Shown in pieces: positions 1 through 64,000 of a stretch of DNA of 64,000 nucleotides. This DNA is from Humulus lupulus (taxonomy: Eukaryota > Streptophyta > Magnoliopsida > Rosales > Cannabaceae). Each line of letters starts with the position of its first letter. The stretch's first letter is position 1. The notes under the pieces were generated by a model. The model had not been told where the DNA came from and ran no database searches. It saw only the letters and a list, made by a program, of their open reading frames with translations. Both the position numbers and the translations under genes were made by a program. The stretch lies in contig NC_084794.1 of NCBI RefSeq assembly GCF_963169125.1, positions 116,846,358 to 116,910,357 of the forward strand, given 5' to 3'.

Positions 1-9
1 ATGTTCTAG

Positions 10-222
10 AAAAATAACCACAAGGCAAACTTTGATTATTTACCAAAGCGTATGAAGCAGGCTGAGACAGCGAAGTGCATTGCTCGTCTTGAAGAGGAGA
101 CAGCTCAGGGATCCCCTAAGATTTCTTTGGCCATGGGCATTGAAGGCGTTGATAAGGGTGCTGATACCACAGTCGACCAGCAGCCTCAGCAAGATCCTCC
201 AATTGCTCCTGCTGCTTCTTAA
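10..222 (+). other. Tail of an ORF antisense to the Tat-A retrotransposon
   Basis: An open plus-strand frame ends in TAA at 220-222; an internal ATG at 52 would give 56 residues. The peptide is hydrophilic, with an acidic and glutamine/proline-rich C-terminus ending in PIAPAAS. I recognise no domain. It lies between the pol gene and the missing 3' LTR of Tat-A and runs against the element. Some Tat-lineage elements (for example Grande) are known to carry antisense genes in this interval, so it may be the end of such an ORF. It is short and could be chance. Confidence 0.3.
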
Positions 223-862
223 CTTTATTAATTTAATTTGTAACTAGGACACACAAACCACGGTTCGTGATGTCAAGACAATTTTTTGCTGTGTTGGCAG
301 CTTTTACTTTAAATTAACAATTACATCTGAGTAGAAACTGCTCACGATGTAAAATATTTTACTTCTTGATATTATAATATTTGCAATTTATTATAACATC
401 TGTTCGCATGACCGAACTTAGCATAGCACTTTGTTTTGATTTAACAAAATTTTGAAAAATACTCTAAGTACCGTAGTATGCTTTCCCTTATTTTGCTCGT
501 GTGTTTACATATGCCTGTTGATATGCTTTGCTTGCTTAGTACCTTATATGCCCCCCAAGTGATTGAGGAGCTTAAGGGCCTCGGTCACTTGCCAAGACCA
601 AGACTTATAAATAGTAATGAGCAAATGACAAAACAACACACGTAATGAGCAAATAGTTGTAATAAATACAATAATTGGCAAGAATAACTGGTTGCACACA
701 GTTCCTTTTATTTCTCATAATAAATGGACAATCGTGTCTGTATGAGTGATCAAAAATTTAATCTTACACTTATAAGCGATTAGTCATATGATTGACTAAC
801 CCTTGTTCATAAACTTGTAAAAAGTGAAATTAATACAAGCCAATTCTTTAAAAAGAATTGTT
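223..862. other. Tat-A 3' noncoding region
   Basis: No coding potential is visible. The stretch is AT-rich and contains a C-rich run (551-556, a G-run on the element's strand) in a context that resembles one downstream of pol in Tat-B (near 35393). This fits the long 3' noncoding region of Tat elements between pol and 3' LTR. Confidence 0.5.
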
Positions 863-1680
863 TTATTGATTATACTTGCATAGGTGTTCTCCATTCCAAT
901 AACTAGGAATGAGATCTCCATTTAAGCGAGCATGTTTATAGGTGCATGGTTGAAGGATTTCTTCAATTTGGTATGGACCTTCCCAATTAGGTCCGAGCAC
1001 GCCAGCAGCTTGTTCGCGGGGGTTGAAAAAGACTCTTCTAAGTACCAAATCTCCCACGTTAAATTTTCTTTCGCGTACTTTAGAGTTGAAATACCGAGCG
1101 ACCTTTTGTTGGTAAGCTGTTACTCGGAGTTGAGCTTGCTCACGCCTTTCGTCGACCAAATCCAAAGATTCCATTAATAACTGTCTATTAACACTCTGGT
1201 CGTATGCCAACCTTCTATGCGATGGTGGATGTAATTCAACAGGCAATAGGTTCATATACATAGGCCAAGGAAAATGGAGTATGGCCTTTTGCTATTTGAT
1301 GGGACGTTCTATACGACCAAAAGACTTCAGGTAATTGTTCTGGCCATGCCCCTTTCACTTCTTCAAGTCTTTTCTTCAGGGTATCCTTCAGTGTTTTGTT
1401 GACAGCTTCAACCTGTCTGCTTGCTTGCGGATGGGCTACTGAAGAAAAACTCTTGATAATCTCGTGCCTTTTGCAAAAATCTGTGAATAGATCACTATCA
1501 AATTGCATGCCATTATTTGAGACAATCTTTCTTGGAAACCCACAACGACACACAATGTTCTTGACCACAAAATGTGGTCGTTATTGTTACAATCGGTTCA
1601 ACTTCGGCTCACTTTGTGAAGTAGTCAACAGCAACCACAACATACTTGACATTGCATTTTCCCGTGGGTAAATACCCGAT
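863..1680 (-). pseudogene. Integrase of Tat-A (core and C-terminal part), broken
   Basis: Two overlapping minus-strand frames (1236-1568 and 863-1261) encode the integrase core and its C-terminal part. The core contains SNNGMQF, where functional relatives have SDNG, so the second catalytic aspartate is asparagine. The glutamate in the motif QVEAVNK is present. The C-terminal frame has the conserved VGDLVLRRV and NWEGPYQIEE blocks of gypsy integrases. A frameshift near 1240-1260 separates the two parts. The first catalytic aspartate falls in a degraded region near 1690. Integrase would join element cDNA to chromosomal DNA; this copy cannot. Confidence 0.82.
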
Positions 1681-1722
1681 CAAATCTATTCCCCACACTG
1701 CGAATGGCCACAGACTCTGCAT

Positions 1723-2370
1723 CTATTTTGGATCATTAGGGGTTGTTCGTGATATCTTGGAAAACCTCTGGCACTTGTCACACTTTTGAACAAAATCCAC
1801 AAAGTCTTCATTCATCGTTTGCCAAAAGTATCCTTGCCTTAGGATCTTTTTTGAGTCCATTGGCAGCACTCCATGTTCTAAGTATTCAATGAAGGGTGTC
1901 ATCCATGTGTTTGTTGCTTGAATTACTAGGGAAGACTCTTCTGCTTGAATGCTTGGTGCAGACAAATGTTCAACTGTATTCAAGGTGTCAGCATCCTTCA
2001 TGCTTGCTAACTTGTCCAAAGCATCTACATTTGAGTTTTGGTCGCGAGGTACTTGCTGGAGAGTATACTTTTCGAACTGTACCAATAAGTCATTTTCCTT
2101 GTTCAAGTAAGCAACCATCTTCAGACCCCTGGGTTGATATTCTCCATTAATTTGATTAACCACTAACTGGGAGTCACAATAGATTTCAAGTGAATTTATG
2201 TCCATATCCTTGGCTAATCTTAATCTTGCGAGTAGAGCTTCATATTCGGCTTCGTTATTGGACACCGTGAAGTCGAATCTAATTGCACAGTGAAATCGAT
2301 GTCCTTCAGGTGTGATTAAGATCAAACCTGCTCCAACATTGTGCTCATTGGAAGAGCCATCTATGAACAA
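1723..2370 (-). pseudogene. Second (archaeal-type) RNase H and integrase zinc region of Tat-A
   Basis: The 215-residue frame starts FIDGSSNEHNVGAG and carries NNEAEYEALLARLRLA and IYCDSQLVVNQI, the three conserved blocks of the archaeal-type RNase H that Tat elements acquired in addition to their own RNase H. The C-terminus holds CDKCQRFSKISR, the end of the HHCC zinc-binding region that begins integrase. The histidine half of that region and a linker are shortened compared with Tat-B (36500-36760), which suggests an internal deletion. Confidence 0.85.
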
Positions 2371-2424
2371 CTTCCAGGAAGGAGTTTGGTTTTGGAGTTT
2401 AGACTCTTCAATCGGCTCATTATC

Positions 2425-3672
2425 CTAGAGCCCAGTAAACTCTGCGACAAAATCTACTAGAGTTTGTCCCTTCACAGCTGCTTGTGGTGAGTAAGAAATA
2501 TCAAACTGTCCAAGTTTAACTGCCCATTTCAACAATCGACCGACGGCTTCTGGTTTCTGCAGGACTTGCCGTAGTGGCTGGTCGGTGAGTACGACGATGG
2601 GATGAGCTTGGAAGTATGGTCGCAACTTTCTGGAGGCTAAAATCAAGCAATAGGCTAATTTTTCAATGGGCAGATATCACAGTTCTGCTCCTATTAGCCT
2701 CTTGCTTATATAATACACAACTTTTTGAACATGTTCCTCCTCTCTGATCAGGACAGCGCTAGCAACATACTCGGTGACAGCCAGATAGATGAAGAAAGTT
2801 TCTTTCTCGACCAGTTTGGACAAAATCAGTGATTACAACATATGAGACTTCAGAGCCTGGAAGGCCTGCTTGCATTCTTCCGTCCACTCAAATTTCTTAT
2901 TGCCCCTAAGTAGATTAAAAAATGGAACACACTTGTCCGTTGATTTGGAAATAAATCTACTTAAAGCAGCAATCCTCCTAGTTAGACTCTGAACATCTTT
3001 TATTTTTGTTGGCAACTTCATCTCGATTAGAACCTTGATCTTTTCAGGATTAGCCTCGATACCTCATGAGTTCACTATGAATCCCAAAAATTTCCCCGAT
3101 CCAACTCCAAATGAACACTTAAGGGGATTCAGCTTCATCTGTTATTTGTTTAAGATATTGAAGCACTCTTGCAAATCCCGAATGTGTTATTCTGCCTTCT
3201 TTGACTTAACTAGCATGTCATCAACATATACCTCCATGTTAACACCGATCAGTTCTTTGAACATGTGATTGAATAGTCGCTGGTAATTCGCACCAGCGTT
3301 TTTCAAACCGAAGGGCATTACTTTGTAATAGTAACGCCCTATATCGATCCGAAAGCTAGTGTTATCCTCATCAGGTGGGTGCATACTGATCTGATTATAT
3401 CCAGAATATGCATCCATGAATGATATGATCTTGTGCCCAGATGTGGCATCGACCAGCTGGTCGATCCTTGGGAGTGGGAAACAATCCTTTGAGCAGGCTT
3501 TATTGAGGTCTGTGAAATCCACGCATGTTCTCCACTTGCCATTCAGCTTGAGAACTAGCACGGGATTAGAGACCCACGATGGATAAAACGCTACCCTGAT
3601 GAATCTGTTCTCCTTTAGATTCTCGACTTCTTTTTTTAACGCTTTTGATCTATCTTTGTCGAGCAGTCTCAT
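2425..3672 (-). pseudogene. Reverse transcriptase and RNase H of Tat-A, broken
   Basis: Three consecutive minus-strand pieces (3187-3672, 2833-3021, 2425-2646) cover reverse transcriptase and the start of its own RNase H. The catalytic motif YVDDMLVK is intact and FMDAYSGYNQI and MPFGLKNAGA are readable. Frameshifts or stops lie near 3187-3021, 2833 and 2647. The RNase H half contains VLTDQPLRQVLQKPE. The nearest relative in the window is Tat-B (37400-38700), which is far better preserved. Confidence 0.87.
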
Positions 3673-4019
3673 TTTCTATTGTACTGGTGGAAAACTTTTA
3701 TCTATGTTCAAGACATGGATGATAACGATTGGGTCAATCCCAACCATATCTTTATGCGACCAGGCAAACACCTCCTGGTTCTTCTTCAAAAATTCCACCA
3801 GTTTTTGCTTTGTTGTTGTTTCTAAGTTCTTACCGACTTTCACAACCCTGGTCGGATCTGACTCATCAAGATGGACCTCCTCGAGGTCCTCGACTGGTCC
3901 TACATCTTCTTCAAAATCCCCAAAGCGAGGATTTAAATCCCTACCCTCACTTTGGGCAACACCCTATTTGGTAACCTGCTCACCTAATTGGGCTTGTACC
4001 TTTTTAGCCAATAGCAACC

Positions 4020-4303
4020 CTTTCTCAGCTCCTTCTCTCGATCCAACCCTTTTCACCTAGGTAATCGAGCAATTATAGCATTCCCAAGCTTCTTATTGGT
4101 TTACCAACATGCATCCTACCCCTGCATTAGTTGGAAACTTCATGGCAAGGTGCCAGACCGAGGTCACAACTCGCATGTCGACTAGAATAGGCCTTCCAAT
4201 CACAACATTATATGTAGAAGGACAATCAACTACTATAAAAGTAGTAAGTAATATCCTATTTGCAGGTGCAGTTCCTGCTGTGACCGGAAGCCTAATCGAC
4301 CCC
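4020..4303 (-). pseudogene. Protease of Tat-A, C-terminal piece cut by CACTA-1
   Basis: On the minus strand this reads through a protease-like segment with a TTFIVVDCPSTYNVVIGRP block, matching the Tat-B block SNFVVVDCASAFNAVLGRP. The N-terminal piece, including the active-site region, is 25.6 kb away at 29896-30041. The break is exactly at the CACTA-1 boundary. Confidence 0.78.
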
Positions 4304-4440
4304 CACTACAACAATATTTAATATATATTGCATTAAAGAATAGCATATATTTAGAAGTGCTATTATTGTTGTGGGATTAAAAATACACGGAAGACATATT
4401 TTGGCGCCATATGAATAAAACTCAGGCGCCAAAATGAATT
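4304..4440. repeat. Left terminus of CACTA-1
   Basis: This end begins CACTACAACAATATT and has a subterminal stretch with AGAAGTGCTATTATTG, resembling AGAAGTGTTATCAATAG near the right end (29829-29845). Such subterminal repeats are where CACTA TNP1-type proteins bind in characterised elements. Confidence 0.65.
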
Positions 4441-4572
4441 TTTTTTTGTTAGTCTCATCTGGCAAATCCCTAAATCTAAGTTACCCGAAAGATTTCTCTC
4501 AGCCTCCATCTCTCACTCACGAAGACTCACTCCGCCCTCTCCGCCCTCACGAAGTCTCTCTCTCGTATTTCT

Positions 4573-5724
4573 CCTGAAGATGAACCCAAGTGTCCGGTCA
4601 TCATTTTCATCAATTCCAAAAGTGGAGGCCAACTTGGTGGTGATCTTCTTGTGACCTATAGGTCTCTTCTCAATGAAAACCAGGTATATTTATATACCCC
4701 TTATATATAAATTGTGTTTGTGTGTGTGAGTGTGATGTTGATTTGGAAGATGCTAATTTTCTTCAGGTTTTTTATTTGGGGGAAGAAGGTCCGGATAAGA
4801 TTTTGCGCCGAATTTATGTTAATCTTGCAAAGTTGCAGAGGGAAGGAGATAAGTTTGCCACTCATATCCAGGAGAACTTGAGATTAATTGTGAGTTTTTG
4901 TTAAAAAATTTAGTCTTACCCTTTATGATGATATAATATTATATAGAATATGATGACTCTTTTTAAATTTGTAATTGGAGAGTTGACATGTATTTTGCTC
5001 TCTTCAGGTTGCAGGTGGTGATGGAACCACAGGGTGGCTTCTTGGAGTTGTTTCTGATCTCAAGTTATCTCATCCACCAGCAATTGCAACAGTGCCCTTA
5101 GGAACAGGAAACAATCTTCCATTTGCATTTGGTTGGGTAGGAAGAACATGAACATTTCAAATCACTTCTACTTGTTCATTATACCTGTTAAAGCTTTCTT
5201 TACCGATTCAGAGATATATACATATATATATGTATATATCGTTGTGGCATATCCTTTCATCTTGTTTTGACTCATAAGCCACTTCTTGATGGTATGTTTG
5301 ATGTTGAGCTGAATCTTTTAATGTTAAAACCCCTGAAAAAGTGTTGATATTCACATTTACTGAAAAAAAATCATACTTTATTTAAGCTACTGAGTACAGA
5401 AACTATTTTCATTTACCGTGTTATGAACTTCAGTTTAATCAGTAGCCATATTAATTGGTGCTACAGGGGAAGAAAAATCCTGGGACAGATGAAAATGCGG
5501 TAAAGTCATTTTTGCGTCAAGTAATGGATGCTAAGGAAATGAAAATCGACAGGTCAGAGCAGTTGTTACTTTCTTTAGCACTTATTTTTTTTTCTATGAA
5601 ATCTTCTGTCGTTCTCAGTTGTAGGTACTAATTGTTGTTCCCTATTTGATTGTGAATAGTTGGCATATTATGATGAGGATGCGGGCTCCAAAAGAAGGTC
5701 CATGTGACCCTATTGCTCCTCTGA
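4573..5724 (+). pseudogene. Captured diacylglycerol kinase fragment (five exons)
   Basis: Five exons with canonical splice sites can be read: 4573-4683, 4767-4889, 5008-5136, 5467-5552 and 5660 to about 5724. They encode the N-terminal catalytic domain of a plant diacylglycerol kinase, which phosphorylates diacylglycerol to phosphatidic acid. Recognised blocks are [12 protein letters not shown] in exon 1, [13 protein letters not shown] (the ATP-binding GGDGT motif) and [14 protein letters not shown] in exon 3, and WHIMMRMRAPKEG in exon 5. The arrangement is most like the Arabidopsis DGK5 group. Exon phases join cleanly. Similarity stops after DPIAPL at about 5722, where the frame runs into unrelated sequence and a stop. 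The accessory domain and C-terminal half are missing. A CT-rich stretch at 4485-4570 looks like a captured 5' UTR. Confidence 0.85.
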
Positions 5725-5836
5725 AATGGATATTTTTTGCTTGCTGTTATATGAATGTTTCTCTTCTTATTCAGGCTTGCTTATTCACGAGGTAGCCAAT
5801 ATACTTAGCAGTTATTTTCTATTTTATTTATGTGTC

Positions 5837-6741
5837 TTTGTTCCTTGCTTTGATTTTGCATTTATGTGATAGATTGCAAAACCTTGTTATGTGCAAGCTA
5901 AAAATCAAGGATTCAATATCACAATGGAGTGATTTCTATGACACATGGGTCCTTTTTTTAACTTTTAAAACAATTGCATCAGCATGTGACACTTGTTGAA
6001 CTAAAAACTTTCCCTCTTGTTTAAAGATTCAGAGTGTATTTTTTTTTTTTCATTATGCTTGTAAGTTTAAAAATTGGGATGGCAATCAGGTGTTTAATGG
6101 AGTTGTTGATAAAAATTCAGGGTTGTTTTTAAGCTTTCCTTGGTTCTATTTATGTTTTGTTATGACTTGTTTAGATTGAGAATTTAGGTTTTGGGATTTT
6201 GAAAAATGGTTTCGCTATCTCATTCTCTAGTTGTAATTCTGAAAAACCAGTTTCAGATCTTCTTTGGATGCTGATTCAAGTGACATGCATTTGTTTTGTT
6301 CAAACTGAAATCAAAATCGTATTGAAAAACACAATATTATGTTATACAAATCTTTTTACTGAATTCCAAATAAAATAGAACATGAATAACTTGTATAGGG
6401 TAATTTAATGTGCTCTCGGCTTTATTTTGTTTTCATGGGAGTTTTTGATGTTGGTTCTTTGCTAGGCACTTATTTTTGCAAAAGAATTAGCTATGCCTGG
6501 AAATGGAGAGAAAGAGTCAAATTTGAGCAAGAAAAACGCTCACAAACTCAATGATTTATAAGGTAATTTCTCAGTTTTTGTTGGAATAAATTAATAAACA
6601 GCAAGCCATTTTAGCTTTTGATGTTCATTACTTAATTGGTATAACTAATGAGAATACATGACAAACTTCTATATCTGTCTTTGTTCCTTGCTTTTATTTT
6701 GCATTTATGTGATAGATTGCAAAACCTTGTTATGTGCATAG
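5837..6741. repeat. Pair of about 65-bp direct repeats inside CACTA-1
   Basis: The sequence around 5837-5904 recurs almost unchanged at 6677-6741, sharing TGTCTTTGTTCCTTGCTTT and ATAGATTGCAAAACCTTG. The copies flank about 770 bp of unassigned AT-rich DNA between the DGK and UPRT fragments. This may mark a duplication at a capture junction. Confidence 0.7.
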
Positions 6742-6834
6742 AGGGAATCATATATTTTGAGAATGGTTTATTTATGGTTTTGCATTTTGAGAATGGGATT
6801 AGTCAATGAGTAATGATCTTGAAATTATTACCAG

Positions 6835-7718
6835 GTCGTTGAGCATGGTCTGGGACATTTTCCATTTACAGAAAAACAGGTGGTCACTCCAACTGGTAAG
6901 CTGACAGTCAAATGGAATTTTTTAGTTCTTTGTCCCTTTCAGTTTTCTGTTTTCATTTTTAATGGGTTCCTTCAGCTTATATGTGAAAAATTACTTATCA
7001 TATTGTAACTTTTCCTTTTTTCTTTTTTTAAACAGGAAAATTTTTAGCATATGAGTAACATTAGCTTCTTGTCTGAATGTGAGGGCATTAACTGTTTAGC
7101 CTCAACAATTAAGTGCCACTACTCATATTAGAAAAGCAAAGCATATGTCAGTATTGCAAATCTTTAAAAAGGAAAATCTAATATTAACTGTCCTAATATG
7201 ACAGTTTAGGACCCATGCTTCATATGCATGTTTGCTGTTCAAAGACTAAAGTTAGTTTATGCTATATAGATGATACCTTCATTATTTTGTTTTCTTTTTC
7301 TAATTTTGATTTCGCTAAGAGAGTCCAATTTCTTGAAACTGTAATTGCTGATAGCTAATTTACATCTCCTGTCTTTCGCAGAGTCCGTGTATACTGGTGT
7401 AGATTTCTGTAAGAGATTATGTGGTGTGTCTATAATCAGGAGGTAATTTCGCAAAGCAATTATGGCATGTGTTTTTTTGTCAGTTTTTCATATAAATTTT
7501 ATATTTGGAAGCAAACTCTAGAGGATTTCTATTCTTGGGCCAAAAAATAAGATTCAAAGTTGTAATTTTTCACAATGTACTAATTCGATATATTCTCATT
7601 GCACACTTATTCTTGTCATTACAGCGGTGAGAGTATGGAGAATGCTCTGAGAGCATGTTGTAAGGGAATCAATATTGGGAAAATTCTAATCCACAGAAAA
7701 GGAGACAATGGCCAGCAG
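6835..7718 (+). pseudogene. Captured uridine kinase/uracil phosphoribosyltransferase fragment
   Basis: Three exons, 6835-6895, 7382-7442 and 7625-7718, join in phase. They encode the start of the uracil phosphoribosyltransferase domain of the plant uridine kinase-like (UKL) family, which salvages uracil to UMP. Diagnostic blocks are VEHGLGHFPFTEKQVVTPTG, SVYTGVDFCKRLCGVS and RSGESMENALRACCKG, then KILIHRKGDNGQQ. The uridine kinase half upstream and the PRPP-binding end downstream are absent. At the first exon junction a glutamate codon (GAG) stands where the family has glycine. Not part of a working gene. Confidence 0.85.
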
Positions 7719-8146
7719 GTTTCGATTCCCTCTATTCTAATCATCTTTTTTATTTCTATTTAATGTTATAAACATTTCCAAGTCTATACTTTACATTTAT
7801 TCAATAAGACCAAATAAGAAAAGAAGAAGAAAGAAAAAAGTCTACTATTCTTAAAGATTATAAAAATCTGAAATCATCAATTACTGAAGTCTACATATTT
7901 TATATTTATTACACTCTTTGTTTCAAGGATGGAATCATAAAACTATACAATTAATTTCAGTCACGTGAAAATGATGATTTTTTTGGACATTTGAGTTGGA
8001 ATATGATTCTTTATGTTAAGTTTGAACCATTAATGAATATAGTTTTATTTTGTCTCTCCATCTTTTTACTGTCAATTCTAAGTGCATTTTGTTTGCTTTG
8101 TTGCTAAAATTCAATTAATACACTGTTTCATATTGCATTTTTACAG

Positions 8147-8235
8147 ATCAAAAACTCACAAGCCAGGTCCATGAAATTTTTGGACGAATTAACGGCAGAT
8201 TTGGAACATTGACAGCTATTCCAATACATCACTTG
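8147..8235 (+). pseudogene. Captured trehalose-6-phosphate synthase exon
   Basis: A single exon bounded by ACAG and GTTCG reads VHEIFGRINGRFGTLTA followed by IPIHHL. This is a conserved segment of the glycosyltransferase domain of class I plant trehalose-6-phosphate synthase (TPS1-like), which makes trehalose-6-phosphate from UDP-glucose and glucose-6-phosphate. The preceding UPRT exon ends 430 bp upstream, so two unrelated genes lie in tandem in the same orientation. No other TPS exon was found nearby. Confidence 0.8.
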
Positions 8236-9530
8236 GTTCGTTTATGGCCATCTTAGTCAGTAATTACTATATGAATGGACAATTTATATCTCACTATATT
8301 CTTTTTGGGCTATTTGGTATTTGGACAAATGTTTTAAGTGTTGTTGACAGTTGTGTATACTGAACCGTATCTTATCATTGTTAGATTAAGCAATCACTCT
8401 TTTAGACACAATGGTTCTATATTTCAAATGGTATAGGCTTACCTGGTACGATTAAAATAGGACCTTGACAGTGTTAAGCTTGGTATAGATCACATCAGTG
8501 ACCCATCTATGTGGTATCTTAATGAGTAGGTGACATCAGTGTGCCCCATCTTTGTTTTTTTCTTGAATTGAACCTCAGTTTCTCATGCCAGTGCGTCAAC
8601 TATCTAATGCATTTGAACAATCTAACATTTTCTTTGCTTGAATTTTTTTAGTGTAAAAGTTGAATTTGTCAGATTAGTCTTAGTGTCAAGTAATATTCTA
8701 AGGGAAAAAATGTGGTAACCACTTAACAACCCTGCTTACAGACCTAGGTATTAGCATTTGATTAGAGTTTGTCGTGACTCTTTTTCGGTTCCTTATCTCA
8801 CCTTTAAAGGACAATCACCACCAAAGTGTTACCTCATTAAATTATCATACTTTTTTTTTAGTTATTTAAATTAAGGGTGAGGAAATACCATTATATCACT
8901 ACCACATCAATAATTGACGATTTTTTTATCTCAATTGTAAACTTGAAAAACTTGGTTATGCATCTTGTGATCACTGCAAAATTGTTCCGTGCAATTAGCT
9001 TCCTATTCATTATCAAAGAATTCATATTGTAGCACTTTTTTTAAATTTTCTTTATGAACATAGCTTAGCTATTAGACGAATTTATGTAATGGAGAGTTTT
9101 ATTGTGGGTCAAATTTATATAATTCACGGCTCAAGTAAATGTCTGGGTGAATTGTACAAAAGAGAAAAAGCTAACTTTTCATTCCCCTGTGAGAAGTAAA
9201 TGGCTGTTTCTATTTATTTCTTTCTCAATTTAGTTTTTCTGCTGCTTTTGCTACCTCTTGTCGTTGTATTTAAGAGTTTTGTTGTTCTTTTTATTTTGTG
9301 AGCTCTAGTTTCCAAGGACTCTATAGCGGGTTTGGATAGTTTCTTGGTTGTAAGAGTTGTAATTTTTTTTAATGATGACTCCTAATTAAAGGTCGAATGA
9401 TGTTGATAGTTTATTAATTGGTATGTAAATTTGCTTTCATTTTAGTGGCTTCATTGGATTTCAAATTGGAAGGAACTTTATTTGTAGCAGTTTGCAAGAG
9501 GTATGTTCTCTTTTCTTTTTGTTAAAATAT
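8236..9530. other. Unassigned AT-rich interior of CACTA-1
   Basis: No ORF, recognisable exon or LTR was found. The stretch may be captured intron sequence or CACTA interior. Confidence 0.5.
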
Positions 9531-9539
9531 TTTGCAAAT

Positions 9540-9790
9540 GTTAGAGGAGTTTAAATATCTTAGATATTCATCCATAGTGAAGTAGGTCCTCAAATTATTA
9601 TTATTATTGTGTGCTGCGGTGATAACAGAAGGTTGAGAATTTGTGTGTCTTAGTGAAGTAGGTTCTGAGAAATTTGTGTGCTGCGGCGAGATAAGGAAGA
9701 AAACTTGTGTGTTGTTTGAATATTTTGAATTGATAATGATTGATGGTTGGTTAATAAATATGGCTGAAATGTTTTCTGATTTTCTGTTAG
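9540..9790 (+). repeat. CACTA interior segment shared with CACTA-2
   Basis: About 220 bp here match 59255-59480 in CACTA-2 in the same orientation, including ATTCATCCATAGTGAAGTAG and GTGTGCTG-GGTGATAAC-type blocks. Within each copy a unit of about 80 bp starting AGTGAAGTAGG occurs twice. The shared segment links the two CACTA elements although their termini differ. Confidence 0.75.
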
Positions 9791-10221
9791 TTATTTGATG
9801 TATATCTAATAAACTTCAAAAACTCACATAAATTTGAAAGTAGAATCCAAACCCATGTGGAGAAATGTATTAGAATAATTATAAAAATAGCTTCTTGCAA
9901 TTCAAAAACTTGGGTAATAACATGTAAAAGATTTTTTAATGCAAGGCCAGTACATAATTTTTTTTAGTTTGAATATATACATCAAAAACCAAATACAAAA
10001 GAAAGAGTAACATCTCATTAACAAAAGAACTATTTATGAGAAAAGGAAAAAAAAAATCAATTGGAATATGATACAGGTTCTAGGCAACATGTAATTAGTA
10101 ATAACCCCAAAAAGATTATACTACTCCTCTCAAGATGTATTGTAACTCACATGATATAGATAACAAAATTCTGAAACCTCAATGAAAAACATAATAACAT
10201 CTTTAATATGCATATTTTTTA
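9791..10221. other. Unassigned sequence left of truncated Athila-1
   Basis: AT-rich, with no coding signal. Similarity to Athila-2 stops at about 10222, so this should be CACTA-1 interior or deletion-junction sequence. Confidence 0.4.
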
Positions 10222-13200
10222 GGCAAATTGAATGCCCTCAAACATTCGTCATTAAAATCAAAGACAACTCCATTCATAAGCAGATTCGAGAGAGGCTTAG
10301 ACACCTTTGAGAAATCTTTGATGAATCTTCGATAGAACCCAGCGTGACCAAGAAAACTTCTGACTCCTTTGACTGAAACTGGTGGAGGCAGCCTTTCAAT
10401 GGTAGAAATTTTTGCTCTATCTACCTCAATTCCTTCACTTGAAATTTTATGGCCAAGGACAATCCCCTCTTTCACCATAAAATGGCATTTCTCCCAATTC
10501 AACACCAGATTAGCCATCTCACAATGACGCAGCACGTTCTCCAAATTACCCAAACAAAGGTCGAATGATGAACCAAAAACAGAGAAATCATGCATGAAAA
10601 TCTCAATACACCAGTCTACCATGTCTGAAAATATGGCCATCATGCACCGTTGAAATGTTGCAGGGGCATTGCATAGTCCAAATGGCATTCTCCTGAAAGC
10701 AAATGTGCCATAAGGACATGTGAATGTTGTTTTCTCTTGATCCTCTGGTGCAATAGCGATCTGATGATACCCAGAATACCCATCCAAGAAACAGTAGTAG
10801 CTATGGCCTGCCAATCTGTCAAGCATCTGATCAAGGAAAGGCAAAGGAAAATGATCCTTCCTTGTGGCCTTATTAAGCTTGCGGTAGTCTATACAAATCC
10901 GCCACCCCGTTACAGTCCTTGTTGGAATGAGTTCATTGTTCTCATTTTTCACCACAGTCATTCCACCCTTCTTAGGTACCACTTGTACAAGGCTCACCCA
11001 TGCACTATCAGAAATTGGGTAGATCACCCCAACATCCAACCATTTAAGAATCTGCTCCAATACTACATCCTTCATGGCTGGATTGAGTCTTCTCTGAGCC
11101 TCTATGGATGGCTTGCTATTCTCCTCCAATAAGATTTTATGCATCACTGTCGCTGGGCTGATTCCTCTAATATCTACCAAGGTCCACCCAATGGCCAATT
11201 TATGCTTCCTTAGAACCCTCAACAGTTTCTCCAATTCTACCTTTGACAAGTCAGCTGACACAATGACCAGTAAAGTTTCATTCTCTCCCAAATAAGCATA
11301 TTGCAAGTGATCTGGGAGAACCTTTAGTTCCAACGGTGGTGGCTGCTGAATGGAGGTTAGCGGTTTATCAATCGCATCCGCTAATTCTTGGAACTTCTTC
11401 CAATATGGTAAGAACGAGTTGATCCAGTTGACACATTCTCTGATCTCAGCATCCTCATCATCATCGCCCTCATCACCCAATAATACTGCCTCTAAGGCAT
11501 CACTGCTCATCCTTCTCTTGGAGACTGCCTTTTCTATCATATCCACACTAAAGCAACTGTCACTAGCCACCGGATACTTCATAGACTTGAAGACATTAAA
11601 GACAACCTCATCTCCTTGAACTCTAAGCTTAAGCTCTCCTTTGTGAACATCAATAAGAGCTTGGCCTGTGGCTAGAAATGGCCTCCCAAGAATAATGGGG
11701 ACATCTGTGTCCTCCTCCATGTCCAGAACAATAAAGTCAGCGGGAAATATGAACTTATCCACCTTCACAAGAACATCATCAATAATACCTCGTGGATGTG
11801 TTAACGATCGATCTGCGAGCTGTAAAGTGACAGTTGTTGGTTTTGCCTCCCCCAAACCAAGTCTTTTAAACACAGATAAGGGCATCAGATTGATACTTGC
11901 CCCCAGATCACATAAGGCATGCTTACATTCAAATTTGCCAATGGTGCAAGGTATGGTGAAACTCCCCGGATCTCTCAGCTTTTGGGGTAACTTCCTTTGT
12001 AAAATAGCGCTGCACTCTTCAGTGAGTGCTACAGTCTCATAGTCCTCCATTCTCCTTTTCTTTGACAGAATCTCCTTCATGAACTTAACATAACTAGGCA
12101 TCTGCTCCAAGGCCTCCGCAAAAGGAATGTTTATGTGCAGTTTTTTAAACACCTCAAGAAACTTATAAAACTGTTTATCAAGGGTAGTCTTTCTAAGCCT
12201 CTGAGGGTATGGAACTCTAACTGGCTGTTCAATAACAACTGGCTGACTCTGTTCTGACTGTTGATGGTCTTCAGTAACCCTTTCTGAACCAGACTGTTCA
12301 CCCATCTCTTTATTCTGAACCTCTGCCTGTGGAGGTCTAGGATACTCAGTTTGCTTCCCACTCCTCAGAGTAATTGCCTGAACTTGCTCCTTGGGGTTGG
12401 CTTCAGTGTTACTAGGCAAGCTTCCCTGGGTTCTGTTATTGAGCATATTGGCCAACTGCCCAACTTGTGTCTCAAGATTTCGAATAGAGGATCTGGTCTC
12501 AGTCATAAATTGAGTCTGAGTATTAGTAAGAGTCAACAAGGCAGCTTGCAGTTCATTATGTCTCTCAGGTTGAGGCATTGGTTGTTGAGGCCTAAGCTGT
12601 TGTGATGATGAAGCTTGATTCATAGGTGGCTGAGGCATGTTATTCTGAAATTGGCCCTGAAACTGAGGTTGTTGACCTTGATTATTCTTCCACGAAAAAT
12701 TGGGATGATTTCGCCACCCAGGATTGTAGTTGTTGGAGAATGGATTATTGAGCGGCCTTTGGAAGTTTCCCACCGCTTGAAATTGAGCATGATCCATTGG
12801 GGTGCTATTATTACAGATAGGGCACTGATCGAAAGAATGAGCACCACCACACATTTCACACCTCACTGCCATCTGAACCGCATTAGCAGATAGACTGCTC
12901 TGTTGCAACTGCTTGGTCAAAGAAGCTACTTGCGCTGTTAAAGCAGTAATTGCATCCAGCTTATGCACCCCAGCTACCTTTCTGACTCCTGATGATCTTT
13001 CCTCAGACCACTGATGGTTGTTTGTAGCCATGTCCTCCAGCAGCTCATAAGCACCAGCTGCGCTCTTGCTCATAAAAGTGCCACCTGCTGCAGCATCTAT
13101 AATAGTTCTGGTTGTTGGACATAAACCATTGTAGAAATTCTGTACTAGCATCCACTGTTCAATGCCATGATGAGGACATCTTCTCAGGAGTTCCTTAAAC

Positions 13201-13823
13201 CGTTCCCAAGCTTCATACAGTGACTCCCCGTCATTCTAGCAAAAGTTATTTATCTCTCCCCTCAATTTAGCAACCTTTGACGGAGGGAAAAATTTGGATA
13301 AAAATTTCTGAGCTAGATCTTGCCAAGTGACAATGGAGTTTGGCTGCAGAGAGTTCAGCCAATTTTTAGCTCTGTCCCTTAGATAAAATGGGAAGAGCCT
13401 AAGCTTGATTGCGTCATCACTCACCCCATTATATTTGAAGGTTCCACACAACTCCAGGAAGTTGGACAAATGGGTGTGAGGATCTTCAGAGGGCAACCCA
13501 TTGAATTGCACAGAGGACTGCACCATTTGTAAAATAGCAGGCTTGATTTCGAAGTTGTTGGCCTCTACAGCTGGTGGGCGTATACTATTTTGTACTCCCG
13601 TCAGAGTGGGTAGCACATAATCTCTCAGGCTCCTCTCAGCGTTGGTCTGAGCCTGAACCCCTTGTACAACTCCTGGATTTAGACCATTCCTGCCATCCCC
13701 ATCATTCTGTGCCATCTTCACAGAATTCTGGGCCTCTCTCTTATTCTTTCTGATTTGATTGCAAGACTTTTCAATCTCAGGATTCAAAGGAACAAGTGTG
13801 GCTTTTCCTTTTCTGCCACGCAT
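10222..13823 (-). pseudogene. Athila-1 gag-protease-reverse transcriptase, truncated
   Basis: One frame runs from the ATG at 13823 ([11 protein letters not shown]) to the truncation, interrupted by an amber stop at 13236-13238 where Athila-2 has a glutamine codon. Gag has the capsid region and the knuckle [14 protein letters not shown]; the protease site CDLGAS is intact. The reverse transcriptase catalytic box reads FMHDFSVFG instead of FMDDFSVFG, so a catalytic aspartate is replaced by histidine. The last codons before the break run into foreign sequence and stop at about 10203. It cannot make active reverse transcriptase. Confidence 0.87.
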
Positions 13824-13938
13824 ATACCAAAATTCACCTGAGATGGAAAAATTTAGCAACTAAACAGATTAGAAGCAAATAAATTAAAATCAAATTAGAA
13901 TAAAAATTAATTAGACTGATATTGATAATTATTTTCAG

Positions 13939-13956
13939 TCCCCGGCAACGGCGCCA
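13939..13956 (-). promoter_or_regulatory. Primer binding site of Athila-1 (tRNA-Asp)
   Basis: The minus strand reads TGGCGCCGTTGCCGGGGA, complementary to the 3' end of plant tRNA-Asp(GTC) including CCA. It starts six bases after the LTR end. Confidence 0.9.
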
Positions 13957-13962
13957 AAAACT

Positions 13963-15311
13963 TGTTGCGAAATTTATAGCTATACAAGTGCACACAGTCG
14001 CAAACTTGTAATAAAATGGTAAAACCAAGTATCGTCCCCAAGGACTGATTTATCAATTACCAATCAATTAATCCCCTAATTCTATTTGATTAAACAATTA
14101 TCAGAGATTTTAAACTAAGAAAAATACTACAAAGCGCAGTAAAGAATTAAACAAATTAACAAAGAAAATACAATTAGGACAATTATGATCCTCTATTTTT
14201 CCACCCTGTTATTTCCTAATGCAAGCATCTATATCCCCTTCTCCCTATTCAATTATAAGTTGCAACAACAATTCATAATCTGGTCAAGACTTATGAAATT
14301 CAATCTAAAATGACAACTTCCTATATTTCTATGGTAAGTTGAATCATGTAGAAGGCATTAGCCACGCAACTCAGAAAATAAACAAATAATCTAGATACTT
14401 TCGTTCTAAATTAAATTTGCATCCGAACAATCAAAGCATATCAAATTTCACTTTTCAGATTTCAATTTGATTCATAAAATAGCAATTAGAGTTGATCAAT
14501 CAATAATCGCACAATTAACATAGATTGCAAGGAATTGAAAGAGATGATGAAGAATATCAATTTTGCATTAAACCATAGCAAGGGTTTCCAAAAGATTCAC
14601 ATAAAAGCCCTAAATAAAAATTTAGCCTATGATATTCATTCTAGCCATATAATTGTTCAATTACAAACATGAAAATTGACAGAAAAAGATGAAGAAAACT
14701 TAGAGACGAATCCTCCAATATGGTGTTCTTACTCCAGCCGTCGTCGTGTCCGTTCAACCTCTCTCAGTCGCCTATATGATTCCCAAAAACCCTACTGAAA
14801 GTTCCCTCTGGAAAAGACTGAATTGCCCATCAAAAATAACCAATTATGCCAGAATTCGCGAAACCAGCGCTATAGCGCTACCATTGTAGCGCTATAGCGC
14901 TACCATTGTAGCGCTGTAGCGCTAAACTCAGAAACAATACAGGGGAAAAACGGGGCACCAGCGCTGTAGCGCTCTTTTGGTAGCGCTATAGCGCTAAAGT
15001 CAGGAACTATCTTCCTGAAAACTGCGTCCAAGCGCTGTAGCGCTTAAGTCAGTACCGAACCTCTTCAAGAATTCTTCCTAGTGCTACAGCGCTCCCAAGG
15101 TAGCGCCGTAGCGCTACTTACAGAAACACCCAAAAGTCACAAATCCGTCTCGATTTCATTCCATTTTCGCTCCTTTTCAATATTTGCATCACTTAACATC
15201 AATAACCCTGAAACAAGAACAAACAAGCATAAATCCGAAATAAAACAACCCTGACTAATGAAAAATAGCATAAAAACTAGAACCATAAACGAGCCTAAAA
15301 CTCGTTTATCA
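13963..15311 (-). repeat. 5' LTR of Athila-1
   Basis: About 1349 bp, TG...CA on the plus strand. Its downstream edge is fixed by the PBS. The first 100 bases at the PBS side resemble the Athila-2 LTR, while the rest differs, including the GC-rich word array (AGCGCT here, CCGCGG in Athila-2). The outer boundary at 15311 is set by TTTATCA and is less certain. Confidence 0.75.
14868..15118. repeat. Array of AGCGCT palindromes in the Athila-1 LTR
   Basis: At least a dozen copies of AGCGCT, or slight variants such as AGTGCT, occur in about 250 bp, many arranged as AGCGCTATAGCGCT or AGCGCTGTAGCGCT with TAG/CCA-type spacers. The surroundings are AT-rich. A TATA-like CATATAGG follows on the element's strand near 14775. 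Confidence 0.85.
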
Positions 15312-15966
15312 ACGCTCATAACAGATTTTGATGAAGACTAAGTCTTATATTTCCCTTATTTTATCATTTAAATAATAATTCCTTAATAACAATGCATATG
15401 ACAAGTGTCATATTCTTATTGGCTCTATCTAAACCTTAGGTTATAATAATCATCATATTAATAACCAGCAATATTAACCAAACCTTATGTTAAAATTAAT
15501 ATTCTTAAACTATAGGTTAAACTTATAAAATCCATAACTATTGCTAGGAGTTTCCAACTAAATCCCGGCTTGAACCAAAATCCACAGTAATAACAATACT
15601 ATAACTACTACTGGCTATTACTATTACTACTACTATCTAACTAGCTAAGTAAAGTTCTTGGACTCTACAAGGTACTTCTATAATTATATTTGGACCACAT
15701 CTAATAAGTATTAAACAATAATAATTTTATAGAGATATATTTAAGGAAGACAAAAATAATATGATACGTGAAAGTAGTTACTAAACTGTATTAAAACATC
15801 ATAAGTTCATTGTCATGATCATGTGTGCGTTAATGTGTTTCATCAATTGCTTAAGTTTATTCTGAGTTTGTGATTTATTTGAATTTCATTGCTGGTTGGG
15901 TTGGTTCATGATATTTTAATTTTACAGAGATATATTTAAGGAAGACAAAAATAACATGATACATAC
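15312..15966. other. Unassigned CACTA-1 interior with a short direct repeat
   Basis: No coding signal. A segment of about 50 bp sharing AGATATATTTAAGGAAGAC and CAAAAATAA occurs near 15730-15775 and again near 15926-15970, the second copy running into the PP2C exon. This may be a duplication made during capture. Confidence 0.5.
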
Positions 15967-16061
15967 TTCATAACACATGCTGAGTCCCCCACATTTGCAC
16001 ATTGTGCAAAGAACTTTTCAGCACCATCAGTCCATACCAGAAGCACTGTTGCAGTGCAACC
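15967..16061 (-). pseudogene. Captured PP2C-type phosphatase exon (reverse orientation)
   Basis: On the minus strand an exon bounded by TTTTACTCAG and GTATGT reads GCTATVLLVWTDGAEKFF followed by AQCANVGDSACVM. The GDSA block corresponds to the metal-binding GDSR-like motif of plant protein phosphatase 2C, and CTAT to the preceding conserved strand. The family dephosphorylates serine and threonine. I cannot say which PP2C clade. It runs against the other captured fragments, which shows at least two capture orientations. Confidence 0.65.
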
Positions 16062-16823
16062 CTGAGTAAAACTAGTTATATTAGCACAAACTATAGCATT
16101 ATCAACATTCATCACTACACAAAATTATCAAAAAGATATCAAGTGGATATATGAATACACCATATATGTAATAATATATATTTATGTTGTTTTATTTTCT
16201 GATTTTCCTGCTTGTTGTGCACATTTATAGGGGCGGTGACTTTCTTTTTAAATATATTTTGTACACACTAAAACAAGAGTTTCAAATAATAATAACAATA
16301 CTAAAACGTATACATACATATGTATATGCTGCTAACATTGTCTTATCTTCTTCTCTGTTTTTCAAATAATAATAATAATGCAATACAGTTTTATGAGATT
16401 AGTGAATAGTAGTTTGAGTAGACAATTATTAAAAAAATTAAATCAGAGCTTGGGTTGATTGTCTAAATATTTGGATTTGTGAAATGTTTTATTCAATATC
16501 TATGTGTCTTTGAGTGAAGCCCAATTAGTTGTGTTTCTTTTGGTTTGTGTGAATGAAGTTTATTTTTTCTTTATAGTGGCTATAGTTTAGGTATTTATTA
16601 AGATCTATTTAATATTTTATATTTTATTAACTAAAAATACCCAACTATTGTTGAAGCCATGTGAGTGCCATGGCCATTTTAATCTCTTGGGGATAAATAT
16701 TCCCCTGTATTGGTTCTATTTATAAGCTTATTTTTTTATGTCGTGAATTTACTTATGAATCTGTGAGCACCAATAATTTTTGTGTTGTAGATTGTATGGT
16801 TAACCTCATCTCTTTCTTGGCAG

Positions 16824-17219
16824 GTACCTCTCTATTATGATGGGATTGGGGGCATACATTTGTCATTAAAACTTTCTGGCTCTAGCCAAACACCTATAGA
16901 GGTATGGATTAGTTTGAGTTGTAGTATCAATTATAGATGTTATTTCACTAATATCTGCATTAAAATCAATGGCTCCAAATGCAAAATATTAGATTGGATT
17001 GGATTTGGAGAAATTGTTGCAGAAGGTTATTTTATTTCAAGTGACCCAAAGGATGAGGTTCACCATGTTCCTCTTGGACCTAGTGCTATGAAAGTGGGGA
17101 TAGATCTTGTGAGAAAGAATGATGCATTTCTGTGGAGGCCTTCAACAGTTATGTCTAATATAGAAGATGCTATAGGTAGTATAATTGCATGGCCAGCTGA
17201 TAAAGTTATAATTAGGTAA
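16824..17219 (+). pseudogene. TNP1/En-Spm-like transposon protein fragment
   Basis: The frame from about 16905 to TAA at 17217-17219 contains GFGEIVAEGYFISSDPKDE, VHHVPLGPSAMKVGIDLV, FLWRPSTVMS and IEDAIGSIIAWPADKVI. This is the conserved C-terminal domain of plant TNP1/En/Spm-like proteins (Pfam Transposase_23 type), thought to bind CACTA subterminal repeats. An upstream exon-like piece at 16824-16901 follows CAG and ends before GTATGG; its link to this domain is uncertain. The protein is only a remnant, but its presence supports calling the whole unit CACTA. Confidence 0.75.
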
Positions 17220-17491
17220 TTAACTTTTTTTATGTACTCTTTTAGTTTATTATAACTTTAAGTTGAAGCATTAATTATTTAAATTTTGTTGTAGCTAAGC
17301 AAATGGACTCACAACAAAGACAAGTGCACAAAGGATGATGAATTGAAGGATGGAGCAAGTTTCGTTTACTTTTGTGTATCTTGTAATGTTTCTATTTTTC
17401 ATTTTTGAAGTAAAAATTGTTCAAGATTATAAAACTTTATTATGTTATGCTTTCAAACTTAAGTTAGAACTAAGATCTCATGAAGTAGACA

Positions 17492-18882
17492 TGTTGCGAT
17501 AATTTTGCTATGCAAGTGCACACAGTCGCAAACTTGTAATAAAATGGTAAAACCAAGTATCGTCCTCAAGGACTGAATTATCAATTACCAGTCAATTAAT
17601 CTCTTGTTCTATTTGATGAATTAAAATTTCTTGATTTTTGTAAAATACAGCAAAAGAATCGATAGAGTGCAGAAATAATAATCGACAATTAAATAGAATA
17701 ATAACTAATAGTAAAAACTCGTAATTCAATCACTGAGAAACAATTAGGATATTCAATCTCATCAACTATCCTTCCTATTATTCCCTAATGCCAAGTATGA
17801 ATTCTTCTTATTTTAACCTAATTCAATTAACAAGTTGAGACAACAGCCTATAATCATTCTATGAATTATAAACTCAACCTAGGTGACAATTTCCTATATT
17901 TCTATGGTAAATTGAACCACAAAGGTAGCATTAAATTCCACAACTTAATAACAGTTACACAATTAATTCAGATACTTTCGTTCTAAATTAGAATTATGTC
18001 CAATATAACCACAGCATAATTAAATCTCACTTCTCAGATTTTGACTTAAAAACATATATATATATATGACTAAAGATGGCCAATCAATAATCAATCTATA
18101 AGAACAGGTTATAAGGAATTGAAGAAGATTGGAAAAGAGGAAATTAAAATTGCATTAGGTCATAATAGAAATTCAAGTGATTCAATTGAACATCCTAAAC
18201 AGAAAATTAGTTCATAGTCATAGTGCTAATCACAACAGAATTTAAAGATAACATCAAGAAGAAAAACATGTAAAAATACTCTAAGCTTGAGCCTTCAACA
18301 CCAGAACTCCTCCCTTCGTCCGTACCCCTTCTCTCTTCTTTTTCGTCCTTTAAAACCTAGGATTTTTAGATTTTAGAGAGGCGGGCCGCGGCTCTACATA
18401 CACTATGCCGCGGCCCGTGTCAAAATTTCTGGGCAGACTATCCTTTCAATGCCGCGGCTCTCTGAAGCCATGCCGCGGCCCGCATCATTGTCTTTTGGGC
18501 AGAATGCCCATCCATGCCGCGGCTCTACCTAGCCATGCCGCGGCCCGAAGATGTCCTCAAAAACCATGCTTATGTTTCTCCCCCTAGCCGCGGCCCTACA
18601 TTGATCATGCCGTGGCTCTTAAGGAATTCTTCAATTCTTCAAGTTTTCATCCCAAAATTTCACCAACACTTCCAAATGGTGTTGAGAACCATTCTTGATC
18701 AAAATATGATGAAAAACTCGATTATTTCTTCCCTTTCTTTGGCATTTCCTTCCACATGCTCAATTCTTCCTGATATTCACAAAAACAACCAAACAAAGCG
18801 TAAACCCGCACTAAAACAAGGAAAAACAAAATAAAAGACTACTAAAAACATCACCAAGACATCATAAAAACTAGACTCATCA
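17492..18882 (-). repeat. 3' LTR of Athila-2
   Basis: 1391 bp, starting TGTTGCGATAA and ending GACTCATCA on the plus strand. It contains the GC-rich CCGCGG array at 18381-18634 and a TATA-like TTTTAAAGG (minus strand, 18347-18355). It differs from the other LTR by four substitutions in my reading and no indels. Confidence 0.95.
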
Positions 18883-18897
18883 AACTCCCCCAAACTT
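18883..18897 (-). promoter_or_regulatory. Polypurine tract of Athila-2
   Basis: The minus strand reads AAGTTTGGGGGAGTT directly before the 3' LTR, where plus-strand DNA synthesis is primed. Confidence 0.85.
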
Positions 18898-20240
18898 AAC
18901 CTTTACTCGCCCTCGAGTAAAGACCAAGTTACACTAACAAAAAGAAACAAACACAAAAACGAACAAGCTAAACCATCATTACCATCTACACTGCTTTGCC
19001 AACACTCATGAAACCTCAATTGCAATATTTATAACCAGAATTTCAGCTCAATTGCCTTAAAGTCCAACTTATACAGTTCAATTAGGAAAATCAATAATAT
19101 ATCATGAAAATGACTACAACACTTGCATTCTATCATATATGCTCAACTCATTCCAGATAATTCCACAAACCAAATCTACAATATGCTTGCATTACTCGAC
19201 CTTCTCCACTAATGTCAACAACACATGTTTTGAAATCAACAGGACTTTCACAGGTTATAGTGTTAGGCTTAGGTAAGGGTAGATGAAATTCTCATTTAAG
19301 CTCAATCGTTACCATAAGCATAAAACCTTAAAACCAACCAAATTTTTCTTTACCGCACCAAAAATCACCCTTTTATACAATTAGAGAGAGAGATGACAAC
19401 ACTTTTCATTATTTTCTTCTTTTCTTTTTCTAGACCTATCACTTTTTTTTTTTTTCTTTTTTTTCAAATCACACTCCCCCAAACTTATTATTTTCTATAT
19501 ATATATATGATCAAGGAGTGTGACAAAGTGATATTATTCTTTTTTTTTTTTTTTTTTTTCAAAGACTTCTCTCTCTCTTCTTTTTGTACAATCATACTGT
19601 ATTCCAATCATAACAACCTCTTACTATTTTTCCTTCTTCTTTCCCACAGATTATATGCTTATGATAACAAAAGGAAAGGAAAACAAAAATAAAGAAGTTA
19701 AGAAATTTAGGCTCAAATAGTATGATCAAGAACAAAAACCAAATTCAAGGCTCAAAAGGGTAACTAAGGATAATTAACTCAAGGTCGGCTTGAAAGGCAC
19801 AATCGATCCAAAAAAAATTGCCTAAATCACTTTTCTAAACACATGTCATCAAGAATTTCGCCTCAAAAGCCAAATAATGCAAGTTCTATTAGATTCAAAT
19901 TGTCATTCCACCAACCCTAGTCAAACTCATATAATACAATCCAAAATGTTGTCTTTTCAAAACATATTAAAAAATTTCCCACAGAACTTTTTAAATTCAA
20001 CTCTAAAACAATTGAACCAAGCACACAGTTGAATTCAATTTCCTTTTCACGAGCAAAGACAAAGCAAGTACAGACAAGAATGATGGTTTAACTTTTACAC
20101 TACAGAAAACTAAACTAAACTAAACAACGCAGAAAACAAAAATAAAACAAAATAAGCTCCCCCCCAAACTTAAGACGCACATTGTCCCCAATGTGATAAA
20201 GAAAAAAAAAACAAGGGAAGAGAACTTACCTGACGCCACA
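18898..20240. other. Athila-2 3' noncoding region with extra PPT-like copies
   Basis: No coding sequence. On the minus strand it repeats the polypurine word AAGTTTGGGGGAG at 19473-19486 and 20156-20171; a third extra copy is at 21604-21620, before the env-like ORF. It also has long T runs at 19442-19464 and 19540-19560. A perfect splice donor word CAGGTAAGT follows the env-like stop codon near 20223-20231 (minus strand). Confidence 0.7.
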
Positions 20241-21527
20241 TCAGTATGGCGGTGGAGGTGGTGGAGGTGGCCACTGATATGGAGTGTACTGTGGCGGTGG
20301 AGTGAAATAATTCTCATCGGCTGAACTCATAGTCCACCTCGTGACCAAAGTATTCAACTCCTCAATGTGAGACCGCCCATATTCATTTTGTTGCACCATA
20401 AAGTCATTATAGTGCTGATTTTGCGCCTGCTGCGATTGGATTAAATATTGATTTTGTTGAATAATGTAATCCAATCGAGCATGCGTACTCTGCGTGTGCT
20501 CGTCAATCGGTCCTCCAATTGCCAAATTTTCATGTGGGTTGCTGGGACCCGCTTCTTCTACTTCCTCCTCCTCAGCGCGATCAGGGCCCCCTGTTTCATC
20601 AGCCCGGCTGCGCTTATTTGGCTGAGTAGAGTCAGGCTGCGTAAGACAGGCTGGAGGAAAGGCCGTAAACAAGGTCTGATTGATGGCCCCCATTGGCCTC
20701 CGGACTAGATCGCTGGAAAAGGTTGGTACCTCATAAGTGCTACATAAAGTCGAAAGGAAGGTACCATGGGCGACACCAGCGGTAGTGTCGAATCGACTGA
20801 TGTTGCGTATGCTATATCGAATAATGCGACCCACATCGACCTTCTTTTGAGTCATGATAGCGTACACTAACAAACAACGCTCTCGATCAACAGAGGACAG
20901 GTGAGACGTCGGCAATAAACGTGCACACACAAAATAAAACCACGCCTTCGCAATTGGGTTTAGCTGCCACCTGAACAACTCTTTGGGCCTCCCATTATGA
21001 TAACTGAAATGTGCCCCTTCCATACTTAAGACCTCAGCCACCACATCATAGTCTGGCTCCTCGAAATGGGCCAACTGCCAGTATTCATCCTCTTGTGTAG
21101 AAAAAGAGGGAAGACCCAGTAATTGGTTGAATGCATAGGCTGATGTAGGCACCAATTTGCCTCTGACAAAATTATTCTGCTCTGCATCTTGATAGGAGAA
21201 ATTGGCGAAAAATTCATATATAATAGAGCAGTTGGCTGAATCCACATGGTTCGAGTCACAAAACAAATTCCATCTTCGACGCACTATTTCAGCTTTTATA
21301 AGTTCATAACCAGGGTGCTGTACAGCAGGGGCCTCATCAAAGTCAAACCCCCTTTCCCTTACCACCGATCTTTTATAAATCTTTTTAAACAAATCGGCAG
21401 CATCCTTACTCACAAAAAGATTCGTGTCATACTCAGCTGGGGCAGGTGGTGTTGGTGGTGGTTGAGTACGTGATGAGGATGCTTTCTTGGAGGAGGTGCC
21501 TCTAGGGGGATTTCTCTTAGGACCCAT
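20241..21527 (-). CDS. Athila env-like ORF (putative plant transposon protein)
   Basis: A 428-residue intact ORF from the ATG at 21527 to TGA at 20241, located after pol as in Athila elements. Residues about 40-270 form the conserved domain seen in Athila ORFs, with NLFVSKDAADLFKKIYKRS, ERGFDF, FANFSYQD, GLPSFSTQEDEYW and RCLLVYAIM blocks. A basic, serine-rich N-terminus (PKRNPPRGTSSKKASSSR) and a proline-rich C-terminus (PPPPPPPY) flank it. I see no signal peptide or transmembrane helix, so calling it an envelope rests only on position. Its function is unknown. The leader holds a GC-rich LTR-like module and a TATA-like box (see 21965-22230), so it may have its own promoter. A frame with an upstream TTG is open to 21539 but lacks an ATG. 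Confidence 0.85.
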   Translation of the reverse strand: MGPKRNPPRGTSSKKASSSRTQPPPTPPAPAEYDTNLFVSKDAADLFKKIYKRSVVRERGFDFDEAPAVQHPGYELIKAEIVRRRWNLFCDSNHVDSANCSIIYEFFANFSYQDAEQNNFVRGKLVPTSAYAFNQLLGLPSFSTQEDEYWQLAHFEEPDYDVVAEVLSMEGAHFSYHNGRPKELFRWQLNPIAKAWFYFVCARLLPTSHLSSVDRERCLLVYAIMTQKKVDVGRIIRYSIRNISRFDTTAGVAHGTFLSTLCSTYEVPTFSSDLVRRPMGAINQTLFTAFPPACLTQPDSTQPNKRSRADETGGPDRAEEEEVEEAGPSNPHENLAIGGPIDEHTQSTHARLDYIIQQNQYLIQSQQAQNQHYNDFMVQQNEYGRSHIEELNTLVTRWTMSSADENYFTPPPQYTPYQWPPPPPPPPY

Positions 21528-21964
21528 AATATCTTTCAAAGAGAACCAACTAAACCCCCAAATATGCTCTCAAGAACTTGAGTATACTTTCCTTTTTGGT
21601 GTCACTCCCCCCCAAACTTACTAATTACCACAATCAACACCTCAAACACTAATTCCCACAATCAATAGCCTCAAACAATAATGCCCACAATCAATAGCCT
21701 TTAACAATAATTCCCACAATCAAAAATTGACAAAACCCTTAATCTTCTCACAAGAACAACAAAGAACAATCCACAACACCACAATGCAATCTAATCTCTA
21801 ATCAAAAGTATTAGATTAGAGAAGATACACTTACTTGAATGGCACAAAAATCCTTCTTGTGGTCTCCTTGACTGATGGAAGTCTCAAACAAAATTAGAGA
21901 GAAAAGAAGTTTTGAGTGTGAGTAAGATTGTGAGAGTGAATGAATGGGATAATGGCTGATTTAG

Positions 21965-21975
21965 GGCTTTTTATC
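21965..21975 (-). promoter_or_regulatory. TATA-like box upstream of the env-like ORF
   Basis: The minus strand reads GATAAAAAGCC about 15 bp downstream of the GC-rich module and about 440 bp before the env-like ATG. A leader rich in C, T and A follows (TCACTCTCACAATC and similar). Further down the leader, a donor-like CAAGTAAGT at about 21829-21838 could start a leader intron. Inferred from sequence only. Confidence 0.4.
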
Positions 21976-21990
21976 CCAATTTTCGGACTA

Positions 21991-22230
21991 GGGCCGCGGC
22001 ATTACCTTGACTATGCCGCGGCCCGCATCAAATTTCCACACTGGAATGCCGCGGCCCTCTCAGACATATGCCGCGGCCCGCCTTGTGATTCTGGGAAAAC
22101 TTGGGATCAATGCCGCGGCCCTCCTCATCTATGCCGCGGCCCTCCTCATCTATGCCAAATCCGTGAGCCTCTGGAACCCCCCAATGCCGCGGCATCATAG
22201 GGCTATGCCGCGGCCCTTAAGGAATTTTTA
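21991..22230. repeat. Internal copy of the LTR CCGCGG module
   Basis: At least eight CCGCGG words lie in about 240 bp, arranged like those in the LTR (18381-18634 and 28839-29090) as paired ATGCCGCGGC...ATGCCGCGGCCCG cassettes. The module even ends the same way: ATGCCGCGGCCCTTAAGGAA here, ATGCCGTGGCTCTTAAGGAA in the LTR. It sits between pol and the env-like ORF, so an LTR regulatory segment appears to be duplicated inside the element. Confidence 0.85.
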
Positions 22231-22417
22231 ATTTTTTTGATTTTTTTGATTTTTTAAATTTTTTTCATTTTTCACGTTTTTCACGATTCTAAAAGTCCAA
22301 AAATAAACCAAATATCCATTGTTTACAAATACAAAAGTAAAAAAATAACAAGTAAAATATAGGGTGCCTCCTACAAGCGCTGTCGTTAACGTCATTTAGC
22401 CGGACGCGGAACCCTCT

Positions 22418-23190
22418 TCAGAGAGGCTTCAGAAGGAGGATAGACTTCGCTTGATCAAAACTACCACCCAAGTAGGGCTTCAATCTCTGGCCATTGAATT
22501 TAAATGAATCACCTGAGTTGCCCCGAACTTCTACAGAACCATAAGGAAAAACTTGAACTACAGTGAATGGTCCGGACCATCTTGACTTCAATTTGCCAGG
22601 AAACAGTCGAAGTCTTGAATTGAACAGAAGTACCTGCTGCCCTGGTTGGAACTCCCTTCTGATTAAGTTCTTGTCATGCCAAGCCTTTGTTCTTTCTTTA
22701 TAAATCTTAGCATTCTCATAAGCCTCATTTCTGAACTCGTCAAGTTCATTCAGTTGCAACAGTCTTCTTTCACTAGCGGCACTCCAATCATAATTTAACT
22801 TTTTCATAGCCCAAAATGCCCTATGCTCCAATTCAACTGGTAGATGACACGCTTTACCAAACACCAACCTATAAGGAGACATGCCTATTGGTGTTTTGAA
22901 TGCAGTTCTGTACGCCCAAATAGCATCATCTAATTTTTTCGACCAATTCTTCCTCGAACTGTCAACGGTCTTCTCCAGGATGCTCTTGACTTCTCTGTTC
23001 GAAACTTCAGCTTGCCCATTTGATTGAGGATGATAAGGCAAAGCTTTTCGGTGATAAACTCCATAACGAGCCAGCAGTGCATCCAGTTGCTTATTCACAA
23101 AGTGTTTCCCTTCATCACTAATCAGAGCTCGGGGAGTGCCAAATCTAGTAAAAATATGTTTATGCAGAAAATTAAGTACAGTTTTTACCG
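22418..23190 (-). pseudogene. Integrase end of Athila-2, out of frame by one base
   Basis: This frame continues integrase after the 1-base insertion near 23190. It has [13 protein letters not shown] (DEGKHF in place of the usual DNG-type block, as in Athila), [16 protein letters not shown] with the catalytic glutamate, and a C-terminal [20 protein letters not shown] block, ending at 22418 after the LKPYLGG motif. Apart from the frameshift no lesion is seen. Confidence 0.85.
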
Positions 23191-26100
23191 TCATTGGCTC
23201 TAGTTGCTGCAGCCTCCACCCATTTGGATACATAGTCCACTGCCAAGAGAATATATTCATTGTTGTAAGACGGTGGAAAAGGCCCCATGAAATCGATGCC
23301 CCATACGTCAAACATTTCCACCTCAAGAATCCCTTGTAGAGGCATTTCGTTTCTCCTCGAGATATTGCCAGTTCTCTGACATCTATCACAGGCCTTGACA
23401 AACACATTGGCATCCTTGAATAATGAAGGCCAATAGAAACCTCTTTGTAATACCTTAGCCGCCGTTCTTGATGCACCAAAATGCCCTCCGCATTGTTGAG
23501 TATGACAGTGATTAAGAATGGACTGCGTCTCTTCTTCAGGAACGCACCTTCTGATAATCTGATCAACACAGTGCCTATAGAGAATAGGTTCCTCCCAATA
23601 GTAGTGTTTCACCTCAGAAAAGAATTTCTTTAATTGCTGCTTTGACATTTCAGGAGGTACAATCTTGGCAACTAAGAAGTTCACTATGTCTGCAAACCAC
23701 GGGACAGCTAAAGTCTCACTTACCCCAAACAACTGCTCATCAGGAAAATGATCATTGATTTGCACTGCTTTCTTATTTTCAGTCTCCTCCACCTCAAGTC
23801 TAGAGAGATGATCAGCTACCACATTCTCGCTGCCCTTTTTGTCACGAATCTCCATGTCAAATTCTTGAAGCAACAGAATCCATCTAATCAAGCGGGGCTT
23901 GGCATCTTTCTTTGACATCAGGTATTTAATGGCAGAGTGATCAGTGTAGACAATCACCTTGTTACCAATCAGATATGGTCTGAATTTATCGCAAGCAAAC
24001 ACAATAGCTAGCAACTCTTTTTCTGTAGTGGCATAATTAAGCTGAGCATCATTTAGAGTCCGACTAGCATAGTAAATAGACCTGAATACCTTATCAATCC
24101 GCTGTCCCAGAACTGCCCCCACTGCGTAATCACTGGCATCACACATCAACTCAAAAGGCAATTCCCATCTCGGAGCTATCACAATTGGAGCAGAAATAAG
24201 CTTTTCTTTCAAGAAATTGAACGCCCTCAAACATTCGTCATTAAAATCAAAGACAACTCCATTCATAAGCAGATTCGAGAGAGGCTTAGACACCTTTGAG
24301 AAATCTTTGATGAATCTTCGATAGAACCCAGCGTGACCAAGAAAACTTCTAACTCCTTTGACTGAAACTGGTGGAGGCAGCCTTTCAATGGTAGAAATTT
24401 TCGCTCTATCTACCTCAATTCCCTCACTTGAAATTTTATGGCCAAGGACAATCCCCTCTTTCACCATAAAATGGCATTTCTCCCAATTCAACACCAGATT
24501 AGCCATCTCACAACGACGCAGCACGTTCTTTAAATTACCCAAACAGAGGTCGAATGATGAGCCAAAAACAGAGAAGTCATCCATGAAAATCTCAATACAC
24601 CGGTCTACCATGTCTGAAAATATGGCCATCATGCACCGTTGAAATGTTGCAGGGGCATTGCATAGTCCAATTGGCATTCTCCTGAAAGCAAATGTGCCAT
24701 AAGGACATGTGAAGGTTGTTTTCTCTTGATCCTCTGGTGCAATAGCGATCTGATGATACCCAGAATACCCATCCAAGAAACAGTAGTAGCTGTGGCCTGC
24801 CAATCTGTCAAGCATCTGATCAAGAAAAGGCAAAGGAAAATGATCCTTCCTTGTTGCCTTATTGAGCTTGCGGTAGTCTATACAAATCCGCCACCCCGTT
24901 ACAGTCCTTGTTGGAATGAGTTCATTGTTCTCATTTTTCACCACAGTCATTCCACCCTTCTTAGGTACCACTTGCACAAGGCTCACCCATGCACTATCAG
25001 AAATTGGGTAGATCACCCCAACATCCAACCATTTAAGAATCTGATCCAATACTACATCCTTCATGGCTGGATTGAGTCTTCTCTGGGCCTCTATGGATGG
25101 CTTGCTATTCTCCTCCAATAAAATTTTATGCATCACTGTCGCTGGGCTTATTCCTCTAATATCTGCCAATGTCCACCCAATGGCCAATTTATGCTCCCTT
25201 AGAACCCTCAACAGTTTCTCCAATTCTACCTTTGACAAGTCAGCTGACACAATGACCGGTAAAGTTTCATTCTCTCCTAAATAAGCATATTGCAAGTGAT
25301 CTGGGAGGACCTTTAATTCCAACGGTGGTGGCTGCTGAATGGAGGTTAGCGGTTTATCAGTCGCATCCGCTAATTCTTGGAACTTTTTCCAATATGGTAA
25401 GAAAGAGTTGATCCAGTTTACACATTCTCTGATCTCAGCATCCTCATCATCATCGCCCTCATCACCCAATAATACTGCCTCTAAGGCATCACTGCTCATC
25501 CTTCTCTTGGAGACTGCCTTTTCTATCATATCCACACTAAAGCAACTGTCACTAGCCACCGGATACTTCATAGACTTGAAGACATTAAAGACCACCTCAT
25601 CTCCTTGAACTCTCAGCTTAAGCTCTCCTTTTTGAACATCAATAAGAGCTTGGCCTGTGGCTAAAAATGGTCTACCAAGAATAATAGGAACATCTGTGTC
25701 CTCCTCCATGTCCAGAACAATAAAGTCAGCGGGAAATATGAACTTATCCACTTTCACAAGAACATCCTCAATAATACCTCGTGGATGTGTTAACGATCGG
25801 TCTGCGAGCTGTAAAGTGACAGTTGTTGGTTTTGCCTCCCCCAAACCAAGTCTTTTAAACACAGATAAGGGCATCAAATTGATACTTGCCCCCAGATCAC
25901 ATAAGGCGTGCTTACATTCAAACTTGCCAATGGTGCAAGGTATGGTGAAACTCCCCGGATCTCTCAGCTTTTGGGGTAACTTCCTTTGTAAAATAGCGCT
26001 GCACTCTTCAGTGAGTGCTACAGTCTCATAGTCCTCCATTCTCCTTTTCTTTGACAGAATCTCCTTCATAAACTTAACATAACTGGGCCTCTGCTCCAAG

Positions 26101-27812
26101 GCCTCCGCAAAAGGAATGTTTATGTGCAGCTTTTTAAACACCTCAAGAAACTTAGAAAACTGTTTATCAAGGGTAGTCTTTCTAAGCCTCTGAGGGTATG
26201 GAACTCTAACTGGCTGCTCAATGACAACTGGGGGACTCTGTTCTGACTTCTGATGGTCTTCAGTAACCCTTTCTGAATCAGACTGTGCACCCATCTCTTT
26301 TTTCTGAACCACTGCCTGTGGAGGTCTAGGTTGCTCTGTTTGCTTCCCACTCCGCAAAGTGATTGCTTGAACTTGCTCCTTGGGGTTGACTTCAGTATTA
26401 CTTGGCAAGTTTCCCTGGGGTCTGTTATTGAGCATATTTGCCAACTGCCCAACCTGTGTCTCAAGGTTTCGAATGGAGGATCTTGTCTCAGTCATAAATT
26501 GAGTCTGAGTGTTAGTAAGAGTCAACAGGGCTGCTTGCAGTTCATTAGGTCTCTCAGGTTGAGGCATTGATTGTTGAGGCCTAGGCTGCATTGATGACGA
26601 AGCTTGATTCATAGGTGGCTGAGGCATGTTATTCTGAAATTGACCCTGAAACTGAGGTTGTTGGCCTTGATTATTCTTCCACGAAAAATTGGGATGATTT
26701 CGCCACCCAGGATTGTAGTTGTTGGAGAATGGATTATTGAGTGGCCTCTGAAAATTTCCCACCGCCTGAACTTGAGCATGATCCATGGGGGTGTTATTCA
26801 TATAGATAGGGCACTGATCGACAGAATGAGCACCACCACACATTTCACATCTCACTGCCATCTGAACCGCATTAGCAGACACACTACTCTGTTGCAACTG
26901 CTTGGTCAAAGAGGCTACTTGCGCTGTTAAGGCAGTGATTGCATCTAGCTCATGCACCCCAGCTACCTTTCTGACTCCTGATGATCTTTCCTCAGACCAC
27001 TGATGGTTGTTTGTAGCCATGTCCTCCAGCAGTTCATAAGCACCAGCTGCGCTCTTGCTCATAAAAGTGCCACCCGCTGCAGCATCAATAATGGTTCTGG
27101 TTGTCGGACATAAACCATTGTAGAAATTCTGTACTAGCATCCACTGTTCTATGCCATGATGAGGACATCTTCTCAGGAGTTCCTTAAACCGTTCCCAAGC
27201 TTCATACAGTGACTCTCCGTCATTCTGGCAAAAGTTATTTATCTCTCCCCTCAATTTAGCAGCCTTTGACGGAGGGAAAAATTTGGATAAAAATTTCTGA
27301 GCCAGATCTTGCCAAGTGACAATGGAGTTTGGCTGCAGAGAATTCAGCCAACTTTTAGCTCTGTCCCTTAGAGAAAATGGGAAGAGCCTAAGCTTGATTG
27401 CGTCATCACTCAACCCATTATATTTGAAGGTTCCACACAATTCCAGGAAGTTGGACAAATGGGTGTGAGGATCTTCAGAGGGCAACCCATTGAATTGCAC
27501 AGAGGACTGCACCATTTGTAAAATAGTAGGCTTGATTTCGAAGTTGTTGGCCTCTACAGCTGGTGGGCGTATACTATTTTGTACTCCCGTCAGAGTGGGT
27601 AGCACATAATCTCTCAGACTCCTCTCAGCGTTGGTCTGAGCCTGAACCCCTTGGACAACTCCTGGATTTAGACCATTCCTACCATCCCCATCATTCTGTG
27701 CCATCTTCACAGAATTCTGGGTCTCTCTCTTATTCTTTCTGATTTGATTGCAAGACTTTTCGATCTCGGGATTCAGAGGAACAAGTGTGGCTTTTCCTTT
27801 TCTGCCACGCAT
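23172..27812 (-). CDS. Athila-2 gag-pol polyprotein
   Basis: One uninterrupted frame of about 1546 residues from the ATG at 27812 ([11 protein letters not shown]). In order: gag capsid (about 70-210), knuckle [14 protein letters not shown] (about 320-334), protease site CDLGAS (about 638), reverse transcriptase with [12 protein letters not shown] and the catalytic box FMDDFSVFG (about 1076), RNase H starting [16 protein letters not shown], the integrase zinc region with [12 protein letters not shown] and [11 protein letters not shown] (about 1430-1475), and the start of the integrase core ([11 protein letters not shown]). It stops at 23172-23174 because of a 1-base insertion near 23190, after which integrase continues in another frame. 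Catalytic residues upstream all look intact. A frame with an upstream TTG reaches 27848; I chose the ATG. The polyprotein forms virus-like particles and copies element RNA in the cytoplasm. Confidence 0.93.
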
Positions 27813-27925
27813 ATACCAAAATTCACCTGAGATAGACAAATTAAGCAACTAAACAGATTAGAAACGAGAGAAATTAAAATCAAATTAGAATAAAAATTAA
27901 TTAGACTGATATTGATAATTTTCAG

Positions 27926-27943
27926 TCCCCGGCAACGGCGCCA
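27926..27943 (-). promoter_or_regulatory. Primer binding site of Athila-2 (tRNA-Asp)
   Basis: TGGCGCCGTTGCCGGGGA on the minus strand, six bases after the 5' LTR. All 18 bases pair with the 3' end of plant tRNA-Asp(GTC) as I know it. Confidence 0.92.
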
Positions 27944-27949
27944 AAAACT

Positions 27950-29340
27950 TGTTGCGATAATTTTGCTATGCAAGTGCACACAGTCGCAAACTTGTAATAA
28001 AATGGTAAAACCAAGTATCGTCCTCAAGGACTGAATTATCAATTACCAGTCAATTAATCTCTTGTTCTATTTGATGAATTAAAATTTCTTGGTTTTTGTA
28101 AAATACAGCAAAAGAATCGATAGAGTGCAGAAATAATAATCGACAATTAAATAGAATAATAACTAATAGTAAAAACTCGTAATTCAATCACTGAGAAACA
28201 ATTAGGATATTCAATCTCATCAACTATCCTTCCTATTATTCCCTAATGCCAAGTATGAATTCTTCTTATTTTAACCTAATTCAATTAACAAGTTGAGACA
28301 GCAGCCTATAATCATTCTATGAATTATAAACTCAACCTAGGTGACAATTTCCTATATTTCTATGGTAAATTGAACCACAAAGGTAGCATTAAATTCCACA
28401 ACTTAATAACAGTTACACAATTAATTCAGATACTTTCGTTCTAAATTAGAATTATGTCCAATATAACCACAGCATAATTAAATCTCACTTCTCAGATTTT
28501 GACTTAAAAACATATATATATATATGACTAAAGATGGCCAATCAATAATCAATCTATAAGAACAGGTTATAAGGAATTGAAGAAGATTGGAAAAGAGGAA
28601 ATTAAAATTGCATTAGGTCATAATAGAAATTCAAGTGATTCAATTGAACATCCTAAACAGAAAATTAGTTCATAGTCATAGTGCTAATCACAACAGAATT
28701 TAAAGATAACATCAAGAAGAAAAACATGTAAAAATACTCTAAGCTTGAGCCTTCAACACCAGAACTCCTCCCTTCGTCCGTACCCCTTCTCTCTTCTTTT
28801 TCGTCCTTTAAAACCTAGGATTTTTAGATTTTAGAGAGGCGGGCCGCGGCTCTACATACACTATGCCGCGGCCCGTGTCAAAATTTCTGGGCAGACTATC
28901 CTTTCAATGCCGCGGCTCTCTGAAGCCATGCCGCGGCCCGCATCATTGTCTTCTGGGCAGAATGCCCATCCATGCCGCGGCTCTACCTAGCCATGCCGCG
29001 GCCCGAAGATGTCCTCAAAAACCATGCTTCTGTTTCTCCCCCTAGCCGCGGCCCTACATTGATCATGCCGTGGCTCTTAAGGAATTCTTCAATTCTTCAA
29101 GTTTTCATCCCAAAATTTCACCAACACTTCCAAATGGTGTTGAGAACCATTCTTGATCAAAATATGATGAAAAACTCGATTATTTCTTCCCTTTCTTTGG
29201 CATTTCCTTCCACATGCTCAATTCTTCCTGATATTCACAAAAACAACCAAACAAAGCGTAAACCCGCACTAAAACAAGGAAAAACAAAATAAAAGACTAC
29301 TAAAAACATCACCAAGACATCATAAAAACTAGACTCATCA
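27950..29340 (-). repeat. 5' LTR of Athila-2
   Basis: 1391 bp, TG...CA, with CCGCGG cassettes at 28839-29090 and TTTTAAAGG at 28805-28813 about 30 bp downstream of them on the element's strand. Near-identical to the 3' LTR. Confidence 0.95.
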
Positions 29341-29345
29341 AGACA

Positions 29346-29892
29346 CATTCATGGTTTGAATTAGTTATTGTTTAATGTAATACTTATGGTTTATCAATCT
29401 ATTGATAATTACATTTTATGATTAATTTTGATTTTTTTTTTTTATCAAAATACAATAATGAAAATCTTTTAATTAAAAAAATACCATATAAGTATACTTA
29501 TCAAAATAAAATTTAAAATTTTATTATTATATGTTATGATTTAAAAACATATTATAGGCGTAAAAAATCATTATGGTTTATATAATATAACAAATTAAAA
29601 ATGTTATCAAAATAATCAAATGTAACAGTTGAAAAGTGTTATGAAAAAAGTATAAGATTAAACTTCAAATTTATAACCAAAAACTCTATCTAAATGTTAT
29701 TATTTGAATATTATAGCACCTAAAAATGTGCTATTGAATAGTTTAAGATAACACCGAACATAACATTCAAATACTGTTATAGAAAACACTAGACTTTTAA
29801 TAACAGGGGCTATGTTAGCATTTTCAGAAGTGTTATCAATAGTCCCGGTTAGCAGTTTTTAAGTGTTATGAATACTGTTTTTTCTTGTAGTG
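29346..29892. repeat. Right terminus and subterminal region of CACTA-1
   Basis: AT-rich, with several AAGTGTTAT/AGTGTTATGAA-like words in both orientations (for example 29829, 29860), typical of CACTA subterminal repeats. It ends TTTTTTCTTGTAGTG at 29892, followed by the CCC duplication. Confidence 0.75.
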
Positions 29893-29895
29893 CCC

Positions 29896-30041
29896 GTTGG
29901 CGCGAGCCCTTCACAAGAAAAACCATAAATGGTTTGGTTGCATGGCTCCAAATCCTTCACTGACAACTTCATTCTTTCCAGCGAAGACTTGTACAAAATG
30001 TTTACTGAGTTCCTTATGTCAACTAACACCCTCTTAACCAT
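29896..30041 (-). pseudogene. Protease of Tat-A, N-terminal piece
   Basis: The frame reads RVLVDIRNSVNILYKSSLE, aligned to RVLVDNGSSVDILYRPALE of Tat-B. The active-site region DNGSS is changed to DIRNS, so the enzyme was probably inactive even before the CACTA insertion. It ends GLAPTGT at the insertion point. Confidence 0.8.
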
Positions 30042-30399
30042 AATATTGGGGATCTAAACGTCCACGAATAAAGGGTCCAAATGGGAAAACCGGACATGTT
30101 GAGCGTCAAGCTCAGAGAAAGTTATCAGTTCTTCCTCTGTTTAAGCTTTCTTGGGAGTTTTCTCCTCTACATTTAGCATTTCAATGTCTTGGTCGTGGCA
30201 TAAGGTTCGGGCGTATCGCTCCCTTGCCTTCCCACTATCACCTGCTAGGTGTGGGCCGTCACAGATGGTCAGCAGTGTACCCGCCACTGGAGCTGGCTAT
30301 AAAGGGGGCAAGTGTTGGCGTACAGGTGCCTGCTCGTTGCCTCCTTGAGCCTCTCACTGAGAACCTCCAGTGGCTCGTACATATCTTCTCAGGTGTCCT

Positions 30400-32457
30400 T
30401 GTCTGATAAGGAACCCAATCTCATATTTAAGCTGGTTTCACTCATTGGTGTCGTGACCATAGTCGTTGTGAAAACAACAAAACTTTGTTGTATCTCTTTT
30501 GGAGATATCTTTCTTGATCGACGTTGGTCGCTTGTAAGGGATATCAGTGTTGGTAGCCTGGTACACTTCTGCTCTGCTTTCGACTATGACCGTGTAATTG
30601 GTGAACCTTGGCTCATATCTGTTACTTTTAGGATGCTTATTCTCAGATGTTGACGGCTCGTGGTTCGCCTTTTTCCCTCCATTTTTCCTGTTATTTTTTC
30701 CGTTTCCATTGGGTTTCCCCAGACCCATTGGCGGATTTGGTGGAATCTTCCTTTGGACCATGGTCGTCTGCAGGCGCCTTACCTTCATTGGAAATTGCCT
30801 CTTCAAGCTCGATGTACCGGTCTAAGAATTCTTGAGTGCTCTTAACCCCATTTTTCCTTAAACTGTTCCAGAGGAATGAATGGCATCGTACTGCAGCAGT
30901 AAGTGCCATCATCTTCCCTTCATCACCAACTGTCTTAGCCCCAGCAGCGGCTCGTATAAAACGCTGGACATACTCCTTCAAGGATTCACCCTCCTTCTGG
31001 CGTATCTCAACCAGTTGGTTAGCTTCGGTCAGATGTACTCGACCAGCATAAAACTGCCCATAGAATTCTTTCACGAACATTTCCCATGACACTATGCTAG
31101 TAGGAGGAGACTTGAAAAACCTTTCCTGAGCAGTATTAGATAAGGTGGTCGGAAAGATTCTGCATTGAGCGTCATTTGACACCTTCTAGATGTCCATTTG
31201 TATCTCGAATTTATTCACATGAGATAATGGGTCTCCAAATCCATTGAAGTTGGGTAAGACCGACGTCTTAAATTTGCTTGGGGTTTCGGCCATCGCTATT
31301 CTTTGTATGACAGGAGTGCCTCTTCTCCGATCATACTCAATGTGGGATGTTTGGCTCCCCACCAGCTGCTGGACAGCCTGATTTAGCGCATCAAGCTGGG
31401 GTGACCGATGCTGGAGGGGCATACTTGTCGTGCCTTTCTTGCCTATCGTTGAGCACGTCCCTCAAGTAATCATCCCTACGCCTTTGCTCGCTAGCGCCCA
31501 ATCAATCAAAGAAGTAAGGTTGCCTAGGCTATCATCCAACATTCTGGCTCTTCTGTTGGTTTTCTCTTAGTGGGGGATTTTGTTCTCCACCCTTCTCTCC
31601 TTGCCTTCGATCAGCATTTCCTCTGCCAGAATAAGCTTCATTATAGTCATGGCCATCCCTAAAATGCGACTGGCTATGGCGCGACCTGCTGATCGCACTA
31701 TTTCCTCCTCTTACTGGCACATCCCGAGCGTCGAGGGGAGGCCTACATTAGTCAATGGGTCCTTGGGCATTATTATGTTGTGGGGGGGCCCTGACCACAG
31801 AGCCTGACTCAACTTGCCTTCTGTCAGCAGAAGGACGTTTCCCTCTGCGCGGTGGATTCGACTCCTCAGCAGTTTGGCGTCTAGGGCTTCGAGGAGGCTG
31901 CCCAACCCTATTCTGCCTTTGATGCTAGGGATTATCCCGACCAGCGCGAGAAGGTGGTTGCTGCTCAGGATCTTGAAATGGAATATCCTGTTGAGCAGCA
32001 GGAGGTTGCTCCGGCCTCTGAGGGCTTGCTGGTTGAGGCGAAGTGTGGTGATGTTGTGGATGATTTGGATGTGGACCTTGTTGTGGTCGTACACTTGGTG
32101 GCTGATACGGTTGAGAGGTTGGTGCAGGTTGTCCCCAAGCAACTAAATGGCTGCCTCTAGAGTGGCAGTAGCGTCCCTCTACCGGCAGTGCATGTCGGCC
32201 TGCCACTCATTCAACTCCTAATGTTGCCAGTCGATTTCTCTCTTCTACAACACCATTGTTTTAGCCACATTCTCCTGATTAGCCCTCAGATTGGCTAACT
32301 CCTCCTGTAACACAATCAGTGTTGTCCCCAAGGTCTCACAATCCATTTCCTCCTCTTCAAACTCCACTTGTGGCTCATCCTCGGCCACATTTTGTGGAAG
32401 AGGTTGGGTTGGTGTGGCATTAGAAGTTTGTCCCATCTTTCGGGATGCTTTCTCCAT
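30400..32457 (-). pseudogene. Gag of Tat-A, fragmented
   Basis: Starting at the ATG at 32457 (MEKASRKMGQ), gag is readable in pieces: an acidic coiled N-terminus (32245-32457), a proline/glutamine-rich segment (31925-32206), a basic segment (31532-31720), the capsid start with SVLPNFNGFGDPLSHV (31186-31422) and capsid body with FVKEFYGQFYAGR and EIRQKEGESLKEYVQRF (30691-31182). It ends with the zinc-knuckle remnant FCCFHNDYGHDTNE (30438-30806). Stops or frameshifts separate the pieces. Confidence 0.82.
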
Positions 32458-32479
32458 TTGATCTTTTTTCGGAGGTCTT

Positions 32480-32508
32480 GAGTTTCGCTCTCAATGAGAG
32501 CCCCAAAA
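32480..32508 (-). promoter_or_regulatory. Primer-binding region of Tat-A
   Basis: Directly after the LTR end the minus strand reads TTTTGGGGCTCTCATTGAGA. This is not the TGGCACCGTCTGTGGGAACG seen in Tat-B. I could not match it confidently to a tRNA; a different primer tRNA or decay are both possible. Confidence 0.45.
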
Positions 32509-33134
32509 TGTTGACCCTCGAAATGGTCAATGACTCGGAGTCAGATAAAACGATAGAAAATAAGATGAAAATGAGATGAAATCAAGACAAAAAGATAAAC
32601 GACACAAACAATTTATAGTGGTTCGGCCTCAATCAGATGGTAAAGACCTACGTCCACTTAGTGTTCTTATTGATGTAGAATTCCAAGAATAGTGATCAAT
32701 GAACTAGGGTTCACGAGTTTCACCAGATCTCAGACGAATATAAGTGTAGTGGATAAAAACATTCTCTTTCTCTCCAAGAATTCCAAAGCTCAAAAGTTCC
32801 AAGTTAAAAAAAAAAAGTCCCCTCTCTTGAGCCATTTCATTCTTATTTATAGGCTCAAGGAGTTTTACATGGGAAAATGGGCCTTAATTACATTTAATAC
32901 AGACGTATCTACACACTAATGGAAATTACAATCAATACATAATTACAAGATCACATATCTGAAGGAAATAAATGAATATATGCGACCAGGCTTGTCGCCC
33001 ATAACTATGATGTCTGACGAGACAATTCTCTTCTGGTCGATAGTCGAACAAATTATACTCACTTAAACTGCCACGTGCATCCACATGCATGCCAATCCTG
33101 CCACGTCATCAAGTAGTCCGTTTTTGGGTAAACA
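32509..33134 (-). repeat. 5' LTR of Tat-A
   Basis: 626 bp; minus strand starts TGTTTACCCAAAAACGG and ends TTCGAGGGTCAACA. A clear TATAAATA lies at 32844-32851 (minus strand). Unlike the LTRs of Tat-B and Athila it has no GC-rich palindrome array. The partner LTR lies outside the window. Confidence 0.75.
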
Positions 33135-33385
33135 ATCTCCATGAGTTGAATTTTGTTGTATTATTAGAATTGGTGCAAGTCATGAACGATTTCAGGTTAC
33201 ATACTCGAGTTATAATTAGTAGAAGTGATCAGTCAAAGGGTGTGATTAGATAAACCAGAATTAGGAAATTGTGTCAGAAATGATCTTTTAGGGTTTAGTT
33301 ATGGACCTCGACCACGAATAGTACTCTAGAAAGTACATATAGTTTATGATTGCCTAGTTGACCTCGTGAACTAGTTACATATTCC
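33135..33385. other. Unassigned sequence between Tat-A and Tat-B
   Basis: No coding signal. It is the left flank of Tat-B and was continuous with 41124 before the Tat-B insertion. Confidence 0.5.
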
Positions 33386-34630
33386 TGTTGACGGTAAGAA
33401 CTCGTCAATGATTGATGGTTAGAAAACTTCAATCTCAATACTACCGGAAGCTTTGAATCAGATAGAAAGAACTCTAATCAACAGAAGAAAACTCAGGCAA
33501 CAACGAAAACCAGAAACATATATTTCTTAAGTCTCTTTCATACATTCAGTTTTCCAACCCCTTGGCCTGAGGGGTTGGAGTCTATTTATATGGGGGGGCT
33601 CTATTGGCCCTGGATACAAACAAGTCCCAGACCACAGGGACGTACATAGGTACTCTGATAATGTAGTGGCTCAGGGCGTAGTGGTGTCTACCCTGATGGT
33701 GTCAGAGTCGTGGCCTAGGACATAGTACTGTCGGCTCTGGCGTGTGGTCGGGGGTGTCCAAGTGGTACCACTACTCTTCGTACAGGTCCGTACCGCCACT
33801 ACTCCTTAGACGCAGATCATAGGGTCGTGCCTCTGTTCTTTCCATAACCGTACACCTCGTGTCAGCGCACGTGTTCCGTACCCGGTCGTCCTCATCCATT
33901 CTCGTTCAATGCTCCATGTTCGTTTGGCATATCAACAAGGTTCCCCCAAGTGACCCCGTGCCTTATGTCAAGGAGGCTTCAACCTATGCATGTCCTGAGA
34001 AGTCAAGGTGCCAAGGGTCAGGGCCGGCTTATGCGGATCGCATAGACACGAGGCTAGCAGCAAGAGCATCGTGGCAAGGCTACACCCTCGCGTAGCGAGG
34101 GTACCTCGCGTAGCGAGGGTACCTCGCGTAGCGAGGGTACCTCGCGTAGCGAGGGTACCTCGCGTAGCGAGGGTACCTCGCGTAGCGAGGGTACCTCGCG
34201 TAGCGAGGCTAGTCTTTTTCCCTCCGGTATGGACATGGCTCGGGCGTCGCAACAAGGTAGCAACGTAGCATGGCGAGGGTCCCTCGCATAGCGAGGCTGC
34301 CTCTCCTCCTTCCGGGTGCAGCGTCGCGAGGCTAGGAGCACGGATGCCAAAACAAAGCCCTCACCCTCGCATAGCGAGGCTGACATTCTTCCTCCGAGTG
34401 TAGGCGAGGCTTGATGCCTGATGGAACGGGGCGCACGCGGGAGACCAGTTAGGGACCCTCGCATAGCGATGGTGAAGTTCAGATGGGCAAGTGGCCGAGG
34501 GCCCTCGCCTAGTGAGGGTGTCTCTCTTATCCCAACTTCCTCACCATCATGTGACGCCCTTTTAGGATGTCTCGTAGTATAGAGCTTCACCCGTGAATAG
34601 AATTCACAAGGAGAAATTTCCACATTTACA
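33386..34630 (-). repeat. 3' LTR of Tat-B (with expanded tandem repeat)
   Basis: 1245 bp, TGTTGACGG...CATTTACA on the plus strand. It is 112 bp longer than its partner, largely because of seven versus two copies of an 18-bp unit (34086-34211). TATAAATAG lies at 33582-33590 on the minus strand. Confidence 0.92.
34086..34211. repeat. Seven tandem copies of an 18-bp palindromic unit
   Basis: The unit is CCTCGCGTAGCGAGGGTA, whose core CCTCGC-GTA-GCGAGG is an inverted repeat. Further single copies or variants (CCTCGCATAGCGAGG, CCTCGCCTAGTGAGG) continue to about 34520. The other LTR has two tandem copies at about 40689-40724. Confidence 0.92.
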
Positions 34631-34639
34631 CTTCCCCCC
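34631..34639 (-). promoter_or_regulatory. Polypurine tract of Tat-B
   Basis: The minus strand reads GGGGGGAAG directly before the 3' LTR. Confidence 0.8.
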
Positions 34640-35639
34640 GAGTCTATAAGTACACTTTTAAGTGTGTTTGTGGACTCTCTCCAGCTCTCTTGCTTGACAC
34701 GCACGGCCAGCCTTGGGGGACTTAGCCTTGGAAATTTTTCCAACGTCGCGCGAAGAAGCACGAAGTGTGGCTTGGAGTTGTGTTTCTTTTAAGTGTTCAA
34801 AGAAACACAATAGCCAATTAACATTTGGGGGTCCATGAAAGTTCCTAAGATTGCATAAGGACTAATCATCCTCAATCGCGAATCCCAAGGTTCGAAGACA
34901 CTTGTCCACACCAAGATTTGCCTAGCCAAGTGGCATGCTCTCCAACTTATTTTTGCGAGTTCAAGGGTTCTATCCTCCTCCAAAGCATTCTTGAGGTGCC
35001 CTTTCTTCTCTTTTTTTTTTTTTTTGATGGCGATAATCTTTCTGGTGCACCTTGATTATACTTGTAAGGACACATTAACCCCTTGGGCTGTTGGGGTCCT
35101 TTTATATTCATTGCGCGCGCTTATTACTTTTTGCGAGAAGCGTCCTTCTCGTCCTTATACATAGTACTATTTTTTTTCCAAGGGTCCTTTGTAAGACCCT
35201 TTTTGGGCTAGCCGGCTTAATGGCCGATCTAGACTTATCGGGTGATTCCCTCCTTACAGCCTCACCTCTTGGGGTGTCGGCCTTTCGTTAGAGGTCATCC
35301 TTTTAGACCGTTCCCTTGATATTCATAAGGGTAGCTACTCCTTTTGAATATAAGAGAGAGATTTCTTTGTTTTTGCTCATGCCTCCTGTCCTACCCCCCA
35401 AGTGTTTGGTGAGATTTAATTCAGCAGGCAGTTCAGTTGATGCTCGCATGAAAAAGAAAAAATCACATGTGAAGTTGTGAACATTTTCATTTATAGCAGT
35501 CAGATTACAATGATATGCATATAGAAGGCTTACATCTACTTGGGGGTTATGTAGGTAACCTCTTTGATTCTCGTCTACTGAGATAGCCTATCCTGTGACA
35601 AACTAAACATAGCTACTGCCTGTGCTGGGAGTGGAAGTC
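34640..35639. other. Tat-B 3' noncoding region
   Basis: No convincing ORF on either strand. Contains a T run (35011-35025) and, near 35393, a C run in a context like that near 550 in Tat-A. Confidence 0.55.
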
Positions 35640-38600
35640 TTACTGGTAGTACTTCCTCAGGTGCTCCGCATTCCATGCTCGGGGTATGATGGTGTCGTCC
35701 ATGCGCACCAGCTTGTAAGTGTTCGGGGATATGCACTGAGCCACCCGGTAGGGCCCTTCCCAATTCGCCTCCAGCACTCATGCGCCTGGGTCTCGCGTGT
35801 TAGGGAGTACCTTCCTTAGCACCAGGTCGCCAACTCTGAAAGTTCTCTCTCGCACCCTCGAATTGTAGTACCTTGCGGCGCGCTGCTGGTATACCGCCAC
35901 CCTCATTTGTGCTTTTTCTCTCTTCTCTTCGAGCATGTCTAAGCTTTCGGTCAGGGCTACGCGGTTGGTTTCGTCTCCATATGCCTATACCCTGTGGGAC
36001 TCAACTTGCATCTCGATTGGGAGCACGGCCTCGGACCCATAGGCCAAGGAGAATGGGGACTCCCCAGTAGTCGTGCGTGGGGTGGTTCTGTAAGCCCACA
36101 GCCCATTTGGTAGCTCATCCACCCAGGCTCCCTTCATCTTTTCTAGCTTTGTCTTCAAGTTCTTCTTAAGGACCCTGTTTATGGCCTCCACTTGCCCATT
36201 GGCCTGGGGGTGTACAACCGCGGAGAAACATCTCCTTATGCCCCTTTCCCTACAATATTCATCGAAAGCTCCTCCCTCGAACTGGGTACCATTGTCGGAA
36301 ATAATCTTGTAGGGTATCCCATATCTACAAACAATGAACTTGTTGACGAAAGAGGTGATGTGCTTGGCGGTTATCTTCACAAGGGGTTCTGCCTCTACCC
36401 ACTTAGTGAAATAGTCCACTGCCACCACTGCGTACTTCGCTCCACCCCTGCCTGTAGGAAGTGTGCCGATTAAGTCTATCCCCCAGATAGCGAAGGGCCA
36501 GGGGCTGGTCATGCTGGTCAGTTCGCTTGGGGGTTTCCGAGGGTAGTTGGCGTGCCTCTGGCATTTGTCGCATTTCGTGGCAAAGTCATGCGCATCTTTC
36601 TCCATGGAGGGCCAGTAGTATCCTTGTCTCATGGCCTTCCTAGCCGTGGAGGGTCTGCTCTCGTGGTTGCCGCACTCTCCCTCATGTATCTCATGTAACA
36701 CTTTCAACGCCTCCTCCTCTTCCACGCACCGCAGGAGTGGCATTGAGAATCCTCTTTTGTAAAGGACCCCATCTACCAAGGTGTATCTTGCGGCCTTGTA
36801 CACCAACCTTCGGGACTCGTTTTTATCTGTAGGCAAGGTTCCTTCTTGCAGGTACCTTTTGATTGGCTCGGTCCATGATTCCCTTGGGACACCAATCATG
36901 TGCACGTCCGTGCCTTCGATGCTAGGCTTGGGTAAGTATTCCACGGGTATTGACTCCAGGATATCACCATCCTTGGTAGACGCCAACTTTGCGAGTGCAG
37001 CGGCATGGGTATTCTTTTCTCTAGGGATTTGCTCTATATTATATGCCACCAACCGTCTTAGATAGCCCTTTACCTTCTCCAAGTAGGCTGCCATCTTGGG
37101 TCCCCTTGCCTGGTACTCCCCCTTTACTTGGCATACTACCAATTGAGAGTCACTGAAGATATGAAGGCGCGTCACCCTTAGTTCCTGGCCCAAACGCAGG
37201 CCAGCTAGGAGCGCCTCGTACTCTGCCTCATTATTGGAGGCCTCAAACCCAAATCGGATTGCACAATACATTCTGTGTCCCTCGGGCCCAGTCATTATGA
37301 TGCCCGCTCCTGATCCTCCTTCATTTGACGCCCCGTCAACATGCAAACTCCACTCCTCCAAACCTCCTAGCTCTTCCTCCATAACAGGCTGCTCCCCTTC
37401 TTCATTCCTTCCTTCATTCGGCTGATGGGTGAGTTCTACTATAAAATCTGCCAGCACCTGTCCATTGATGGAAGCCCTTGGAGTGTATACAATATCAAAT
37501 TGACTTAGCTCGATCAACCATTTCATTAGTCTCCCTGAAGTCTCAGGCTTATGTAAGACCTGCCTCAAAGGATTATCTGTTAGGACCTCAATTGTGTGTG
37601 CATGGAAGTAAGGTCTCAACTTCCTCGAAGCCACCACTAGTGCATAGGCCAATTTTTTGATCTCTGGATACCGGTTCTCCGCGTCCACTAAACGCTTGCT
37701 GATGTAGTATACGGGTTGCTGCTGCTTCTTTTCTCCCTTAACCAAGGCCGCGCTGATGGCATGCTCAGACACCGCTAAGTACAGGTACAGCTTCTCGCCC
37801 TTCTCTGGCTTTGCCAACAGGGGTGGCTTCCCCAGGTGCTCTTTCAGCTTGACAAATGCTTCCTCACATCTTTCATCCCAAGCAAACTTTTTGCTCCCTT
37901 TGAGGATGTCAAAGAATGGGAGGCACTTGTCGGTGGACCTCGAGATAAACCTATTAAGGGCCGCCACCCTTCCCGTTAGGCACTGCACCTCCTTCTTATT
38001 CTTTGGCGGGCTCATCTCTATTAGAGCCTTTATCTTGTCAGGATTGGCTTCGATGCCTCTAGAATTGACCATGAAGCCCAAGAATTTTCCTGAGGATACC
38101 CCGAAGGTGCACTTGACTGGATTCAACTTCATCCGGTATTTCCTGAGCGTGTCAAACATCTCACCAAGGTCTTTGTTGAGCTCTGCTGCTTCTTTGGTCT
38201 TCACTAACATGTCATCCACATACACCTCCATATTCCTTCCTATCTGGTTGGCGAACATTTTATTCACCAACCTCTGATAGGTGGCTCCCGCGTTTTTGAG
38301 CCCGAAGGGCATCACCTTGTAACAGTAGAGTCCTTTGTCTGTAATGAATGACGTGTGCTCTTCATCTGCCGGATTCATTGGGATTTGGTTGTATCCTGAG
38401 TAGGCGTCCATGAAACTCAGTAACTCATGCCCTGCCGTCGCATCTACTAGCTGATCTATCCTAGGAAGTGGGAAGCTGTCCTTAGGGCAAGCTTTATTCA
38501 AGTTCGTGAAATCGACGCAAGTTCTCCATTTCCCATTCGGCTTCAGCACGAGTACTAGGTTCGATACCCACACGGGGTAGAAAGACTCACGGATGAACCC

Positions 38601-39461
38601 GTTGGCCTTCAACTTGTCGACCTCCTCCTTTAATGCTGCGTATCTTGTTGGGTCTAGTGCCCGCCTCTTTTGCCTGACGGGCCTTGCTTCTGGGGAGATG
38701 TTTAGGTGGTGGCATATCACACTGGGGTCTATACCCACCATATCCTCGTGACTCCATGCGAACACGTCTAGATTATCTTTCAAAAATTTCATCAGCTCCT
38801 CCTTCACATCACCTTGCAGGCTCCTCCCTATCTTCAATTTCCTTAGGGGTTCCTCCGTCACCGTAACCTCCTCTACTTCTTCTACTGGTTCTGCTCTTGA
38901 CTCATCCACGACCCGAGGGTCCAGTTCCTGCGGACCCCCCGTGGGTATACGTAACGCCTCATGTACCACCATGGCCATTGGCTCATGCGGTTTCACAGGC
39001 ACACGGAGTGAGGTGTTGTAGCATTCCCTTGCCTCTTTTTGTTCTCCCTTCATACTAGCGACCCCTCCTGGAGTCGGGAACTTGACAACCAAGTGATGTA
39101 TTGAAGTTATGGCTTTCAATTCCCTTAGGGAGGGTCTCCCCAATACCGCGTTGAAAGCTGATGCACAATCTACTACAACAAAGTTAGACATGACCGTGGT
39201 CTGCCAGGGTTGCTCTCCCATGGTAAGTGTCAATTCGATCATTCCAAGGGGTTGTACTGAGTCCCCCGTGAATCCGTATAGGGACGACTGGCAGGGCTTC
39301 AGATGACGAATGCCCAGTCCCATCTTTTCCAAAGCAGGGCGATATAGGATGTCCACCGAGCTCCCGTTGTCCACTAGGACTCGGTGCACACGCATATTTG
39401 CCAGTTGACCTGTCAACACCAGCGGATCATTGTGGGGAAGGTGTACCCCCCGTGCGTCCTC
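35640..39461 (-). pseudogene. Pol of Tat-B (PR-RT-RH-aRH-INT), nearly open
   Basis: A single frame continues from the gag remnant to TAA at 35640-35642. It has only three in-frame stops: TAG 39462-39464 (gag-protease junction), TAG 35985-35987 and TGA 35778-35780 (both in the integrase C-terminus). The uninterrupted part is over 1140 residues. In order from 39419: protease VLVDNGSSVDILY, reverse transcriptase with YVDDMLVKTK (about residue 400), RNase H, archaeal-type RNase H with HVDGASNEGGSGAG and FSDSQLVVCQV (about 700-820), the HHCC region ending CDKCQRHANYPRK (about 950), and integrase core with WGIDLIGTLP, SDNGTQFEGG and GQVEAINRVL (D, D and E present). The C-terminal part ends NAEHLRKYYQ. 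All catalytic residues appear intact. Confidence 0.92.
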
Positions 39462-39923
39462 CTAAGTGAAGGTGATTGAATCGTTTTCTCCCTTGAAGCT
39501 TTTCGGAGGTCGTTGTTCCAAACTCATGACACAGGGTGGTGGACTTCGCCTGGCTTCTCTAGCATACCGATCTCGTCCTCTGCGGGAGTCCCCTCCAAAC
39601 CCCGGACCTCCGAAAATAGTTCTCACTTCTCCCCGGATCTCTGGAACATCTCTTTGCGTCTTAGATATCACTGGCTCATCCTCCGACTCCAGCCTTTCTC
39701 TCTTGGAGGTGTTACTGGTGGAGTGTCTGGTCCTTGGAGGGTCTTCATCTAGTGGGATGGCTGGTGACGAGACCTCCCCGTCATTCTCGTGAACCTCGGG
39801 GTCCCTTAGGGGCTCTACGTCTCGGGACGGAGGTGGATCCTTCATGGAGGCCTTCAGCTGGACTCCGGTAAGGTGGACCTCCACCTCTCGTGGCTCCCTG
39901 AGTCGCTTCGAACGTCTTGGCAT
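39462..39923 (-). pseudogene. Gag remnant of Tat-B
   Basis: About 153 codons from ATG at 39923 (MPRRSKRLREPREVEV), rich in charged residues and proline, ending in a TAG directly before the protease. The N-terminal peptide and the linker before protease (FGGPGFGGDSRRGRDRYARE) are kept, but no capsid domain or CCHC knuckle is present. Compared with Tat-A, whose gag spans about 2 kb, a large in-frame deletion is likely. Confidence 0.75.
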
Positions 39924-39967
39924 TTCTCTTTGCCGGAAGTAATGGCAGAACAGTAGCTTGGTGCTTA

Positions 39968-39987
39968 CGTTCCCACAGACGGTGCCA
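39968..39987 (-). promoter_or_regulatory. Primer binding site of Tat-B
   Basis: The minus strand reads TGGCACCGTCTGTGGGAACG, three bases after the LTR. This is the PBS type common in plant Tat elements. I do not assign the tRNA. Confidence 0.8.
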
Positions 39988-39990
39988 AAC

Positions 39991-41123
39991 TGTTGACGGT
40001 AAGAACTCGTCAACGATTGATGGTTAGAAAACTTCAATCTCAATACTACCGGAAGCTTTGAATCAGATAGAAAGAACTCTAATCAACAGAAGAAAACTTA
40101 GGCAACAACGAAAACCAGAAACATATATTTCTTAAGTCTCTTTCATACATTCAGTTTTCCAACCCCTTGGCCTGAGGGGTTGGAGTCTATTTATATGGGG
40201 GGGATCTATTGGCCCTGGATACAAACAAGTCCCAGACCACAGGGACGTACATAGGTACTCTGATAATGTAGTGGCTCAGGGCGTAGTGGTGTCTACCCTG
40301 ATGGTGTCAGAGTCGTGGCCTAGGACATAGTACTGTCGGCTCTGGCGTGTGGTCGGGGGTGTCCAAGTGGTACCACTACTCTTCGTACAGGTCCATACCG
40401 CCACTACTCCTTAGACGCAGATCATAGGGTCGTGCCTCTGTTCTTTCCATAACCGTACACCTCGTGTCAGCGCACGTGTTCCGTACCCGGTCGTCCTCAT
40501 CCATTCTCGTTCAATGCTCCATGTTCGTTTGGCATATCAACAAGGTTCCCCCAAGTGACCCCGTGCCTTATGTCAAGGAGGCTTCAACCTATGCATGTCC
40601 TGAGAAGTCAAGGTGCCAAGGGTCAGGGCCGGCTTATGCGGATCGCATAGACACGAGGCTAGCAGCAAGAGCATCGTGGCAAGGCTACACCCTCGCATAG
40701 CGAGGGTACCTCGCGTAGCGAGGCTAGTCTTTTTCCCTCCGGTATGGGCATGGCTCGGGCGTCGCAACAAGGTAGCACCCTCGCATGGCGAGGGTCCCTC
40801 GCATGGCGAGGGTCCGTCGCGAGGCTAGGAGCACGGATGCCAAAACAAAGCCCTCACCCTCGCATAGCGAGGCTGACATTCTTCCTCCGAGTGTAGGCGA
40901 GGCTTGATGCCTGATGGAACGGGGCGCACGCGGGAGACCAGTTGGGGACCCTCGCATAGCGAGGGTGAAGTTTAGATGGGCAAGTGGCCGAGGGCCCTCG
41001 CCTAGTGAGGGTGTCTCTCTTATCCCAACTTCCTCACCATCATGTGACGCCCTTTTAGGATGTCTCGTAGTATAGAGCTTCACCCGTGAATAGAATTCAC
41101 AAGGAGAAATTTCCACATTTACA
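39991..41123 (-). repeat. 5' LTR of Tat-B
   Basis: 1133 bp. TATAAATAG at 40187-40195 (minus strand). GC-rich CCTCGCATAGCGAGG-type words are spread over about 40685-41010, upstream of the TATA box on the element's strand, as a regulatory array in U3 would be. Confidence 0.92.
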
Positions 41124-41629
41124 ATTTCTTTTTTCGGCCTCAGAGTTAACGTATAAGGTTAGCAATCAATACACTAGTATGAACGTTGATTAACAAGCTT
41201 CGACATGAGTTATGACATATATAGCCACTAAAAGCTTTAAATAAGTTGTCATGAGTTAGAGATAAAGTTGTAGGTCTTAGGATGTGATACATTAACCAAC
41301 CATCTTAACATAATTTTATGATAAATGTGTCTATTGTACTAAAGAGTAATTAGGATTATATGGAGTTATTTTTCTCTATATTGGATACTTGGAATCTGAG
41401 TGAAAACAAGATAAATTCTAAAACCAGTTAACGTGTGAGTGGTCTGAGTGAATCTAAGTGTAAGTTAAAAACATGCTTAGAGTATTAAGGGACCAAGATA
41501 TGTTTTCGACCCAGGTAGAGAGTGATGAAAGCAAGTTAAAAATCAGGATAGGTCTAAGAGGAATATCAAAGCTCGGTATCGCGAGAAAAATGTAATTGTT
41601 CTGGCAGATGACAAACATCAAGTTACAAG
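41124..41629. other. Unassigned flank between Tat-B and solo LTR
   Basis: AT-rich, with no recognisable coding sequence. It may belong to an old element whose other part continues at 43476 after the solo LTR. Confidence 0.4.
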
Positions 41630-43470
41630 TGTTGGGGTTTTATGCCCTAATTAAAAATCAATTTCTTTGTAATCTCATTTATTATCTATTAAATAATAGA
41701 AATTAATTCTTGACTTGGTCAATCACTTTGCTCACATGTTTTATTTTCATGATTATTTGTTTAATATAAACTTTTATTAAACCCCGAGCATGTAGCTAAT
41801 CGTTTTCGTAGTGACGTAATCACAGTGGAATATAAATATGATTATATGTTCAAACATAAGTTAGTCCTAAGATTATTCGGTGCATAGGATTTACACTGAC
41901 GTGCCATTCTACGATATGATCTACTTACACATTGTAGTGTTATGTTCTTTCGAGAACTTTAGCAAAGTAGATAAGATCAGATGTATTTGTTACATATGAC
42001 TAGACCGAATTGACAGTAGATAGGATAAATAAACATATCGTTATTATCTATTCTAGTCACATAATAAAGTTGACCATAGGTTAATTCAATCTCAATTCTG
42101 AGTGGTTAGTATTCTAACTGATTGTATTATTTGAGTTCTTGGACTTGTTCGTTACCAGCTTACCCTACGGACTAGCCCATACTTACATCTTGGGAACTCT
42201 GTAGTATAATTGAGTGGGAGTATTAATTATAGATAAGAACAACTATAGCTTCTGATGAAGAAGTAAAACGATGGTTTCCTTTTATTTTGGTTCAAGGTAC
42301 TAAATGATAGAGATCTCATTTTAGTAATTAATATTAGTTTACTGAAATATCATTTACAAGAAACTAAGTGTTTTAAGGATAAAATACAATGATGAGTAAA
42401 ATGGTATTTTAGTCTCATCTCATTGTAGACCGTCTACAAAGGATTGAGTGACAATTACGGTTATAAAAATGGATAAATAATAACGTATCTATATTGGTTA
42501 TAGAGTGTTCTATGAATTCAAGAGTGCAATTCTGAGTCTTTAGTGTAGTCACGAGGAATTAATAAGTTAGTAAATTTATTTGTTAAATTTATGATAACTT
42601 ATTGGAGCTTGATTTCATAGGTCCATGGTCCTCGCTGTACTTTGGATAAAATCATCTAGATAGTCTCAATTAATTGATTTAATAATCAATTAGAATTATC
42701 AAAGTTGACCAATTCAATTTTGGATAGTTTCACAGAGTTTTGTAATTTGGAGAAGAAAAGAGAAATTAGGGATGATTTATTAATTAAGATAAATTGGTGT
42801 CTAAATTAATAAATAAGTTTAAATCAAGGTTCAAATTATAAATAATTAATTGATAAATTATTTAATTAATTAATCAATAGAAAATAATACGGGCTTTGAT
42901 TTTATGTCCAATGGGCTTATAATTAAATGAGAAATTTCATGGGCCTAAAGCCCATGATATTTTCGACCTAGGGCTGATAATTAGCTACAATTTTATTGAT
43001 TTTTTAATTAAATAAGTAACGTAATTGAGTCTATAAAAGGAATGCTAAGTGAGAGTTGAAAACAGATGACAGAAAATCTATCTGACTAAAAATTAGAAGA
43101 ACTATTCTTGATGCTCTAGGTTTTAGATTCTCTCTACAGCATAAGTCATTTTCTAAGCCTCGATATTCTCATATATTCTTCTTCTTATTGTATCTATCTT
43201 ATGTGTTGAGAATTTCTCACTCTAGTCTAGGTGATTCTAAGGATACTTTAGAAGGCTGTGAAGAAAATTGAAGATCGGTTCAGTTTCTTGGTGATACCCT
43301 GCGGTGGAAAGGATACAAGAGTTAGAGAAACTGAAGGAATGACTCAAGCATTTCGCTGCACAATAATGTAAGTGTTCTTATCATTATCTTTGTATGAATT
43401 CAATTTTAGAAAAAATTTCTAGGTTTTCTTACATGAAAATAAACAAGATCATGTATAAGTTTTCCTAACA
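41630..43470. repeat. Solo LTR, 1841 bp
   Basis: Starts TGTTGGGGTTTTATGCCC and ends TTTTCCTAACA, flanked by a perfect 5-bp duplication ACAAG (41625-41629 and 43471-43475). No PBS, PPT or coding sequence adjoins it, so it is a product of LTR-LTR recombination. TATAAAAGG at 43033-43041 suggests plus-strand orientation. The superfamily is not assigned. Confidence 0.85.
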
Positions 43471-43475
43471 ACAAG

Positions 43476-44405
43476 TTGCTTAATACTAAAAGTTAAGATT
43501 GTATAGTAGAAGGCATAATCAGCCAGACTCGTTAAGGGATATCATAATCAATTGATAGCTATGAAATGGCTAGTAGGGCAGAAAGGTAAAGGTCTGTTGT
43601 TGATTGTCTATACACATGAGTGTTCCAAAGATTATTACCGACCATGGTGTTGGCACGGAATAATGTTTTGAGCATTGCGGTCTTGAGGGTGTGGTATCAC
43701 CGAAATAACTAAACTGACAGACACGTCGTAGTGAAAGGCTATATAGTTGAACCCTATTTGAGGGATTATTATATGCTTAGTGTTATGATATCGAATGAAC
43801 ATAACTGATGTTATTTTTTTAATTAGCAGCTAATAATTGTGGGCACTAAATTGTTAAGTGTATAATTGATTATTGGAGCATGACTTTATGGTGTTTAAAT
43901 AAATGTTATGGGATGTGGACTCATATGTTTGACCTATGTTTACACCATGACTATGTTATTCCGTCACGATATATGTATATATGCATACATGCATTGCATG
44001 AGATATAATTACTTGGCGTTAGCTCATTATATTGTTGTTCCAACCTTTTTCAGGTGTGGCTTGGTTCTTGACAGCTTGTGGACTCTGGACTCAATAACAA
44101 TGACTTTTATGAATAGAATTTTTATATGTTCTGGCTATCTAAAGAGCTTAGGTGGGAGCATAACATTGTGAATTTACAATGTACAGTAAAGCATATTAGG
44201 AAAGAAGTTAAAGCTAGAAGTAATATTTTCTTACATAGTAAAAGAATTGCTGGAAAATATAAGAGTTGGATAGGAGAATTACTTGTATAGTTTTTGCTCT
44301 GTTTCTACTCTGTTTAGTTGCTTCTGTTTTGGCTTTCCTTTCGAGAGAGTTGTTTGATGTAATTTTGTTTTGATATATGAAATATCTTAGTTACCAAAAA
44401 AAAAG
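43476..44405 (+). other. Unassigned sequence ending in a LINE-like poly(A) tail
   Basis: 43476-44100 shows nothing recognisable. From about 44100 the sequence resembles the 3' end of a plant L1-type LINE: a degraded ORF end, then a T-rich stretch with TTTTGATATATGAAATATC, and an A-run at 44396-44404. This would be a 5'-truncated insertion. No target duplication was identified. Confidence 0.3.
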
Positions 44406-44574
44406 TTTAAAGTTTTAAATTTTTCGCATTTTTATAGACCTAGTTTTATAGTTTTGGTGTTAGATGTATGACATATTTGTAAAATTTGTCCTATAAATGT
44501 GTGGCAGACGTACTCCACGTAGCGGGTTGTTATAATTGTTACATGATCACCATGATAAATTACAAATATATAAT

Positions 44575-45800
44575 TAAAAAGTCCTTGCATTTGACCACTA
44601 TCACAAAATATGACCACAATAAAAAGGATATTTTTGCAATTGTTTTAATTAATATGACCATTTAAATCATCAAAAAAAGTAATATAATAAAATTCAAATG
44701 TTAATATTAATTTGAAGGTCTAAACTAAATAAAAGAAACATTATAAAAATGAACTATTTAACGTGTTATGCCCTTATTTTTCAACAAAAGTAAATTTAAA
44801 TTAAAAGCAATAATAAATACAAATAAAGGCAATAATAAAATTTCGTTATTTAAATTCAAAAAAAGACCATTACATAAAATTTCCATAAATTTATGAACAC
44901 CTAAAAGATAAGTAGTTATTTCTGAATAAATTTATAGTCTATAAATAATATTCTTAATCACCATTAAAACTCTATGATAACTAGGGTTGTTCATTGGACC
45001 ATATCCAATATTTTTCGACCCATCCAGATCCAATTCAATTATACATTGGATGTTGGATTTCTTCAACCGATCCAATCCAATACTGTATGCTCAACCGAAC
45101 CGAACCGATCCAATAAGTCATTGGATTGGATCGGTTCCATCCAATGGATATGAATCCCTGTATTGGATCAGATCCATCCAATATTTTTTATCCAATATAA
45201 ATGATTTTTAATATATGTAAACAGTAAATGTAATAAAATATAATATATTTTAACTTTAAAAAAAAAAGTATAATATATTTTTTATCTGAATATTAATTGG
45301 ATGGTATTGGATCATTCTTGGATTGGATCGGTCGGTTGGATCCATTGGATTTACATGTTATCCAAGAACCGACCGATCCAATATTGGATTTTTAAAAATG
45401 TCATCCGATCCAATCCAATCATGATTGGATATCCAATTTTTAGCGGTCGGTTGACATTGGATCGGTCGGTTTGTTATTGGATCGGATCGTTTCTGCACCG
45501 CCCTAATGATAACCATCGTTAAAAAAATGTCTATAAATGATAATTCTTAACCGCCATTCATAGTCTTTAGCAGCAAATATGAATCCCATTAAAAGTTTTT
45601 TCTCTTGTAGTGATGTCATTGTTATATCTTCACTGTGCTCTGTGATAAATTCCAAAGATAATTAAGAAGTGGCATTTGATCACTTTAACAAAATATGTCG
45701 ACAATCAAAGGGAATATTTTGCAATTGTTTTAATTAATATGACCATCTATATCAACAAAAAAGAGAAAGTAATATAATACAATTTAAAATGTAAGGTGTT
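44575..45800. repeat. Direct repeats of about 130 bp flanking nested small elements
   Basis: 44575-44710 and 45655-45800 share GCAATTGTTTTAATTAATAT, GACCAT and AGTAATATAATA in order, with moderate divergence. They enclose about 0.9 kb that includes the hAT-like element and, at 45595-45612, a CACTA-like end TTTTTTCTCTTGTAGTG. Confidence 0.7.
44982..45505. mobile_element. hAT-like non-autonomous element, 524 bp
   Basis: Flanked by a perfect 8-bp duplication ATGATAAC (44974-44981 and 45506-45513), the hallmark size for hAT. Ends are imperfect inverted repeats, TAGGGTTGTTCA and TAGGGCGGTGCA. The interior is packed with ATTGGAT/CCAATCC words in both orientations (more than 20). No transposase is encoded. 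Confidence 0.82.
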
Positions 45801-46080
45801 TAGGAGATTTTTGTTATATTATTTTATAATATAATTTTTTAGATTAAATAAATGTGATAAATAGTGTCACATATTGTAACATATAAAAAAGAGTTACAAT
45901 ATGAAAAAAAAATTCAAAATTATGACTTTTATATCATCAATGTACAAAAATACGAGAATTATATTTTTTTTAATTTATATGAGAAAATTTATTAAAGAAA
46001 AATTTAAAATACGAGAAACACAATTTATTAGCTAACTAAAATATGAAAATGGCATATTTTTTATCATAGTTATATTTTCT

Positions 46081-46690
46081 TTAATTTTGAAGGTAATTTT
46101 ATTTTATTTTTTTAATTTTTTTTATTTTTTAATTATTTTTCAGTTATTACTTCTTTCTTTTTTTCAATACTTATTTTTTCTTCCTTTTTTCCTTTCATTT
46201 TTTCCTTTTATTTTCTTTTCTACCAATTTTTTCCTTCATATTTTTTTTTCTTTCCATTATTTCTTCTTCTTCTTGTTTTTATTCATTTATCTATTTTTTC
46301 TTTCATTTGTATTATTTTTTTTGTTCATATTTTTTCAGTTTTTTTTTTCTCTTTTATTTTTTCTTCATTTTTGTATTCATTATTTTCTCCTTCCACTTTT
46401 TTTTTCTTTTTTCATACATATGAGTTTTATTTCATCTTCCTTTTTTTTTTCTTTCCATTTTTCCATTATTTTTCTTCTTCTTCTTTTTATTTTTATTCAT
46501 TTATCTATTTTTTTATTCATCATTTCTTTTATTTTGTTTTTTTATTTTTCTTTCCTAAGTTTTTTTCCTTCATATTTTGTGCTTATTCTTTTCTCATTCA
46601 ATTTTTTCCCTTTTTTCACACATATTTAACATTACATAATTATTTTACTATTTTTTTATTTATTATCTTTTATTATTGTAATTTTTTATA
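46081..46690 (+). repeat. Polypyrimidine low-complexity tract
   Basis: About 600 bp almost entirely T and C with scattered A on this strand, inside the Mutator-like insertion. It opens a long phenylalanine/leucine-rich frame that I regard as a composition artefact. Confidence 0.9.
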
Positions 46691-46818
46691 GTTTTTTCCA
46701 CTATATGTAAAAAAAAAAAAAATCAAATCAATTTTTTCAGCATTTTCTTTTTACTGTGACCCTTATAGGAACACCAAAATTTGGAAATAAAATTAATAAA
46801 AATATGAAAACGTGAATA

Positions 46819-47299
46819 AGTAACCAGTTACCCAGATGAGAACATTCAAATCTAGAAAGAAATTATATGAAGAATATGGGAGAGAAGGGAAAGGGGGTGA
46901 ATCTGATTTTTTTTTTCTATCTTTAGATCTATGGTTACTGGTTACCTTCATGTTCTTTGTGTGTGTATTTCTGAGGGTAACTGGTTATCTTCACGTTTTG
47001 ATGTGTGTATATTTCTGGGTTCTTTATGGTAGCTGGTTACCTATGTTACTAAAATCATAGTTACTTCTTCTTCCTTTTTTAATGAAGTTTTCTTACTCTT
47101 TTTCCTTCAAATTTGATGTTTCTTTTCATATTTAATATGAGTAATCCGTCATCCCTCTTATGGTAACTCGTTATCCCTCTTATGGCAGAAAATTACTCCT
47201 CTTAGGGTAACTAGTTACTCCTCCTAGTACATGTTATTTAACCTAGCTCTAGGATTCTTTTTACATAACTGTCAAAGATCAATCAAGTAACTGGTTACC
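46819..47299. repeat. Cluster of GTAACTGGTTAC motifs
   Basis: Seven copies of the inverted-repeat word GTAAC-TG-GTTAC or close variants lie at about 46819, 46933, 46975, 47028, 47162, 47206 and 47286. Each is GTAAC/GTTAC with a 2-bp centre. Spacing is irregular, so they look like protein-binding sites rather than a tandem repeat. Confidence 0.8.
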
Positions 47300-48152
47300 T
47301 TACGCAAGATTTTAAAAAAGAAACGTACAATCTAATAAAAAAGAAAAAAAATGTTTATAAGAAATAAAAAATCATTTTAAACACAATTCATATTACAAAA
47401 AAAATTGTAAAACAACCAAAGAAAAATTTAATATAAATTAGTAATATAAAAAAAAAGCTAAACAATAATAATCAAATTACAAACATGTCATTCCAAATTA
47501 ATAAAACTTGATTAAGAGTAAAACTATGAGATAAACCAACTTTTATACAAAAATATGGGAAAATAAATCCATAAAAGTGAAAAATCCATAAAAGCCATAT
47601 TTTCGCACACTATTAAAAATCACATATAAAATGTAATTTCCTCTTACAATATTTAGATATATGTGAATATTCAAATATGTAACATAATTGGTGTTACAAA
47701 TTTAGTTACAAATTTGTAACTCCCAAATATTATCCAATAATGTGTAGATTTGATGTTACAAATTTTAATATAAATTTCTCAAAGTCATAAAAGATATGAG
47801 TGTTAGAGATGTGATTTCAAACTCAATAATGTGTTTGGGGATTACAAAATTAATTGGGAATGATTTGGAACCGTTTGGAAAAAATAGTACAAAGTTGTGT
47901 GCAGAAAAGGGCCAAAGGCATTGGTGGCTACGCTCTGGGTGGCAGAGAGCCACAGCCGCGACTAGCAATTCCCGCAACCACGTCCAGGAAGGCTGGCTGA
48001 CAAAATTTCAATTTTTTCCAACTTTCTTGAACGGCTCTAACAACACAAATAACTCTCAAATCTACTTTTTAATTCCATAAACATCTAATTAATCTTTGGT
48101 AACAGTCATGGTGGTTGGTGGAATTTGAAATTCAAATGGTGTCTCTAAACTC

Positions 48153-48160
48153 TATAAATA
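48153..48160 (+). promoter_or_regulatory. TATA box in the left copia LTR
   Basis: TATAAATA in the context CTCTATAAATAGGAGCC. The right LTR lacks this segment because about 70 bp are deleted near 53838-53850. Confidence 0.7.
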
Positions 48161-48731
48161 GGAGCCTATTGCTCACTTGTAAGACACAATTTTTTCTATC
48201 CATTAGAGCACTTGGCTAGAAAACACCTAGAGGCTTGATAATTCCAAAAAGTTATTTCCAAAATTGTCATATTTCCCTTAGATCTTGAGTTAGGGGAAAT
48301 AAGCTTTTGAACAAAGGTTTCAAACCTTGTTCAAGTTGGTGATCCCTAACACTCTTCACTTTGGTTGTGTGAGTGAGAGTTCTTTGTTCATTGTTCTTGT
48401 TATTTTCTTTTTATACTATTGTTTTCATCTTCTTCTGATATTCTCTATTTACTCTTATACTTGTATCTTTTGTTTTAGAGTTGTAATCTCATCCATATCT
48501 TTCATTCTACTACTCCTAGTTTATTTGTATCATTTTTTCATAAAGTTGTATTTTCATTACTATCTTCTTCTACCATTTTTTCCATATTTACAAGTATCTT
48601 TTTTTATAGAGTTGTAATTTTATTTAATCAATCTTTGTTCATTCGTATATTTTACTTAGAGTTGTAAAAGTCTTTTTACCATTTCCATTGAGGCAACTTA
48701 TATTTTTAGTACTTACCCCTTGTTTGTTTCA

Positions 48732-49736
48732 ATGGAAGGTAAGACTATCAAAATCATGAACAAAGACCTAGTGACATTGGATAGTTTTTATGGATCCAAT
48801 TTCACTAGATGGCAAGACAAGGTCTTGACCACTCTCAAGATCGCCCACATCCTACAGTCCACACTTGAACCTCTCCCAACGCCATCCGACAAGGACACTC
48901 TCGAGGTGGTGGAGAAAAGAAGGAAGAGGGAGGAGGATAATCTCCTTCGTAGGGGTCATATCATCAACGCCCTATCCGATAGGCTCTATGACCTTTACAC
49001 TAAGACCAAGTCGGCAAAGGAGATATGGGATGCACTTGAGACAAAATTCAAGGCAGAAGAGGAAAGTACCAAAAAGTTTTTTATTTCTCAATATATCGAT
49101 TTCAAAATTTTTGGTGATTAACCTATTCTTCCTCAAATACATAAGCTACAAATAATTGTTAACAAATTGAAAGTTTTAAAGATTGAGCTTTCCGAGGCCT
49201 TTCAAGTTGGTACTATAGTGGCAAACTTACCACCAACTTGGAGGAGCTATAGGAAAAGAATCCTTCATAAAAATGAGGATTATTCTTTGGAGGAAATCCG
49301 AAAGCATATTCAAATCGAGGAGGAATACATATGTAGAGACAAACTTGTGGAGGGGTCTAATCGAGAGACTTCCAAAGTGAGTGTTGTGTCACAAGCAAAA
49401 CAACCCAAAAACAAAGGGAAAGGCAAGAAGGGTAATGAGACATCTTTGGGTCCAAAAACTAACCCAAACAAGTTTAAGGGCGAGAAAGGTCCTTGCTTTG
49501 TGAGTGGGAAAAAGGTTCACTATGCTAGAGAGTGTAGGAATAGAAAAGACCAACAAGGACCTAAGGTAAATGCAACTCAAGAGGAGAATATAGTTGCTAC
49601 CCTTAGTGAGGTGAATGCAGTTAAAGGCAAGGTGAATGGATGGTGGTATGCCACATGTGCCACCGTCCATATAACTTATGACAAATCACTGTTCAAGACC
49701 TTGAAGAGTCAAAGGGCAACCATGAGATTCAAATGA
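48732..49736 (+). pseudogene. Copia gag and start of protease, broken
   Basis: From the ATG at 48732 (MEGKTIKIMNKDLV) the frame contains the gag block NFTRWQDKVLTTLKIAHIL and continues past an in-frame TAA at 49119-49121 through LPPTWRSYRKRILHKNEDYS. The zinc knuckle reads CFVSGKKVHYARECRNRK, with the second cysteine and the glycine lost. The protease site reads WWYATCATVHI, lacking the aspartate of the D-T/S-G site. A frameshift follows near 49725. Confidence 0.88.
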
Positions 49737-51023
49737 ACAATGAGGGCAAATCCAAGGTACTTGGAAAATGTACAATTGAAGTGTTTTTCACCTCTGGCAA
49801 GAAAATCACATTAGTTAATGTGCTTTATGTTCCCGAAATGAGTAGAAACTTGGTAAGTGGTGATTTGCTTGGCAAGCCCAATATTAAAGTCTTTTTTGAG
49901 TCCAGTAAACTTATTCTTACCAAATCCAATGTATTTTTTGGAAAAGAGTACTCTTGTGAGGGTATGGTTAAGTTGTGCACCAACGATGTAACTTTCAATG
50001 TTATCAATAAAAATGTTAATTATGCTTATATTGTTGAGTATGATTCTTTATTTTTATGGCATCTTAGGCTATCTCATATAGGTTTTTTAACCATGAAAAT
50101 AGTAGTAAAATGTGATATGATTGCATGCAATATTAAAACCTATGAAAAATTGAAACAAGTGTTAAGGAAAAAATGATTAAGAAACCATTTCCTAGTGTAG
50201 AAAGATCATCTAATTTACTAGATTTAATCCATAGTGATCTTTGTGAATTAAATGGTGTTTTAACTAGACGTGGTAAAATGTATTTTCTTACTTTTATAGA
50301 TGATTTTAGTAGATATACCTATGTGTTTCTTTTAAAGCATAAAAATGAGACTTTTGATGCTTTTAAAGTATATAATTAGAAGTTGAAAATCAACTCAATA
50401 AAAAGATTAAGGTGCAAATAAGTAATAGAGAAGGAGAATACTTCTATAATGAATTCAATGCTTTTTGTGAAGAAAATGGCATAATTCATGAGTGCACCGC
50501 ACCTTATACTCCATGACACAATGGTGTTGCCAAAAAGAAAAATACGACTTATCTAGAGATGATAAATTCTATGATGGTGTTTTCTAAGTTGAACTTCAAC
50601 TTATGGGGTGAAGCGTTGTTAACCGCTTGTCACATTCTTAATCAAATATCAATGAAGAAAAATGAGATATCTCCATATGAGTTATGGAAAGGAAGAAAAC
50701 CGAACATAGGGTACTTCAAAGTGTGAGGGTGTCTTGCATATTGCAAGAAAACTGAACCTAATAGAACAAAGTTAGGTTCAAGAGCCATAAAGTGTGCTTT
50801 TGTGGGTTATGCCAACAATAGTAAAGCTTATAGGCTATTAGACTTAGAGTTTAATGTTGTAATTGAATCTAGAGAAGTTGAATTCTTTGAGAACATGTTA
50901 TGTGACAACAATTCTCAAGCTTCAACATCTCTAAAAGAGAATTTGCTATTTGAGAACAATTCTCAAGCATCTACATCCAAAAGTGATTCTCAAGAGGATA
51001 ATTCTCAAAGGAATGTAGAGTAA
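49733..51023 (+). pseudogene. Copia protease end and integrase, broken
   Basis: 49733-50176 carries the rest of protease and the GAG-pre-integrase HHCC region (LFLWHLRLSHIGF). 50173-50379 carries the integrase core start (LDLIHSDLCE, FIDDFSRYTYVFLLKHK). Integrase continues to about 50730 with several stops, with readable blocks NFNLWGEALLTACHILN and ISPYELWKGRKPNIGYFKV. 50802-51023 holds the C-terminus (GYANNSKAYRLLDLE). Confidence 0.85.
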
Positions 51024-51110
51024 CCCATTGAACTTAGAAGAATTCAAAAGGCTATAAAGGAGAAAAGTTTAGGATTAGATGAGATAGATTCTCAACAAAT
51101 TTTTTTCTAC

Positions 51111-51945
51111 ATGGTAGAAGGAAATAGAGAGGAAGTCATTAGGAAAATTCTTATTGTACTTCTCATTGAGGATGATCCTAAGACTTATAGAGAACTCATG
51201 CAATCAAGAAATAGTGCATTTTGGAAAGAAGCCATCAATGATGAGATGGATTCCATTCTTTCCAACAACACTTGGGAATTGGTAGATCTCCCACTGGGGT
51301 CTAAGCCAATTGGGTGTAAGTGGGTATTTAGGAGAAAACACCACACAGACAACACTATCCAAACCTTTAAAGCTAGATTAGTAGCTAAAGGGTTTACACA
51401 AAAAGAGGGTATCGATTTATTTCGATACCTATGCGCCTGTTGCAAGAACAACTTCTATAAGAATTTTGTTCGCTTTGGCTTCTATACACAACATGTATGT
51501 TCATCAAATGGATGTCAAGACAACATTTTTTAATGGTGACCTCAATGAGGAGTTCTATATGGAACAACCGGAAGGGTTTGTCCTACCAAGATATGAACAT
51601 GAGAAATTCGATCAAGCCATCGTGTCTAATGGGTTTAGGAATAACAATGGAGACAAGTGTTTGTATTCCAAAACTTGTAAGGGATATATGATCATTGTTT
51701 GCTTATATGTGGATGACATGCTTATTCTATGTGATATCATGAAAGGAATAGAAGAAACAAAGAGGTTTCTATCATCAACCTTCAAGATGAAAGATCTTGG
51801 AGAAGTTGACATCATACTTGGTATCAAAGTGAAGAAACATAGTAGGGGTTTTGCGTTGGGGCAAGCCCACTATATTGAGAAAGTGTTAAACAATTTAACC
51901 ATCTCAAGGTTAAAGATGCAAATAATCCATTCGATCATAGTGTAA
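51111..51945 (+). pseudogene. Copia reverse transcriptase with internal deletion
   Basis: 51111-51533 has WELVDLPLGSKPIGCKWVFR and ARLVAKGFTQKEGID. 51466-51945 has QMDVKTTFFNGDLNEEFYME and the catalytic LYVDDMLI. Between LPRYEHE and KFDQAI about 20 residues are missing, including the conserved SLYGLKQ block. A frameshift lies near 51450. Confidence 0.88.
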
Positions 51946-51959
51946 AGCTAGAAAAGAAT

Positions 51960-52664
51960 GAAGAGCGATGGCTCAATCGGAGTATGCAAGTGCTATAGGG
52001 AGTCTTATGTACGCCGCCCAATGTACTAGACCTGATATAGCATTTGCGGTAAGTAAAATTAGTAGGTTTACAAGTAATCCAAGTGTGGATCATTGGAAGG
52101 CTATTGGGAGAGTCCTAGGTTATCTCAAGAAAACCAAATGACTAAGCCTTCACTACTCCAAATTTCCTTCAATCTTAGAAGGATATACAGATGCAAGCTG
52201 GATATCCAATCTTAGGGACAATTTTTCCACCACTAGTTGGGTATTTACACTTGGTGGGGGTGCAATTTCTTAGGGTTCCAAGAAACAAACTTATATATCT
52301 CATTCCACTATGGAAGAATAGTTCATAGCTCTAGCCGCTACCAGCAAAGAGGCTGAATGGTTAAGGGATCTTTTGATGGAGATACCCCTAATCAAAGAAA
52401 ATGTATCCACTATATCGATACATTGTGATAGCCAAGCAACATTGGCTAGAGAATACAACAGAGTGTATAATGGGAATTCTAGACATATTAGTCTAAGACA
52501 TTGATATGTAAGATAATTGATTCAAAGAGGAGTCATCTCAATATCCTATGTTAGAACAAGTGAAAACTTGGCAGATCCTTTCACTAAGCCACTAACGAGA
52601 GATTTAGTGGATACATCATCTCAAGGGATGGGACTTAAACTCCCTAAAGAGATTCATGATTGAT
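51960..52664 (+). pseudogene. Copia RNase H, broken
   Basis: Readable blocks are [67 protein letters not shown] and NLADPFTKPL, interrupted by stops (for example near 52272, 52318 and 52503). Four in-frame stops are enough to call it dead. Confidence 0.85.
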
Positions 52665-53184
52665 GGTAACCCATCTTAACACTAGTTACTTAATTAGTGT
52701 TAGGTTCAATAGGTAATAACAAGTCAATCAAGTGAATGTTTGTTGTACTCAAAACAGTCCCATCTGAGATGTTGCGTACTTGTGAGTTATCAAATTGAGG
52801 GTTAAAACCGAGAGGTTTTTTTAATAGAATTCAGTCTTGTGAAGAAAAGTATTTTTGGTAACAAAATACTGTAAGAGTTCTACCTATATGGACCTAGGGG
52901 TTGTGCCGCCTCTCATGAGAATTGTGAGTATTATCAAGAATGTCCATGAATGGAAAGTCCACATGGCCATTAACGGTGCAAAGCAAGACATAGAGGTCTC
53001 AAGTGAACATGGCAAAGGTGTGTGTATTATCACCGATTTGTTATCATGGAAAGATGGTTCAATGCCTAGTGCAACCAAATTTTCAACAAATTTTGTGATA
53101 ATTACACTATATTAAAGTTCAAGTTGAAAAACACTTTATTTTATGCACCAATGCAATGACTTCTATAAGAGAGAGTTATTATTT

Positions 53185-53276
53185 AATCAAGTGGGAGATA
53201 TGTTATATTTTTTAAATATAATGTTGATTGATTAAATAAGTGTTACAATAGATAACTATTTAATCTAGTGGGAGAA
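53185..53276 (+). repeat. Duplicated PPT and LTR start before the right copia LTR
   Basis: The real PPT GTGGGAGAA (53268-53276) directly precedes the LTR. About 75 bp upstream, AGTGGGAGATATGTTATAT (about 53190-53208) repeats the PPT plus the first bases of the LTR and the following ATTAAATAAGTGTTACAA. It looks like a relic of a tandem duplication or older junction. Confidence 0.7.
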
Positions 53277-54378
53277 TGTTATATTATTTTATAATATAAT
53301 GTTTTAGATTAAATAAATGTGACAAAGAGTGCCACATATTGTAACATATAAAAGAGAGTTACAATATTTGGATATATGTGAATATTCAAATATGTAACAT
53401 GTTTGGTGTAACAAATTCACTTACAAATTTGTAACTCCCAAATATTACCCAATAATGTGTAGATTTGATGTTACACATTTTGATTTGAATTTCTCAAAGC
53501 CATAAGAGATATGGTTGTTAGAGATGTGATTTTAACCTCAATAATGTGTTTGGGGGTTACAAAATCAATTGGGAGTGATTTGGAACCATTTGGAAAAAAC
53601 AGCACAAAGTTGTGTGCTGAAAAGGGCCAGTGGTCGCAGCCAGAGACATCGGTGGTCGCGGCCTGGGTGAAAGAGAGCCACGACCGCGACCAGCAACACC
53701 CATGGCTGCGGGCAGGAAGGCTGGCTACCAAAATTTTAGTTTTTTCCAATTTTCTTGAATGACTCTAACAACACAAATAACTCTCAAATCTCATTTTTAA
53801 TTCCATAAACATCCAATTAATTATTGGTAATAGCCATGGGGGTTGTAAGTCACAATTTTTTCTTTCCATTAGAGCATTTGGCTAGAATACACCTAGAGGC
53901 TTGGTAATTCAAGAAAGTTATTTCCAAAATTGTGAGAGTTCCCTTTGTGCTTGAGTTAGGAAGAAATAAGATTTTGGACAAAGGTTTCAAACCTTGTTCA
54001 AGTTGGTGATCCCCAACACTCTTCACTTTGGTTGTGTGAGTGAGAGTTCTTTGTTCATTGTTCTTATTATTTTAATTTTATACTATTGCTTTCATCTTCT
54101 TCTCATATTCTCTATTTACTCTTTTACTTGTATCTTTTGTTTTAGGAATGTAATCTCATCTATATCTTTCATTTTACTACTCTTAGTTTATTTGTATCAT
54201 TTTTTCATAGAGTTGTACTTTCATTACTATCGTCTTCTACCATTTTCCATATTTACATGTATCTTTTGTTATAAAGTTGTAACTTTTTTTAATCAATCTT
54301 TGTTTATTTGTATATTTTGCTTAGAGTTGTAAAAGTGCTTTTACCATTTCCATTGAGGCGACTTATATTTTCCTAACA
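53277..54378 (+). repeat. Right LTR of the copia element
   Basis: 1102 bp, TGTTATATT...CCTAACA. Carries a GC-rich patch at 53628-53725 with GGTCGCGGCC and CGACCGCGACC. Lacks the TATA segment found in the left LTR. Confidence 0.9.
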
Positions 54379-55219
54379 GTTTTTCGTCAACCAAAATTAA
54401 ATAAGAGCAATTAAGCACTTAAGAATAATAAGGAAGATAAGAAAAGAAACATATTTTTTTTATGTGGTTCAATAGTTAAATCCACCTAGTCCACGAGTCA
54501 CTTTTATTAATATATTCTGCGTTAAAGCTTGAGAGCAATTTTGCAGAGCTTGAGTACAAAATTCGTGCGTCCCCCTAAATGACTATAACCTATGCTATTT
54601 AGAGGCCTGATTTACAAAATATCTCCTCCCTTAATTTTAGGGAAGTTACATAATATCTAATTTGAATTCAAAATATAAAATAATTAATAAATATACAATC
54701 AAATATATCGAATATCAAATATCTCTTAAGAATATGGTTGTTAATATACAGCTATAAACAATTCCATAATTATAGGGAATTGTAACCGTCTACTTTGGTA
54801 TTTTGGTGCGCTTTCAAGCTTGCAACATGGTTTGAGCTCACCGCTACATGAGTATTCAACTCCTCATCATCTGTCAAGCCTTCGAGACTAACTTTCGGAG
54901 TGAACCCTCTTCTTCAAGCTCACATCTCATGCTCGCACCATGCCTGTGACATGGCATTTTTCTGAATGATTACTAGTGTAAGTCATCATTGTTTGTCTAT
55001 TATATACACGATCTCCACTTTTACGTGCCTACATTTCGAGGCTCATAAATATATCTAAAAATTTGGGGTGTAACATTTTGTCCCCTCAAAATTATCTTTT
55101 CGAGCCCCGTGAGAAGGAAACTTTTGAACTTCTATTTCGGGAAATGTGCCCACCTACCACACTCGAGTGGGTAAACGTGTCAACAACATGAATGGATGTT
55201 GATATTACTCGAGTACTTT
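54379..55219. other. Unassigned sequence with a possible LTR remnant
   Basis: The stretch to about 55076 resembles a minus-strand LTR (a TGTTACACC-type end at 55076, preceded on that strand by the purine-rich TTTTGAGGGGACAAAA). Its other end and partner are not seen. The rest, to 55219, is the left flank of the next solo LTR. Confidence 0.35.
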
Positions 55220-55849
55220 TGTAACGTCCCAAATTACCTAATAAGGCTTAGGGCCTTGATTAGGGGGTCAGGATGTCAATCTATGGAATTATATATTTAT
55301 ATGATATATTTGCGTATGACTATGTGATTATGTGAGTTATATGATAATGTAACTAGATATGCATGTTTAGGAGTATTAAATATGCATGCGGGCCAATTTC
55401 TTATTAGAAGGGTAATTTTCATAATTTGGCATGTTGTGGGCATAATTGTATGTATGTGCATATATGTGATATATGTGAGAGACCACATTATAGGGAGCAA
55501 GTTAGCTGAAAAGTCATAACGGGACCCAATACCCGACTCAAGGTGAGTCAAGGGGTATTTAAGGTATTTAGCATAGTATGGGGTTATCGGATAATGAGAA
55601 TGAATAATTGAGGATATATTTAGAGTTAGTGAGATTAGGAGGGTATACTGGGGATTTTGATCATTTTTCCATCAAGGACATTTTTGGTACCCTGAGCCTC
55701 GGGATTAGCTTAAGTAAACGTAAGCCTTAAGAAAACACAAAACACTCAAACACCTCACTTACTCAACCGACTCGGTCCCTTTCTCTTTCTACTTTAGTTG
55801 TTCTACCACTACTACAAAACTGAGCTTTCCCGACACCCAACCACAACAG

Positions 55850-56200
55850 TCAACTCTGTTGACTGTCGTAATTGCTTAGCGGGACTCTACGCCGACAGTT
55901 AAAAACTGTAGGCATAGAGACCAACGCTGACAGCTAATAACTGTCACTGTTGCTTTTGACTGTCGCTATTGACCTCAACACCGATAGTTAATTTGAGACC
56001 AATGCCGACAGTTAAAATGTGTCGCTATTGACCCCAATGCCGACATTTAATTCGAGACCAATGCCGACAGTTAAAAGGTGTCGCTATTGACTCGAACGCC
56101 GACAGTTAATTCAAGAGCAATGCCGACAGTTAAACGTTGTCGCTATTGACCCCAACGCCGACAGTTAATAAAAGTCCAATGCCGACAATCATAAAATGTC
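55850..56200. repeat. Left subterminal repeats of CACTA-2
   Basis: About five units of roughly 60 bp built of the half-units TGCCGACAGTTAA and GTGTCGCTATTGAC. The core ACAGTTAA/TTAACTGT recurs in the opposite orientation at the right end. Confidence 0.88.
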
Positions 56201-56990
56201 ACCGAAATTCAAATAAAAAATCTAAAATTATAATTCATGAGTAGTATAATTTTAAAAACAAACTAAATTATGTAAATATACATTTATAAAAATTATGTAT
56301 TTATTAAAAACTTTTAAAACTAGATTTTTTTTGTTTCTAAATTTTCCATATTATTAATTTTTTTATTTATAATAATTTTTATATTAAAATTTAAATTAAT
56401 TATGATATTAAGAGTAACAATACTTTAATTTAATTTAACTATATTATTGTTTAACATATTTATAAAATTAGTATCAGTTAAAAATAAGTTGTTTTATTGA
56501 TGGGAAAAATATTATAAAATTATTTTAATATATAAATTTATTAGTAATAATTTTTATAGTATATGACATTGTTTATTTATTTAAAATTTATATGAAAATT
56601 AAAAAATATTAATAAAAATAAATTTAAATAAAGTGCACTTTTACCTAGTCTTTAAATTAAATAGTAGTTTAAGTTTCAAATAACAATTATTATACATTTT
56701 AAGAGAATTTGTATAGTTGTGATTTTTAAAATTATTTTTTATAGTATTAGGAGTATAAAATTGGGAGTTTTATAATCACATTTTTTTATATGAATAATAT
56801 AATCTGATTTTTATTTATAAAATAATTTTTTAAAAAAAACATAAAAAAATAATCTAAATATTATAATCATATTTTATTTATCTAAATAATATAATCTGAT
56901 TTTTATTTATAAAATAAAAAAATATAAAAAAAAATCAGAATAATATAATCACATTTTTATTTATCTGAATAATATAATATGATTTTTATT
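56201..56990. other. AT-rich interior of CACTA-2
   Basis: Nearly pure A/T with AATATAATCTGATTTTTATTT repeated three times near 56790-56990. No gene. Confidence 0.6.
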
Positions 56991-56999
56991 TAGCCAAAT

Positions 57000-57420
57000 C
57001 CCTTTCTCTCTCCCACCCTACCCGATCCATACTTTCCTTTCTCCCTCTCTCTCTCTCGTATGCTCTCTGCTAGTCCCGAACGGCTGCCCTTCGATGGTCG
57101 TCGTCGTGCAGACATCAGATCAGGAGAACCAGACACCACCGAAACTCCCCTCGCGAGCCCTTCGTTGCCGTTCTCCGCCGCGAGCAGAAGCCTCCAGGCT
57201 CGTACGTCGCTGTCGTGGCTTCAAGGCCAGTTTCTGGCCTCCTCCGACATCGTCTAAGGAGAAAGGTAGCATGGGTGAACTCAGGGTATCAAGACGAACA
57301 AAGCCCAGCCAATGATCGGGCTTTTAAGTGACCGGAGGATCAGGCTAAAATATTGATAAGGTTGTTCGTGAGCATGACCCGAAAGGTAGAGATGTTGAAC
57401 TATTTCGCTGGCATCTATAT
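57000..57420 (+). pseudogene. Exon-like GC-rich fragment, possibly captured
   Basis: A CT-rich leader (TCTCTCTCCCACC, CTCTCTCTCTCTCTCG) precedes an ATG at 57060 and about 200 bp of GC-rich, arginine/serine-coding sequence. A second exon-like piece follows with KVVREHDPKGRDVELFRWH, ending before GTAAGT at 57427. The layout (5' UTR, first exon, intron) looks like a captured host gene start, as at 4485-4683 in CACTA-1. I do not recognise the family. Confidence 0.4.
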
Positions 57421-57749
57421 GGTGATGGTAAGTTGGTGATATTGCTCACTTTTTATATGAGTCAGTTACCTGGCTACCACCTGAATCATATTATAATGTG
57501 CTTATTTTTAATCAGATCTGTGAATGTTAATGCTCTGCTCTTATACTATCCAATTTGTCATCATGTATGTTTTCAAGGGAATTTCCTTTTATTATTTTGT
57601 TCTTTGTTGTCATTTTAAAATGGGTACACAAATTATGTTTATACATATGTTTTCAATGTTTGATAGAGCCAACTATTACCTCATGCTGCATCAATTGTAC
57701 GCCTCATCTCAGTCTACTTTAATAAGTGTGCCTTTCCAGAATTGAGGAC

Positions 57750-59240
57750 AAAGATATATTCAATTAGGAGGATATTGTTGCTATCTATGGGTGTTGGTAT
57801 GTAGTAGTTTCTTCATATATTTTCTGTCTAGTTTTATTCTTAATTTTTGTCAAGTTCTAGTGTTCAACTATCAGACAATGTTATAATTTGATACGCATTA
57901 AATCTCTTAATTATGTCTAAGATTCTCTCTCTCTATATATATATGTGTATGTGCTTGGGTTGTATTCTTTTCTTTCTAGTCTGATATATGATATTTTATC
58001 TTATGGAAGTCTTATATGTATATAGTTACCTAGATATTTTAGGTGAAGCATCTAGGTAACCAAAAATATCACTGGAATTGCAATGCCTAATGGCTTGAAC
58101 AAATATTTGCACTTCTATATTGAAGGCAAACCAATCTTCCGGTATGTTTTGCCTGAATAACTTTTGTTATTATGAGAAGTTATCAACATTTCCAAGGCTC
58201 CAATGAGAGAGAGAGAGGAGGGAGGAGATGATAATTTATTCTAAGATTGATTGAGGGGTAATTTATATTAAAGGGCATATAAGAATTTTGTTTAATATAG
58301 AAAGGAGGTGCGTAGAATTGTGTTTCACCACAGAAGGAAGCCAAGTGTATTAGTGTAATATCTGGCACACTTTGATATACGATGAACCCAGTCTTTCCTA
58401 CAAGACTGCAACCCCCTCCAGAGTATCTTGTGAACTTGTCAATAGAACTTATAATATGATTAGCAGATATTTAAGCAATCATTGATACCAAGTTGTTTAA
58501 TTCATGCATTCACTAAGCCCTACAATCTCGGGAGTGTAAAATCTTGCAAATTGTTACTAGGTTTCATGCATTTTTTCTTATAACTATATTGATACCATAT
58601 GATATTATGATTTTACAGTTCTTGAGGTTGCTTTCAGTAGAATTTGTTGAAGGTTTTTGCAATTTTAAATAATAAACTATATGTGGATATAGCTGATAAT
58701 CATGACTGAACACTACATTTTCTATTTTGTATGACTATATCTCAATTCAAGAAGCTTAGTTAAATGGTACACTTAAATTTATCCTTACTCGATCATGGTT
58801 GTTTTCCTTTGATTCTACCACAATAGATTATTCCAATGTTGAAATGGACAAGATGTTCATTCAAAGAAAGTGATGGATGAAATTTTTTTGTGCTTGTTAA
58901 TTTTTTGTGCTCTTTTTCAAGAAAGTTGCATGAAACTCATTTTTGGCATACAATGTGAATTTTTTTTTAGTTATGCTGAAACTTGAAAACTTGTCATATT
59001 TTTTTAGATTTTTGAGTTTTGAGTGGTTTATTTGCTCTTAACAAGTGTATTTAAATGATTTTAAGATGCCACAAAATAAAAATTTTCAAGAAAGTTGCAT
59101 GAAACACATTTTTTATATACAATCTGATTTTTTTTTTAGTTTGATCATTCTGAAAGGTGAAAACTTGCCTTATTTTTTTAGGAGCATTAGAAAAGCTTGC
59201 TATTGATTGGAAGAGGTATATTCTTTTATTAATTTTAATA
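57750..59240. other. CACTA-2 interior, a few exon-like pieces
   Basis: Near 58080-58140 the frame TGIAMPNGLNKYLHFYIEG ends at a GTATG donor and may be a captured exon of unknown origin. The rest shows no coding signal. Confidence 0.3.
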
Positions 59241-59254
59241 TTATACAAGTGTAT

Positions 59255-59480
59255 GTTAGAGGAGTTTGAATATCTTAAATATTCATCCATAGTGAAGTAG
59301 GTTCTGAGATTATAATTGTGTGCTGTGGTGATAACGGAAGGTTGATAACTTGCATGTCTTAGTGAAGTAGGTTTTGTGATATATATAATTGTGTGCTGGG
59401 GGAGATATAAGGAAGAAAAATATTGTTTAAATTGATTGAATTATTCGAATTAATATTGACAGATGGTTAGGTTACAAATA
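59255..59480 (+). repeat. CACTA interior segment shared with CACTA-1
   Basis: Counterpart of 9540-9790, same orientation; contains TTCATCCATAGTGAAGTAGG and two AGTGAAGTAGG...GTGTGCTG units about 80 bp apart. Confidence 0.75.
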
Positions 59481-61489
59481 TAGGGGAAGTGTTGACCGTT
59501 TTAAATTTAGCAATGATAATTAAAAATAATGGGGCAAGAGATAAAAATTGTTATTTTTTGCGTGAAGACCTTTAACTTCACTAACTAAATCATAAAAAAT
59601 AGCATGAATGATTTAGATTATGAAAAATTAACATTTCACTTTCATTTATATTCAAATAAAGCTCAAGATAGTCATATATTGAATATGACAAAAAAAAAAA
59701 ACTAGCTTTTGCAAGAGGGTCGGGGAATTGTAGCAAAATAACTTTTGCATAGGGTTCCACCGTGGGGACAAAGATAACACATAGAGTTAGGGACAATTTA
59801 TGAAATAGAGCAAACCTTAGTGAATTTTGATTGAAAACTTGGCCAAATGGGCCAATGCCTAGTCCAAGATCATGAAGATCTAAATACTAAATACTAAATA
59901 GACTCATAATGATATTGATATTAGATTTTGGAGTTTGGAGTTTGGAGTTTTTTGTGCTGCCATATTTGTTGTATTCAGATTTATATTGCTTTGAGGCTTT
60001 AGATACCCTACTTTTGATATTGGTATTATAGGGTACATTTGAGCTACTTTTATCTGCCTTAATTTTCTAGTATATTGCTGGCTATGTTGATCCTTGTCAT
60101 CCCCAGTGGCTCTTTAATGCTATTTATTGTGTATGTTTTTTACTGGTTTGTTTTCCTCTCTGCTTTTGACAAGTATCATAAATTGTTTTTGTTTTAGTTC
60201 AGTTAATAGACTATTTTACTTTTATGGTCTGGTTTTGTTGGCTAGTTAATGCTCTCTCAAGTGTGATTTTGAGCATGTTTGAATATGAGAAGTCGACAAA
60301 TAGATCTTTCTAGGAAAGAATAAGGGATTCGTCTATTTGGAGATTGGGGTCCTTAGGGATTGGTTTTGGGAGAGCCGAAGGTCTCTTGAATTACCTTCAC
60401 CACTGTATTCAAACACGTAATCTCAGTACAATATTATTTTAGCTCATATTTCCTCTTTATTCTCTACTGGTTTATTCTTCTCTGTATTCTTATTTCTATT
60501 TCTGATCATCGTGAAATTCTAGTAAGATTATTTCAAAGAAATAACACATATATGAAGTAATGTGTACATGGTGACTACTTTTAATCCATTATAAATTATC
60601 TGGATTGTCTTTTGACTACATGACATGTTACTTGCTTAATATACTATTTTTTTGTATATATATTTATAGAGTTTGTACTCAAATATTAATTTTCCATTTT
60701 ATTTGGTATGTGGACATGATAAATCAAGTTGCAAAATGGTTTTCTGTGTAGGTACCAAGGCAAATGTAAAACCTTAATGTACGATGTTACAAAATTTAAA
60801 ATAACCAAATTTTGTTTTCCACACTCCTTTCAAGCTAGTGCAAATATGTGTATCAAATACTATAATTCACAACATCATTGGTCTCCCAACTGTCTCAAAC
60901 CTTGTCAGCATTCTTACAATGTCAGTTTTTGCTTAATAATCTCTAAGAGGGATTAATCAACTAATTTTACATATTTAAATTGTTGGTTCTCTCATTCATT
61001 CTTTAATATATTATGGTAAGATATACTATTTAATTATAATTTGAAGTCGTTAATTCATTGGTGCAGGGAATAAGGAATATCACAGGATTGACTTTTAGGT
61101 GGATGTCTAGATTTATTAGGAAGAATATTAACAAAAGAAACATGATTGAGCTTGAAGTGATTTGGAGAAGATAATTATATTGTCTTGTTGAGATTTATTG
61201 TATTATATATTTTGAAGTTTATAGATTTATAATATTATAATGAATTTTTATTGAGAATTATTTAGTCTCATGGGGATTTGATGTATTTATATTTCAATTG
61301 TATGAATAAATGTTGTATGTATATGAATTTTTATTATGATAAATATAATTTTTTTTTACAAATTATGGTAATAATAACTAATTATGTGAGTAATTTTTTT
61401 ATTTAAATTTATATCAAACTTCAATTGTTAAAAATATAATTAAAAGTTTTAAAAAATATTTATCAAAAAATAAATTTTTTTATACATAA
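59481..61489. other. Unassigned CACTA-2 interior
   Basis: AT-rich, with no convincing ORF or known domain. A short exon-like run at 60752-60955 has no recognised similarity. Confidence 0.45.
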
Positions 61490-61841
61490 ATTTAATGTTA
61501 CGGCGACACGTATTAACTGTTGGCGTTGCCAGTAACGACGACTCTTATTAACTGTCGGCGTTGTAAGCAACGGTGACACGTATTAACTGTCGGCGTTGCC
61601 AGCAACAACGACACCTATTAATTGTCGGCATTGCTAGCAACGGCGACACGTATTAACTGTCGGCGTTGTCAGCAATGGCGACACCTATTAACTGTCGGTA
61701 TAGCCAGCAATGACGACACTTATTAACTGTCGGCGTAGCTACCCTACGCTGACATAGGCAAATACGACAGTTAGTCGACTGTCGTCATTGTTCAATAGTG
61801 ACAGTTAAAAACTGTCGGGAAAGCCCGTTTTTGTAGTAGTG
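61490..61841. repeat. Right subterminal repeats of CACTA-2
   Basis: Seven units of about 43 bp with the core TATTAACTGTCGGCGTTGCC and CAACGGCGACAC, then the terminal hairpin-rich segment and TTTTTGTAGTAGTG. Confidence 0.9.
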
Positions 61842-62194
61842 TATGTTTATTCTTGAGAACTTAAGAAGATTTTGGCTGGAAACCAAAGAATTGAAGGCTT
61901 GGGTTAGGATTTGAGATTGGTTGTGGCTAGGAGAGCATCATTCATAGCAGAGGTAATGCTTTAATCCCTGTTCCAATTGAATTTCTGCCATGTTTTCCTT
62001 AAGCTTTGAGGTGTTCTTGACCTTGTGGCTCAAGTATGAGATTTTGGATTTTTGGTGGGTCTTTAATTTAGATTTTAGTTGGGTTTTGTTGATGGGAAGA
62101 TACTAAAGTTGTTATGGAGATTAAATTGTGGTTTTAGAATTGAATTGGGATAGTTTTGATTGGGTTGGCTGAAGAAGAACCAGAGAAATTATGG

Positions 62195-62370
62195 GTTCGT
62201 GGGGGCGGGCCGTAGCTCTGTTCTTGGGGTGTCGCAACCCTTTTGAATCCAGGGGCCAAGGAGGGTGTCTGACACGAAGGCGCGCTGCGCCGCCTGTTTG
62301 GTTGCGCCGCAATGCGTGTCCAATGAGAAGGGAGGATGAGGCCTCTAACTTGGGTGGACCGCAGTGCAGG
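62195..62370. repeat. GC-rich patch in the solo LTR
   Basis: A stretch of markedly higher GC with GGCGCGCTGCGCCGCC, TTGCGCCGCAATGCG and GACCGCAGTGCAGG inside otherwise AT-rich LTR sequence. Comparable to the GC-rich word arrays of the other LTRs, though more irregular. Confidence 0.7.
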
Positions 62371-63084
62371 TTCCTGGGGCCATGGCACTTAAGGGGTTTT
62401 GAGCTCGGGAGGGATTTTGAGTGTTGGAACTCAAACCTAAGGGCTCGGGATTGATTCTACTACCCGGTTTAGTAGAATTCGAGGTCCTGAAGGCTAGGAC
62501 ATGGTCTGAAAGCCTTTATTTGCTAATTTTTGATGGAATCCTATATTATGGTTGTGACTAGGTTATCACTAGGGGATCGGAACTGGGATCGTGCTCGAGG
62601 GTCCTTCTTATTTATGCTATACTCGGACCTGAGGTAAGAAAACTACCCCCCCCCAATACACGATATATGTGATTAGGGATTGGCCCGACCATTAATAATA
62701 GTTATGAATTGGGCTTGGGCCCCTGAGAATGATTATGTTTATGTTATTGTTTCCCTTGTTGATTGAACATACTTGAATATTTTGTACCTGACTAAGTGTT
62801 ACATGATTGTTCTCATGGTTTGCGTACTAGGGCTTATCCTCGTTAAGGAGCATGGTTATTGCTATGTTTGTGATTTCTTAATGATAAATTATGATTAATA
62901 TGTATGCATGCTTGTATTGTTGAAGTATGCCTATATGTATCTCTTTCTGTATCTGTATTTGAATATCTGGTTTAAGGCTTGAATTATTAGTCAAGGACGG
63001 AAATAGTGCGCTATGCGCTGGTCGAAAGGCTTAGGCCTAAATCAGCAGCGTACTACTACGTTGGTCAACCCAATGGTCGTTGAA

Positions 63085-63235
63085 AAAAAAGGCATTTGGC
63101 TAGCTCTATGGCTAGTTACCCAGAGCTAAGGGCGAGGTCCCTAGGTGACTCTATGGTCACTTAACTAGGGCAAAGGGCCTTGGGTTGACTCTATGGTCAA
63201 CTAGTTAGGGCAGCGGCCCCAAAATGGTCCAATGA
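63085..63235. repeat. Three degenerate tandem units of about 48 bp in the solo LTR
   Basis: Units are built around GACTCTATGGTCA(A/C)(T/C), then TAGTTAGGGCA or CTTAACTAGGGCA and AGGGC. Each unit contains a small inverted repeat. Confidence 0.75.
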
Positions 63236-63758
63236 CCATTTATTTGTAATTGTATGCCTGCATGAGTAGGTTATTCCTGTTGGACATACTAGATAAGTAT
63301 TTGGAAATCTATATTCTCTGTTCATGCACATGTTTTAGTTTTCTTGCTGAGCCTCGGCTCACGAGTGCTTCATGGTGCATGTAAGGGAAAAGCAAAGCTT
63401 AACCAACCATGAGTTGGAGAGCTTCGGTGGAGGCGTGTACATATGCGACTACTCATCCACCACGACCGATGATGTCTCAGAGGAGCTAGGGTTGTAGCCC
63501 TGATTTTTCCGCTTAGGTAAGCCGGCTGTAATTTTAATGTATTTACACCCTTTTAAATGTTTGTTTGTAATATTTTGGGATCTCATTTAAGTATGAAACT
63601 TTTTAAATAAAAGTCAACAGTTCATTTGAAAAAAAAAATTTAACCCTAACCCTTATCGTTAACCTTAGTTACACGCTTATAACCAAACGACTTGATTAGC
63701 ATGTCTAACACAGTTTAAAATACAAAGTGTAACGATCCTGGATTAGGAGGATGTTACA

Positions 63759-64000
63759 ACTCTTATTTTGCCCACATATGTTCACTAACATACTTTTTGC
63801 CGCCAGTTTTTGAGACTAAAAGTGGTCCCTTGGATCTCATGTCCTCTTCGAAGAAGAACATATCAGATATCCCCCAATTTTCCACACACTCTCCGTTTTA
63901 CAAAGAGTTTCCAAGGTTCTCCTTGTATAAGCATTTTCAATCCACTCTACAGTTTCATCATCAACCCCCCTTGTGTAAATTTCTCTACCATTTCTTTGCT
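63759..64000. other. Right flank, unassigned
   Basis: Begins with the ACTCT duplication of the solo LTR. No gene recognised; may continue the element whose remnant lies at 54379-55219. Confidence 0.4.

Follow-up and report, generated by a model that had tools for sequence, protein, structure and literature searches.

The segment 4304-29892 of the window (the whole stretch of 64,000 nucleotides from Humulus lupulus that was analysed) is a single CACTA insertion inside a Ty3/gypsy element. Very probably it is a non-autonomous, Pack-CACTA-type member of the CACTA (En/Spm) superfamily and belongs to a large family of mosaic copies. Such elements are known, with Tgm-Express1, Tpn1 and Pack-CACTA as precedents, yet this is an unusually clear example. 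Its features are, in window coordinates:

4301-4303, no strand: target-site duplication (TSD) CCC, left copy (sequence read and empty-site join)
4304-4566, + strand: 5' terminal block of the CACTA family, beginning CACTACAACAATA
4579-5720, + strand: diacylglycerol kinase (DGK) fragment, five exon pieces (4579-4683, 4767-4889, 5008-5136, 5467-5552, 5660-5720) with GT-AG introns (Pfam DAGK_cat; splice-site reading)
6835-7718, + strand: uracil phosphoribosyltransferase (UPRT) fragment, exons 6835-6895, 7382-7442 and 7625-7718 (Pfam; reading)
8147-8235, + strand: trehalose-6-phosphate synthase (TPS) fragment, single exon (Pfam Glyco_transf_20; PDB)
8686-8687, no strand: junction of left module A' and right module B, a 2-bp overlap TC common to both
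8688-10227, + strand: left part of module B (identity to B copies)
10228-15669, - strand: truncated LTR retrotransposon (to about 15310) and about 360 bp of no recognised origin
15967-16061, - strand: PP2C phosphatase fragment, single exon, reversed (Pfam PP2C)
17010-17174, + strand, limits approximate: CACTA coding remnant (TNP1/EN/SPM, Transposase_23; Pfam PF03017)
17492-29340, - strand: nested LTR retrotransposon with both LTRs (TSD AGACA at 17487-17491 and 29341-29345)
29341-29892, + strand: 3' terminal block, together with about 17364-17491, terminating ...TTGTAGTG at 29892
29893-29895, no strand: target-site duplication CCC, right copy (sequence read)

The element has CACTACAA at both ends, and the CACTA ends at 4304 and 29892 with a CCC duplication on both sides, which an earlier note on this DNA had described, stand. 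When 600 bases of each flank were joined with a single CCC retained, a 122-codon open stretch ran across the join, and 118 residues of it align without gaps, at 44% identity (E=6.6e-37), with a different Ty3 frame in the window. The CACTA ends, the CCC duplication and the rejoining Ty3 flanks therefore make 4304-29892 one insertion unit. A wider 399-codon frame over the join contains 8 stops, so the host Ty3/gypsy retrotransposon is decayed. The relation to CACTA transposase genes is given by the PF03017 remnant (E=4.6e-5, 23.6 bits against a cut-off of 21).

All four host gene fragments named in the earlier note, which derive from unrelated genes, are found again, and in the orientations given there, with only the PP2C piece on the - strand. 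In the Pfam searches, which used peptides spliced by eye, the DGK fragment gives E=1.9e-19 and the UPRT fragment (UPRTase) E=6.2e-18. The TPS exon matches Glyco_transf_20 with E=4.2e-5 at 22.9 bits, which is under the gathering cut-off of 32.5, and it also matches seven trehalose-phosphate synthase sequences in the PDB (best E=1.6e-5). The PP2C exon lies exactly at the gathering cut-off (E=4.9e-4, 20.3 bits) and found no match in the PDB, and together with two more exons of the sister copy C4_92.5 it reaches E=5.2e-15. Intron-containing host gene fragments thus lie between the CACTA ends, and in the DGK fragment of the window introns, splice sites and reading frame are intact.

Searching the source genome itself (2.48 Gb) for the 5' end (4304-4560) gave 40 scored matches out of 848 first-look candidates, and the 3' end gave 40 out of 2217. 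From the former, 15 other 5' ends were retrieved as a chosen, high-scoring sample. Eight of these have a matching 3' end in the retrieved stretch, although six of the eight had been preselected because both of their ends were in the two match lists and only two had not. The termini CACTACAA are present at both ends in seven of the paired copies, the eighth having damaged ends, and the target duplication is a perfect 3-bp one in six and imperfect in one. That the two ends would recur together elsewhere, proposed earlier as a check, is therefore borne out.

Between such ends the copies differ. In 8 of the 15 retrieved copies, homology with the window sequence ends at 4564-4574; inside, seven have the DGK block, six have B on both sides of 10228-15669, and two have neither. 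The 3' terminal block is common to all 29 other 3' ends compared, while homology to the window covers the entire 1.5 kb examined in ten of them and reaches its limit at about 17180 in eight, at 17321 in four, at 16970 in two and elsewhere in five. Terminal blocks of about 263 bp (5') and about 680 bp (3') thus enclose copy-specific insides with intron-bearing host gene fragments, which makes this a many-copy family whose ends are conserved while its insides vary. Frames were read in the window and in six of the 15 retrieved copies, and in total nine host genes with a Pfam E<1e-3 were counted in them; the sister copies add VHS, acyl-CoA synthetase-like, Dak2, kinase-like and myosin-like fragments. 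Ariadne-like and bHLH-like readings made by eye in C4_211.8 reached no Pfam family above the cut-off and are outside the nine, and three further sister-copy peptides likewise gave no Pfam family above it.

Comparison with the other copies shows that the window copy fuses the left part of an A' type (DGK-UPRT-TPS) with the right part of a B type (PP2C). The left part of module B matches three B copies at 94.8-97.7% identity, starting at 8686, and a fourth at 97.1%, starting at 8788. Only one of 40 scored matches (130 candidates) spans the junction, and this is the window itself; 12 other scored matches end no more than 5 bases from it. No filler is present at the junction, and its 2-bp overlap could have arisen by chance. 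The division into A and B is imperfect, as two of the seven A copies also carry window 9230-9821, a B stretch, and C4_181.1 carries 9358-10044 without the remainder of B. We also considered 8587-8686 as filler or as chromosomal DNA between two elements. This idea was dropped because the stretch occurs repeatedly in the genome, with 40 scored matches among 41 candidates, and it is also contradicted by a sibling copy which is continuous through 8586 up to the junction.

Our tentative reading is that the family is a module-exchange system, in which fixed terminal blocks would be kept and multi-gene blocks repeatedly cut and joined between copies, making new exon combinations, and that the window copy is a recombinant whose direct junction at 8686-8687 is absent from the other scored matches. 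A transposase made elsewhere would cut at the CACTA ends; two nearby copies in the same orientation could then lose the intervening DNA through end-joining, leaving an altered inside, to which a template switch during gap repair after excision would be an alternative route. The outer ends would subsequently move as one element.

The inside might instead have been altered in place by interrupted gap repair, in which a resident copy is cut, the other type is copied and end-joining follows, with no need for a neighbouring pair; this is a possibility to be taken seriously, if a somewhat doubtful one. It would account for a junction that is absent from the other scored matches and lies within intact ends and TSD, for the short overlap without filler, and for the terminal blocks retained in the copies compared. 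Nothing specific speaks against it, but neighbour fusion predicts the identical structure, and PMC8903248, in the part cited here, favours fusion of neighbours. There, neighbour-copy fusion is proposed for Pack-TYPE elements and AB and BB fusions are described, the example given in detail being a Pack-Mariner family of rice in which group A has a mean length of 311 bp. In contrast to that example, both parents of the window copy contribute blocks of kilobase size, each with several gene fragments, and meet in a direct junction. According to the portion of the review PMC13317346 used here, capture and shuffling of gene fragments by DNA transposons is unsettled and there is room for an undiscovered route. 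The present family has candidate ends numbering in the hundreds at first look, module boundaries that recur, and one copy in which two recognisable parent types meet at a junction of its own; it would therefore allow neighbour fusion to be compared directly with interrupted gap repair. Its naturally occurring exon combinations could also serve RNA studies.

The exon-intron structure and the dispersal of the fragments suggest capture from host genes. The earlier note's proposal of several capture events involving several genes is supported, because the DGK-UPRT-TPS and PP2C blocks appear in different copy sets. However, since the window copy joins two mosaic types that already existed, it is unlikely that a single lineage collected all four fragments, and in this respect the earlier picture changes. 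A donor was sought for DGK: among 25 PF00609 matches in the genome two loci were examined, and both are other paralogues with about 29% identity.

Once captured, the exons seem to be passengers that mostly drift. Over the 28 pairs of eight copies, differences amount to 2.86% in exons versus 2.13% outside exons, with exon limits off by a few bases in this count. With corrected limits, the DGK changes per site in eight copies are 0.105 (non-synonymous) and 0.142 (synonymous), two of the eight have stops and one has lost a splice acceptor. The DGK exons therefore appear to drift almost neutrally and under little constraint. This little constraint argues against an action of the element on its parent genes via chimeric transcripts or small RNAs, which we consider improbable. 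In its favour are the frame and splice sites kept in the window DGK copy, and a precedent in Tgm-Express1, whose exons are spliced into chimeric transcripts according to the part of PMC1947982 cited here.

It is hardly credible that the host-like pieces form a genuine gene cluster or are retained genes into which transposons have inserted: the intact introns and splice sites of the window DGK fragment would fit, but every gene is only a partial run, some copies have stops, and the pieces recur dispersed in their own genome beside these same ends with differing neighbours. For the latter reason collinear host genes, which would have spoken against the earlier note, are rejected as well. A Helitron is rejected on the CACTA ends and the 3-bp TSD, since Helitrons make no target-site duplication and have 5'-TC and CTRR-3' ends. 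Retrotransposon-mediated capture, which gives intronless (spliced) gene copies, is rejected because introns are retained with GT-AG sites.

There is equally little to recommend two unrelated CACTA insertions whose outer ends resemble one element by chance. The two window ends do share a perfect terminal repeat of only about 8 bp, and 3 of 200 shuffles reached the score of the best local alignment of the two end regions; but the single empty site with one CCC and the same end pair with TSDs in other copies contradict it. Two adjacent elements are rejected on the same TSDs, empty site and paired ends. CACTA elements usually carry repeated motifs at both ends; when very A+T-rich words were excluded from the count, the 3' end (900 bases) contained one 9-mer in three copies, and the 5' end (600 bases) contained no repeated motif.

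Among the known systems, as far as the cited portions describe them, the soybean Tgm-Express1 (5.7 kb, in the F3H gene; PMC1947982) is a CACTA element with exons and introns of five unrelated host genes. It was, however, one element studied via its transcripts, whereas ours belongs to a many-copy mosaic family, has two LTR insertions and is known from its DNA. The Tpn1 family of Ipomoea nil (339 CACTA elements identified; PMC5105172) is likewise non-autonomous, with conserved ends, captured host sequence inside and 3-bp TSDs, but its terminal repeat has 28 bp, and transposase-coding copies are known. Pack-CACTA elements (Pack-TYPE; PMC8903248) share CACTACAA ends and multi-locus host coding DNA inside. 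The Chenopodium CACTA elements (PMC8978399) also contain captured host gene fragments, but upstream of their own transposase region, while the element described here showed no transposase gene.

Two later LTR retrotransposons, which the earlier note does not mention, have expanded the element. The LTRs of the one at 17492-29340 are identical at 1387 of 1391 positions, and C4_92.5 provides its empty site. The truncated element in 10228-15669 is its sister; at this position the B copies carry about 2.5 kb of other sequence, and that of C4_92.5 includes the two additional PP2C exons. Without the LTR insertions and 10228-15669 the CACTA element measures about 8.3 kb, compared with 25.6 kb in the window.

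The left end of the CACTA element, CACTACAACAATA, lies at 4304 with CCC immediately before it, and its right end, TTGTAGTG, at 29892 is likewise followed by CCC. When 600 bases from each flank were joined and a single CCC retained, 122 codons stayed open across the reconstructed empty site, and 118 residues of the translated join align gap-free to another Ty3 frame in the window (44% identity, E=6.6e-37). Therefore 4304-29892 represents one insertion unit, and, as the wider 399-codon frame around the join has 8 stops, its flanks represent one older, decayed retrotransposon. The ends and the CCC duplication described in the earlier note are thus borne out.

The following features were found within the element; peptides compared with Pfam and PDB were spliced by eye.

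Diacylglycerol kinase (DGK) fragment: five exon pieces with GT-AG introns; Pfam DAGK_cat E=1.9e-19
Uracil phosphoribosyltransferase (UPRT) fragment: three exons; Pfam E=6.2e-18
Trehalose-6-phosphate synthase (TPS) fragment: one exon; Pfam E=4.2e-5, below the Pfam cut-off; in PDB seven trehalose-phosphate synthase sequences, best E=1.6e-5
PP2C phosphatase fragment: one exon, strand opposite to the others; Pfam E=4.9e-4, exactly at the cut-off; no match in a PDB search with this exon
~17010-17174: remnant of CACTA coding sequence; PF03017, above the cut-off
10228-15669: truncated sister retrotransposon and ~360 bp
17492-29340: LTR retrotransposon; target site duplication (TSD) AGACA; LTRs identical at 1387/1391 positions

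Fragments of at least four unrelated host genes, one of them reversed, had been proposed to lie inside the element. This observation is confirmed by the Pfam assignments at the strengths listed, and the main claim of its interpretation holds. What is added here is a mosaic family, a fusion junction and two nested retrotransposons. A 67-bp direct repeat (5829-5895 and 6672-6738, 65/67 identical) lies between the exon runs of DGK and UPRT and is present in sister copies too. Furthermore, 12 of the 25 matches to the DGK accessory domain (DAGK_acc, PF00609) in the same genome span almost the same short part of the profile (9-46 to 9-48), and ten of these 12 have an open frame of 71 aa. This pattern suggests that an exon of this domain was captured and dispersed.

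In its own genome (2.48 Gb) the window occupies C2:116846358-116910357, and its genes and elements are those of a plant. This genome was searched for the family ends, and the best 40 matches were scored out of 848 first-look candidates for the 5' end and 2217 for the 3' end. Fifteen other 5' ends were fetched as a non-random sample, six because both ends were listed 8-12 kb apart and nine for their high score. The 3' end was located in eight of these copies (the six picked for paired ends and two others), while the 10 kb fetched held none for the remaining seven. Six of the eight have a perfect 3-bp TSD (TAT, GAG, GAT, TCC, ATT, AGG), one an imperfect one (CTG/TTG) and one damaged ends. The two ends therefore do recur together elsewhere.

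The earlier note also called for comparing the fragments between copies, and the insides differ. The DGK block is common to the window and seven of the 15 copies, two of which match through 8586, including UPRT and TPS. In six copies, sequence of type B, the right module with PP2C, matches the window to the left as well as to the right of the first nested insertion. Two have neither: C1_206.5 shares only the ends and 17180-17491 with the window, and C4_181.1 shares 9358-10044. The division is not clean, as 9230-9821 is also present in two of the seven DGK copies. Among the 29 best-scoring other 3' ends, homology to the window fills the whole 1.5 kb compared in 10 and stops at 17176-17180 in 8, at 17321 in 4, at 16970 in 2 and elsewhere in 5. 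The family copies are assemblies of one another's pieces. Frames were read, partially, in six of the 15 copies (C4_92.5, C4_211.8, C1_206.5, C7_20.1, C1_60.9, C1_251.6), with these further host-like fragments:

C4_92.5: VHS, Pfam E=2.1e-25
C4_211.8: AMP-binding, read as long-chain acyl-CoA synthetase, Pfam E=2.5e-17
C7_20.1: Dak2, Pfam E=7.6e-12
C1_251.6: IQ, read as myosin-like, Pfam E=5.8e-9
C7_20.1: kinase-like, Pfam E=9.4e-5, just below its cut-off

In total, nine host-like fragments in the window (four) and the six read copies (five) have Pfam E<1e-3, and seven of these reach or exceed the curated cut-off. Two more readings, Ariadne-like and bHLH-like, were without Pfam support.

The window tracks a type A' copy (DGK-UPRT-TPS; C1:88262450-88263050) up to 8687, with 97.7% over 397 bases, and B copies from 8686 onward, TC being common to both sides. 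With 8400-8800 as query, the best 40 of 130 first-look candidates were scored and 90 left unscored; B copies, which would match just 115 bases of this query, are absent from the scored list. Of the 40, only the window itself reads across the junction; 12 end there (query position 288 or 292 of 401) and 27 end at position 201-203. The fusion is therefore not shared among the scored matches. Searched alone (best 40 of 41 candidates scored), the 100 bases preceding the junction are covered over at least 98 bases by 12 matches besides the window, at the same 12 places as the matches that end at the junction. Tgm-Express1 (PMC1947982) and Tpn1 (PMC5105172) are close precedents. Work on Pack-TYPE elements (PMC8903248) puts forward a fusion of copies that lie next to each other and describes both AB and BB fusions, and a review (PMC13317346) leaves room for other routes.

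Over the 28 pairs of eight A-type copies (DGK left module), which are not independent and whose exon limits are off by a few bases, exons differ by 2.86%, sequence outside them by 2.13% and the terminal block by 1.83%. With corrected exon limits, DGK changes per site in the eight copies are 0.105 (non-synonymous) and 0.142 (synonymous); two copies have DGK stops and one has lost a splice acceptor. This amounts to little constraint on these exons.

The exact empty site of the 17492-29340 retrotransposon is visible in C4_92.5. In place of 10228-15669 the B copies have ~2.5 kb, which in C4_92.5, the one B copy read there, contains two further PP2C exons; combined with the window exon these reach Pfam PP2C E=5.2e-15. 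The ~360 bp adjoining the truncated retrotransposon (15311-15669) have no convincing match among the 15 fetched copies. Minus the nested insertions, the CACTA element measures ~8.3 kb. Both sister retrotransposons score above the Rfam gathering score for snoR71 (13162-13268 and 27151-27257, opposite strand to the gag frame); this Rfam family may contain retrotransposon sequence. Short palindromic G+C-rich motifs are repeated in or near LTRs (14866-15116, 18383-18629, 34086-34208, 40691-40832) and differ from one retrotransposon to another.

A second CACTA-like element, at 55807-61841, is flanked by TAC and TAT and is therefore without a clean 3-bp duplication. It has 29-bp inverted ends (CACTACTACAAAA...), 90% complementary, and subterminal repeat arrays with 35- and 59-bp units.
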